In this document: in pieces, positions 1 to 64,000 of the stretch | Numbering within the stretch: position 1 is the first letter of the stretch | Layout: each line of letters begins with the position of its first letter | Assembly: GCA_037903355.1 (NCBI GenBank) | Contig: JBAJFE010000004.1 | Span: 1,488,001-1,552,000 of the forward strand | Direction of reading: 5' to 3' | DNA: 64,000 nucleotides | Source of the DNA: Trichuris trichiura | Lineage: Eukaryota; Nematoda; Enoplea; Trichinellida; Trichuridae | Notes under the pieces: model-generated | Databases searched by the model: none | What the model was told of the DNA's origin: nothing | What the model saw: only the letters and a program-made list of their open reading frames with translations | Program-made: the position numbers and the translations under genes

Positions 1-329
1 TAGTATTTATGGCCAGAAGTTTAATAATTTATCTTACCAATTTCAACTTTAATCAATTGACTTGTTCATTTCATTAAAAACTTTATAAAGGAAGACAAAA
101 ATAGCTGTTACCTTTTCTTACTAGCGAACCGAAAACGGAGCGCGGGCAATTCCTTCCATACGTGCCTAAACGAATAGCAAAAGCATTTATAGCTCTTCAT
201 TCAAATGGAACGTAAAAAATTACGGGTGGTGGACCTCTTTTCCTCATTGAAAAGCTAGCACGCTTCTTAGCTTAGCAAAAGTCGTACTTTTCGATGTTTT
301 TGTGAATGATGATTTTTGTTAGCAGCAAG

Positions 330-569
330 ATGCCATTTTTCTCCAATTGGGATGAATTTGCAAGGGCAGTAGAGATGCTGTATGCTACAAGTCGGAATCG
401 TTGTCGGTTTGTGACCAAATATTCCAATGAACTTGGCGAGCTTAACTTGAAAGTGACCGACGACTGCGTATGTCTACGATACTCAAGCAAATCTGTGCAA
501 GACGTTAAACGATTAGAGAAGCTAACCAATTCCCTTATGCGACAGATGACTGCTCGTGACGTAAAGTAA
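330..569 (+). CDS. SRP9: Signal recognition particle 9 kDa subunit
   Basis: A 79-residue single-exon reading frame matches SRP9 over its whole length. It has the N-terminal F.(N/T)W(D/E)EF.RA.E.LY block, the central LK/LNLKVTDD.VCL strand and the VQDVKR(L/I)EK....LMR helix. SRP9 pairs with SRP14 on the Alu domain of SRP RNA and delays translation elongation while ribosomes are docked at the ER. I chose the ATG at 330 because it begins the conserved MPFF.NWDEF segment. An upstream in-frame ATG at 306 precedes a possible acceptor (TTTTGTTAG near 312-320) and is probably outside the mature CDS. The human protein is about 86 residues; the charged tail is slightly shorter here. Confidence 0.88.
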   Translation: MPFFSNWDEFARAVEMLYATSRNRCRFVTKYSNELGELNLKVTDDCVCLRYSSKSVQDVKRLEKLTNSLMRQMTARDVK

Positions 570-847
570 CTTTTTGGAGGCGTTGAATCGTTCAATGAGT
601 AAACGTTGCTCAATAAACTAGTAAGTAATTCATTTTTACGCCAACTCTTGTGCTTGCACATGAACAATAGAAAAAGCTGCAAAACTTAAAACTTTCAAAT
701 TTTGTCAACGCGATTTTAGTATAATTAGATGCTACACTGTCAGTGCATAGTTCACAACGCTGTAAACTGCTCGAAGATGACATTCGACAGATGGAGGCAA
801 GTAACAAAGTACAACAGCAAAAAATCCATTTCGGTAAACGCACACAA
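570..847. other. Intergenic spacer, no gene seen
   Basis: Downstream of SRP9 I see short AT-rich sequence with no supported exon. The 375-bp repeat array begins at the end of this stretch. Confidence 0.5.
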
Positions 848-1951
848 GCTAAATATCCGTCAGAACCGCCACAAGTCACGTGATTCCACAGCATATGAAA
901 TTATAAAGTGCGTACAATTGGTAACTTTTGTTCTGACACGTATCCGAAAGAGTGAAGTCCGAAAAATCCAACAGATTTAATATTAATCCCAACTGGTAAT
1001 CCAGTTTTTGTTGGAATATAAAAAGCAGAAATGAACTTTCTTCGAAACCGCGTTATAAACGCAGACTGAATGTTGATGGATTGACTAAAGCGCGTCCGAT
1101 ATGGTAATCCTCACTTTGATGACTCCGTCTCGAAATCACTTAATTACTCTTGGTCATAGATAAACATGTCAAAGCAGAGTTTAAACTACAAATCCGCTCT
1201 AATACACTCCAGACGCGCACAGGCTAAATATCCGTCAGAATCTCCGCAAGTCACGTGATTCCACAGCATATGAAATTATAAAGTGCGTACAATTGGTAAC
1301 TTTTGTCCTGACACGAATCCGAATGAGTGAAGTCCGAAAAATCCAACAGATTTAATATTAATCCCAACTGGTAATCCTGTTGTTGTTGGAATATAAAAAG
1401 CAGAAATGAACTTTCTTCGAAACCGCGTTATAAACGCAGACTGAACGTTAATGGATTGACTAAAAGAGTGTCCGATATGGTAATCCCCACTTTGATGACT
1501 CCGTCTCGAAATCACGTATTAAGCTTGGCCATAGACAAACACGTCAAAGCAGAGTTTGGACTACAAATCCGCTCCAATAAGCTCCAGACGTTCACAGGCT
1601 AAATATCCGTCAGAACCTCCACAAGTCACGTGATTCCACAGCATATGAAATTATAAAGTGCGTACAATTGGTAACTTTTGTTCTGACACGAATCCGAATG
1701 AGTGAGGTCCGAAAAATCCAACGGATTTAATATTAATCCCAACTGGTAATCCTGTTTTTGTTGGAATATAAAAAGCAGAAATGAACTTTCTTCGAAACCG
1801 CGTTATAATCGCAAACTGAATGTTAATGGATTGGCTAAAGAGCATCCGATATGGTAATCTTCACTATGATGACTCCGTCTCGAGATCCCTTATAACGCTT
1901 CGCCATAGATAAACACTTCAAAGCAGAGTTTGGACTACAAATCCGCTCCAA
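848..1951. repeat. Tandem repeat, 375-bp period, about 3 copies
   Basis: The anchor GCTAAATATCCGTCAGAA recurs at 848, 1223 and 1598, exactly 375 bp apart both times. The copies are nearly identical throughout and share CAAGTCACGTGATTCCACAG and CGAAACCGCGTTATAA. The third copy fades at about 1951. The period is a multiple of three, so minus-strand open stretches recur in the same frame (1276-1515 and 1651-1845). Nothing marks them as a real protein. This looks like a small satellite or minisatellite block. Confidence 0.9.
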
Positions 1952-2834
1952 AAGCCTTTTTGTAACGTGTCACATTTTGGTTGATAAATCCAGTTAAAAG
2001 AGTATCATTGAGTCGGAGGCATTTAGGATATTGATGCCGTCAAAAGTTTTCGCGGAATTTTGGTCCTTTGATTATTGAACGTTTATTGCCAAAATTCCGC
2101 GAAAAATATTAGAAAAACAAGTTAACAAACCCGCTACGAAGAAAGTAAAAAAGAAAATTGATGCCGTCAGGCCAAACGAAATGCAAAATCGACTGCTAAT
2201 TGAATATTCAATTAAACTTCGTTGAAATGGTAAAAAAAGCAAAACGCACTTGAATCTCCCGGTAATTTCGCGCGTAAACAAACAGTACGACGCTGGTACT
2301 TGAAAACCATATATTTTTCTGAAAGTCCGATTCAAGTTTACAAAGGAAGAATACGGCTAATTTGTTGGCCAGTTTAAGCAATTTATATTTTACGTTAAAG
2401 CTAACTCATCCAAAACAAGCCAGAGCGTTAATACAAACGTTTTGACAGAACTTTAACAAATTGGTTGTTTTCTAAGAAACATTTTGCAGCTTATTTGCAA
2501 TGCAGATAAACTGCGCAAACGTAATGCGCATTTTTCCATGCAACTGTGCCTTTTTTTGCAAAAGCGCGCCTTCCGTCATTTCGCTCCTTCAGTAGTCTTG
2601 TACTTCATTTTGAGAGAATGAAAATGTTGCAGACATTGCAAGCAAGCCAATCCGCATTGGAAAGCAATTTCAGGCAATAAAAAAGAAAAATAGCTCGCTT
2701 AATATAAAAACGGCTGTAAACAATAGGGCAAAATGCATTTGTAAATTATGTACCTGCAAACGAAAGCTCAGTAAACGATGTTCATGGAGCTGTTTAACTG
2801 AGGCATGTCGTGTAGGGCGAATTCAGATGCAGCC
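1952..2834. other. Intergenic, promoter-side region of PI4KA
   Basis: I see no supported exon or recognisable element. The sequence is AT-rich and has scattered short open frames only. Confidence 0.4.
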
Positions 2835-5800
2835 ATGTTCCGCTGCTTCAGAGGCTTTGCCTACAGTTTGAGCCAAATTCCAAACGTTTCGTCGAATAAA
2901 GTAGGATTTCCATTAATAGTATTTCAAAAGAGCATTATTACTTTTTGTTTATTTGCATAAGTGGGATCGAGTTTTCAGTAGCGTCGAAGGAATAAACTAT
3001 GCCTCTTTTTTAAGCTAGACGAATTGCTTGTAAGATGTCCCAATAGCAATGACATCCGGTGTACAGTGACGGCCGATAACTTGGATGCTTTGGTTGCGCT
3101 TGGAATATTTTGTATCGATTCGAATCTCAAGGTAAAATCCTATTTGTCGAACCTTAGTCAAAAGATGTTTTGCTCATCCATAGCATGGCGAGCAGCTGGT
3201 TCCCTATTTAATCTCTTTGCTGCGCCAAATGCCGGAGGCAAATTTCATTGAAAAAAGAAGTTCTACAAAGCAAAGTGACTAATATTGGCTCTTTTTCTCA
3301 TTTGCCACTTGTCAATTCATTGAGGATATCTGCTGGAAGAAAAATACGCGTTTTACCTAAATTGTATCTTATGCGAAGTTGCAATATTTCATCCCGAGTG
3401 GAGAGCAAAGGCAAGTTCAAAATTGGACGTACTTTTTACAGAAGCAAATTTTCAGATTCTGGAGGCCCAAATGGCTGTGTTTGACACGCTTTATTCGGCT
3501 TGCACCTCTTTTATTGGTCAGAATTTTGTTTCGTTAGATACTAAAAGTAGGAAAACATCCGCGTCTGCTACAAGTATGCAAATTGTGTGGTTTAGTCGAA
3601 ATCATCCGGTCGTTGTTCCTGCTGTTGGGATTTTTTCGCTGCTTCGGTCGTGGCTGCTTGGCCGACCACCTTGGCCTTATACGGCGAATGTTTCCAAAGA
3701 CGTCAGCCCATGAACCCTTGGAATCAAAAGAGTAAGTTGACATTTAATGTCTACTTTTTGAAATCCGTTTTTGTTCAGTAGCGCTGTTCCAACCGAAGCA
3801 ATAATCCCGTACATAATACTGACGAAAAATAGCCAACGGGATTTTCGCGCTTCACGCGATAAAATACAAGAAAGCGTGCATAGCCAAGGTGAATCCGCAA
3901 TCGAGCTTTTCAATGGTTAGCAAAGAATAAGTTGAACTTTCAAGCTTAATCGAGAACATCTAGAACCGTACCTATCCGCTGATTTTGTTTATCTTGGCAT
4001 TGAAGAATTCAAAAGCATATTCAACCAGGTTAGCTTTTCATTGCTTATTTCTTTTTCTTAAAAAAAATGCATTGTTTAGCTGTACGATCTGCTGAATCAA
4101 CCTTGTTTGGCAACTCTGGACGAATACTGGGTCGAAGTACTTGAACAACTAACTCTTCCGTCCCTTGCATGCTTATCGCATTTTTTGAAGAGTGGCTATT
4201 CAAAAAATTTGCAAAGAAACAGCGTCTCCGAAGTTGCCTTGCTAATAATGCTATCTTTTCTCAAAGATTGCGCTCTGTCAATTATGGATACAAACGCTGC
4301 CGACGAAATGAAGCAGGGTCGCCATCTGATAAGACAGGCATTGCTTTTCGTCTCGTTGGCGCTTTTTGGAAACGTCAATTCGTTTTCAGCTGATGAGACT
4401 GACGCTTCACTCTTTCTCGCACCTGCAAATCGCTTTCAGCTACCATAATCAAGATTTGAAATCAAAAAAGCGGGAAAACGATAAAGCGAAAGATTCAAAG
4501 ACTATGGCAGTTGCCGCCGGTGTCTGCATTGAGCTCTTAGTTGCCATTGCGGATGAGCAAGGTGACTTAGACGATCGACTAAGTTTGCTTATACTTCGAG
4601 CTTGTCTTTAGAGAGCGACAATAGCTGCTACAAACTTACGGAACGGATCAGCGGTTGGCACGGTCACAGGTTATCATCCAACCAGTTAATATTAATATTG
4701 GTTTGCATCGACGTATGTGTTCAAATATATTCCTTAATTATAAAAGTCAATTGTTAATTTCATCAACTATAGTAATTATTAATATTATTCTGTAGTTGGA
4801 TCGCTGTAAGGCTGATCTGTATACAGACATTCAAATTTTCAATGATATATAAAGTATAAGCTATAAAAAATGTAGGATCATTGTGAACTTGTATTAGTTA
4901 CCGTAGCTTTTATGATCGACAGGTTCACCCGTAAACTTTTGCTTGTAGTACTAAAAATTTCATTCTTAGTAACAGCGGTAAAAATATCCCTACATTCAGT
5001 TTGCGGGTATTTTAAAGGAAATTGTAAGCTGTATGCATAATGCACTTTTGATCAGCGTCGAAACTCTCTCCGCCAACCAGATTTGCGAAACGGATTTTTT
5101 GTAAAAAAAATATTAGCCGCACCTATCTTTTAAAATTTGTCGATCGCAGGCGTTGGGCAACTTAGCAGAGCGTTTTCCCTCCCTGTCACCCGCCGCTGTT
5201 GTGCCTGCGTTGTCCAACTTTTTGATGGAACCATCTCCGGTACTGCAGCGCTTGTTTGAATCTAGCAAACTTGAAGAAGCGGACAGAAAAGTTCGACAGT
5301 TCATTTTTTTGTGTAACACGAACGAAGCAACTTCATTCAGACTGGCAAAACGGTCCCATCGGCGTCGAAAACGACTTGCAAGAAAAATTTTGAAATGGTC
5401 CGAAGAGCCGTCATCAATAATTTGTGCCGGTAAGAAGCATGCGTTAATTTCGCGAATTTTATTCAGGCAATCTACCGCGCTTTTTAAAAATATGCAAATT
5501 TTCCTAAATGTAGTCAGGTAATTAGAGAAGAGTAGCCTGAGTCTCTTTTTTTACATACTGTAGAATCTGGCTTATTCGAATTAGTTGCCGCAGATTAATA
5601 TTTTGTTTTTTTTTGGCTTCAATACATTTCGAACTCGTATCTTTTGCTCACCTTAGACTTCTTTAATGGGATGTTTTTAATTTTTTGTTTCAGAGGTTTG
5701 CGTAGCGGACTCAAAGCAGACTCGGAATGCGTCAATGCCTGCTTGGCCAGCATATCCACTCGTCTTTACACCGCCATAGCCGTGGATCAGTAGGCTGTTC

Positions 5801-8800
5801 GACAAAAGTTTCGACGCGCATTTAATGCTTTTTTGCAGGCATTCCAACTTGATATTGGAAAATTCAATATTCACCCTAGGCGGCATAGGCGTCTGGTTCA
5901 GGGAATTGCCTGCCATTTCTTCGGCCGTAATGCAAATTTTCCAACAGAAGTTCAGCAATCCAGCTTCGCCGTTGGACGCTTTGATTGTGCACCAACTATC
6001 GGAAATGATACTCGCCGGCTGCGTGAGTGCACGGCCTTTTTTCCCGCCGCAGTTTGCCCTTTTCTTTTAAGGTAAACATATACTGCGAAGTGATGAAGAT
6101 GTTTAACAGAATAACAATGGAGTCGTGGTTATCCGGTTACGGATCGTCCGACGAGACAATGATGTACCGGTAAGCCGTAAAGTCCAAGTTTGACGCGACT
6201 GCGGATGAGTCCAATTTCAGCCACGCTTCCCTGGCTGTCATCAACAGTTATATGAATCTGGCAGAGCATATTGAAGGCGAATCGCAGAAGAACGATTTGC
6301 TCATTCGCTTTTTGGAGTTGTTCGTTCAACTTGGCTTGGAAGGGAAACGAATTAGCGAAAAGATATCAAGCGTAGCCTTAAAGGTATATTTTCAGCTGAG
6401 AAAAATTCCCATTTCCGTCCTTCGTTGTAGGCGTCAAACAACGCGGGAAATCTTGGCGTCCTAATACCCGCCATTGCTGTTTTAATGAAGCGTATGCCGC
6501 TTATTGTCAATCCTCGCCCGCGACTGCGAAGGTTGTTTCGTGATTTCTGGGCCTATTGCGTCGTTTTGGGATTCACAGTTGAGGATTCCGGTAAGCCAAT
6601 AGGGGCAAAGCGTTTTCCTAGTTTCCACTTAAGAAAAATTCAGGCTTGTGGCCACAGAATTGGTTTGACGGCGTTTGTACAATTGCCGTTACCTCTCCTG
6701 TTCTAGTTTTTCCCGACAGCCTTCGACTGGTGATCAAAGGATTGGCCATAAGCAGCGATTCAATAAATCCCGTAAAGACAGACCTGTCAATCCATTTTTT
6801 CGCGCCAAATTGATAACCCGTTACTTTAAGAGCGATTTGCAAGAATTTAGAAACAATCTGCTCAGCCAGTTGAACCACCCGCCCGATGTTGTACCGCTGG
6901 TAAATAAGATGGACTTTGCTCAATGCGTGTACCTGCTGACCATCTTGCGTTTGGAAACATTGCGCGTGACGAACAGTCAGGACAGCAGAGCTGTGCATTT
7001 CATGTTCGATTATTTGGAGGAAAAGTCATACATTGAAAATTTGCATAAATTGCCCATGCGTTAAAGAAGTTTTTTTCCTTCGGTTTAGATGTATTCGAAA
7101 AGACAAGTCCGGCATGTGGACTTGCTTGCTGGCAATAACGCTGCAAGTAGTGCAAGCGTACGTAACCGCCGCCGATCAAAAGCGTAGCGAAACTGTTCTG
7201 AAATCCGACTTGGAAAAGCACGCTCAATTTTTGCTGTTCAAATTCAACGCCATTTTTCCCGAAATACGCAAGTGCGCCGACAGATGTTTATCCTTGTTGG
7301 TCGACAAGTTTCCGCACGTCCTTTGGGATAAAGGAGTTTTGAAGACTATGCTTTCCATATTGCAACTGTTGTTCGAAAGTTGCAACGACGCTACAAGCAG
7401 AATTAGTAGCACGATTAGCGTTCCCGGTTTTCCTTTGTCAATAAGCCTAACTGAGACGATGGAAGAAAGGAGAAAAGTGCGCGACGATTTTGCGGCGAAA
7501 TGCCAGCAAATTTTGGCAGAAGCGGTTACGTGGGCTCCATCGATCGTTCGTAACCATATTCAGGTAGAGAGCAACCTTCTTTGGTAACCCGCATTACGTC
7601 GACGTAATTTTCAGGAATACATAAGTGAGCTAAGCATCGAAAGCAGTGAATTCTTAAGCTGTCATAGCGGATTGGCAGTGACAATTAGTTCCATGCTGAA
7701 TTGGGGCAATACGGGGCTACAGAAGTTGCCATACGGAGATCTTCCTGCGGCGTCGTTATTTATGTCTGGTATTGGATTGGAGAATTTCTACCTTGGAGAA
7801 GTACCTTTATTTTTAAATCTTTTATGAGATATCTAATGCGCCCTTTTTTGGCTTACAGGTCAAAGGAACACTTTCTCTTCTCAGCGCTTCGGAAAGCGCT
7901 GCAGAATTGCTAACTGATCGCTTAACCAGAAACTTCAACGACGCTTGCGCCCAAAATGATATTCCCAATTTGAAAAAGTCCCTATTGCGCATGTGTTCCC
8001 TTTTCATACTAACACCAGGTGAGTTAAGCCTAAGTTGCAAGTAGTACTTTGAAAAAGTACAAAACTAAAAGTAAATAATCAAAGGAAGGCGGTAAAGATT
8101 TTTGCCAATTTTTTTACGATGAGCGCCTCAACTTATATGAGCAGTTTGCAAACGGGTTTTAAAAAAATTGCCTCTTTTAACCGTTTGATTTAAGCTTTTT
8201 CCGTTTTAAAATTTTCATACAAAATTATACCGCTCCGTAGTGTTTGCCTAGCGCTAATTGTGCATCAAGTTTTAGCATTGTCAGGTTTGGGTAAAAACCT
8301 TATGTTTGCTGTTTTGTAAAAATACGTTTAGCGCCGAACATTTCGGTTTTATGCTACTCGAATTTTCAAAGCAGCAGCGTTCTACAGTACTTGCATTAAC
8401 TTGAAGATCAAATTTTTTCATACTGTCAGATTCAAAATTTTAAATACCAACGCAACGCGTACCATTCTGTACGCGCAATTTTTCTTCCGAAATTTAACAT
8501 TTCAGCTTTTTCGCCAAATATCCGTATATTAACAACTTTAAGTACTCATATGTCGAAAAGTGGAACTTTTCACAGGTGGTTATCATTTATATAAACTTGA
8601 CCCACCACATGCCCATTATTTAGTTAAGCGTTCAACCGTAACCCGTTAAAAGAATGTTCAAATTTTTGAATACCTTAATCCTTGCGTATAACATGGCAAA
8701 GGATTTCAAAGTCAGCAGGGAGGAGGAAAGAAAAGAGAAGAAAATAACGGAAAATGAAAAAGTTGATATATGCTTTTTTTGACTTACAGGACGAACAATG

Positions 8801-11800
8801 GCATTGTAAATCCTGGCATTTCAAAAAGATTTCCGAAAGCTTTTTAAAACTGGTTCCTTCCTCCCTTAAGCTATTATTGCTTAGATATTGTTGTTGAGGC
8901 ATCGAAGCGGATATGCAAAACACGTGACGCGGTTTGTGCCGAAAGCTAACCAAAGATTAAAAGTTTGAACATTCGATAAGAACCTTTAAGCTCATATTAC
9001 GTATCTTTTCAAAATCATATTTATATGTTGTTTTTGAAAGCGTAACGTTTTCGTAACTGCCTTTCTAAATTTCGTTTTTGTTTTAAAGGACGAATACAGT
9101 TTGCTGTAGCATAAATGAAATACGTTTGTTTCAAAAGCAGAAGTCTTCATTTGCACAATAATAATAATAAATTTTCGTCCCTTACAAAAAAAGTGAAATT
9201 GAGCTTTGTTAAGCCTTGCGAGCAGCAGTTGTACACAATGCTGTAACAATAAAGCGGGAATGCATGAAGCGTTGAACCTTTGCTCTATTCCTTGTTATGA
9301 TAATGCACTCCGCTTGGAAGGAGTAGTTTGAAAGGGGCTTAATGTAGCCTATAGTAGCCAAAGGTCTAAAACTCTTTTGAGCTTGCTTAGCTAACCGCCG
9401 TCTTTAGTCGCCGTTAGTTTTTTTTATTCTCCTTAGTTCAAGGAGGGTAGAAATTTTGAATTGGTATATTTACATTTTAGGAGTTTGCCGTATCCTTCTC
9501 AGAACGATATGCTTCGCTCCGACGAAAGTTTTCAACGTAGACATTATGGAGTTGTGCGTTTCCTGCTGGAATTGGATTCTGTCGTCCAAGGAAGGAATTG
9601 AGGCGGAAGTAATACTGCCGTTCTCATTTGCCGATCAGTTTTTTAAAAATAACTTTGTCTGCGTAGTTTTTTCAAGAATTCGACTTTGCCTGGCACGCTC
9701 AGGCGACAATGCGATTGGGATTCTTCAGACAGGAGCCGCCTCCCGTCGATCCCTTGGCAGTGCGCAGCAGCAAAGAGCTGACGCCCAATCCTCCTTTTGT
9801 TAAACCGCACAAAGCTTTGGTTCAGGTGATCGGGCGATTTGGGTGTCATTTTTTTGCCTTTGAACCGCTCTTTGCAGTTTATAACCGAAAGTGTTAATAC
9901 GGCCAAGTTTTGCAATCGAAATTTGGTCGACATATTTTTCCATTTCTTCCTGAGGTCCTTCAGCCCATCCATCTCCGTTCGCACTGAACAAATGGTCGGT
10001 TGTCATAGTTGCGAACCAGCTTGTCAGTTCTCCAGGCATGTTGCCGCCGCGGGCGCTCGATTCCATCTATTGACTAGCGCTCTCGGACTGCTTCAATGCA
10101 ACATTGCCATCTGCGGAACGGCAAAGTGCTTGCTGAGAAGGCGCATATACGCCGTTGCACTGGACTATTTTGCGTATGCAAATTTGAGTCGCTTATTTTC
10201 CTCTTTTAAGTCGCTTTTGCTTTAGCGTTCACCCTCAATGCCCAACGCAGGACATTGGATCGTTGCGCGAGGACATTGCTTGGATAATGAAATTCTGGCA
10301 GGCCATTCAGACGGACAAGAAATACCTCAATCGCGACTTGTTCGACAATTTTGGTAAATCAATTGCGTAGTAATAATTAAGCTTTTTTTGAAAGTTTTTT
10401 TTCCGCAGAAGCTTGCGCCGTAGGCTTTTCGCTTGACAGCGATAATAAAATGAAGGAAGGCGGGTCAGAGTACGCTACCATTTCCTTGCCAAGAACAAGG
10501 AATGGTAGTGTGAATGGGTATCCGCATACGTTGACTAGCAATTCTTCTACGCATCAATACTTGTCAAGCATAACTTCTCTGTCTTCCTACCGCAAACCGC
10601 AGGTGACAATTGACCTTTGCCCGTTGGACGACGCTGAAAATGAATTATTTTTTAAACAGGCCTTAGCGAACGTAACGGACGGCTCTCAATTCATTTCAAT
10701 TTTTGAAAACTCTCTCAAGGAGTTTCTTAGGAAGCGCAACTTGCTTCTTCTGCTTGTTGTACGTTTTTGCCTATTTTTATTTCGCTTTGAATCGTCGTCC
10801 CGCCTAGGGCAACGAAGTCGAGCGGTTACTGGCGTGGTACAACCCGCAAGGTTTGCCGGAAAGAATTATCCCCGGCGAAGAATGCGTCGAGCAGTGGCGT
10901 CAAAAAACCTTTCCCGACTTAGTGACGGAGAACAAAGTGCTTAGGGAAAATGTTCGCGTCTCTTGGGAAATATGCCCTGATATTGCGGTATACTTTCCCG
11001 TCAGGTAGGAAGTGTCGTTTAAATCTCGCTCTCTCGCTTACTGTAGCATTGGTTGTTTTCAGGTTCAAAAATGCTGACGTCGTCAAGAGCGAGTTGTCAA
11101 GAATGATTCGCTCTAATCCCCTTTCGGTTAATCATATTCCAGCCGCATTGAGTTACGTGGCGTCGGTTAGCACCGTCGAGAGTGTCACTAGCGAGGTTAG
11201 AAAAACGAGTCCATTTTTTTCGTCCAGCGCGTATTTATTCCTTGCAGATGAAGTATGTCCCTTCTTGGGCTCCAGTGTCGCCGGCAATGGCATTATCTTT
11301 TTTCTCACGTCCAGCTTCAGAGCATCCAGTGGCCGCCCAGTACGCTATTAGAGTGTTGAAGAGCTATCCGCCGTCAGTACTTCTCTACTACATTCCACAG
11401 ATAGTGCAAGCAGTGAGATACGATTCCGTAAGTTGTTCCTTACCGTCGTAGTTCAATGCTATCACTTTTTCAATAACTATGACGAAGAGGTCTACCGTAT
11501 TTTTTAAAAGAACAGCGCTGTATTGCGTTTCATTCCTCAAAGTTTCTGTAACCTTATGAGATATGTAGAAATAAAAGATATCTTTCTTTAGTTGAATTAC
11601 ATGTCCGAATTCATCCTTTCGATGGCTTCAAAATCTCAACTGTTGGCTCATCAATTGATATGGAATATGCAGACTAACATGTACACGGACGAGGATGGAA
11701 AGCACAAAGATCCCGTACTGTTCGAACGTCTTAGCAAGCTTGTATCAAAAGTACGTTGATAATGGCGAGAAGAAAAGGGTTTATCTTTTCTAACGCGCGG

Positions 11801-13257
11801 CGGTGTTGTTGACTGACTTATTTTTCAGATCGTCACTTCGTTGTCCGGAGAAGCGAAGCGATTTCACGAGAGGCAGTTTAATTTTTTCAATGAAATAACT
11901 TCCATTTCCGCCGAAATAAAGCCCTTCCCTAAAGGGCGGGAACGGAAGGACGCATGCATGCGAGCGCTGAGCCGAGTTAAGGTGGTGAAAGGATGCTACT
12001 TACCGTCGGACCCTGAAGCGTTAGTTGTCGATATCGACTATAGCTCCGCCACGCCAATGCAAAGGTCCATCTCGTCAAAATTGTTTATTTCTAATTTGCA
12101 TAACTGAAAATCGATTTAGCGCCGCGAAAGCCCCTTTTCTTGCTCGTTTCAAAGTCAGGAAATACAGCGTGGATGAGGTGGAGCAGATTTGCATGTCTAA
12201 TTCTTGCAGTAATGCCGCTTCGGATGACAGTTCGTCCGATGACCTTTATTGGCAAGCTGCAATATTCAAAGTTGGCGACGACGTTAGGCAGGTACTCAAG
12301 ATTTCATCAGGGCGGCTCGTTTAAGCATTTCCCGCTTGTTTTTATTGTTCAGGACATGCTGGCTCTGCAGATTATGCAATTATGCTTGAATGTTGCCCGA
12401 TCGATCGATCTCGATGTTTATCTCTATCCTTATCGAGTAGTCGCTACGGCTCCCGGTTGCGGCGTCATTCAGTGCGTACCGAATTCAAAGTCAAGAGATC
12501 AACTGGGTAGACAAACAGATTTTGGTATGACGTCAAGTCCGGAAAGCCGACTTTATTGTTTGTATTGTCGCTTGTTTTGTCAGGTTTGTACGAATACTTT
12601 CTTACCAAATTTGGTGACGAGACGACGGAAAGATTCCAAGAGGCGCGAAGAAATTTTATAAAAAGCATGGCTGCCTACAGCGTGTTCACTTTTCTGCTTC
12701 AAATTAAGGACAGACACAACGGCAACATAATGCTTGACACCGATGGCCATATAATTCATATAGGCAATTTGACCTGCGACGTTTGACGCGCGAATTTAAG
12801 CTTTTGCGCTTTTAGATTTCGGTTTCATGTTTGAAAGCAGCCCAGGCGGTAATCTTGGCTTTGAGCCAGATTTTAAACTCAGCGGAGAAATGGTGGCCAT
12901 AATGGGCGGAAAAATGGAATCGCCATCCTTTCGTTGGTTTATGGACTTGTGCGTACGAATGTACTTGGCTATGAGGTGCTACTTTGTTTTTCTTTTGTTT
13001 TTTCTCTTGTTTACAAGTTGTTGCATCGTAGGCCTCATTGGGAATCGTTTTTGTGGTTGATAAGTCTTATGCTGGACACTGGTTTGCCATGTTTTCGCGG
13101 TAGGACCATACAGTTATTGCGCGATCGCTTTGCGCCTCAGAAATCCGAGAAAGAAGCCGCTCAGTTTATGTTGCAGATTGTACGAAATTGCTTCCTTAAT
13201 GTTAGATCGAAAATGTACGATCAACTGCAGTACTTTCAGAACGAGATTCCTTATTAA
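2835..13257 (+). CDS. PI4KA: Phosphatidylinositol 4-kinase type III alpha (multi-exon)
   Basis: This lipid kinase makes PI4P at the plasma membrane, working with EFR3/TTC7/FAM126. The match runs from the N-terminal armadillo-like region to the C-terminus. Exon 1 begins at ATG 2835 (2835-2900); next come 3015-3131, 3184-3274, 3325-3546, 3596-3731, 3779-3915, 3964-4028 and an exon from 4080. Reading frames join cleanly across introns of about 50 nt. Landmarks include [13 protein letters not shown] (near 6320), LVDKFPH.LW (near 7300), [13 protein letters not shown] (near 10040) and [14 protein letters not shown] (near 12250). The catalytic loop is [10 protein letters not shown] (near 12710), followed by [13 protein letters not shown] (12816 on). 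It ends [12 protein letters not shown], like the family. The intron at 12764-12815 has a GC donor and splits the DFG motif. About 20 residues in 4670-5150 and a few mid-gene junctions are unresolved. It is not a pseudogene: apparent stops fall in introns. Confidence 0.93.
8023..9475 (+). other. Large intron inside PI4KA
   Basis: A roughly 1.45-kb intron separates the exon ending in [12 protein letters not shown] (near 8020) from the one starting after TACATTTTAG (near 9475) and encoding the [10 protein letters not shown] block. I see no gene or recognisable element inside; open frames on the minus strand are short and unsupported. Confidence 0.6.
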
Positions 13258-13548
13258 GCTGCGTAGTTGTTCGTTTGTTGTTGTCCGTGATGCTTGTGCA
13301 CAATTAAACTATTTATCATTGCAAACATTTAACTGCTTTTTAAAAAAAGTCCAACATTGTTTTTATTTATAATTTTGCCTGAAGCAATTCATTCGGCGGG
13401 AAATGTCTTTTCTATGCGTTTTTAGCCTTCCATTTTGTAGTTACGACAGTTCAAATGAGTGCTGTAGTAAATGAACGTGATTATCTTCATAGTGCAAAAG
13501 TTTTATTACGGAATTATTCCCGTTTAATATGTTAAATAACTCCGGAGC

Positions 13549-13576
13549 TTTCGGGTCGACCGAGACCCGTCTTCAG
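13549..13576 (-). ncRNA. Hammerhead-ribozyme-like core (left arm)
   Basis: Reading the minus strand gives CTGAAGA, C, GGGTC, a 6-nt loop, GACCC, GAAA. That is the conserved hammerhead order with a 5-bp stem II. GAAA is followed by the self-complementary GCTCCGGAGT, a possible short stem III. Stem I and the cleavage site were not proven. Confidence 0.6.
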
Positions 13577-13591
13577 CGGTTGTGAGTTCCG

Positions 13592-13619
13592 CTGAAAAGG
13601 GGTCTCGGTCGACCCGAAA
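13592..13619 (+). ncRNA. Hammerhead-ribozyme-like core (right arm, mutated)
   Basis: This is the inverted partner of the core at 13549-13576. It reads CTGAAAA, GGGGTC, loop, GACCC, GAAA. The second G of CTGANGA is changed to A, so this copy is probably inactive. Confidence 0.5.
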
Positions 13620-13728
13620 GCTCCGGAGTTATTTAACACATTAAACGGGAATAATTCCGTAATAAAACTTTTGCACTATGAAAACATACGCTCCCGTACC
13701 AAGAAACCACATTTTCGTGATTATCTTC

Positions 13729-15692
13729 TATTTTTAAACTTTTAAAAGTCCCCGCGGAATCGGCAGAACGATAGCATCGTTTTGGACTGCATTTAAGGCA
13801 GTTTTTTCCCATCTTAAGGCATTGTGCAAATTTCAGTTTTTAGAGATATTCATCAGAGCGCCTTATTGGCGATGGAACAATATAAATTATTTCTTAACTA
13901 TTAAACTCCAACAATTCAAAAAATTGTTCGTTGGTTGTGGGATACTGCATGACAGTTTAGTTGTACAAAAGTTGGAGCATCAATCTTTTCTACATTGGTA
14001 AAGAACTGTTCGAACAGAACAATACGTTCATTGCTTTATTGCTTTTTAAGAACTGTTCTTGGAGATGTCAAAGAGTCGTAAAACGTTTTTTGGGTTATGG
14101 AACGACATGGTCAAATAGAATAAACGGAATGCGATGGGATAAAAACGCATATTTTACGTTAGAACTACCGTAAGCTTTCCCGCTTCAAGAAAGCAAGTTC
14201 TCCTAATGTTTCAGACTTGGATGCATTGAAAAACCGCATTTTTCTAGGTGCGGTTTTCTCTTGATGGCTTAAAAGCTTACGATTGCTATAAAAAAGTGAG
14301 AAATTACCGGCTTTTCTTATTCTGCGCAGCCCTGAGAACAGTGTAGGTATGTTCGCGTATGCCCCACAACTCAAGCAGAAATTTTGAATTCTACTTTTGC
14401 TGGAATACATTTTCAAAATACTGCGTTCAGCTGTGAGGAGATAACACTTCGCAATGGCTTTCAGATGTTCAATGCTTTTTATTCAAGTGAAAATATCGGG
14501 ACAAACAATAATAGGCAATTAAAAAAGATTTGCGTTTCATAAACAATTTTACTGCCGTTTTTGGGCCTAAATGCTATGGCAACACGATTTAAAGTCGGCC
14601 ATTGCACACGAACTAAATTTTAGCTCATTGAAAATAGAAAGTTAATTTTTATAGAAATGTCTGTTAAACAAACTTTCTCTTTCTATAGCTATTGCGCATT
14701 TTGCTATTTTAAGCAGCAAATTAGCAAGGTTTTTACGTTTGGTAAGCAATTTCCTTGTTTAAATAGATGATTTTCAGGTACACTCATTTTTACGCTAGTT
14801 AGCACGACCCTTCTTGAGGTTTCAGCTCCCGCAAATTATTTTTTCTATTTCTTGGTCATTTATTATCAATTTTTGTCCAAGCTTTGCGACCAAGTCAGCA
14901 TAAATTATCGAATATTTTTGTTCGAAATTTTTCCGAAACTTACCTAGCAGCGCTAAATGTTCGAGCAAGTAACTTTGAGGAAAGCAAAAATCTTGTTCGA
15001 ATTTTACCACTCAATAATAAGTAATTACTATTCAACGGCCGAATGCAACTTTTGCATAATAATTTGTTTTGAACAATTCTTACAAAATTTAGCCCCCGTT
15101 TAATAACTGCAGCAAAGAAAACGCAAATTAAATTTGGAGCGCTTTTGGAGCGTTGTTTGTTTTCCGTTTACTATATTAAATAATAAACGCACTTTTAGAA
15201 CTGAATATGATAAGTTTTAAAAGATGCTACTTTTTTATTTTCTGGCAAAAGTTATAGCAGACCGCCTAACTCGTTGTCCATTTGTGTTTTACGCTTTTGG
15301 CCAGATTGAAAACATGGACGGAACGCATATGCTTAAGGATTTCACCGAACTTGCCCACTTCGTATGTATTGCTACAGTGTGTTCATTATCTATTCAATAG
15401 TTTTTTTTTGACAAGTCAGTATCTTTTGAATTTTCGTAGTTTTTGAAGCATACGAGGTTAGGACGTAAAATCATAGTTGTAATATTGCAGAAGCTTTGCA
15501 TTTTCGACTCGCGGTCTTTTTGGCATTCAACTTTTTAAAATAAACTCACAGTACGATTGAAGACCGTTTTTTCGCGGGGATTGCTTGAATGTTTCATATT
15601 TCTGTAGAATCAGCCAACACCAAGTTCAGCTGCTTCTATTGACTATTCATGGTGTGTTGTTGATGGAAAGTTAGCGCGCTTGGAAGCGAATA
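13729..15692. other. Intergenic spacer between PI4KA and the SNF gene
   Basis: No supported exon. A short perfect hairpin (AAAACCGCA ... TGCGGTTTT) lies near 14231-14261; it has no family I recognise. The rest is AT-rich and is presumed to include the promoter of the transporter gene. Confidence 0.45.
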
Positions 15693-18600
15693 ATGTCGAC
15701 AGCTTCGTTCGACCAACCAAAGCAAACTGTCACCGCGCCTCCAGTAGACTACGAGATTGAGTATCCCTTTGAGGATACGGCAAATAGCGTTGAAGAAAAT
15801 AAAATACGCGGCAATTGGTCATCAAGGACCGAATGTCTACTTTCGTGCGTAGGATTTTTGTTCAACTACAGGCACCTATGGGCTTTGCCCCATCTGGCTT
15901 CGACCTACGGTGGTGGTGAGCCCTGTTGCATCTTTTCTTCGCGGATGCTCATAATACGCCTTCCGTTTAGCCCTATTCTTCATTCCCTACTTGATGATGC
16001 TTTTATTTATTGCCGTTCCTTTCCTTTTGCTTGAATATTCGTTGGGTCAGTTTTCAAGCTTGGGTTGCATATCAGTTTGGAAAGTCTGTCCGTTATTCCA
16101 AGGTAAATTTCCCTTACTTCAATCTCCAACCTGTCAACGTATTGCCTTAAGGCATTGGCATTTCCATGTTCGTGATATCCGCCCTAGTTTCAATATACTA
16201 TAACGTGGTGGTCGCTTGGGCAATTCATTACCTGATTGCATCGCTGCGAACCCAGGTTGCTTGGGCAAATTGCGATAATACTTGGAATACCGATGGTAAC
16301 TATGCTTGGGCACTGCAAGTTCTTGAGATCTCTTTTTTATTTTTCAGCATGCTTGGCTTGGGATCCCGTGAAACCAACTTGTTTGAGCAATGGCACTGGC
16401 TCTTGCATTTCAACTTCAAATGTTTCCGAGGAAAAACTGGCCAACTTTTCGCTGGATTTTGTTTGGCCCAGCGAAGAGTATTTTTCGTACGCTTTTCTAT
16501 TTGCACTGCATAGTAGGGGTTTTCCATCATGGCTGATGCTTTAAGATTGGAGGTGCTGGAAATGTCAAGCGGCGTGACCGATTTTGGTTTAATGCTATGG
16601 CAATTGGCTTTATATTTCCTTGCCGGTTGGCTTCTTCAATTTTTCTGTCTTTTCAACCACGTCAGATCTGCAGGAAAGGTAACAACGGGATTTCTTCATT
16701 ATTCCGTCCGTCATTGCTTGTTTTTTTTTCAGGTAGCTTATATCAGCACAATAGTACCTCAAATTATATTGCTTGTCTTTTTTGTCAAATGCTTAACGGT
16801 AAATGGTGGTTATGAAGGTGTCCGCTCCTTCTTCTTAGTCGACTGGAAGCGACTGCGCGACTATCGAGTGAGTTTGGAAATTACTGTTTCTTTAAGATAG
16901 ACAATCGAGAACATTTTTTGAACAATGCGTCCGTTCTCGGCTTTTAAGGTTTGGGGTGATGCTGCCCTGCAGGCTTTCTTCTCCTTGACCTGCTCCTGGG
17001 GCACCTTTATAACTTTGTCCAGTTACAACCGCTTTCACAGTGACTGTTTTAAGTAAGTCCGTACGAGTGTGATTAGCAAACCGGACAGCTCTGCCTGCGC
17101 TGATTCATGATTAGACGCTGTCTGTTACTACTAATCAACTTCAATTTTGCCCTTACTTTATCAGCCGCTTTTCAACTGACTTTAAATGCCTGCAATTTTA
17201 CTCTGCTGCATGAGTAGCTCGTAGACTCACCGTTTCGTTACATCTGCCTGAAAAAAACAATTTCTATTACAAAATTCGAAGAACGAATAAGCGACAATGT
17301 CAAGAAGCCGCTGAAGTCTAACAAACGCTTGTAAATTATGGACGTTGCCTTTCTGCCAACATTTCTCATCTTTGAACAACATGCTTTTTCCCCCCATTGA
17401 TTGTAGGCTTCATTCATTGAGTATTTCAAAATGAATATCTCCTCATCCTCTTTTTTGCATTTACAAATAACAATGGCGGGATATGGTTCCTATCGGTTAA
17501 ATTTTGTTGTCAGTCTTTATCAGGGTTACACGGTTTGCGAGTTTTCTTAAAAATAATTTCCAGCTTCCGTTTAAATTTGGCCATTTTCCCTTTCACCGAA
17601 GCGCAGCGATGATTATAGTGTAGAGGACCGTAACATTCATGTTACCTGATCATCATTTAGCTTGACGGTAAGAGAGGTAGCTTGCTTTTACTTGATGTAT
17701 TACTGTGTTGGTTGTTCTTATCAATAAAGAGTGACGGGTGGTTGCGCACGCTACAATAGAAAAGCTAAATTGGTCTGATAAATTCGTATGTACAGTATGA
17801 ACTTGATTGTCCAAACTGGTTGCTACCGAGGGTGATAAGCGCATTCAAAAATTCAAATTCTACAGTACTATGTTCTGCTTATAGGCAGGTTCTGTTGCTT
17901 TTAAATGCTAACCGCATTACGAATTCTGTCTTTTTTCGCAAATTGCTTGCTAGCAACATCGGCTGTTCACTTTGAGCATAGACAAAGGCCATTCCTAGTT
18001 TAGGATTTCCTTATAGGCTTTTTAGTTGCCCTGATACAGTGTTGATGAGCGTTCGATGAAGAAGATTGCAAACTCGAACGGAAAGCTGCATTCATCAAAC
18101 AAGGAACGGAAATCAATCTCGCGACAGGAGCAGCGCGCAGTAGTAACGCAGTTGCTCGTCGCGGAATAGCGTAGTTGGCGGTATGAAGCGAAACTTTTAA
18201 AACTTTATCTATTAAGTGAACATTTTGAGATGTTTGTATTCGTTTTGTGGTGGGCATGGGCGCGCTTGTTGCTTACTGCCTGCGTTGCGTTGCCGCACTG
18301 TACTTTTAATTAACAAGAGTTGGGCCCACTTTTTTTGTGCTGTGCCGGAATGATCTCTAAAGCCTTTTTCACGTTGTCTCGTTTAGAGATGTCATTTTCC
18401 TGTGCGTTAGTGATTTCATATTTTCTCTGTTCGTGTGCCTAGTCACCTACAGTGTCTGCGGCTTTCTTGCCAGCGAAACGGGCGTTGCTTTTGAAAATCT
18501 GCTAGTCAAAGGTGAGTTTCTACCTCATTAAGGTCCAATATATCATTGTGGTCGTCGTTTAATTCAGGACCTCGTCTTGTATTCGTCATCTTCGCCGAAG

Positions 18601-19683
18601 CCATTGCCAGATTTCCAATTGCCCCTGTCTGGGCGGTTATGTATTTTATAATGATTATTACGGTGGGCGTCAGCACGCAGGCAACGACTCAACGTTTTCC
18701 AAAGCATCCGCGCAACAATGCCGTATGTTTAAGATTTTCGTAGTTGCAAATGTCGTAACCTCTTTATGCGACCACTTTGCACGACGCCTAAGAAAGAACC
18801 AAAGGCATGTACTCTCCCTCGCGTTGGTTATATTCTATGTTGCTGGACTGATATTCTGCACAAAGGTGATCAGTTGATCGGCGTGACAAGAAACCTATTT
18901 ACTTTTTTAAAATTAGGCTGGAATATACTACTTTGAATTTTGCGAAAACTACGTCATCGGTTGCTCCGTACTGACAATCGCTTTCTTCGAATGTATGGCA
19001 ATTTCTTGGGTTTACGGTAGGGCAAAAACAAGGCGATTCATGATGAGGATTTGTAATTGTGTTTTCTTCTTCTAAAGGAGTGGATAATGCTTTGGACAAC
19101 TTGAAATGGATGACTGGCTATTATCTTCCATTGTATATCCTTTGGAAGATCCATTTAAAATTTCTGTCGCCTCTTATCCTATTGGTAATTTCTCGGGCTG
19201 CTTATACCAGCGTCCATTTATGGTTATTACTTTTAGGCATTAATTCTTTACGCCTGCGTACAATACCAGCCGCTCACCTACGAGCAATACGCTTATCCGG
19301 ATTGGATGAACGCCCTTGGTTGGGCTTTGTCTATATTACCGCTTGTCATTATTATAATGACCGGTTTGTTTAATTTTCTAATTCGCAGCGGCGTCTGCGT
19401 AAAGGTGAAGACAATGCGGACAAGTTGAAATATTCTTCCAAAAATGGCAATGTATTTGTAGCGCTTTCGCGACCTGATGATTCCAGAAGACGCTTGGGGT
19501 CCCGCTTTGGCCGTACACAGAGCGGAAGAGTTTCCCTTGCAAATTCCGGAAGCTAGGGAGCCGATTAGCTGCGAAATGGAGCCACTGTTTCCTCACCACG
19601 TCGACCGCACCGAAGACATGGAAACGTTGAACGGCAGTTACATTAAGCGGCTGGACCGAGTTGACCGCGAAACCGCAATCTAA
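15693..19683 (+). CDS. Divergent sodium/neurotransmitter symporter (SLC6/SNF), 658 aa
   Basis: Fourteen exons join in frame: 15693-15915, 15971-16102, 16152-16295, 16348-16486, 16546-16678, 16733-16867, 16949-17052, 18387-18511, 18568-18680, 18734-18865, 18917-19016, 19078-19184, 19237-19404 and 19462-19683. The order of blocks is that of SLC6 carriers: TM1 followed by YGGG, EYSLGQF after TM2, a long second extracellular loop with Cys and N-x-S/T sites, [13 protein letters not shown] in TM6 and TLSSYN after it, GPRLVFV.FAEA in TM8 and WGPA near the C-terminus. Such carriers import amines or amino acids with Na+. TM1 is unusual: the canonical VGLGNxWRFPYL is [14 protein letters not shown] here, so the ion-binding Gly and Asn positions are lost. 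Intron 9 (18681-18733) appears to be GC-AG. The substrate cannot be named. Confidence 0.88.
17053..18386 (+). other. Long intron 7 of the SNF gene
   Basis: A 1.33-kb intron starts GTAAGTCCG after SDCFK and ends CTCGTTTAG before DVIFLCV. I recognise no gene or repeat in it. Confidence 0.7.
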
Positions 19684-20439
19684 TAGGACGACAACTTGCC
19701 CTTGAAGGCAAGCCAGTCTCAGCTGTTCTCCTTTTGCCTTTGCGGCGTCTCGCAATAGATGTTTATTTGTTTTAATAGCTTAGGGAGAGACTTAAGTGAT
19801 TGTTTCCGACGAACAAGCTGCCTCATCATTTAATCATTTACTGTAGCGAAATTCAAGAGTGATACTTGAAAAGTTGTGCTGTCAGTTGTCTGTACTTTAA
19901 ATTTGCATACTTTGTTAAGACAATCATTTAAGGCGAGACCCGATGCCTCGGAGAGTGCATCTGGACAAAGCCTCCTGCGAACTTTTCTTGTTTTCAATGT
20001 TGCTTATCGAATTTGCATAATGGCTCAATTGCACTAAAGCTCAGTGAGATCTTTTGGTGGCATTATTCCGCGTCTACTTTAGTCCAGTGACAGTTTTATC
20101 AGTTGTTCAGCACAGTCACGAAAAAAATTTGAATTGAGTCTGTCTTGCGCTGGTGGCGGCGCTTCGCTACTAGAGAGGAAAAGTTGAAATTTGTTTAGAC
20201 CGGAGAGTCGCTTTCACTCAGAGCAATTTAAAAGATTTAAATTTGAGGATTTTGGCAGTTTCACAAGTTTTGACATGTTTAAAATTGTTTCGCAGCAGTC
20301 GTTTTAAATAGACGCGTTTAAACTTGGGTTCGCCAAGTTTTCCGCAGTTGGCGGTCCAACGTAAGCGGACGTATTATGCACGGTGGCATTGGCCGTACGA
20401 CTAAATCTGACAACCGGTCAGAAGTACCGTACGAACGAA
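19684..20439. other. Intergenic spacer, no gene seen
   Basis: This is 3' flank of the transporter and 5' flank of the kinase. The in-frame GTG-initiated extension upstream of 20440 has no ATG and was not taken as coding. Confidence 0.45.
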
Positions 20440-21668
20440 ATGGGCGAAAGTCCTCCCGAAATAGTTGTCATCGGAGAAGTACTGGTCGGACTGGAGGGAA
20501 CAAAATGGCAAGTAAAAAGCTTCCTTGGCGCTGGCGCCTTTGGAGCAGTCGTAGTGGCGACTAACATGTTCACCGGCAACGAGGCAGCTTTGAAGGTCAG
20601 TATTTTGCATATATGCAAATTTAACTTAAAATCTTTCCTTTTCGAAAATACGACTAAGCGATAAGCCGATTTCCAACTGTACATACGAACCTGAGAATCT
20701 TTTTCCTTTTTAAAAAATCAACAGATTTCAGCTGGAGGACGCCAACCAAGAAGTGCGCACCCTTCGACAAGAGGTCGAAGTGCTCGACGAACTGATGAAA
20801 GCGAATGCGAAGCACTGCTGCAAATTGTACGACCGCGGTAGGAAAGACGATCGTTACAACTGGGTTGCCATGTCGCTTGTTGGAGAAAGCGTTCAAAAGC
20901 TGCTGGACGCGCGAGGCCAATTCACCATTGGAACCAGCTTGTGGTTAGCTCTCGGAACTTTGGAAGGCTTGGAAGAGCTTCACAACGTTGGGTAGCACTT
21001 ATCGTCGATCTTCGCGTATAGTACATATCCATTTTAAGCTATTTGCATCGCGACGTTAAGCCGGGCAATTTTGCTATTGGTCGACCTCCAAATTTAAGAA
21101 AGATTATTGTTCTCGACTTTGGCATGGCGCGAAAATACATAAAGAAAGACGGACGACATCGACGAGCAAGAGATGTTGCCGGATTTCGTGGTACACCCTA
21201 CTACGCTTCCCCTGTCGCCTTGCTGATGGGCGAACAAGGAAGAAGAGACGACATATGGGCTTGGTTTTTTATGATTATAGAATTTACGACGGGCAGTTTG
21301 CCGTGGCAATACAACAACTACGACGTAAGCCATTGTACCGACACCTTGCTGGGCGTTGGATATGAAAATTATAGAATATAGAGGATCCCGTCGCCAAACT
21401 GGCGCAGATGGGCAACGATCGACAAGCGTTGATCCAAGGCGATGGAGAAGAATTGTTAAGGAAAGTGCCCAAGGAATACAATAAAATATTTAACTCGCTT
21501 AAGCCGCTTCAGTTTGCCGACAAACCGCCCTACTCGCACATATACAATGCTTTGCTTTCCGTCTACTCGTCTCAAGGCATATCTCCAAGACATCCGCTCG
21601 ACTATGAATCAAAGCGTTTGTCGCATAGTTCCCCGAAGTCGCATCCTAAGAAAAAAGCAAAGAAATGA
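20440..21668 (+). CDS. CK1-superfamily (tau-tubulin-kinase-like) protein kinase, 328 aa
   Basis: Four exons (20440-20595, 20732-20991, 21039-21324, 21384-21668) join in frame. The protein is a bare catalytic domain with a short basic tail ending PKKKAKK. Visible motifs are the glycine loop GAGAFGAV, the VAIK-like lysine in EAALK, HRDVKPGNFAIG, LDFGMARKY, RGTPYYAS and RRDDIW. The CK1/TTBK signature is clear from the missing APE and the GNFAIG loop. Such kinases phosphorylate Ser/Thr in acidic or primed sites. Nematodes have a large expansion of them, often sperm-enriched, so no one-to-one name is given. I start at ATG 20440, the first ATG in this frame. The ATG at 20376 is in another frame. 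Confidence 0.87.
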
Positions 21669-21969
21669 CGAATTCGCTTGAACACAGATGTCGGTAACGA
21701 ACTATTTTGTTGTTTTTTTAAAAATTGATCGAATTAAGACTCAGCGACCGCTAATGCGAAGAGCTATACTACGACACAGTGACTATTGGTTTGCTTAGCG
21801 AAAGCTTTATTATAGGCCATAGTTTTGAAATTGTTGATTAAACTTCGTGCAAAACATTGACGCTCACTTATCTCTTCTTTCGCTGACGTAGAATGTAAAT
21901 TTCTTTCGAGCGGAATTGTTGTGCTAAGAATAATTTACATATGACTGTTACGCCTCGGCTGTACGAGGG

Positions 21970-23633
21970 AAAAGATGTGACGCTGAATTTTTGCATAACA
22001 ATCCTTTCTGTACTTTCAAAAATCAGTAATTTATGCAAAACATGTTATCGCCTATAGGACGCATTTTACCTTGAATTGAGGTGACGTCACCAGCACAAAG
22101 CTAATAAAGACGCAGAGATTTTGTTTTTTAAAACCACTGACGCTAACGTGACTTTTCAAATCTTATCAGTTCCTTGACGCCGTCGTATATCCGTGACGAT
22201 GACGTCAAGGAGCTGATAAGAATTGGAAGCGGGCAAAGATGTGACGATGAATTTTTGCGTAACAATTGCTTCTGTACTTTCAAAAATCAATAATTTATGC
22301 AAAACATTGTATTGCCTATAGGATGCATTTTTCCTTGAATCTTAGTGGCGTCACCAGCACAAAACTAATAAAGACGCAGAGAATTTGCTTTTTAAAACTA
22401 CTGACGCTAACGTGACTTTTCAAATCTTATCAGTTCCTTGACGCCGTCGTATATCCGTGACGATGACGTCAAGGAGCTGATAAGAATTGGAAACGGGCAA
22501 AGACGTGACGATGAATTTTTGCGTAACAATCGTTTCTGTATTTTAAAAATTAATAATTTATGCAAAACATGCTATCGCCTTTAGGACGCATTTTACCTTA
22601 AATAATGGTGGCGTCACCAGCACAAAGTTAATAAAGACGAAGAGATTTTACTTTTTAAAATCACTGACGCTAACGTGACTCTTCTAATCTTATCAGCGTC
22701 TTGACGCCATCGTATATCCGTAACGATAAGAATTGGAATTGAGCAAAGACATGACGCTGAATTTTATCATAACAATCGTTTCTGTACTTTAAAAAATAAA
22801 TAATTTATGCAAAACATGCTATTGCCTATAGGACGCATTTTACCTTAAATAGTAGTGGCGTCACCGGCACAAAGTTAAAGAGGAAGACATTTTACTTTTT
22901 AAAACCACTGACGCTAACGTGACTCTTCCATCCTTATCATCTCTTTGACGCCAAGGAGCCGATAAGAATTGGAAGTGGGTAAAAAGATATGACGTTGAAT
23001 TTTTGCATAACAATCGTTTCTCTACTTTCAAAAATCAATAATTTATGCAAAACACGTTATCGTCTACAGGACGCATTTTAGCTTGAGTTGTAGTGACGTC
23101 ACCAGCACAAAGTTAATAAATACGTTGAGCTTTTACTTTTTAAAACGACCGAGGCTAACGTGACTCTTCCATCCTTATCAGCTCCCTGACACCAAGGAGC
23201 CGATAAGAATTGGAAGTGGGTAAAAAGATATGACGTTGAATTTTTGCATAACAATCGTCTCTGTACTTTATAAAATCAATAATTTATGCAAATCATGCTA
23301 TCGCCTACAGGAAACACTTTACCTTGAATAGTGGTGGCGTCACCAGCACAAAGTTAATAAAGACGAAGAGATTTTACTTTTTAAAACCACTGACGCTATC
23401 GTGACTCTTCCATCCTTATCAGCTTCTTGACGCCAAGGAGCCGATAAGAATTGGAAGTGGGCAAAGATATGACACTGAATTTTTGCATAACAGTCGTTTC
23501 TGTACTTTAAAAATCAATAATTTATGCAAAACATGTTATCGCCTATAGGAAGCATTTTACCTTGCATAGTGGTGGCGTCACCAGCACAAAGTTAATAAAG
23601 ACGAAGAGATTTTACTTTTTAAAACCACCGACG
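21970..23633. repeat. Tandem array whose units carry the 3' end of arginine kinase
   Basis: GTCACC..CACAAA anchors recur at 22085, 22350, 22613, 22860, 23098, 23339 and 23577, giving spacings of 265, 263, 247, 238, 241 and 238 bp. Each unit includes, on the minus strand, a copy of the last 12-16 codons and stop of the adjacent arginine kinase, e.g. [18 protein letters not shown] at about 22400-22450 and GVKEMIRMEESR-stop at about 22910-22950. Each unit from about 22160 to 23460, except the third (near 22700), also has an inverted partial copy (GTCAAGGAGCTGATAAG or AAGGAGCCGATAAG) that can form a hairpin. The right-most unit is the real 3' end of the gene. Units near the gene match it better than distal ones. 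Confidence 0.85.
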
Positions 23634-25402
23634 CTAACGTGACTCTTCCATCCTTATCAGCTCTTTGACACCGTCGTACATTTGTTTCACTGCCTCGAAC
23701 TCTGTTATGCCCATTCGTTTCTTATTGCTAATATCAAAAATACCGGCTTCGCTCTTTGAGTGTTCACCGTGAATGCCTCGAGCTTGCAAATTCAAATCTT
23801 CGCAAATATTCTGCAACATACTTGGCTGAATTGTATGCAAAAAAAATGTTAGGCGGTATATTGATCGCCCACCTGAAAGTCGCTTCGCTGACTGACTTTT
23901 GGCAACTTGATGTGCACGGAAGCGCGTATTGTGGTGCCCAAGTTGGTGGGACAGAACGTAACAAAACCCAGCCGATCATCCCTAGTAAATGCCATCTTGT
24001 CTTCCAACGCCTGCGCAAAGGGATTTGCAGATGATAAACAAAGCCGTCAGCTTACCTTTACGCCATTTTTAAGGCGCTTAAGGACCGCGCTGACGTCACC
24101 ACCATTTTGCATGCTGATTATGCGTACGTGATCTTCCTCATTTACCCAAATCAAAAAGGTCTTTTCCTTATTGTGGAAAATGCCGCGTCCAATAGGCCAA
24201 TAGTTGCAAGCTTTGGCAGCCTGAAAAGCGACCGAATAAAAAGTATACCCGAAGCCGAAGAGTAGTTGTCTATAAAAGCACCTGAAGAAATCTATCGCCC
24301 TCTTTAAAAAGAAAATGTTCATTGATTAGTCTGCTCTTGTCTTGTTCATTCATTCCTCTCAATGGATAGTATGTTCCTTGCAATTCGGGATCGGCGAAAG
24401 AACGTACGGCATTTTTCACCTTCTCTTCCAATACTATGTAATCGTCTTCTCTGAGCAACGGGTTGAATGGAAAACCCTAAAGCAAACGAGTCTGCGTAAG
24501 CGTAAAGAAAAATGAATGGTAGCAAAGCGCACCTTAACTGTACGAGCGCAGCGAATTCGAGTGGAAATGATATATTTGCCTTCCGGGTCCAAGTTGGTCA
24601 GTTCATTCAGTCTTTGTTCGCCAAAGTCCTCGTCAGGTTGTTTGTCATTACGTTTAAAGCCGTGATAGTCTTCAATAATTGGATCGAACAATTCCCTGAA
24701 AGTTGTGTACGCTTGCGGGTCGGGAGCGTACGCTCCAACGCTGCTGTCCAAATTGACAACTCCTAAATACGGCCATTCATGCAAGTATACTTAGACGTAC
24801 TATTCCACCTGATTGGATGACGTCTAGTAAAGTGCCGCCCATTCTTGTTTTTCTCGATTTCAATTTGTCAAGCATTTGTTTCGTTAAATACTTCTTGACG
24901 AGGGAACTACAGTTGTTGGCATTGTTTATAGCAAAAAATGCTTCTTCGCAACGATAGCGCACGTCGAAAGGGACCGTTTGAATGTTGAACATATTTCTGT
25001 ACAATTCAGCTGTCTGAAATTTACATATGCCTGTACACACACTCCAGTTTGATTACTTGAGAGCAGAATTAAAATATTAAACAATATTTACGACAAGAGC
25101 GAAAGACTTGGAGCTTAAACGCAACTTAAATGCACAAACTGTGCACGACATACTTGCAAACTTGAATGTTAACACCGAACTCACTTACTGCTGAACCGTA
25201 AAACCATGTTAACACGAAATCGAAACCATCTGAGTGTTAGGATGGCCGAGTTATTTCAAAATAGATTTGAACTAGCGGCGGTTTTAAACTTTGAAAACCA
25301 ACTTACCTGTTTAAAGATCATACTTCCGACACCGAAAACTACGGCACCACCGGTACCCAACGCAAGAAGCTTTCCCCATATTGGCATACGACGATACGCC
25401 AT
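23634..25402 (-). CDS. Arginine kinase with N-terminal hydrophobic anchor, 398 aa
   Basis: Seven exons on the minus strand join in frame: 25402-25307, 25013-24809, 24762-24533, 24476-24282, 24220-24056, 24010-23897 and 23825-23634. The product makes phosphoarginine from ATP and arginine as an energy buffer. Seen are the N-domain [15 protein letters not shown] and [77 protein letters not shown], the active-site Cys in [12 protein letters not shown] and [14 protein letters not shown]. Exon 1 is extra: 32 residues with a basic start (MAYRRMP) and a hydrophobic [19 protein letters not shown] stretch, suggesting a mitochondrial or membrane-anchored isoform. The downstream array duplicates the end of this gene. 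Confidence 0.93.
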
Positions 25403-27683
25403 CGTTTCCTAAGACGACCCACAATAAAAAAAGAATTCGTCGGCAACGATACAGTACGTTTAGGAGCGGTTTTGGGAAAAACTGTTTCCGCGAACAGGCA
25501 GCGAAAAACAACCGCGTTTGCAATATGCACTCCGACTAGGCAGAACGACTATTCAAAAACCGTTTACGTAAATGGAATTTCAACTTGTCAGCTATTTTCG
25601 TAAGTACAAAAACGATTTGGCAGTTGTGGATGGCACTGTAGCCGCGTAAGAGACGTTAGCAACGTTTACGACTGCAAAAGCCTAAAAGAACAAGACTTAG
25701 ACGCGCGGTAGAGCGCAAAGTATTTAGTGTTTTACACGATACGTCTTGAAGTGATTGCATTTCCAGTTGAGGGGAAGTAGAACTACATAGCTTTTCGAAT
25801 ACTACAATTTTTGATTGGCAGGTCAAGAAAAAAGAATTGCGACTTGTCCATCAAGATACGACATTGTCGCACCCCACTGCGTCCTAAGACTGACTCCATA
25901 TGTTAAAAAATGCATAACGTTTTCTGACGCACATGTCAATACATTCGTATCCCAGCGTAGTCCGAAACCTTTTTGTTAAAAACTTAACTTGGTAGCCTTA
26001 GCATAGCAACAAGGGTTGGTAATGTAGTTTTGCTCTCGTCTTACTAGTATATGTTTATTAGTTTTGTTTTTGTATTTAACAGTTATTTCACGAAGACTTA
26101 GCGAAAAACGCATATCGTATACCTGCCAAGGATTCAAATGCTACCTGCTGATCATTGACAATACCGTACTGAGTTGAACCTTTGACCGCTAAGATGGTTA
26201 CTGTAATTAGTGTGGCGAATTGGATAAACATAATCAGCAGCTCTCAATCCAAATAATTAATTAGCGAATTGACAAATATGTTGACGTTATTCAAACATAA
26301 ATCTTATTAATCGATCATTGACGAATGAAATAGTTCCTTGGGAATGAAATAGTCTAAAATATGATAGGAATCGACATACGCTAAATCCTAAAGAGTTGAA
26401 GAAACGCTACAAAACGTTTTATATAACTGGAAATTTTAACGCCATCGAAGTGCGAGCGCGCCGCTGCTTCTTTCGTTGCGAAATGGCAGTCACAATTTTG
26501 AAGCCTTCGTTTAAGTGCTTGTCAGTCAGTCGACGTTTTTTTTAAAAAGCATATAAAATTGTACGCTTTTGTTTTTGTGCAAGTGCATTTGCGACTAATT
26601 ATTCCGTAAGATGATTTATTGCTACCTGAATACAGTTTGACAGTACTCAATGATTTGAACTTTTAAATCCGGTAAGCAGGATTCTCACTGTTATACAAAA
26701 CGAAGGTCTTTTTGCACCATCTGGGAAGGTGCGAGCAAACTCTACGAAAGGGTAATTACTTCATTCCATTTTTAGCATGTACACGTTCCGCTGATTAAGC
26801 AGGAGCAAGTTTTCTTTATCTACAATGTGCGTATGCAGTTTTTAACGCGTTCTTATGCACTGTCAAGCGATTGTAGGATTTTTGTCGATGAAATCTCACG
26901 AATGACGCTTAGAACAACAGATTAACTTTTCTACTTTATTCAAAAAAAAATAAAAATACGTGAAGCCTTGCTTAGAGAAGCAGTGTTTGCATTCAAATTT
27001 TAGAGTCAAGAAGGTTGGTTTGCCACCTGTGCAAAAAAATAAAAGCTATTATTCGACAGAGGCTGACAGCAAACTCTGTGGCAATGATTTCGTCAGACTT
27101 TGTTGTATTGCCGCATTTTGCTAATACATACTTCTCGATGTTTTGCTTATTTTTATGGTGTTTTTCTGGACCAGCTCAAAGTATTTGCTGGCTCTCCTTG
27201 GACGCGCATTGATGCTTTCTTGAATGGAGAAAAATGAGCCTTAATGTTTTGACATTCTCTCAAGTAATGCGCTTGCGAGGCGCCGGTTTAAGGATGGTTT
27301 CAACAAAGCAAAAATGCCAGCTGGATATTGAGTTTCCATATGGAAAACGTGAAGCACTGTTCGTAGCCGTAGCGCGCAGTCAAGCTGGAAAGTAGAAAAA
27401 ACTTTGCGGCGTAGTGCGTGGAAGAATTTAGAAAGGATCACTGCTTGAACGTTGGCCGAACGAACTGCTGGCCGTAATGAATTGGCGCGGCTGTTTTCAG
27501 TTTGTCTGCGGATGATATCTGATAAATGGCATGACGTCTTGGTGAACCAAATGGTAGCGCGCACTGAGGATAGGAAATTCGGCACTGAACGGCCTCTCAC
27601 TTACGAGATGCGTAAAATAATGTTTTAGGCATTTTCCTGATAATCACCAAAGATTGGCGCCTTATTCCATAAATGCGCTGAAT
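25403..27683. other. Intergenic region between divergent arginine kinase and sarcoglycan genes
   Basis: The genes are transcribed away from each other, so this 2.3 kb should hold both promoters. Short open frames (e.g. minus 27241-27600) lack recognisable domains. No repeat family was identified. Confidence 0.45.
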
Positions 27684-29759
27684 ATGAAGAACGCTGAATC
27701 AAGAAAGTCCTCTTTCTACTACGACAAAGATTTCTACCGCACCGGTCTTCGGGGCAAAAAGTTGATCGCTCTGCTGATTTTCGTAGCTATCATGTGGTTG
27801 TTGGCTATTATTAACCTCTTGGTAAGTTATTCATTCAGGCATCATCGATTGAACGGTGGAATGTGGGCAGTCCTTGCTAAGGGCAAATAGTTTACCTTTG
27901 GGCGGTTCCGGTTGCACAGTATGCGGAAGCATTGTTTTATAGCTTAATGCTCTTCTTTGATTTGCTCAGTTGCCCATGTCACTCAATTACTATAAAGATA
28001 GCTTATTTCCATTCAGCAAAATTAATTAATGAGCGGTTTTTCTGTTTTGACCATTTCGTCTAATTCTTAATGTCTTCCGGAATCTATTAAACCGTAAATA
28101 ACATCTGTCTTTAGCACAATGCCGGTAATTGCGCTCCAAACGATTTTTGTATGCGAGTTTATTGCTTCAACTGTTGCTGAGTCGGCGCTAAGTAATCTTT
28201 GTAATTCCATCCTTATCAGCCGCGATTAATGGTTCATTCATTTTTGTCAACTTCTGTTTCGTCGTATCCGGAAAGCCTACGTAGCGTTGCCAAAAGTAGC
28301 GAAAATGCTCTGAAAAAATTTATGTAGCTTTAGACGACGCTTGCTTGCCCATTTCGCGTTCTTAACTCTTGCAAAGTTCATTTTTTGCGCGAAGATTTCG
28401 AGTCAGCCTTCAGAGGCGCACTTCTTCAAGTTCACCTGCTAGCTTAAAGTGGTTATTTATAGATATGAAAGCAGTTTATTCTTAGCTAATTTATAAATAA
28501 ATTTTGTCATAAAAAACAAAAGCACTTGAAATATTTTGTGCTCCATAACCATTAGCAAAAAAACCATTTGTGCGAGTTACTTATTTTTGCTGCATCTTTT
28601 CTAGTAAAGAGGTAGGGCTGATTAGTAGTCAGCTTAGAGTGCGCTCCTGAAAACCGTTTTTCAGTTACAGCAAGCCTATTTGAATTTGAACCCATCATTT
28701 ACCCCATTTGAAACGACAAAGAAATTTACATAATGCCTGAAAGGCGGTTGATGTTCTTCCCTCTTAGCTGAGTTTACCGACTTGGGCTAGTAAGCAAATT
28801 CTTTGCCTTTATTTTTGCGCGCGGCATAATTTTGCATAAAAAAGTGCGCATTGCTTTTCCTTTACTTTGCAAAGTTTTAGTGCAACATACTGCTGCTTGT
28901 TTTCCTGAAGCTAAGTCAGCAAGGAATGGAATCGTTGCATTTCGGTCAAGATGACAATGGCGATTCGGTTGTTCAGTTTGCGCCTGCCGAAACTTACTTG
29001 GAACACGTTGTCAGCAGAACCGGCACCGTTGGTGGCTATCAAGGAACGCCTTTGGACATTGAAGCCGAAAGAGTATGTTGCAAGTACAAGTCGAAGGCTA
29101 AAAGAATCGATGAATTCCAGATAGTGCTGCAGACGGACACTTCATCTTCCCCCGTCTCTGTTGAACTCGACGATGGCCGAGTGCAAATCCAGAATTGCAA
29201 CAACTTTCTGGTCAGAAGGCTTGACTCAGGTGAGACAATTTTCAACGCCATGAGACCTTCTCTCCCTCTGCAAAAGAATATCAAAAAAATAGCTACGAAA
29301 ATAGTGAAGACAAAAAAGGTGAGCAAAAATTGGGGATCGAAATATTACGCGGGCATCAAGCGATCGTGCTTGCTTAGATTCGGGCGCCAGTTGACAACAG
29401 TATTCGGTTGGAAGTTGAAAACCTTAGCTTCAGAGGAAATGAAGGGACCGCATTTCGATCCCGCGTTTTTAAATTGAATGCAGCTCATTCGATTAGCCTC
29501 AAAACAGGGGTATGACTTTGCTCCGCGCTAGCATAGCCTAATGATAATGGCACATGGTTCTTAGGCCAGCGGGGCGCTGAACTTCAGCGCTCCAAATGGA
29601 ATGCTGTTATCTCGCGCCATTGACTTACCTCTGTCATTGTCTCCTTCCTTGAAGGCGGACGTGCTTGGTTTGCGTCTGTGCTCATGTTCAAGTACCGGTC
29701 GATTGTTTACGGTGCAGGGAAACAAGCGGTGCGCCAATGAAGCGCACAACTGTTACTAA
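27684..29759 (+). CDS. SGCB: Beta-sarcoglycan, 300 aa
   Basis: Four exons join in frame: 27684-27821, 28881-29318, 29378-29509 and 29565-29759. The protein is a type II membrane subunit of the sarcoglycan complex, which ties dystroglycan to the muscle cytoskeleton. It has a short cytosolic end with the beta-type YRTGLRGKK motif. One transmembrane helix spans the exon 1/2 junction (LIALLIFVAIMWLLAIINLL then CNILLLVF). An extracellular beta-rich body follows, with GMESLHF, SVELDDG and LSFRGNEG. The end is cysteine-rich (LRLCSCSS...NKRCANEAHNC), the usual EGF-like cluster. The TGLRG motif favours beta over gamma/delta/zeta. The ATG at 27684 is the first in frame after the presumed acceptor. Intron 1 is 1.06 kb. 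Confidence 0.88.
27822..28880 (+). other. Intron 1 of beta-sarcoglycan
   Basis: Begins GTAAGTTAT and ends AAGTTTTAG. I see no gene or repeat inside. Confidence 0.7.
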
Positions 29760-32736
29760 AGCAAGACTGCCTCGTGGGTTCACATTTTGTGCACAGCTGC
29801 ATCATTGCCATATGTCATTGTTTGCCAAGTTATTTTGCACTTAATTGTTGAATAAACTAAAGTTTTATTCAAACCAGCCATTGCCGCAGCTCGTGCTACT
29901 TTCTAACGCCCACCGAGATGCTTATTCTACTATTTCCTTTCAATTTCAAACGTACGTCATTCCTTACGCGAAAAGCGAATAAGCTTTTCGCCCAAGGAAA
30001 GCAATGGCGTTTTACAATTTCTGCAATTGTCTTTTGTTTATCGCCGTCAGTCACTACTGCCCAAGTTCTCGACAATGTTCACTGCTGTTCAAGTACGCCT
30101 TTGTTGCCCCTTCTGACACGCTGATGATAGACCAAGGTTGGCTCCGAATGCTTTCTAAATTTATTTTTGGGGTACCTATTTTAAACGCGAGTCGAAAACA
30201 TAGTCGTAACAAAAGTTTTTCGTTTTCGTTCCAAACTTCAACTTCATCCTTTTTCCACGAGGCTTTGGAAGAATCGGCTGATAACGTTTCCTTTCTAATA
30301 ATATTTACTTGGTTAGCGTACTCATGCCAGCGCGTGATTACTTTATCCATACATCTTTTTTCCAGAGCGGAAGAATTTGAAAGTAAACACGAACCGCACA
30401 GTTATACTTTGGCTTCGTGGCATTCAGCTCTGCTTTTCCCTAAGCCTAAGGTTAAATATAAGGCTTGTATTTTGGCTTAGGCTTAAGCGAGAGTATGAGA
30501 AAATAGCCGGTATGTTCGCCATTAGGAACATAACAAGGTGGTTGCATGCTTTGCCGAAAGGAACCTGCATTTTTTTTTACATGGTAGGGCGCAAAAGTAA
30601 TAAGATCGTACCAATAATTCTGTTGCTTGCCTATTAATTGAACTGAAATGAATGTATGACGCATGAGCAAGAGTATTGTTTTTTATAAAAGGCAATAAGA
30701 TGAATTTAAACTGTTTGGGGTTGTACTCATTTTGCTGCACTGCAGAGGAAACAGACGCGACTGCAACAAGACATCGACTCAGCGCGTAAAGGTAAATAAG
30801 CAAAATTTAGTTAAGGCTACTTTTTAACTGCTAGCGCTCATGTGCAGACATTTTACAAAACTAATAAATTTTCATTTGAGCAGAGCTGCTCTGCGTATGA
30901 AAAAGGCTTTTGCGCAATCGATTGGGTTTCGCTGGCAAAAAACAGCGCGCTAAAATAAAACTCGTCCGTGAAGTGTAATAGGCAATTGTTTTGCTGCACT
31001 CGGATATTTTTTCTTTTTTAGAAACATGAACTTCGTTTCCCCCAAGTTTTCTCTAAGCTTCTTTGCGCGAGCGCCCTCAAACGCATTATGCAAATTTGTC
31101 TTGATAAGAAAGCGTCTCTATAATAGTGGCAGCGCAGCGAGTTGCTTTGAAAAAATTTGCATACGCTTTTTCAAATTCAAAAGTTGGCTCTCTGCCAAGT
31201 ACGAAAGATGACGCCGCGCTCGCGGACAGACGACTTTTAAATTTCGCATCGATTTTTCCTTTATAGCTTTCGCTGAAAAAAACACCTCATTCCTGCTCCA
31301 CAGCGCAGTTTACGACGGGGCATAAAGCACCATCGTAAACTATATTGCATTTTGAATTGAAACTTTATGCGCCTTTAAGAAGTAACCGGATTTTCAGCAT
31401 TCGTAATCGCCAAACAAAATTGGCTCCGTATTCGAGAAGCAAGTTGACCATACGAACAGTGCCTCAACGCCTCATTGCGACAGCTGCGTAATTTCAAAGT
31501 TTTCCACGCATGTTGCACACGCAGTAAGCTTTGCTCCGCGTTGTAGAGTAGCGATAAGCGTCTGCAACTTAACATAAAGCAAAATAACAACTTGCAGCAA
31601 ACTGATTATAAACAAAAAATAGGTAGTATTAAAAATTTTCACAAAACTATCGATCGGCTGCTGAGTCGGAGATGCCTCGCATATCTACATTTCGAAGGGC
31701 GATACGTAGAATTACGAATTTATCCAAAGTCGGATAGCTGAGGACCATCTTTTCATTGAAATATTGTACTGATGCAAAGCCCAGCTTAAATTCGCACTAT
31801 TGCAGTTTTATTGCCACTTTGTACGAAATTTAAATTTAATAAGAGAAATTTCAGATTTGAATTTTGGTGTCGATGGTAAAGCATTATTAACAACGTTCGC
31901 AATAACAGCTAAATTTTGTTATTTTAGACCCATTTAATTATATGGTTTATATTTTCTTAAATGTTCTGCCTATATAAAGCATGTGCTTTTTGCTATACGT
32001 ACGCGGAGTTTAAAAATTTGAAAGAATGCTCGACAAGACAATGGCGTGCTTCTTCCGAGAGCGCTTTGCTCTCGGGAAACTTGTTTCGCCAGGAAAGAAG
32101 AATGTGCTCGCTTGGGCGTTCTCCTCCTCGCGAGAATTTCTATAAGAAGAATGTGTGGAAAAAATTTAAAAGCAAACTTCTTATTTCAAATAATGCTGGG
32201 AGGAAAAATGCCCATTTCCAGGCAAAACAAGGCAAACGCTTTTCCTTAGTTCACAGAGACTTGATAGAGACTATGTTGCATGACAGCTGGATGAATATCA
32301 TTTGTCTACAGCCGAGCGCTTGTGGCCTCGCGCGGCAGCCGTCTGGCCGCCGCCGTTGCAAGTGTTCTGAGAACGAAGTTTACTGGGTTGTACTTTTGAA
32401 AGACGTAATCACTTCTAGCAGCAGCAGAAGCTGAATGGCTTCTGTTCCGCTTGGCGCATTGACGAACCCAAAACACTTTTAGCAGCTCTCACACGGAGCA
32501 GCGGAATGCTATCTACTGCGTGCAATCACACAAGCCGTGCTGAACATTGACAGAGAAGCATTAAGCTCCTTAGCTGCTTTTCCGTTGTCCAACGAAACAT
32601 CTTCAGGATATATCGATTCATCTAAGCTCCCGTCGACTTGCCATCTTTGCTTTGTTCAGATAAGATGATTGCGCGGAGATGAAGCTAACGTGCATCCTCA
32701 AAATCCGATGATTTGAAAAGAGGTCGAAAAGTTCAG
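29760..32736. other. Intergenic region, no supported gene
   Basis: Open frames of 98-158 codons (plus 30004-30480, minus 30054-30350, plus 31961-32434) overlap one another or lack motifs and splice support. The only structured element is the TTAGGC-type hairpin at 30431-30480. Confidence 0.4.
30431..30480. repeat. Dispersed hairpin with telomere-like TTAGGC arms, copy 1
   Basis: CCTAAGCCTAAG, then a TTAAATATA centre, then GGCTTAGGCTTA form a foldback of about 50 nt. The same layout occurs at 60658-60708, and both are followed within 40 nt by an ATAGCC motif. It resembles a short dispersed foldback element. Confidence 0.6.
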
Positions 32737-35700
32737 ATGACATCAAGCGGAAAAATGCCGCCAGAAGAAGAAGAAGAAGCTGATTGGTCTTTAATTCACA
32801 GCAGCTTTAAAGTGTTTCTCCTCTTATTCGTCCTGCTCGTTTTCCTTCTATGCGGAGGCTGCCTTTTCCAACATCTCGAGCAGGAAGTCACTTTGGAACA
32901 TTTCTACGCTACCAATGTGGAACATGAAAAGCAAAAGGCCGATCTTTTAAAAGTGAGTTCTTTACAAGTTTATAACTTAGTGATCAGCTAATCTCTGTGT
33001 CTGTCTGCCTTTGTTGCTCGAATGTAAACAATTCAATTGTCTTTCGTCTTGTCTAACTTCATCTTCTCTCGCGGTTGTTTGCCTCATCTTACTTAGCTGA
33101 GTGCGTAAGATGACGTACAGATAATTGTGCAACTATTGAAATTTCCATAAAAAAAAGTTTATTTATAGGACAAAATAAGCTACAAGGAATCGCTGATATT
33201 GACACTTGCTTAAGTCTGCATAAGGCTAAGCTGAATGTTCTTGAAATTGTGTTTTAAGGAATGCATAAGGAATGGCTTTTTTTGGCATACACTTTTTCGT
33301 CTTTAAGGATACTCTATATGAGATACTCTGTCCGTGTTCTACCACGTTTCATAATGATATCTTGCGGATATATTGCTTAATGAGCAGTTCCCTCTTATTT
33401 TATCAGTACAGAACCGTGTAGTTCCAAATAGGGCGCCACTTTTTTCCTGCTACCATATATAAATCATTACATTTTTTGGCTTCTTTTTGTACGGATTTTC
33501 TATGTCCCGTTGAAAAAAACTTTTATTAATAAACTGTCCGTAGCTTTGGGGTGCGAACTTGACCCGTCATCAGCGGTCTAAGGATTGACGTATGAATAAA
33601 GTGCACTAGTAACGTGCAAGGTGTATAGCTGTTTAAAGGCCAGTGTTTTAAAGTGGGCCTTGTAGTTCTTTTCTCTTTGTCTGTCAGCAGTTCGAGCGGG
33701 TGTATCCGATTTTAGTTGAGCGAGCAACAATTCGAGCGGGTTACAATATTCGTCCATATTTTTTCATGATGAAGAAATTTATTACGGATGTGTCCCGTTT
33801 GTATTCTATATAAAGAGGCTCCGGAGCTTTCGGGTCATTCGAGACCCATCATCAGCGGTCTGAAGTGCAAATATGAATTGTGCCAGCGAGTGCCATCTAT
33901 TGATTCTGTGGATTTTAAAGCGGGTATTTTAAAGCCTTCTGTTTGTAGGTTTTTGTATTTGAGTCTGTCAGCGCACTTCTTTTTTTCTTCTTTTTTTCTT
34001 TTTCTTTTTCTTTCTTTGTCCCATTTATATTGCAGTTTTGTCCATTTCTATTTGTTCTAATTATTTGTTTTTTCTTTTTTCCCGGCTATTGTATTTCATC
34101 TGGTGAGTGTGCAACAATTATACCGCGTCACAATATTTGTCCAAATCCCACTTATGTCCACTCCTTGATCGCGGTTGTAAGTCGTATTGTGTCTGATATA
34201 TAGTGCTTCTTTAATTCTTCTTAACCGTAAATTGTTTTCGTAACATAAACCTTTTGGGTGGAGTGCTTGAGTGCATTGCGTCGCATGCTCCACTACAGCA
34301 GAGGCTTGTTTGGCTTTTTCCATTGTAAGTTTTGGGTCCACGATTGGTCTTCCTCGCTGTGTGGTTAGATTGGTACCATTGTTAAGTATGGCTTTCGCGT
34401 TATTGTAACTTGTGAGCTTTTTTATGTGTTCGTTAAATCTATGCTCTAGGGTGTTTCCCGTTTCACCAATATAAATCCCTGAGCAAGAACATTCAACCGC
34501 GTATATTAATCCTGTCTTTTTGTTTTCGGGGATTTTAGTTTTGTCTTTGCGAAGGATTGCCCTGAGGTTGGGCGAACTATTGAAAAAGACTCTGAAGCCT
34601 AATCTTTTTCCTAATTGGACAATCTTTTCGCCTAAACCTGCCACATAAGGAATAACCAGACAAGTGTCGTGCGGACTGTTTTGCTTTGGAGACTCGCGTG
34701 TGCGAAGCCTGTGGTTGAACACTTGGTTGATAAAGGATTTAGGATAACCGTTTTTGTAGAAGATTTTTCTAATGTAGTTAATTTCTGGTTGGAGATATTC
34801 AGGACTGCATAAATTGAATGCTCTGTCTATCATTCCGGAGAGGATACCACGCATCACTGATCGTGGGTGATGTGATGAAAAATTGAGGTACTGATCTGTG
34901 TGCGTGGGTTTTCTATACACTCTGGTTTTAAGGCCTTCGCTTGAGCGAATAATTAAGGCGTCCAGAAAGGGCAAAGTTTTGTTATCTTCTTTTTCCATTG
35001 TGAAGACTATTTGGTTAAGACGGACGTTGTTGAGGAATTGTAAAAATTGTTCATCTTTTCCAGCTTTTATAATGACAAAGATGTCGTCTACGTATCTTTT
35101 AAAAAGGCGTGGAGCTATGTGTCCGTCTATAGTTCTGAACATTTGTCTTTCAAAGTTTTCCATAAAAATTTCTGCTAATACAGGGGATAAGGGGCTTCCC
35201 ATAGGTACTCCGTTAGATTGTTTATAGAACTTGTTATCAAAAGTGAAGTAATTGCCTTCTTGCATGCAAAACGAAACCAGCTTGACAATGTGAAAGGGAT
35301 TTAATTTAGTTCTGCTGGGTAGATTTGTGTCCGTGTGGAGGAGATTGTGTAAGGTCTCTAGGGTGTCTGATATTGGGATGCTGGGAAATAAGTCTTTTAC
35401 ATCATAGCTGACTAAAATCTCGTCGGGTTCCAAACAATAGTTTCTTATTTCGTTGACTTGCGTTTTGCTGTTTTTGTCAAAGGATGGTTCCTTGCCTGTT
35501 AGAGGTTTGATGATCTTACTTAAGTATCTACTGAGTTCAGTGGTGATGCTGTTAATTGTGGAGACTATCGGTCTCAGCGGGATATCTGGTTTGTGTACTT
35601 TTGGGAGACCATAGAGGTCGGGGGGTCTGAAGTTCGATGCAAACTTAAGATATGTTGTCGTTTTGGTGATAGCAGGTTCTTTGGTTTCTGTGGCATATGT

Positions 35701-38700
35701 AATGAGAAGAGATCAGAGATTTTTTCGGGAAACTTCTGTTGTGTCCGTTGGTAGGGGTTATAATTGCTGGTGTTCAAGATAGCTGTCATCTTTTCAATGT
35801 AGGTGCTTCTGTCAAGTAAGACGATTCTGTTCCCTTTATCTGCTTTGGTTATAATTCTGTTGGGTTGCTTCCTAAGTTGATATAAGCTGTTTATCTCATA
35901 TCGGCTTAGGTTCGAAGTGGCAATGAAGTGGTGGCCTAGGATCAATGTAGATAAATTGCTCTTGATTTGTGTGGCTTTTTGTGTGTCCGACGAAGATAGG
36001 CTGTCTTCAACTGAGGCAATGATGTCGAGAAGTGGTGGTTGTTTTGGTGTTGGGACGAAATTAAGTCCTTTTTCAAATATATGCTTCTCATTTTCACTTA
36101 GAGGGAAAGAGCTGAGATTTATTATCGCTGAGTTTAGCTTTGACCTAGGAGTTCTTTGTGGAATATTTCTGTAAGGGTTTGAAGATGTTGTCGGAATATT
36201 GTCTCGAATGCTATCAAATTTCGATTTTAGTACCTGTTTTTGTGATGAGCAAACGGTTCGTGTGGCAAGGTCCACATGTTTCACCAGGTTCTCGTAAAGT
36301 GTTCTGTGTAGTCTGCTTCTGAGGAACGCTAATGTGCTACTATAATCTTCTCGCAGTCTCGATAGTGTGTATCTGTGTCTCTGTATAACATTTCGTAGTA
36401 CAGACATTCCAGCCGAAAATAGGATTCTTTTTGATTGACTATCCATGTACTGTCCCCATTTTAACCGGGAGCACTTTGGTAGGATTTCTTGATTTCTGCA
36501 TTTCAGTAGGAAAGTTAGTTGACCTTGTGTAAGACCCGCTTTGATACGTATATGTTCCAAATGTCTTGCAGCTGACAGAAGGGGTGTTCCGTATTCGTCC
36601 ATATTTCATTTATTTCCGCTCCTTTATTTCGGTTGCAGGTTGTGTTGTTTCTAATATACAGAGCTTCCTTAATTTTTCGTAAGTGTGCATTCTTTTCATA
36701 ACATAAAACTTTTGCGCCAACGCTTAGATTGCAATGTGATGCGTGTTCCACAACAGCCGAGGCTAGTATTGCCTTCTCCATGGTGATCCTCCTTGGGTCT
36801 GATATTGGTCTTCCACGTTGTCTTGTGTAGTTGTTGCCGTTGCTGAGAATGTTTTTAGCGTTGTTATAAGTGGTTAACCCCTTTATGTGTTCATTGAATC
36901 TGTGTTCGAGGGTGTTGCCCGTTTCCCCAATGTACATTCCTGAACAGGGACATTCGATTGCGTAGACTAATCTTGTCCTTTTGTTTTCTGGGATTTTCGT
37001 TTTGTCCTTCCGGAGAATTGTCCTGAGGTTGAGGAAGTCTTTGAAAAAGACTCGGAACCCTAACCGTTTTCCTAACTGGACAATCATTTCTCCTAGTCCT
37101 GCCGCATAGGGGATAACTAAGCGTATATCAGGCAAATTTCTTAGTTGCCGTGATTCCTGGTTGCGCAGCTTTTGCTTGAATACTTGGCCAATAAAAGATT
37201 TCGGGTAGTCATTTTTGTAGAATGTTTTTCTAATGTAGTTGAATTCCGATCGAAGAAATTCTGGATCACATAAATTGATTGCTCTGTTAATCATTCCCGA
37301 GAGGATTCCGCGCATTACTGAGCGTGGATGATGCGATGAGAAATTAAGATATTGGTCAGTGTGTGTTGGTTTTCTGTAAACTCTGGTTTTTAGTCCTTGA
37401 TTAGTGGGAATAATCAGTGTGTCAAGGAAGGGGAGGGTTCGATTTGATTCTTTCTCCGTTGTAAAAACGATTTGATTGAGGCATACGCCGTTGAGGAATT
37501 CTAGAAACTGTTCTTCCTTTCCATCTTTGATAATTACGAAGATGTCATCTACGTATCTTTTGAATAGTCGTGGGGCTATTTGCCTATCAACCGTTTTCAT
37601 CATTTGCCTTTCAAAACTCTCCATGAATATTTCGGCCAGGATAGGAGATAGTGGGTTGCCCATAGGGACACCGTTAGATTGTTTGTAGAACTTATTATCA
37701 AACATGAAGTGATTGCTTTCTTGCATACAGAATGATACCGACTTGACAATGTGGAAAGGATTTAACGTGGTTCTGGTGAACAAATTTGTGTCTGTATTGA
37801 GGAGATTGTATAGTGTATCGAGAGTTTTTGAAATCGGAATGCTAGGGAATAAATCTTTAACATCGTAGCTAACTATGATTTCGTCCGGTTCTAGATGGTA
37901 TTCTCGTATTTCGTTGATGAAGGTGTTACTATTTTTGACGAAGGACGGTTCTTTATCAGTTAGTGGTTTGATCACCTTTTTCAAATATCGACTGAGCTTA
38001 CTTGTGGTGCTGTTAATTGTGGAAACTATTGGTCTTAGTGGGACCTCTGGTTTGTGCGCTTTAGGTAGGCCATAGAGCTGAGGGGGTCTGTAATTTGATG
38101 TGAACCTAAGATGCTTCGCTATCTTGATGATTTCTGGTTCCTTGGTTTCTGTGCCGTATGTGATGAGAAGGGAACGAAGATTCTTCCGTGGCAATTCTGT
38201 AGGGTCATTGGGCAAAGGTGTATAACTGTCGATGTTCAAGATAGTTATCATTTTTTCGTTGTAATAATAATTCTAACGGAAGACGGAGCCCGAAGGTCTG
38301 CCTAGGTCATGTTCCCGCCAAAAAGGAGCGTTTGCCCCTCATTCTTTCGGCCGTTGCGAACAACATTTCCTGCTAGTCTAAAATCAGCGGCGTTGCATTT
38401 TATAGTTCGCCTAAATATTTTTTGGATAAGCTAAATGCGGTTTTTAGGCAGTATGGAACCTAAGACTGGTAAACCGTAAACAAGAGCCTGTTAGCCAATT
38501 GCGTTTGCACTGGCGATAGCCTGATTAATAGCTTTTTTGCTAACTTTGAGGCATCGCCCTGTGCCCGTCAATCTTCCATGTTGATATTTAATAAAGATTC
38601 TAATGTAATTGCTTTCCTAAAGCGTACTTGGCGAGTTGCTTATTATGTTGACGGTGGAGCTGCTCTTTTTGAATTTTGTATGACGTCAACAAGCCAGATG

Positions 38701-39618
38701 GCCTAATGACATTCAGGGAAGCTGGTGTGTATTGATGCGCTTAAAATTTCTTTAGTCACTTTGGGCTCACGCAATCGTTTTGGGCGAAGATGACTGGAAT
38801 CAAATAGCGACGGAACGGCTCGAGTTCTACGAGCGCCAAGTAAGCAGGTTAACAGGAAGCAATGGCGCCAAAAATGCCGACTCGTCGGAAGGCCCTTGGT
38901 CATTCATGGATTCATTGTTCTACACATTCACGCTAATAACTACCATTGGTGAGTGAAGGAAATATGCAAAAATGTTTTCTCGAGCAATAACACCTTTTGC
39001 GCTTGCTTAGGTTTTGGAAACATCTCGCCAAGAACGGGTGGCGGAAAGCTAGCTACAATAGTGTACGGACTGGTTGGTATACCAGTAATTTTAACGCTTC
39101 TGGACGAAGTTGGCAAGCTTCTTTCCAAGACGGCTCGTCGAATATTTGGAATTGACGACGCCAAGTTAAGCTTTGCTTTGCTATTGACCGCTCTTTCGAC
39201 AGGCACATTGTTCTTCGCCTTCATGGAAAACCTCACGTGGCTGGACGCGTGCTATTTCAGCTTTGTGACGTTTTCTTCGGTTGGCTTTGGCGACATTGTC
39301 CCTACGAAACATCGCAACTTTTTATTCAGTTTTCTTTACATTGTCTCCTGTTTGGCTTTGCTTTCCGTAAGTCTCTCTTTTTGGAAATGTTATATCGACT
39401 GGACAACCGAAGCGCTACTTGTCAAACTTCTGCGTAAGCAATCTGACAGAAGTGGCGAAAGGCAACACGCCGTTGCTGATGACAGGAGGAATACGAATGC
39501 GTCTAGAATTCCAGAGTACAATGAGCCTCCAAATTTGAACTCCGATATGCCATACAGACGTGGCGGGAAAAAAGCGAACGCTGATTACGGCGCCTTAGAT
39601 AGTATAAATGAAGAATGA
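32737..39618 (+). CDS. Two-pore-domain (TWK/K2P) potassium channel, 338 aa
   Basis: Three exons join in frame: 32737-32952, 38756-38948 and 39011-39618. The channel sets resting potassium leak at the plasma membrane. Exon 1 has an acidic cytosolic start (PPEEEEEADW) and TM1 (VFLLLFVLLVFLLCGG). Exon 2 carries the extracellular cap and the first pore helix; filter 1, TTIGFGN, straddles the exon 2/3 junction. TM2 and TM3 follow, then the second pore LDACYFSFVTF with filter SSVGFGD, TM4 and a short basic tail. The two GFG filters are conserved. ATG 32737 is the first usable start (the ATG at 32708 stops at once). Intron 1, 5.8 kb, houses the minus-strand Penelope elements. Position within the large nematode TWK family is not resolved. 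Confidence 0.88.
33543..33573 (-). ncRNA. Hammerhead-like core in PLE terminal repeat (degenerate)
   Basis: The minus strand reads CTGATGA, CGGGTC, loop, ACCCC, AAAG. CTGATGA is perfect, but GAAA is changed. Confidence 0.45.
33828..33855 (-). ncRNA. Hammerhead-like core in PLE terminal repeat
   Basis: The minus strand reads CTGATGA, T, GGGTC, TCGAAT, GACCC, GAAA, then GCTCCGGAGC. Both core boxes are intact, with a 5-bp stem II. This is the best-preserved copy in the PLE block. Confidence 0.65.
33975..34020 (+). repeat. Polypyrimidine (CTTT)n tract
   Basis: A simple run of T with interspersed C, next to the 3' end of PLE copy 1. Confidence 0.7.
34096..35705 (-). pseudogene. PLE copy 1, reverse transcriptase and GIY-YIG part
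   Basis: This frame encodes the RT fingers and palm and the endonuclease. It is open through the YGLPKVHKP block, SYDVKDLFPSIPI, NGVPMGSPLSP, RYVDDIFVI with the catalytic YVDD, and LPFLDALI. RKPTHTDQYLNFSSHHP follows, and the nuclease has GIYIGETGN near 34470. The N-terminal half lies in another frame (35574-36602), and the shift point is about 35.70-35.75 kb. The copy is therefore probably defective as read here. Confidence 0.85.
35574..36602 (-). pseudogene. PLE copy 1, N-terminal part (frameshifted from RT)
   Basis: This 342-codon frame begins at an ATG in the repeated ATGGACGAATA motif. It carries the usual PLE N-terminal region and the RT-entry motif IITKADKGNRIVLLD. After about 35.75 kb the frame no longer matches: comparison with copy 2 shows RT homology continuing in the next frame. 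The tail from there to 35574 is out-of-frame translation. Confidence 0.82.
36515..38251 (-). pseudogene. PLE copy 2, 5'-truncated RT/GIY-YIG
   Basis: A 578-codon uninterrupted frame starts inside the element, at a point matching the middle of copy 1's N-terminal region. It carries YGLPKAHKPEVPLRPIV, SYDVKDLFPSIPI, NGVPMGNPLSP, RYVDDIFVI and GMYIGETGN. The RT and nuclease are intact as read. About 30 terminal residues are read into the start of copy 1, because the two copies are joined there. It lacks the N-terminal third, so it is not expected to act alone. Confidence 0.85.
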
Positions 39619-40502
39619 CAAGTGCAGCTTTGGTGTGCGGAAGTGGGTGCTACCTACGGACAGCCTTCACTGCGATGGGCCAAACAGGTTTCCGCATGGC
39701 GAATGTTGCTAAGAAAAATAGAACGACTGAAGCAGCATGCAGAAGCAGTGTGGCAGCGAGAAGCCAAAGCTCGAGCAAACCGTGTTCAGCACTCCCATTA
39801 CGCGTCTTATTTGTTTTTTTCATACCCCTCTCAGGTCAGCACAGTTCTTTTGAATGTTTAAAATCGCCTATATCCCTTTCCCACTTTCTGTACTTATTAA
39901 TAAGTTAGATTATATTTTTGCAGCTGAATTTTTTCGTAGTAAAATTATCATTTCCTACTTCTCGCCTCACAGCAGTCCATTCTATTTTGATCTTCAACTT
40001 TTTTCATTATCAAAAAGAGCTCAGATCGATCAGACAATGTTTTTTTGAAACAGTCTAATAACTTTCTTAATGTGCGGTCAATAAAGATGCATTTTTGTTT
40101 ATTATGCCTGCAGCAGTTATTTTGTTGCATTAATAGTTTTAAATCAGGAACAGAAGAATAACTGTGACCCTGCTCATCAATAATACGGTAATATGTTCTA
40201 ACATGGGTGCATCTGGACAAATAAAGTCAATTACCCGAAAATGCTGAAAATATCTATTGCGACATTGCATATCACATGTTGAAAAGTTAATCAACTAACT
40301 TTTTAATTTGTGAAACAGGATGTAAAAATGTTTCGCACTTTCCTTGAGAGATCGAACGTCCCAGAAAGCTCTGGAGACAAAGCTTTTTACGATGACGCGC
40401 AGTGTGACAAGAAAAAACAAATCCTCACACTTAATGAATAAGAGTAGACCCTTGTGGCAGACTTAGTCGGATGAGAAACGCAATATGATACGCATCGAAA
40501 TA
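39619..40502. other. 3' flank of the TWK gene, no gene seen
   Basis: The open frame at 39615-39908 is a shadow of flanking sequence without motifs. Confidence 0.4.
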
Positions 40503-41440
40503 CTGCTACCCTACCGTAATTCTTCAGGATTTTCAGGTACATAATTCGAACTTCCTCATGTCCTTCACACCTTTTTAGCATTGTGCAGCAAAATTTTAAA
40601 TATTTTTCATCATATAGGTGGAAAAGTAGCTTGTTCAGTAGTTTTAAATCTTTTATTTAATGGAATTTTCGGGGCTGACCATGCCAACTCAGACGTAAAG
40701 AAAAGGGGCTGCAAAAAATTAAAACGTTTCTTAAACAAAAAAGTAGCTTCGGAATTTGACAGACGAAAAAATTAAAGTGAGTAGCAAACATAAAACAGCG
40801 GATATGGATTAGCTGTTAGGCGTGCGGTCTGTACAAGTTGGAAAAAACCAAACAGGTCAATTTGCATACATTTGTTTATACTCTCTTAATTCACCATGAC
40901 GCTAAATTTAGGAAAGCCGTGCAGGCGAATACGATTTAAATCGACAATAATGCTACCCTACCGTATTACTGCAGGATTTTCACGTACATAGTTCGAACTT
41001 CATGTCCTTCATGCCTTTTTAACATTGTGCAGCGAAATTTTAAATATTTTTCGTTATATAGGTGGAAAATTAGCTTGTTTAGTAGTTTTAAATCTTTTGT
41101 TTAATGGAGCTTTCAGGGCTGACCATGCCAACTGAGATGTAAAGAAAAGGGGCTGCAAAAAATTAGAAGGTTTCTTAAACAAAAAGTAACTTCGGAATTT
41201 GACGGACAAATAATTAAAATAAAGGGGTAGCAAAAGTAAAGCGAAATCTGACAAATATGGTCATGAAACCAAATAAGACCAAGTGATAAATATGCCAATA
41301 AAATAGCGGAATAGATTAGCTGTTAGGCGTGCGGTCGATACAAGATGCAAAAAACTGAACAGGTTAATTTGCATATATTTGTTTATACTCGCATGATTCA
41401 CAATGATGCCAAATTTAGGAAAACCATGCAGAAGAATGGC
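40503..41440. repeat. Direct tandem duplication, about 447-bp offset
   Basis: GCTACCCTACCGTA starts copies at 40505 and 40952. The copies share GTGCAGC(A/G)AAATTTTAAATATTTTTC, GCTGACCATGCCAACT and TTAGCTGTTAGGCGTGCGGTC, and end near CAAATTTAGGAAA. The second copy has about 50 extra bases near 41220-41310. No coding potential was recognised. Confidence 0.85.
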
Positions 41441-41799
41441 TCCTATAGGACAGAGTTAATATAAGCGAATAAAACTAAAGAGTATCACTGCAGTCGACGC
41501 ATCACATGAGTTAAGCCTCTAAATTTTTCACAGAGTCAGTGTGATGGGAGTCCGGTCACGTGGGCACCCATATACTCAAGCCTTGTGTGTGAACATAGGA
41601 CTCAACAGTAATGCTATATTTCAGGTAAGGGAGGTTGATTTTTGACTTCAACAAGTTCATCTAATATCTTATATTACTAATAATACTTTTTACTTTTTTA
41701 TTTATTTTGATATATGCAAAAATCTTGAAAAACGAAAATCCCGAATCGTCAAACCTGTGACGGCTTTCCCCTGTGGGAAACAACGATATGTATATAATG

Positions 41800-41832
41800 C
41801 TTGTGTTTAGGCTTAAACTTTAGCTTAGGCAG
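41800..41832. repeat. TTAGGC-type dispersed repeat, degenerate copy
   Basis: TTTAGGCTTAAACTTTAGCTTAGGC followed by GGGATAGTCC resembles the hairpins at 30431 and 60658. Confidence 0.4.
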
Positions 41833-42232
41833 AATGGGATAGTCCGTAAGCATTCGGGATTCCTTTTTTTGATATCTTGCTTTCGGGATTGCTGCTTTCG
41901 AAATTCTGTAGCAGACCAGTATTATTTTTGGGAGGAAAAAAGGAAACGGTTCAGGTGACGACGAGTTTCCGAAATGCTCTGCTTTTACTAGCGCATTCTA
42001 GCTTTTGCATTAACAATTAAAAAATGTAAGGCAGCAACAAAGAATTAATTTTACTTTTTGATTAAAGATGCGTAACTGCTTCGCATATTTCTTCAGGATT
42101 TGACAAACGATTAGTTTGTCGCAGAATCGTTCTTCCAACCAACGTGGTATACTTATTTATTATTAAAATTCCCATTTGTGAAAGGTACAGTAGTATATTT
42201 GCATAGGCGGGAAATATTGTTCATTCCAGCTT

Positions 42233-42296
42233 TGAACCTTGAGCGGCAGCTCCTCCTCATTCCATTTGGAATGAGGAGGAGCTGCCGCTTAAGGTT
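42233..42296. repeat. Perfect long hairpin (about 29-bp stem, 4-nt loop)
   Basis: Arms GCGGCAGCTCCTCCTCATTCC and its exact complement, extended outward by AACCTT/AAGGTT with one mismatch, flank a loop of about 4 nt. It could be a foldback insertion or an RNA hairpin; the tiny loop and perfect stem are unlike a typical pre-miRNA. Confidence 0.75.
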
Positions 42297-44608
42297 TGTT
42301 TAATTTTCCGCAGCCAGTCAATAATAGCTCCTTTAGATTCAATCATCTTCGGGTGATGATTCACGAATTCAACAAGAGTATCCACAATGCTAATAGAAGA
42401 AGACAATTTAAGCTCATTCATTCAAGGCGAGACGACCAGAATGGGAGAAAACTTGCATCGGAAGCAGTTTCGAATATCATTCAATTAGTTCCGTCAATAG
42501 AGCGACCAACACGCTGGCTGATTCTCACTCATTGAAATATAATATCAAGAAAGTTAAGCGTATTGAACCATCAACGAAGCTGACGCGCTATTGCGATAAG
42601 CTGAATGAACGCAATTCCGTTTCTCTTCAATTCTGCGCAAATGATTACAATCTCTTTTTACGTCTTCGGTTTATTTGAATGACTTGCTTTCGGAGCATTA
42701 AAACTAACAATAAGTCTGTCTGCGGAAGGATTTAAAAAATTTCAACAGCTGACGACGTCATGTCGCATTAAGCATAAGAGGTCAACCAGAATGTTAGAAA
42801 TAAAATTAATATTAACATTAATATATGTCATTTTCGTAACATTTGTGCAAACTAAACAAAAAACTGCTTATTAAAGTTTTCTAAAAACAAAGCTTTAAGT
42901 CGATGCGTATATTTCATCCTTCAAATGGTAATGTCATGAGCACGACAGCAATTGCTGCATTGGGATCACGACTGTTGCATAACTGATAATATTAGCTAAC
43001 AAGTTCCCAGCCTTATATGGGTTCTATTCATCCTAAAAAAGTGCAGTTTGCATTCAGAAGCAACAACAAAGAAACATAAGCGGTGCCCTTGCTACAGTGT
43101 ATATTCTCCAATTTCTGTTGCCTATATGGCGGGTAGCAGTACATTCTGTTATAACGCAGTCGCTTACGCATAAAAGCACATTTCAAAGATGTTTATCAGT
43201 TTCCATATTTTTGTTCCTAATATTTTCATACATTAAAAAGGTTATGTATACCGCCGTTATGAATTTGAATGAAAATATATAAATCTCTTATATATAATAT
43301 AGCATAGAATGAAAAAGGGCTTTAGTTGTGCCTATATCTTATTTATACGTTGCTGATATTGAGTCAGTGCAAATATTGCAATCGCTTTGACGCTAAGACG
43401 TACGCTTACGGGACCAAGCCAGTAAGTCGCAGCTTGCCGTAACCTTAAACTGCCAACCGTATTTTGCAGCTTGTTGTTTTTTGATCCCGCGAATCCTGAA
43501 AAAAGTCTTTCTCATCAACTGACTCGGTATTGTTCTTTAAGATTCGAGTTGAAAGTTAGCAAAAAACCTTGTGACTTTTCTGACTGATTGCAGATCATTA
43601 TTCACCCGCCAGAAGCTCTGTTCGTTGCGATTAAAACGTTGCAGATGTGCATATCAACAGGCTGAAAAAATGACTGATATCAGTTACTTCGGCCGGCGTA
43701 ATCTTGAGCTAGTTTTTATCGCTCAGTGGGAAGCATTTATCCTTAACTTGAATGGTTATGCAACAATGTTAAAGTGGTCACATCCGCATTTGTTGACTTA
43801 AAGTTTTACTTTAAATTGTTCCCCTCCTCTGCGCGTCCATTATTCAAGCAGTTGTCTGCGTAATGATTACGTTTTTGCTTTTAAGGAAAAAAGAGGCGGA
43901 AGTTGGCGAAGCAGAGCGTGAGTACAGTGATCAAAAGCGTAATCAGCTTCAACGAAAATTACTTCCTGGGCGTGGATGCATAAATGAGGCGCACATGAAA
44001 AATGGAAAACGCTTCGCTGCATCGGCTGTATTTCAATGCCAGCCAAAAATCGTCGGAAAAGAAATAATTTGACGTATATCGCTGAATCGCTTCTCTGCTG
44101 AGGTCAATATCGCCAATCTTCTGTTTTATGTAACGTGAATCCACAAAACTACCCAACATAAAAATTCAACATTTTATTTTACGCAATCCTATCAAGATTG
44201 AGCGAAAAACAATTAACTATTCCACTGAACTGCCTATGCACGATTCTTTCTTCTTACTACGTATTTTAAAAGTCTCTGCCAAATCCATAATACATTAACG
44301 ACGTATGTAACATGCAGACGCATTTACAATAAGAGCGTAAGCCTTCATTCAGAAGTGTGAGTTTTTCTGTCCGTTGTGTCATGTATGTTTCTATGAATGA
44401 AAGTATCCGAAAGGACTAAGGCTTTAACTAAACAGGGCGCCTAATAACAATGTATGTTAACGCAGAGTACTAACTGGACAGATTACTCTTCCTTTGTTTT
44501 TTATTTTTCTTAACAGGTTTTTAAAATTGCTTCTTTAAAACTTTTTTTCACAGAATTTCCAACTCGTTTTTCAATTAACGTTTATCGTGTAAACGGTAAT
44601 TACGGAGC
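42297..44608. other. Intergenic, no supported gene
   Basis: Open frames at 42296-42535, 43571-43801 and 43863-44072 lack motifs and convincing splice partners. I cannot exclude a small, rapidly evolving gene. Confidence 0.35.
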
Positions 44609-44637
44609 TTTCGGGTCTCCTCATGATCCGTCATCAG
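44609..44637 (-). ncRNA. Solo hammerhead-like core
   Basis: The minus strand reads CTGATGA, C, GGATC, loop, GACCC, GAAA, GCTCCG. Both boxes are intact; stem II has a mismatch. It lies away from any PLE coding sequence, so it is a solo terminal-repeat remnant. Confidence 0.55.
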
Positions 44638-44872
44638 CGCAGGTTGTGCCGCCCGTCAGGCTTTTTAAATTCAATTTTTTAAAGGAAAAAATTATTCTTC
44701 TTATGCAAATCTAGAAGAGCGCGTTAATCTTCTGCTTTTCCTGTCCTTATCCTCATTAGCTCGCTTGATTCAGATAAAGTTTTTTGAACGAACTATCATT
44801 GACTGTAGTTGATAACTCGTTGACAGAAGTGTACGTGGATTTTTTGGTCGAAGTTCGAAGTTGCCATGAAAA

Positions 44873-44979
44873 TGGGCCAAGTTCAGCTTTTGATATGTAA
44901 AACGCTTAACGGTTTACATATCAAACAGACGTTGTGCATTGTGCGCTCAATCTGACTTGAAAAAAGCTGAACTTGGACC
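44873..44979. repeat. Nested inverted repeat
   Basis: An outer pair CCAAGTTCAGCTTTT / AAAAGCTGAACTTGG encloses an inner pair TTTGATATGTAAA / TTTACATATCAAA. It may be a MITE; no clear target duplication was seen. Confidence 0.6.
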
Positions 44980-45783
44980 GAAAAGAGAGAAAAACCAGAC
45001 TTGGACAAACATATGAAGGTATGCAGGTAGCCTATGATGACGTCATCTGTTCGTTAAGCTGCCCTCGCCCTCCTTCGGTTAATCTCCCTAACATTGGCAA
45101 ACTAAACCTACTTTTACAAGACGATTCGCCAGATTCCGACTGACTATCCCATTTTGCGTTGTGCCCCCACCGAAGACGGCTTCCAATGCAGTTGCTCCGA
45201 AGCTGATCCAACCATTTATGTACAGCCTCGGCAGTTCAAGGTTAGGGGTTGAAAAGGCGTAGGAGCTCCTCCTAAGGCTAACAACTACTTGCGCTGACGA
45301 CGGCTTGAAAGTGAGCCGAACGTTTCGACAGACTTTTGTTTTGGTTTCTCGCCTTGAACGAGATTCAAAAGTTTTTTTTACTTATTTGACTCATCTTCAA
45401 GGCAGCATAGGGCAGGAAAAAATCCATGTACACTTCTTCGAACAATCGACTCTTTACAAGCTTTTTGTTTTACGTATAACGCGTTGAGAAGATAAAGGTT
45501 ATCTTTAGCGGTAAAGTCTTGAACACTTCCAAATGTAGCTTGTCTGATGGTGACGACATTTTGTATTGGAAGAAATTGATTAAATTTTTTGGTCAATTAA
45601 GTTTGATTCAGTTTGCTTCCGTTGAGAAATAATACCAGCTGTCATAACCTAATGCATTCGCGTAAGGGCGTAAGCAGAAGTTCATTGCACTTGTTATTTA
45701 ATTGATGTAAGATGGATACAGTTCCTGTTGGATTTCTTCCCCCGCATCCCAACGATGGACATCTGACTATAACAACCCGGTTA

Positions 45784-45841
45784 GCCAATCAGCTATTAAG
45801 ACAAACTGCAGAGGCGTGGCGTGGTTTCCTCTTCTATAAAA
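45784..45841 (+). promoter_or_regulatory. CCAAT and TATA boxes upstream of the neuropeptide gene
   Basis: GCCAATCA at 45784 and TCTATAAAA ending at 45841 lie about 50 bp apart, and about 120 bp before the ATG at 45962. The order and spacing suit a core promoter. Confidence 0.45.
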
Positions 45842-45961
45842 CAGGATGATATACTGCAACAGCTTGAAGTGGGCGACTGACCACCGATGGCGTGATTATT
45901 GGCTTAGCTTAATTCATTTCACAAACTAGCTTGATAAAGTCTCCTTTCAGGGTTCCGGACT

Positions 45962-46255
45962 ATGGCTGTGGCACGATGTATTCACTTGGGTTTCTACGTT
46001 TCGTGTATTATGGCTTTGCTGGCTTACGCGCACTCCACTAGCGAATTTCCCAATGTACCCCTACCGCTTGAGCCTGAAAGTGCGCGCAGCTCTGTAGCCC
46101 CAGGTGACCGCAGGAATTCTGTTCTAATGGTCCATCGACAAAATCTAGATATGCTGCTGGATGTTTATCTTTCCCTGGCTGATGCTGCACAAAAATTGGA
46201 ATTCCTTATCCAGGGAAGCAACCGCCAACTGGGAAGAAAGAAAAGACGTAAGTAA
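45962..46255 (+). CDS. Candidate CRF/DH44-like amidated neuropeptide precursor, 97 aa
   Basis: The frame has a clear signal peptide (residues 1-25, hydrophobic FYVSCIMALLAYA), an acidic/proline spacer, then a dibasic RR at 50-51. A 39-residue candidate peptide (52-90) follows, ending SNRQL, then Gly91 as amide donor and the basic cluster RKKRR. Length, C-terminal amidation, the helical LDMLLDVYLSLADAA core and the SNR-hydrophobic end resemble corticotropin-releasing factor/DH44 peptides. A perfect GTAAGT donor overlaps the stop (46248), so a second exon (47100-47197, QLKELKRKVQ...) is possible; the amidation and cleavage site survives either way. Family assignment is an inference from pattern, not alignment. 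Confidence 0.6.
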   Translation: MAVARCIHLGFYVSCIMALLAYAHSTSEFPNVPLPLEPESARSSVAPGDRRNSVLMVHRQNLDMLLDVYLSLADAAQKLEFLIQGSNRQLGRKKRRK

Positions 46256-49200
46256 ACCATTCCTGTAGGTAACCTTCTCAACTTGAAAAAAGTGGGAAAG
46301 GCCCTGTGTTCATAGAAAATAATCTTGTTTAGATTGAAGATAAAACACTACCCTAAAAGGTGTTGCATAAGTTTGCATGGTGAAAACGCTGCACGCCAGA
46401 GCTCCTCAGGCCAACATGTTTAGCATAATGCTTCTTATCTGGGACTATTTTAGTTAACAATGCCAGTTCGGATAAGCGCTATGACATGAACACATGGGAA
46501 TTCATGCGATTTGGCAAATGAGCGGAAGAAAGAGGGACGCCACACGTCGTTGAAAACCAACACTTACAGACTTTGTCAAGCTTGTTGGCTTCGGTCGCTT
46601 TTAGCTGTAGGTGGCAGCACGCTTATGAAAATTTGAATTTTTAATCCATTCGCAATGCTTTCTGTTCGTGAGCTCTTTGGCTGCACTTTTACGCGTCGAC
46701 TGTAGCTTGTGAAAGTAAACTTGAAGCTCATCGCCAGCCTTGACGGTTTACTGCCGCGAGTTCAACCAAAACTAAAGTTATTAACAGACCGACAATGCTC
46801 AAACCAAATGTCAATCGTAAAATACAGTTTCAGTTGAAATATTACTGACCAAACACAACGGAATAGGCGCACAGTATTCCAGCAGGACATTTTGCTCAAT
46901 ATCTGATATTTATCAAAGCTTGTATGAAATTCGTCTATAAAGAATGACTTTCTAAGCTTAAGAACTTTCTTCAAGTTTAGTTTTGAAAAAGAAAGAAAAC
47001 ATTGACTTCGGCGAAAGCTACAATATTAAGAATGTCAGCTAAGCCTATGCAATGAAAATTTCAATTTCGATTAGCTGCAAGTTTTGCTATCTATTGCAGA
47101 GCTAAAGGAGCTGAAGCGGAAGGTCCAGTTAGCAGTTCTTTGCAAACGTTTGCAATTGTTGTTCGGTAAAAGCTGGTATGAATTTTCCGTAACCTAATAT
47201 GGTAATAACGCGAAGTTATCACGAAACGATGACGATTACCGCGTTCTTTGACGCGGTCTCGCGTGTGTCAAAGTGCACATCATTCTTGAATACGTCAGCA
47301 AAAAGGACAGCTCCATCGTGCCCGACTTTTTTGACGGACAAGAAAATGAAATCTGTTACGCGCATAAGCGTATTAAAAAATAGGCTGATTGATTGACTCA
47401 CTATTTTGTCCGCCTTTGACAACCACTCAGCTCGTGTAAGTGGCGGTGAAATTGTTCCCTTTATGCTTACGTACATGCCTCTGGGAATGCGAATGAGCCG
47501 CAACAGTTTCCCGCTGAAAATGGAGTCATGCAAAAAAAACTACTTCACATTATCTCGCTAATCGATGACTAATACGATGTAGGGATATCTCCTTTTATTC
47601 CGGATTCAGTTTCGGAGCACCGCAATAATATGAGCAATCGCAATAAAACGAGTGACGCGTATTATGTGGTTTCTCAGCGCGTTAAAAAGTTGTGCGCTCA
47701 CTATACTATGCTCTGTTGGGTTTGGGTCAACATTAAGTCTAAAACGTGCGCGCATAATACCTTAAACATCTTGAACATCGAGTCTTTATAGCGTCGTAAC
47801 ATTTTTGCTGATGGCGGTTTGTCGCTTCGATAATGATAGTTGCTCAATGTTCCAGGCGGTGATTGCTGGCCAATACTAGAAAAATTGAGAGCAAAGCCTT
47901 TTTACATACTATCCCTCACAAACCGTAGTTATAGTGAAGGCCAATAAAGTGAGGTATTTCTGTATTTAGCGTAAGCTCTGAAGGATACGGTTAAAATGGA
48001 TTAGCCTAAACCCAGATATACGCAGTAGTATGACAAAACCACACTGAAGATTTTGCTAGCATATTCCGTTTGATTATAGTTGAGCATTGAACTTAAGCAG
48101 ATCAGAATGGTTATTTACAGTGGAAGCGACTCTTGAACGCAGAAAGCTGAAAAAGTCTTAAACGCATCTGCTGAGAAATGCAAATATTCGTACAATGGAA
48201 AGATGGTCGTTTAGAAGTGGTTTACTTGTACCGAATATTAAAAGTAACAGATTTTCCAAGCTGTTGGACCTGCTTCAAGCAAATGAGTCATTATGAGTAA
48301 TACTAAAGACGTTTGCCGAAGCTCTGCGCTTTGTTTTGATCAATATTGTAAGACGCGCTGCTAAGAATGGCACGCAGATTCTGTGCTCAAGGCTTATGAT
48401 GAGAACTGCAAATTCATATTACTTGCAATGACTTGTTTGCTTGAACGCGATTCAATAGGAGCCAGCTGTATAAACGCTTCCGCAAGCTCGCAATACCAGC
48501 TAGTTTAACATTCACAACGATGCAATTATTTCCTAATGATCATCCTCCTATTGACTGTGTATACGTGCAGACTTCAAAATATGACTGAGAAGGCTGGAAG
48601 CAGCTTTCAGGGTCTAAGAAAAGGGGAAGTTAACTAAGAAAATTTTCAGCCCTTGAAAAAGGTTAATAAAAAAGTGATTCAAAGCAGCTCAAGCCGAAAG
48701 CTATGAAAACTCATTATATTCGAAGCTGAGCGACGAATCACTTAACCTTCGTTCAGTAACACTGTGGGAAATATGGAAAAACAATTCAACGAACAATCTA
48801 ACGCTTGTTAAAAAGCATAAAAGTTACGGTAATAAAAACAATGCTATTATGACTATTACAAACGTGTTTTTGTGCACTCAAGTTTGACGCAACCGGCAAA
48901 ACGCCAACTCAGTTGAAAACATTAAACTGTTTAATAAATTGTGTGACGTTGACCTAGCACGTAGCCTTGTTTTGCCTCCGTGTAAATTAGCTTACAATTT
49001 TTGCTTATTTTGTGCGCAGGCACAATCTGAACAGGCAAATCATTAAACATGTACCTGACTTTCTTTTTATTGAGAATTTAATTTTTGTAACGCTAACTTC
49101 AAATATAATGCGTTTCATGCGATGAGAAAAATACGCACTGCACTTTTAGGGCACTCTTGATCCCGAAAGCTGCGTGTTTTCTTTGAATTTCGACAAACAG

Positions 49201-49668
49201 TTTTTTATTTTTTCCAAAAAGAAAGAAACCTTCTTGTTTAACCCATTATTCCGATCTAACTTAAAGGCGATTTCGAATTAAGCAAAAGTTGGAACCCGCT
49301 TGTTTACGGAACAACTTTATTTATCAACGCTTATTTTAAACCACACATGCTACCTTTCGCGCATGCTCCTGTTCAGTCTCTAGGCGGCATTCAATATTTG
49401 CCTTTGAGCTTGCTGCTCAAAGTTAAAATTTTCGATGCGAGAATTAACGCGACTACTAAACCTCGTCAAAATGCTCCAGCATGGAGTTGACTGAAAGCTT
49501 TACGCGCAGTTCATTCGAACGTAAGTTGAGAATGTTGTGGATCATTAGCCCTCTTAGGTCGCAAGAAAACAACATCATAAACATTTTGTAAGTACATATT
49601 ACTAACTTTTATGACTCTCTGCAAGTTTATTTTTTGTGTTGCTTCATTTCATTTGCACTGCCCGAATC
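46256..49668. other. Intergenic, no supported gene apart from the possible exon at 47100
   Basis: The minus frame at 47219-47533 (104 codons) has no recognisable domain. The rest is AT-rich with stops in all frames. Confidence 0.35.
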
Positions 49669-49902
49669 CGTTAGACCAGTGTTACTCAACGTGGGCCCTG
49701 GGGCCCCCCTGGGGGGCCCTGGGAGATTTTAGGGAAGCCCTGGAAGCCAGGGGGGCCCTGGAGGGGCCCCTGGAAGATAATGCGGCAGGACACTGTCCCA
49801 ATAAACGGTGGGCCCTTAGAAGGATTAGGGGGGCCCTGGTGGGCCCTGACAAGGCCTAGGGGAGCCCTGGGGCAAAAAGGGTTGAGAAACTATGCGTTAG
49901 AC
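49669..49902. mobile_element. GC-rich hAT-type MITE with 8-bp TSD
   Basis: The 218-bp element at 49677-49894 begins CAGTGTTACTCAAC and ends GTTGAGAAACTATG (imperfect terminal inverted repeats). It is flanked by the perfect 8-bp duplication CGTTAGAC at 49669-49676 and 49895-49902. The interior is rich in GGGGCCC/CCCTGG runs, unlike its surroundings. TSD length and termini fit hAT non-autonomous elements. Confidence 0.85.
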
Positions 49903-50904
49903 GAAAAATGTAAAAAAGAAGTCCTGAAGCTAAGATTGAATTTTAATACGCGGAAACTCGCAATGTAGTAGGAAACAATTCATCCCACGTGCAAGCTCTT
50001 GTTTCAGCTTTAACGTGGGACAAGATGGAAACCATGCTGAAGCTGTTTAAACAGAACGCTCTGATTTACAAACAGCGGAACGTAATCCATGACAAATCAG
50101 TATATTAACGATCTTACGTCAGAAACTTTAGCTAAGAAAATATAGCTTCTCCTGAAAACTCATTGGATTTTTGTGGATTTTGTTCCGCCTACGATTTATA
50201 CTCCGGTGCCAACAGTTTCGTATGATATAAACCTGTTTTCTTCTCGCCCCAAAAGACAAAACAGTGCCGTTAAGAGAGGCCGAAACATTTTTGCTAATGC
50301 GGATATATTATTTATCTTAATACCATGCTATTGAGCTGCGCGAGCGAAACATCACTACACATTTTGCAATTCCATTCAATACTGTATTTAAGACCGCCCA
50401 TCTCAATATTGCAAGTTTCGTTGAGCCACTTTTGACGTTGCTTGGCGCATACCTTTACGTCGGCGTTTCCCTTTATGACAGTTGTTGATACTTTTTATCG
50501 TATCAATTGTGCACAGATCGCAGCACAAATGATTCCTTCTCTTTGGAAGCTAGAATCAATAGATTTCTGACGGCGCATGGTTTGCCTTACAAGCGAGCCG
50601 CAAATCCGCTATTCTAGGCGAGTTTGGCTTATCTTTTGCTAATTTTCCTTAAAGACAACCATCCATTCGTATGCTCTTACTAAGGCCCTACCACACCTTG
50701 GTAGGGGCGTGCGAATGGACGGTTGTCTTTTTTCTTACTGCTTAGTTCGTCTAACGCAGAAATAGAGGATTTGTTGACAAGTTTATTCGATGATGGTGTT
50801 GACTATAAAATTTGAACTAGTTGTCAATTTTAGACGACATGTAACTTCAAAATGGTCTACTTGTCACGTATCCCAAAGTTTTTGGTACGTTTAACGATCG
50901 CGTC
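49903..50904. other. Upstream region of the ATP7 gene
   Basis: No exon recognised. It contains the hairpin at 50655-50733 and the presumed promoter of the copper ATPase. Confidence 0.4.
50655..50733. repeat. Imperfect 79-nt hairpin
   Basis: Arms AAAGACAACCATCCATTCG and CGAATGGACGGTTGTCTTT pair with one mismatch. An inner stem CCCTACCA/TGGTAGGG closes the loop region, with a bulge in the 5' arm. The size and bulged shape are pre-miRNA-like, but a MITE foldback is as likely. Confidence 0.6.
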
Positions 50905-53900
50905 ATGAAGACCAAAGAAATACGGTTGCATGTTGATGGAATGAACTGTCATTCTTGTGGTTTCGCTGTTCAGGCTTCGTTGAAGAAACTGAAGGGTGTT
51001 CGGGATGTACTAGTCAACATCCTGGAGCAGTCGGTCATTGTAGAATGTGACATGGGCAGTCAAAGCGCTTCGTCATTGATTAATGCTGTACAAGAAATTG
51101 GCTTTCTTGCTCAACTTGTCGAAACGAAAACAGAGCATGGAACCGATGCTGACGATTTGGAAACATGCAAGCTTTCCGTTTACGGAATGACTTGCCAATC
51201 TTGCGAAGCTCACCTGGAAAAGACGATAACTTCCCGGTTTCCAGTCACCTACGCCAAATTTGATGCGTCATCACAATCGGGTGTCATACAATATCCAAAA
51301 GAAAAATGTAATCCGCAAGAAATTGCAAAAGCTATAACGGACATGGGCTTTGACGCTTTCGTACTACACAAAGGTATTTGTTTGCGGATTTTTCAAAAAT
51401 ATGTAATATTCGTATCCAGTAGCTACCTGTAATGCACTGCCAGCTTTTAAGCATATTCAAACTTAGTTTTTCATGCTCGTAGATGATTATTTGCCATTGC
51501 GTATCTTAAAGCACGTATTCCACAGCTTTCTAAGTTTTCAGACTCCTCTTAGGCACCTGTGTAGTATCCTTGTTTATTTCTCTGAGGTGACGAGTTAAGG
51601 ACTTCAATGTTACAACTCGTATTAATGTACGTATTTTTGTCAGCCTCCGCCTCATTATTTAGTACGATCCATTTTCTCGAGACATGTAATGTTTATCCCA
51701 TTAATTTCCGATGAAATTTTTGTCAGGGAATATTATTTAACGGAAGCTGTGAAACTAGGAACAGAATTATAAATTTACTGTTTTTATTTCTACTTTAGCA
51801 TATTTAAAATGTCACAAATTCTTTAACTCTCTGTTAAACTTGCAATTTTCAGAACCAGTTTCCTTCAATCTATATTTACACGGTGTTTTCTGTCTCAGTT
51901 TACGGTGTAGCTAGTTATTCTGATTGAAATTTTATTCTCCCTTTTCCATTTCGCATTGATACTATGCTTAAGAGTACGTTATTTATAAGTTTTTAAAATT
52001 TGCCTTTAAAGTTTCGTATTTCTCGTTATTGTTTTGTTCGTTTTCCAGCATACCTTTTCTCACAGCTAACTGTAATGAGCCTGTTCAGTGCGTCAACACT
52101 TAAAGTTGCTTCACTTAGTTATGATGAATTTTTTTCTATATTCGGCTGAGCGTCAAAGGCAATTTTAAAGCAACAGGATCCAAATCTATTATGTTATACT
52201 GTGTAATGTTGATGTAATATCTTTCATTTGGCCTTTGATAATTGAAATACGTTTGGAGATCCAAAACTCTTTGTAATAACATGGCAAAATGCTTCAGTTT
52301 CGCGGGGCGTAATGAGTAAAACTTTTACGCCTACATTCAGTATTCATTAACTTTCATTCATCCTTATGCTCAATGAAATTTTCATGTGGAGGTCGCAGTG
52401 CTATGTAATCACTTGTTAATGTTCACGCGTGTGCTGAAAACTGCTTCCATCCCAAATGCTGCCGCCTTTTAAGCGATGATCCCTTTTTGTTTATCTTTAC
52501 ACAATTGATTTTTAAACGTAAACATCTATGAAGAAAGTTTTGTTAAAAGTAGTATCTCCGGCGGAGGATTCTTGTTACTTAATTATAATAAAATGGCCTA
52601 CCGTATTAGTATTAACAGCATTTACTACTATGTTTTGTTGGCGTAGAATTACGCTGCCTTTAATTCCTAGCCTACGCTTGTTGTTTTGCAGGACATTTTA
52701 TTGTTTATTTTATAAACATTTTCTATTTTGACCTAGGATCATTTTGCGTAAATATGCTACGTTAGATTTCGCAATTTTGGCTTTGCAGCACTTGGGATAT
52801 ATTACAGTAAAACCCCCGTAAGTTGACCATCCAACGGACCGGGGAAAACTGGTCAACATATAGGAAGTGAGTATAAGTGGCTCGGCTAACGTGCGGAAAA
52901 ATCAACTGGTCAAAATTCGGTCAACTTAGGGAGGTGGTCACCATATAGGAGTGGTCAACTTCAGGGGTTTTACTGTAGATATATTATAATCAGGGAAGCA
53001 ATCCATTGTTCACTTAGAATTGGTTAACCAACGAAAGTTTTTAGGACGCATCTCCCGCCTTCGGTACCTATGCTGGTTTAAATCCGCGCAAAACTTCGCA
53101 GGTTTCAACGCGTCTAAACTATTTCCAAAGAATGCGCTAAATCAACCTCGTTTATTCTTTGAAAACATAGCTTCTTGGTACGTGACAAAGGAACTTCATG
53201 TAGGATATATAATTTTACAGTTACGGAAGAATCCCGTTATAAAAGATGGAAGAATTTGGGCGACGCCTTCACCCATCTTCAGCGGGTAGGGAAAGGGTAA
53301 TAACAGAAGTGACATTGAACATACTGTCGGATAGTTCAGTTTTAAGGTGCGCTGGGGTGGTTCTGCAGTGCGACTTAAGTGAAAATTGCTTAGAAATTGT
53401 GATGGAGTTTCCTGTCAACATACGTAGTCTTGTATACGTATGTCATATATCCTGTTGTATACTGATCGATTCATCCATATCCATCTGTGCCTATAAGCAT
53501 ATTTTACCGTTAAGTGGGAGTTATATTTGTTTATTTACTGACAAGAGCTGTTCCGTTGGCAGGATCTCGTCCGTGAATAAACAAATAAAATTTCTACTTA
53601 ATCATAAGACATGTTTATAAATGCTGATGAATGTCCATGAATCGGTCAGTATAAAATACAACATATGACATATGTATACAAGACTACATCTGTTGACCTC
53701 GAACTCCATCGCAATTTCTATTTAAATTATGCTAATGAACCACCCTGGCGCACTTTGAAACCGTTAGTACGTTCGATGTCACTTTTGTCCGCTGAAGACA
53801 GGCGAAGGCGTCACCAAAAGGGTTCGGTGCACAAATTTGTTGGATGTTGTAACGCGACTCTTCCGTTACAATAAAAATCGTATGTTTTACATGGACTGTC

Positions 53901-56900
53901 ATTATGCAGTGTAATTTCCTTCTGTTTCAACAACCGACTGTTGACGAGGAAAATTTTTCGGAATAAGCAATGCTGTTAAAGCTTGTTTTTGCAACTTTAC
54001 GCGTGGACGTAAAAGGTTAATATTTAAGGCTTTGTCTGAGCAACATTTTCTGATCACTTTGTTTCCTCAAATTTTTACAGCCGATTTTGAGCTTATCAAG
54101 TTTTTCATTCCTTTTTCCGAAGCCGGTCAACGCTTCATGCTGACAGCAATAGAAGGCGAAAGAGCTACGAGGCTTTGAAAACTGGTTATTTCCTTTTTCA
54201 GCGAGTGACTGCCTCGTGCTTAGGGCTGCTGCTGTGAAGGGAACTCCCGAGTTGTAAGGAATAAAATTCAGGGAAGCAATAAAATTCAGAGCATATGATA
54301 TTGAGTTTAATGTAGCCGGCAATTTTCGGAAGCTGTCTTTCCTTATTTGGTACATATAGGAAACCTATGCACGCTATACTCGTAGGATCCCTTTCAATCT
54401 CACATTTAAGTCAATGCCACTTTGTAATATATTAACAGCACGGCAATATTTCCTTTGTACACCTTAGCGATACATTTTCCTACGCTTTTGAACATCTCAT
54501 TATTATTAAGTTCTAACTTACTAACCTTGTTTAGCCAGCGGCCTCTTTCTTCCGCAGTGAATTTTCAACGCTGATTTTTGGATGGAGACGCGAAGTTCGA
54601 AGTCTGCGTTCTGATACGTCAGCTAATATTCTCGGACAGACCCAGCGTAGCGTTATCGTAACTCAACTTTTTAAAACGTTTCTTGTAAAAGGAGAAAAAC
54701 AAACTCTACGCAGCTGATAAAGAAGTTAAGCAGATAATATTTTTGTTGGAACAAGCAATACGTCTAAAAGGGACGCACTGCTTGAAATGTTTGAGCAAAT
54801 CGAAGATAGCCAGCTCTTTTAGGGCAATTGGTTCATAGGCGGTTTTACCGATCTTTGATTGACCTAAATTTCTTGGCCAAACTGCCGAGTTTGCTTACAG
54901 GTTAAAATCAAAGGCTGAACGAGGCTACTGTTTATATATAAATAGCTAATGGTTAAGCCAGCTTAATTACTTTCATTCGGTTGTCAAGTCCGGCGCGGTA
55001 AAAAAGGTGAAATGTGAACGCATGCAATGGCATCTTAACTGACGAACAAGCAAGTCCCGCTTTCTTCGTTTCTACTTGCTGCTTAGAATTTGAATATTTC
55101 CGGCAAGCTTGACGCGTTTATTGCGCCTTCTTATGATTGATTCTTCAGGTGTTGCCGCTTGGAAGAGTCGTTTGGCAGACGCTCTCTCTTTGAAGTGTTT
55201 AAATTCTTGGAATTTGAAATAAGGCGCAAAGTAGCACGTACGAACAACTTGGCGCCAATCAGCTTATTTTGGTAACAGTAAACGCGCGGGTTTATTAAAG
55301 TAGCGCACTTGCATTATGTTTCGTATCGGCCACTCCCTTCTCTACTTTAAGTAGAGGGGAATTTTTTTTTAAACTCCGTAAAGACATGTTCGTATCTTTT
55401 ATTGACCAGTATACCATTTAAATAAATGAGCGACTTGTCAACCAGTTTCGCCGCGAGATCGATTGTTGGCACCTGTTTAACCATGTCAACAAACTTGTGA
55501 CCAACGCTGCGCATTGCAGAGTCTTCGAAGGCCGACTGTACGGACGTAGCTTTTCGGCAACCGGATAAGGATGGACGCGAAGCCTTTGTTGGGTCAGTAA
55601 AAAAAGTCGCTTTGCCGAAGGCATCCAAAGAGGCAATTGGAAAAGAAGATATTGCAATGTCCGATTTTGCTCCTCGTTTGATGCGCCACAATTCGGCGCT
55701 GCAGGATTACGATCGATGTACGATCGCTATACAAGGAATGACCTGCGCTAGTTGCGTTGCTCACATAGAAAAGACCGTTATGAAAGTTGATGGTTGGTCC
55801 GCATTTCCTTATTTTTAAAGCTGCATGCTTTCTTTCCATTGAGGAGTAAAACGGGTTCTAGTAGCTCTGATTGCCGGCAAGGCGGAAGTCATTTACGATG
55901 CTTTCGTCGTTTTGCCAAATCAGATTGCTCTAAGAATAGAAGATATGGGTTTTAATGCTCAAGTGGTCGAAGAATCCCAGGCGGCACATCGAAAGCTTGA
56001 ACTCTCTGTAAGCGAACTGTAGCTGCTTCGTTGAATTCGACAACTAAGGCAATTTTTTTTCTTTACCAAGATCTCAGGGATGACTTGCTCAGCATGCGTC
56101 AATCGAATCGAATCAACTGTCTTGTACATACGCGGTGTTGAGAGCGCTCATGTATCTCTGGCCACATCAGTTGGTTCCTTCACTTTTGATCCCACCAAGA
56201 CTTCGGCTCGCAGTATAATGCAAGCGATAGAAGTAAGCTTTATCTCTCTGTCCAATGGCGTTGGCTTTTTGAATTTTCAATTTTTTTTTCAAGCAACTTG
56301 GATTCCACTGCGAGCTTCTAGCAAAAGATAATAAGACGGATGCGCTCAGTTACGCGAGCGAAATACGGAGGTGAGCCTTCACTTCATACGACCGATCTCT
56401 GCTAGCCAAGCCGCCTTCATTGCAGGTGGAAAAGATCCTTTCTGATATCTCTAATTTTTGGCGTTCCGGTAATGATTATAATGATCTACTTTCATTGGAT
56501 ACTTCACACAATGGATGTTCCCGAAAATCAATGGCACGTCATACCAGGAGTCTCTGTCGACAATCTCTTACTGTTTATTTTATGCACGCCCGTTCAAGTA
56601 AGCTCAAAACGTTCGCTGAAACCTGTTCAGCCTGTGATAATTCTTTTTGTATTTTAGATTTTTGGCGGGCGTTATTTTTACGTTAAATCCTACAAGGCGG
56701 TTCGACATTGTTCCGTCAACATGGATGTCTTGATTGTGCTGGCCACAACAATATCCTACGTATATTCCGTTGTCTTGTTAATCGCGGCTGCTTCTCTTCA
56801 ATGGACAATTAGTCCAATGACATTTTTTGACGTTCCCCCAATGTTGCTAATGTTCATCGCGTTGGGAAGATGGCTGGAGAGTATAGCCAAGGTCTGTTGC

Positions 56901-57754
56901 CGACGTTTTGCAACCTTCTTTCAAGCTTAAACGTTCGCTGAGCAACAGGCGCGCTTACGTTTTATTAATGGCTTTTACTTTCCGCTAGTAATCGCTTGGC
57001 TTTGTTGTGTTGTAGTTTCGCGTATGCCAATTGGATCGGATCGATTGGTTTTATTTTTTCCAGGGAAAAACATCGGAAGTATTGGCCAAGTTGGTGTCCT
57101 TACAAGCGAAGAACGCCATTATAGTCGAGTTGGGTTCGCGGAACGAAGTTTTGTCCGAAACGAGCATAGATCTTGAACTAGTGCAAAGAGGAGACGTGTT
57201 GAAGGTTGCGCTTGCGCCTGTAGCTATTGTTAAGTCGTATTTTGTTTCAAATGATTTTAGGTCGTTCCCGGAGCGAAAATTCCCGTAGATGGACGAGTTA
57301 TTTTTGGCACCTCATCCGTTGACGAAAGCTTCATAACTGGCGAACCTTTGCCGGTCAGCAAATCTCCAGGTGTAACATACGGTACTTTGCTCATGCGTCC
57401 AAAACAAGAGTTGTTATTTTGTTAGGTTGCGCAGTCATTGGTGGATCCATAAATTTACATGGTAACCTTCTGATCGAAGCTACGCATGTTGGTCCGGATA
57501 CTACTTTGTCTCAGATTGTTCGTCTTGTTGAGGAAGCGCAAACGTCGAAGGTTCGCTGGTTGCTTTTCTCTGTTGCTTTTTCGCTTTAATTATTCCGTAA
57601 TTTTCAGGCTCCAGTTCAACACTTGGCTGACCAAATATCTCGCCTCTTCGTTCCCGGCGTTATTATAGTTTCTATGCTAACATGGCTCGCATGGGTGATC
57701 ATCGGTTTCTTGGATGTTGAAAAGATTCGAAATTCTTTTGGGGTAAATCTTCTA

Positions 57755-57807
<53 letters not shown>

Positions 57808-60800
57808 GTATGCAGCGTATGAAACTAGGCATTCTATAGAATACCCAGAATTTGTAGAGAATGTATGGAACGTTAAACTGTTTCTTTTTTGGAATGTATG
57901 TCCCGTTAAAAACTTTTAATTCTCCAGAGCTTTTGGGTCAATCTTGGCCCGTCCTCAGCGGTATTAAGTTAATGTAATGAGTAAGTGCGACGTTGATGTA
58001 CAATCTGTTTTAATAGTCTAAAGGCGAGTGTTTTAAAGTCGAGTTTCTGGAGTTTTCTCTGTCTGTCAGCTGAACTCTGGAAACTCGACTTTAAAACATT
58101 CTCCTTTAAACCGTTAAAACAGATTGTATGTCATCCTCGCACTTACTGATTACATTAATTTAATACCGCTAAAGACGGGTCACGATTGACCTGAAAGCTC
58201 CGGAGAATTAAAAGTTTTTTGGCCGGGACATACATTCCGTAAAAGAAACATTTTAACATGAAAATCTACAGTCTCGTACCAAGAAGTTGCATTTTCAAGA
58301 ATGTATGGAAGGCGTAATATTTTGCGCATTTCGTAGGCGTTATACACAATGCCTAATGACAAACCGGCAAAGTATTAAATCGATTTTTAATTCTTCTTTT
58401 TCTTCTTTCTTTTTCCTCTCTCGTTGCTAACGGGTGCGTTATTCAGAATAAAATTTTTTCAGAAAGCTCCGCGGGTTAACGTTTAGAAATAAACGTTTTT
58501 TAACGAACGGGTTGCAAAGCCGCAAAAAAATTATATTCTAAATCGATTTTTCTCCTATATTCTCCTGCGGGCCCACGGTGGCGCCACCTACAGGACAAAG
58601 TGGGTTGTTTTTTCGCTACTTTTCTGGTTATACTTTCCTTAAACCTTGGCTTAGGCTTAGGCTAAGGCTAAGGTGGAACATGATAGTCGATAATGATGCG
58701 AGAAACTTTGGATATTTTGATCGTAGAACCTTTCCGGCTATCGTGTTCTGTCCTAGCCTAAGGCTGTGCCAACATATAAGGACAGCGTAACGAGAAACAG
58801 CACATATTTCTTCACAGGTGTCGCCACTGTACCTTTGCGAGGGCGTCAGCGATAAGACCTTAAAAGTTTGCGCTGCCGAGATGCGATTCACAATTTCCCT
58901 AAATATTATTATTAGCATATTAAAATAACACTGAGAGTTGATACTTTTCCTAACATGTTAACCTGTATATATATATATATATATATACATGCATGTAGAG
59001 GCGTATATCTGATTGCGTTTTGTATTACCAGGGTCATTGTATGTTTCTGGAGCCTATCCATGTCAATCATACGATGCATCATGATCACAAGGATCATTTA
59101 ACGACGGCCGACATTGAGCTGATTTTCAAATTCGCTTTTGACTGCGCAATTACAGTTCTTGCGATAGCTTGTCCATGTTCTTTGGGATTGGCAACGCCCA
59201 CTGCTGTTATGGTAGCAACAGGTGTTGGGGCTATGAATGGCATCCTTATTAAAGGCGGCGAACCTTTGGAACTCGCCCAGCGGGTAGATGGCATTGTTGT
59301 TGTAATGAATTTCTTGCTGACCTATTTCCCTTTGATTTTGTCGAATAGATAACGACCATTATCTTCGACAAAACGGGTACAATTACGGAAGGAAAACCAC
59401 AGCTAGTGAAATTGTGCTTGTTTATTGCCGACTCGGTATTGCCATTGAACAAAGTGCTGGCGATCATGGGAACAGCCGAGTCAAAATCCGAACATCCCAT
59501 CGGCATTTCAATTGTAAAATTTGTCCAAAGCGTAAGCCGCATTTTCCGCTAGGTTAATCTTTTTAAAAATGATTGTTTCTTCATTCAGAAGCTCGGTACG
59601 GAACGGCTTGGTGCTTGCAAGCTGTTTCAAGCGTCTCCCGGTCACGGTATTAGGGCGGTCGTTTCCGAGGTCGACTCAATGCTCGCCAATGCCCGTAGTG
59701 ACGATGAGACAAAATTGTCAAATATGGGCGTGGAAATTGTTTACAGCAATTCCCAGTTGCATCAGCCGAATGTCAAGCTCACAAAGCGGACCGAAAATGG
59801 TCTGATACTTACATTAATGTTAATTCCGATTGATTTGACGTCATTGCATGCAGGAGACGCGTCCGATTACGAAGTACTCGTCGGCAACCGGAAATGGTTG
59901 GAAAGCCATGGAGTGAATGTATATCCCGACGTTGATGCCATCATGTCCGCCGAAGAGCACATGGGCAGAATAAGCGTTCTTGCAGTGATTGACGGTTCGG
60001 TTTTGTTTCTTTTTGTATCGTTGCTTCAACGTCTCAAAGCAAAGCGTTTTTAGGCAGCGTGGCAGCCTTATTCTCCATTGCCGATTTGGTGAAAACCGAG
60101 TCGGCATTGGCCGTCTATAGCCTAAACAGGATGGGCATAAAAACAATTTTGCTGACAGGTGACAGCTCTAGGACTGCTTTGGCCACTGCAAAGCAGGTAT
60201 TTTTTTAAAATCTTATTTGACATTTTGAATTTTACTAAGCTCGTTACATTATAGGTCGGAATCAAAACAGTATTCGCGGAAGTGTTACCAAATCATAAGA
60301 AAGCAAAGGTGGAGCAACTGCAGAAAAATCGTGAAATTGTAAGTTCGAATAATCCCCTTTATCAATGTTTCATCCAGAGTTTCTTCACTTATGCGCAGCC
60401 CATCGTAGTATTGTTAATTAGCCGAAAAAGATCGATTCTATATATTTAAATTATAATTCCTATTATCATAATTTATTTCTATTTCTCTAAGCTTTATTTC
60501 TAATTATTCTAAATTATATTTCCCATCACAAAATTACGTAGGCGGTCTTACAAGTTGTTTATTCATATTTAATCTTTTCCATTTCATTGCGATGTCCTTG
60601 TTAGTTATGGGCCCAAAGGTGTACTGTAAGTTTGCCGGTCATCATGCTCTGGCGTTACCTAAGCCTAAGCTTAAATATATGGGTAATTTTTTAGCTTAGG
60701 CTTAGGTAACGTCAGAACAGGATAGCCAGCTTGCTCTTCAGTAAGGGAAGAACAGGAAGAGAGCATGCTTGCCAGAAATGAACCTGCATTCCGCAGCGAG

Positions 60801-62807
60801 CGGCGCGCGTAACCCACGAAACTTCTTTTGTTGCAAAGTTTACGATAGATGTTCATTATTTCTGCAAGCTTACTTACTACAGTCAAAATAAGGATTGCAG
60901 GATACAGGCGAGGCGTGGAGACAGTTAAAATCCCGAAAGATAAAAATTACAAAGTATGTTTTTTTAAAGCTGCTTTCACCATAGGGATTGCCGTGGTTAT
61001 GCAAATTTTCGATCGACAAGAAAATCCTGTAAATACTATTTTGCCTCCTTATCTTTTAATTAAGTAATATCATTTTCGGGATATTCACCGTTCAGGGTTT
61101 CGACGTACACCCTGCTGGGTGAGCATAAACGGGTGCATATGAAGTCAACGTCTATATTATACGACTGTTTTCATCCACTAAAGAACGCAAAACTTTCAAC
61201 TGTTTTTTGTTCAATTACGAATGCGGGACAGCGTTTAAGATATTTTGTTATATTAGAGATAACTACGTGATATTATTTGTACGCAGATATGTAGGACGAA
61301 GATAGCTCGTTGTATCTTATCCAAAAGGACTCATGCTTCAAAGATTTCAAAATTGTGAACTATGAAGCGATATCCTTAAGCATTAGCTTGTAATTTTAAG
61401 GGGAAAAGACATTGTTCATTTTGTTGTAAAAATCCCTTTGATTTCCGGTGCTTTCAAGCCCTCACCTTTCCCGCATTTTCAGAGCGAAGTGAAAACCTCT
61501 TAAAGCCGGCGCGGCCTTAATACATTTTTTGAGAAATCGGAAACGGAAAGTAACAAGATTTTGTGCAACAAGGTTGGGAATGATATAAGGCAAAAGTAAG
61601 CGAGCAGTTTTTAAAACAATAACCGTAACAAATAAAAATAAAATAATATAAAAAGAGAATGATAGTAAAATGTGGCTTGCGCGTTGTGTAGCTGCAAGTT
61701 CGCTTGGGCTTCCGCTTTTCCCGCTCCGTAAATATCGTTTGTTCAAATTATTGATTTTTCGCAACGGGTATTCTTTGTTAACGTATAATTTTACGGTAAG
61801 CATCGTGTTGCCTTGAAGCATTATGTAAATATTACGAAACTACGAGAATGCGCTCGCTTTGCTCGACAAACCCTTAACGATTCTGTAGAAAGTTCTTGAA
61901 AACTACATCACGCTGCTTCGTGAGGAATTTTGAAAAATAAGGTCTACCAAATGTCACAGGAAAAAGCGATATCTAATACGGGCGCCTAAGCTCTATTATT
62001 TAAATTGGAACTTCAGGTTGGCATGGTCGGAGACGGAATCAATGATAGTCCGGCACTGGCTGCAGCCAATGTCGGCATAGCTATTGCGTCTGGTTCCGAC
62101 GTGGCTATCGAGTCTGCCAGTATAGTGCTAATCAAAGTAAGCTCGTGTTTACGCAGCAGCTCTTCTTTGGTTTCATTGACGATCGGGTCATCGAGTTTAG
62201 AATGACTTGCTCGACGTTGTCGCCGCTATCGACTTATCCGCAAAGACAACTCGTCGCATTCGGCTCAATTTTCTTTTCGCCTCCATTTACAATCTTGTTG
62301 GCATTCCAATCGCGGCTGGTAAGTTGTTGCAAACCGACGCTAAGTGTGCTTGTCAGCTTTGTTGTTTACTTTTAAAAAGCTGACACCAACTTGCGCTTTC
62401 AACTTGGCTGTACGGAAAATATATTGACGCGCGTTTCAGGAGCTTTCCGGCCACTTGGTTTAGGCCTTCAACCGTGGATGGCGGCGGCTGCTATGGCAAT
62501 GTCGTCGGTTAGCGTGGTCACTTCATCATTGATGCTTAAACTTTATAAAAAACCAACCCAAAGCAGTCTGGCTACATCGGACTACGCCAGTCATCTAGCA
62601 CGCTTGCGATCGATGGACGATTCCGCCATCAGTTTGCACAGAGGTTTGGAAGATATTAGAAGACCAAAAAAGAGCTCTCCAAGTTCAAGTATTCAATCAA
62701 AGATATTATCCATCATACGCGGCGGGGAGCAAATGTCTAGAGACGAACGGACTGTCCAGCGTGGCCTCCTATCCGCGGACAGCGTAGATGATGACAGCGT
62801 ACCTTGA
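50905..62807 (+). CDS. ATP7: Copper-transporting P1B-type ATPase, 1226 aa, 20 exons
   Basis: Exons: 50905-51373, 55520-55792, 55844-56007, 56071-56232, 56294-56370, 56426-56597, 56658-56891, 57064-57204, 57261-57369, 57426-57550, 57608-57742, 59032-59283, 59349-59531, 59589-59799, 59854-59994, 60054-60196, 60255-60338, 62017-62136, 62201-62318 and 62440-62807. The frame is exact across all junctions. It pumps Cu+ into the secretory pathway or out of the cell. Four N-terminal metal-binding domains show [21 protein letters not shown] and GMTCSAC. Catalytic motifs are TGEP, the ion-binding CPC in [25 protein letters not shown] and [10 protein letters not shown]. The loop before the CPC helix is His-rich ([13 protein letters not shown]). 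Length is close to nematode CUA-1. Three long introns (51374-55519, 57743-59031, 60339-62016) hold repeats. Confidence 0.95.
52803..52977. mobile_element. Tc1/mariner-type MITE
   Basis: The 171-bp element 52805-52975 has terminal inverted repeats beginning CAGTAAAACCCC (left) and ending GGGGTTTTACTG (right). It is flanked by TA on both sides. TTGACCA/TGGTCAA motifs repeat inside. TA duplication plus CAGT ends fit the Tc1/mariner superfamily. There is no ORF. Confidence 0.88.
53160..53290 (-). mobile_element. PLE terminal-repeat remnant with degenerate hammerhead-like core
   Basis: The minus strand holds CTGAAGA (53276-53282), a GGGT..GCCC stem and AAAT in place of GAAA. A CCCG/ATTCTTCCGTAA segment follows, then GTACCAAGAAGCTATGTTTTC, the tail shared by the insertions at 13489 and 57871. 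Confidence 0.6.
57760..57801. repeat. (TA)n microsatellite
   Basis: About 21 TA dinucleotides just inside ATP7 intron 11. Confidence 0.95.
57931..57958 (-). ncRNA. Hammerhead-like core, left arm (degenerate)
   Basis: The minus strand reads CTGAGGA, CGGGCC, loop, GACCC, AAAA. CTGANGA is intact; GAAA has lost its G. Confidence 0.45.
58169..58196 (+). ncRNA. Hammerhead-like core, right arm (degenerate)
   Basis: The plus strand reads CTAAAGA, CGGGTC, loop, GACCT, GAAA, GCTCCGGAG. The invariant G of CTGANGA is A. Confidence 0.45.
58641..58774. repeat. TTAGGC-type repeat pair in inverted orientation
   Basis: GGCTTAGGCTTAGGCTAAGGC with GGAACATGATAGTC (from 58645) is answered in reverse by GGCTATCGTGTTCTGTCC and TAGCCTAAGGC (58736-58766). 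It is the same family as 30431 and 60658. Confidence 0.55.
58966..58987. repeat. (TA)n microsatellite, short
   Basis: About 11 TA dinucleotides upstream of ATP7 exon 12. Confidence 0.9.
60339..62016 (+). other. 1.7-kb intron 17 of ATP7
   Basis: It lies between [17 protein letters not shown] and [12 protein letters not shown]. It contains a TTAGGC-type hairpin. Open frames (60849-61067, minus 61462-61821) have no supported function. Confidence 0.7.
60658..60708. repeat. Dispersed hairpin with telomere-like TTAGGC arms, copy 2
   Basis: ACCTAAGCCTAAGC, a TTAAATATA centre and GCTTAGGCTTAGGT form a foldback of about 51 nt, followed by CAGGATAGCC. It mirrors the copy at 30431-30480. Confidence 0.65.
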
Positions 62808-63866
62808 TCTGATCGCTCTATTGAATTGCCTATAGTCAACGGTGCAATAAATCCCCTCGTGAAATCTCCTCAACAAACCTGCTTTGACAGTTCGCTGCGC
62901 TATTAATCGTTTAAAATAACTGGATGAATCATCAGTGTTTATTTCAAACGGTTGACAGCGCAGAGAACATATTCATAATCAAGCAAAGTAGGCGAAATGA
63001 ATTTTAAAAAGTTGTTTGGCCAATTTAAATTTTTTAACCTTTACTGCCATTTAATGATTCAATTTTCTAACCAGCCGAGCAAGTTTAACTAATGAATTGG
63101 CAATCGAATCTTTTTTAAAATGCCCGTTACCGTGCGCGGCAATTAGTTTCACTTAACCGCCCGCGACGAGTTGACTTTTTTACGTACGTTCGGGTTGAAA
63201 TTTAAACTATTACGTCATCGCGGGACGTTTTCTTCGATCAGATTTCCAAATACAATTCTTACGCAACATTCAGCGTGGTTGACGACTTTGCCGCTGGGCA
63301 AATAACAGCCGAGAAAAGATGACTTTATCTAACTTAACTGGTGCGGCCGGGTCGGCCCATTTCTTCGTTTTTGAATTGCCACTGGACCGGCACGAAGGGA
63401 AGACATTATTGCACGAACTATTGAAGAACTAGTTCTATTCAAACAAAGCGAATGTGGCTACTCGGCGCCGCACCGGAAAAGCAATCTAATTAGAAGGCCA
63501 CTGCTCTACGTTGTGACAATAATGAACAACCTCCCCCCTTCGTATTGCCTTTCCTACGCATGGCTAGTACAGCATGCCCTTTGTTGAATTTGTGTCAACG
63601 ATAAAATTACGACCTACTCTAAGTTGAATGAAGCTGAATGGAGTTTATCCATTCAAAGCGCACGCGTTCAGCACGCCTATTACTCTACCGAAAATAACGT
63701 CGCAGCCTATAAGTAAAACTGTCTCTCAACTTTGTCGCGTCCCTAATAGATAACTGAAAAAAACAATGCGACGCTTTTGAATACAAAATTTCTTAACTAC
63801 CAAAGCTGTATATACGCGATTAGCATAGGACTTAACGTCAGCATTACATAAAGGTTTATTACTTAC
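62808..63866. other. 3' flank of ATP7, no gene seen
   Basis: AT-rich intergenic sequence. If the exon at 63867-63947 is real, part of this would be its intron or downstream exons on the minus strand, which I could not resolve. Confidence 0.35.
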
Positions 63867-63947
63867 CTTTGATAGCAGGATGAGACCAACATTGGGCATT
63901 GTGATAAGCGGTAGGAGTAGCGGAACGAGTTTAATGAATAGCACTGC
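63867..63947 (-). CDS. Possible internal exon of an unknown membrane protein (partial)
   Basis: On the minus strand an acceptor (TTTAG) and a donor (GTAAGT) bound exactly 27 open codons. They encode a hydrophobic stretch, KLVPLLLPLITMPNVGLILL. Phase is 0 at both ends. This could be a transmembrane segment of a gene extending beyond the window edge, but no adjacent exon was found. Confidence 0.3.
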
Positions 63948-64000
63948 CTAAAGGGACAGATCACGCGTAAAAGAGAATGGAAAAAATGCCGCAAGATAAA

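What the first reader, a model, noticed from the sequence alone, without database searches (positions are those of the whole stretch)
13476..58310. A family of hammerhead-ribozyme-like cores linked to Penelope elements
At least eight places share the order CTGANGA, about 5-bp GGGTC/GACCC stem-loop, GAAA: minus 13549, plus 13592, minus 33543, minus 33828, minus 44609, minus 53255, minus 57931 and plus 58169. The cleanest are 13549, 33828 and 44609. PLEs are known to carry hammerhead motifs in their terminal repeats. Here the link is direct: two cores lie just 3' of the PLE coding block. A single extra base between CTGANGA and stem II recurs in several copies, which may define a lineage-specific variant.
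Basis: partly seen in the sequence, partly recalled or inferred. Interest (0 to 1): 0.8.

Follow-up and report, generated by a model that had tools for sequence, protein, structure and literature searches.

The report
Minimal hammerhead ribozymes in Penelope elements
The repeated motif is a small, probably RNA-cutting sequence (a minimal hammerhead ribozyme) carried by Penelope-type jumping genes of a whipworm-like animal; that pairing is already known in other animals, but here it occurs in thousands of copies, nearly always with one extra base in the catalytic core.

Summary
All eight motifs are in the window, plus a ninth, decayed one. Three keep every core base: 13549, 33828 and 44609. They read as minimal type I hammerheads: 3-bp stem I (CCG/CGG), 5-bp stem II, palindromic AGCU as stem III, cleavage at CUC|CGG. 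Genome-wide, 2564 matches within 3 mismatches against 0 for a reversed control. The extra base is near-universal: 1154 pyrimidine, 13 purine, 1 none. Stem II shows compensatory change; stem I does not. Rfam finds nothing, but it also misses well-formed extra-pyrimidine hammerheads in viral contigs. The motif lies in the Penelope pseudo-LTR, after the RT/GIY-YIG ORF and 62-74 nt before the next ORF's conserved start. Close neighbours are mostly head-to-head palindromic insertions; two in the window have 13-bp target-site duplications. In 21 of 36 palindromes both arms contain the uncut cleavage site; in 9 others similarity stops near it. Hammerheads in Penelope elements and inverted pLTRs are known; new are the lineage, the copy number and the near-fixed extra pyrimidine. 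Self-cleavage is untested.

The parts
13476..13488 (.). left 13-bp target-site duplication CGTGATTATCTTC
13489..13715 (.). complete palindromic Penelope-derived insertion (227 bp): inverted pLTR with short end, then pLTR with long tail; no coding block
   Evidence: inverted repeat; ends and TSD; no PLE protein match here
13542..13579 (-). hammerhead core, all core bases intact
13589..13626 (+). hammerhead core, broken (G8 to A)
13716..13728 (.). right copy of the 13-bp target-site duplication
33490..33761 (-). 5'-truncated partial tandem Penelope unit: last codons of the ORF, 3'UTR, pLTR; the nine best other copies in the genome are 98-99% identical
33538..33576 (-). hammerhead core, broken (G12 to C)
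33821..33858 (-). hammerhead core, intact, 246 nt 3' of the Penelope ORF match
34105..36593 (-). Penelope coding block, copy 2 (RT and GIY-YIG endonuclease; frame-broken)
   Evidence: Pfam RVT_1 and GIY-YIG; tblastn
36593..38263 (-). Penelope coding block, copy 1, 5'-truncated (RT)
44602..44640 (-). hammerhead core, core bases intact; 3' stem I strand altered, consistent with a deletion between two TCCG repeats
   Evidence: deletion is an inference from the sequence
53246..53285 (-). decayed hammerhead core (G12 to C and others), followed by a recognisable ORF start
53391..53720 (.). 77% inverted repeat: inner arms of an old palindromic element between the 53255 core and its plus-strand partner; no TSD found
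53789..53821 (+). ninth, decayed core, inverted partner of 53255
57858..57870 (.). left 13-bp target-site duplication AGAATGTATGGAA
57871..58297 (.). palindromic Penelope-derived insertion (427 bp), 147-bp arms 86% complementary
57924..57961 (-). hammerhead core, broken (G12 to A)
58166..58203 (+). hammerhead core, broken (G5 to A)
58298..58310 (.). right copy of the 13-bp target-site duplication

Best explanation
The motif is a minimal type I hammerhead ribozyme in the pseudo-LTR (pLTR) of a Penelope-like retroelement family that is very abundant in a whipworm-like nematode genome. In the transcript, CCG pairs with CGG (stem I) and GGGUC with GACCC (stem II). The self-complementary AGCU right after GAA can give a real stem III only when two copies pair (4 shared bp), so cleavage at CUC|CGG most likely needs a dimer, as reported for other Penelope hammerheads. 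One pyrimidine sits between A9 and stem II in about 99% of exact copies. Shown: sequence, copy number, stem II compensation, position in the pLTR, palindromic insertions with target-site duplications. Inferred: stems I and III, dimer use, cleavage itself, and a role in trimming multimeric transcripts. In 21 of 36 palindromic insertions both arms extend past the intact cleavage site, so the RNAs copied there had not been cut at that site; for the others this is open.
For: Invariant and nearly invariant columns of 43 aligned copies fall on the core and stem II (37 of the 43 were chosen by the core pattern, 6 are window copies); the core is found in loci chosen by the ORF-start motif and not by the core, in 22 of 30 at least in part; 2564 copies against 0 control; extra base 1154 Y / 13 R / 1 none; stem II pair 4: U-A 1154, C-G 126, U-G 16, C-A 16, while independence predicts 0.2 C-G; the MFE of 13549 and of 33828 contains CCG/CGG and stem II; same-strand Penelope ORF match beside a core in 9 of 30 loci chosen by core alone; eleven viral-contig hammerheads with three good stems carry the same extra pyrimidine (the search pattern required one base there); precedent for Penelope hammerheads, and for dimeric cleavage, in passages of PMC6155905, PMC7761336, PMC7229834, PMC11167929 and PMC6466107.
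Against: No Rfam hammerhead match at gathering or at E 10. Folding energies are not unusual: z -0.9 for 13549, -1.2 for 33828, -0.1 for 44609; the MFE of 44609 is not a hammerhead; in the MFE of 13549 and 33828 the extra base pairs with G12 and G5 pairs with a C, either of which would block the core. A distal stem I fails the swap test (p 0.66), and stem I pair 2 shows no compensation (0 double against 20 and 31 single changes). Stem II covariation rests on few founder subfamilies. No cleavage data.
Confidence: 0.8

Rival explanations
1. The motif descends from a hammerhead but no longer cleaves in this lineage; the inserted pyrimidine pairs with G12, making a 6-bp stem II, and the sequence is kept only by recent common descent.
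For: In the MFE of 13549 and 33828 the extra base pairs with G12; stem I shows no compensation; only 3 of 9 window copies are intact; 21 of 36 palindromic insertions derive from RNA uncut at the site.
Against: Core bases and CUC|CGG persist across subfamilies whose linkers differ; stem II compensates; viral-contig hammerheads with well-formed stems carry the same extra base; an extra nucleotide in a viroid hammerhead core is reported (title seen, paper not read).
Confidence: 0.17
2. The pLTR element is kept as a structured RNA signal for binding by the Penelope protein or for starting reverse transcription, and cleavage is incidental.
For: It lies 62-74 nt from the conserved start of the next ORF, near the long and short insertion ends; many inserted templates were uncut; PMC11167929 suggests that cleavage was not needed for insertion in vitro (passages).
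Against: The conserved bases are those of the hammerhead catalytic core, including a cleavable H17; a mere binding signal would not need this set.
Confidence: 0.2
3. The palindromic units are unrelated DNA transposons (MITE-like) or microRNA hairpins that happen to contain the motif.
For: Inverted repeats with target-site duplications; sub-threshold Rfam microRNA matches on the hairpins.
Against: Both ends match the Penelope pLTR end or ORF start; one end is long and the other short in all 29 scored cases; some palindromes have their axis inside the Penelope ORF (L038, L042); the microRNA matches are below gathering and to several unrelated families.
Confidence: 0.03

Closest known systems
Minimal type I hammerheads in Penelope-like elements and Terminons (Cervera and De la Pena 2014; Lunse et al. 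2017: small variants that cleave as dimers)
   Same: pLTR position, diminished stem III, thousands of dispersed copies, Penelope linkage (as told in reviews)
   Different: Here a near-fixed extra pyrimidine after A9 and a palindromic AGCU stem III in a nematode lineage. Whether those papers already list such forms could not be checked: PMC4209133, PMC5785218 and PMC5850863 are not held
Anolis Poseidon PAc hammerhead (PMC11167929, passages read)
   Same: Hammerhead at the pLTR-ORF junction of a tandem GIY-YIG Penelope; unprocessed RNA is the main substrate
   Different: In PAc the ORF starts inside the hammerhead and the cut site is 26 bp after the start codon; here the core ends 62-74 nt before the conserved GTCCCGTAC of the ORF start
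Penelope families of the rotifer Adineta vaga (PMC3846280, passages read)
   Different: Low copy number there and the word hammerhead does not occur; here 34 of the first 100 exact cores on one contig sit in head-to-head pairs, and 29 of 36 scored pairs are short insertions without a coding block and with flanking repeats of 9-15 bp
Metazoan retrozymes (PMC7229834, passages read)
   Same: Non-autonomous repeats with type I hammerheads, tandem units of a few hundred bp
   Different: Retrozymes carry canonical hammerheads with tertiary contacts; these are minimal and embedded in Penelope pLTRs

Membership tests
Hammerhead ribozyme (type I) | Core C3UGANGA9 ... G12A13A14 with A15.1-U16.1 and H17 | tested here: met
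   Intact in 3 of 9 window copies; genome-wide 1168 cores exact but for the extra-base position
Hammerhead ribozyme (type I) | Stem II | tested here: met
   5 bp; U-A to C-G compensation 126 against 0.2 expected, few founders
Hammerhead ribozyme (type I) | Stem I flanking the cleavage site | tested here: inconclusive
   CCG/CGG conserved; no compensation at pair 2; distal extension not supported
Hammerhead ribozyme (type I) | Stem III | tested here: inconclusive
   Only one pair in a monomer; palindromic AGCU conserved, fits the dimer model; not tested by covariation
Hammerhead ribozyme (type I) | No insertion between A9 and stem II in the consensus | tested here: not met
   One extra pyrimidine in 1154 of 1168; the same in 11 of 24 viral-contig loci found with a pattern that required one base there. 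The consensus itself is recalled
Hammerhead ribozyme (type I) | Match to an Rfam hammerhead model | tested here: not met
   the models also miss the seven complete extra-base loci given to them
Hammerhead ribozyme (type I) | Self-cleavage | not testable with these tools
   Needs in vitro transcription
Penelope-like element | RT plus GIY-YIG endonuclease ORF | tested here: met
   Pfam RVT_1 E 9.5e-15 and GIY-YIG E 6e-5 in 34096-35712 minus
Penelope-like element | pLTR in direct, partial-tandem and inverted arrangement with a tail on one end and TSD | tested here: met
Non-LTR retrozyme | Canonical type I hammerhead with loop-loop contact in short tandem repeats | tested here: inconclusive
   Same-strand spacings of 475-619 bp in one subfamily, but the hammerhead is minimal; the units were not read

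The most novel reading that the evidence does not exclude
Hammerheads with one extra pyrimidine between A9 and stem II form a natural, active structural subclass, found independently in Penelope elements and in viral contigs and missed by present models. In this nematode lineage palindromic copies carry a ribozyme and its antisense in one transcript, so that foldback switches cleavage off and protects full-length RNA for insertion, while direct tandems cleave as dimers.
Probability: 0.15. Interest if true: 0.65.

Novelty: new member of a known kind. Interest (0 to 1): 0.38.

Why it matters
Penelope hammerheads are widespread, and a review calls their activity and role in these retrotransposons still a mystery (PMC7761336, passage). 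A genome with thousands of copies, many as palindromic insertions with target-site duplications, gives a record of which RNAs were actually inserted. The 21 palindromes with a short spacer and a located cleavage site all include the uncut site, which argues that cleavage did not make the template for those; a minority whose similarity stops near the site needs more data. The near-fixed extra pyrimidine gives a clear test of core tolerance, and shows that standard hammerhead models miss good candidates.

Tried and rejected
Rfam hammerhead match: none. Distal stem I: native pairing no better than swapped arms, -4.4 against -4.6 kcal/mol, p 0.66, 14 representatives of 33 arm pairs. Stem I compensation: 0 double, 20 and 31 single. 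A longer palindromic stem III through CTCCGGAG was considered and dropped because the bases after GGAG vary between subfamilies. Insertion 5' ends exactly at the cleavage site: not seen in the 21 palindromes with spacer of 24 or less and a located site; but in L063 (site not found) and in 8 of the 14 pairs with longer spacers (L021, L022, L055, L077, L079, L081, L083, L085) the shared arm stops within 11 nt of the site on at least one side, so this is weakened, not excluded. The sharp boundary at 33761 was first taken for an element end and dropped: the query is a chimera of two tandem units. GCG/CGU in 44609 as a compensatory change: dropped as a likely deletion product. The genome-contig scan with the CGTC form reported 100 stretches, gave 80 loci, and none passed the strict three-stem test; L135 looks complete by eye but has an internal loop in stem III. 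Paper searches for Trichuris with hammerhead (1 paper) or Penelope (31 papers, 20 listed) gave nothing relevant in the listings.
Full report
Observation. The eight motifs are all present. Read in sense they are ACCG-CTGANGA-Y-GGGTC-loop-GACCC-GAA-AGCT-C|CGG. Three copies (13549, 33828, 44609) keep all core bases; the other five each have at least one change at G5, G8 or G12, bases that the ribozyme is known to need (recalled). A ninth decayed core lies at 53789-53821 plus. A profile of 38 exact copies, 13549 and 33828 among them, recovers seven of the eight at E 1e-24 to 1e-8, missing 53255.

More than chance. The window lies in a 72.7-Mb assembly of 62 contigs. The 35-base core has 1291 forward and 1273 reverse matches within 3 mismatches, and none for the reversed-pattern control. 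The closest proteins to the window's Penelope RT are from Trichuris muris and T. suis (51% identity over the whole query for the best), so the host is a whipworm or a close relative (inference).

The extra base. Among cores exact elsewhere, 1154 have a pyrimidine between A9 and stem II, 13 a purine and one no extra base. It is a near-fixed feature of the lineage.

Structure. Stem II: at the fourth pair, U-A occurs 1154 times, C-G 126, U-G 16 and C-A 16; independence predicts 16 x 16 / 1154 = 0.2 C-G. The C-G copies form a few subfamilies, so the number of events is small. Stem I: CCG/CGG is conserved, but the compensatory pair U-A at its middle position is absent, with 20 and 31 single changes; about 0.5 would be expected, so this is uninformative rather than contrary. 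A longer stem I is not supported. Stem III is one pair in cis; the AGCU palindrome would give four shared pairs in a dimer. The minimum-energy fold of 13549 and 33828 contains stems I and II, but pairs the extra base with G12 and adds a lone pair at G5; that of 44609 is not a hammerhead; z-scores of the three are unremarkable.

Rfam. No hammerhead match in the window, in 33700-33960 alone, or in 20 of the 92 loci held from this genome. As a check on that silence, viral contigs were scanned with a core that requires one base after A9, with a GCTC or CGTC 3' side. Of 24 loci, 11 (7 distinct cores) form three perfect stems (I 4-5, II 5-7, III 4-10 bp) with H17 = C; the extra base is T in ten and C in one. 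Of 80 genome-contig loci none pass the same strict test, though L135 looks complete by eye. Thirteen of these 104 loci were given to Rfam at gathering and none was called a hammerhead; seven of the 13 are among the eleven complete ones. A stretch of L097 alone gave a weak out-of-register type II match at E 1.3.

Link to Penelope. The minus strand at 34105-38263 holds two RT blocks; 33828 lies 246 nt beyond the ORF match. 33543 belongs to a 5'-truncated partial tandem unit that begins within the last codons of the ORF, whose nine best other copies are 98-99% identical. In 9 of 30 loci picked by the core alone (some overlapping), a same-strand Penelope ORF end lies 5' of a core, or in one (L013) an ORF start lies just 3' of it. 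L013 and L014 overlap and join into one place: ORF matches run from about C1:807267 to 809717 between direct cores at 807150 and 810016, whose loops belong to different subfamilies. Thirty loci picked by the ORF-start motif, not by the core (the first 30 of 238, contig C1), put the core 62-74 nt before GTCCCGTAC in the 22 where it is recognisable at least in part; in 8 of 30 it was not found. There are 238 such ORF-start motifs genome-wide against 2564 cores.

Opposite-strand pairs. Among the first 100 of 1154 exact cores (contig C1), 18 neighbouring pairs lie within 300 bp; 17 are head-to-head (minus then plus) and one is plus-minus, against 0.7 expected by chance. In the loci held and the window, 36 distinct head-to-head pairs were scored. 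A shared flanking word of 9 or more bases was found in 30 of 36, against 6% of mismatched flanks; one of the 30 (L055) is the element's own terminus, leaving 29. In all 29 one end is long (42-56 nt past the TCCGTAATAAA anchor) and the other short (4-20 nt). Thirteen of the 29 lie in L063-L092, which were chosen by a motif in the long end, so their long end is not independent evidence; the other 16 were not chosen that way. The window holds two such insertions: 13489-13715 with TSD CGTGATTATCTTC and 57871-58297 with TSD AGAATGTATGGAA (not among the 36), and an old one around 53246-53821 without a TSD. This is the Penelope layout described for Adineta vaga: inverted pLTR, tail on one end, 8-10 bp TSD, head-to-head palindromes (PMC3846280, passages).

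Reading of the mechanism. One long and one short end in all 29 cases suggests an ordered process: first-strand synthesis from the long end, then foldback of the new strand near the hammerhead and copying back to the short end. Bilateral priming from both broken ends would predict like ends as often as unlike (inference). Of the 36 pairs, 22 have a central spacer of 24 or less; in 21 of these the cleavage site was located, and the arms reach 13-117 nt 5' past it in all 21, often near 50. The RNA copied there still contained the uncut site. Against a general rule: in the twenty-second (L063) the arms end about where the site would be, and in 8 of the 14 pairs with longer spacers (L021, L022, L055, L077, L079, L081, L083, L085) the shared arm stops within 11 nt of the site on at least one side. 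No such end lies exactly at the site, but the sample is small and the arm ends are approximate, so cut or broken templates are not excluded for these. The 21 agree with PMC11167929, where unprocessed RNA was the main substrate in vitro (passages). The ribozyme, if active, more likely trims multimeric or read-through transcripts, or competes with insertion (inference).

Known and new. Penelope hammerheads with diminished stem III, acting as dimers, are known (passages in PMC6155905, PMC7761336, PMC7229834, PMC6466107; the primary papers PMC4209133 and PMC5785218 were not held). An extra nucleotide in a viroid hammerhead core is known by title. Listings of searches joining Trichuris to hammerhead ribozymes or to Penelope showed nothing relevant (20 of 31 seen in the second), and no held paper has 'hammerhead', 'Penelope-like' and 'head-to-head' together. 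The finding is a new, very abundant member of a known kind, with a lineage-fixed core insertion.

Noticed in passing
L097 4418-4452, L098, L099, L101, L102, L104, L105, L106, L108, L112, L113 (viral contigs): Eleven viral-contig loci (7 distinct cores) hold complete three-stem hammerheads with one extra pyrimidine (T ten times, C once) between A9 and stem II; an Rfam gathering search on 7 of the 11 found no hammerhead. Whether they are already described was not checked.
   Followed up: partly
G000:C1:2085522, 2085997, 2086472; C11:2207837, 2208317; C1:7379217, 7379828: A GGGCC/GGCCC subfamily sits in direct repeats spaced about 475-611 bp, in one case behind an inverted copy: possibly short non-autonomous tandem units resembling retrozymes. 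Internal sequence not read.
   Followed up: no
13511-13656: Palindromic Penelope insertions score as microRNA precursors (MIR8670 E 3.5e-14, below its gathering score); such hits are probably artefacts of the palindrome.
   Followed up: partly
45291-45327 plus: Another CTGACGA, stem, GAACGTTTCG motif with a different 3' side; may be a decayed hammerhead of another family or chance.
   Followed up: no
21951-23714: Tandem array of about 238-264 bp units (6-7 copies).
   Followed up: no
768-1951: Tandem repeat of 375-bp units, at least three copies.
   Followed up: no
60634-60730: 45-bp inverted repeat with 7-bp loop, 82% complementary, of unknown origin.
   Followed up: no
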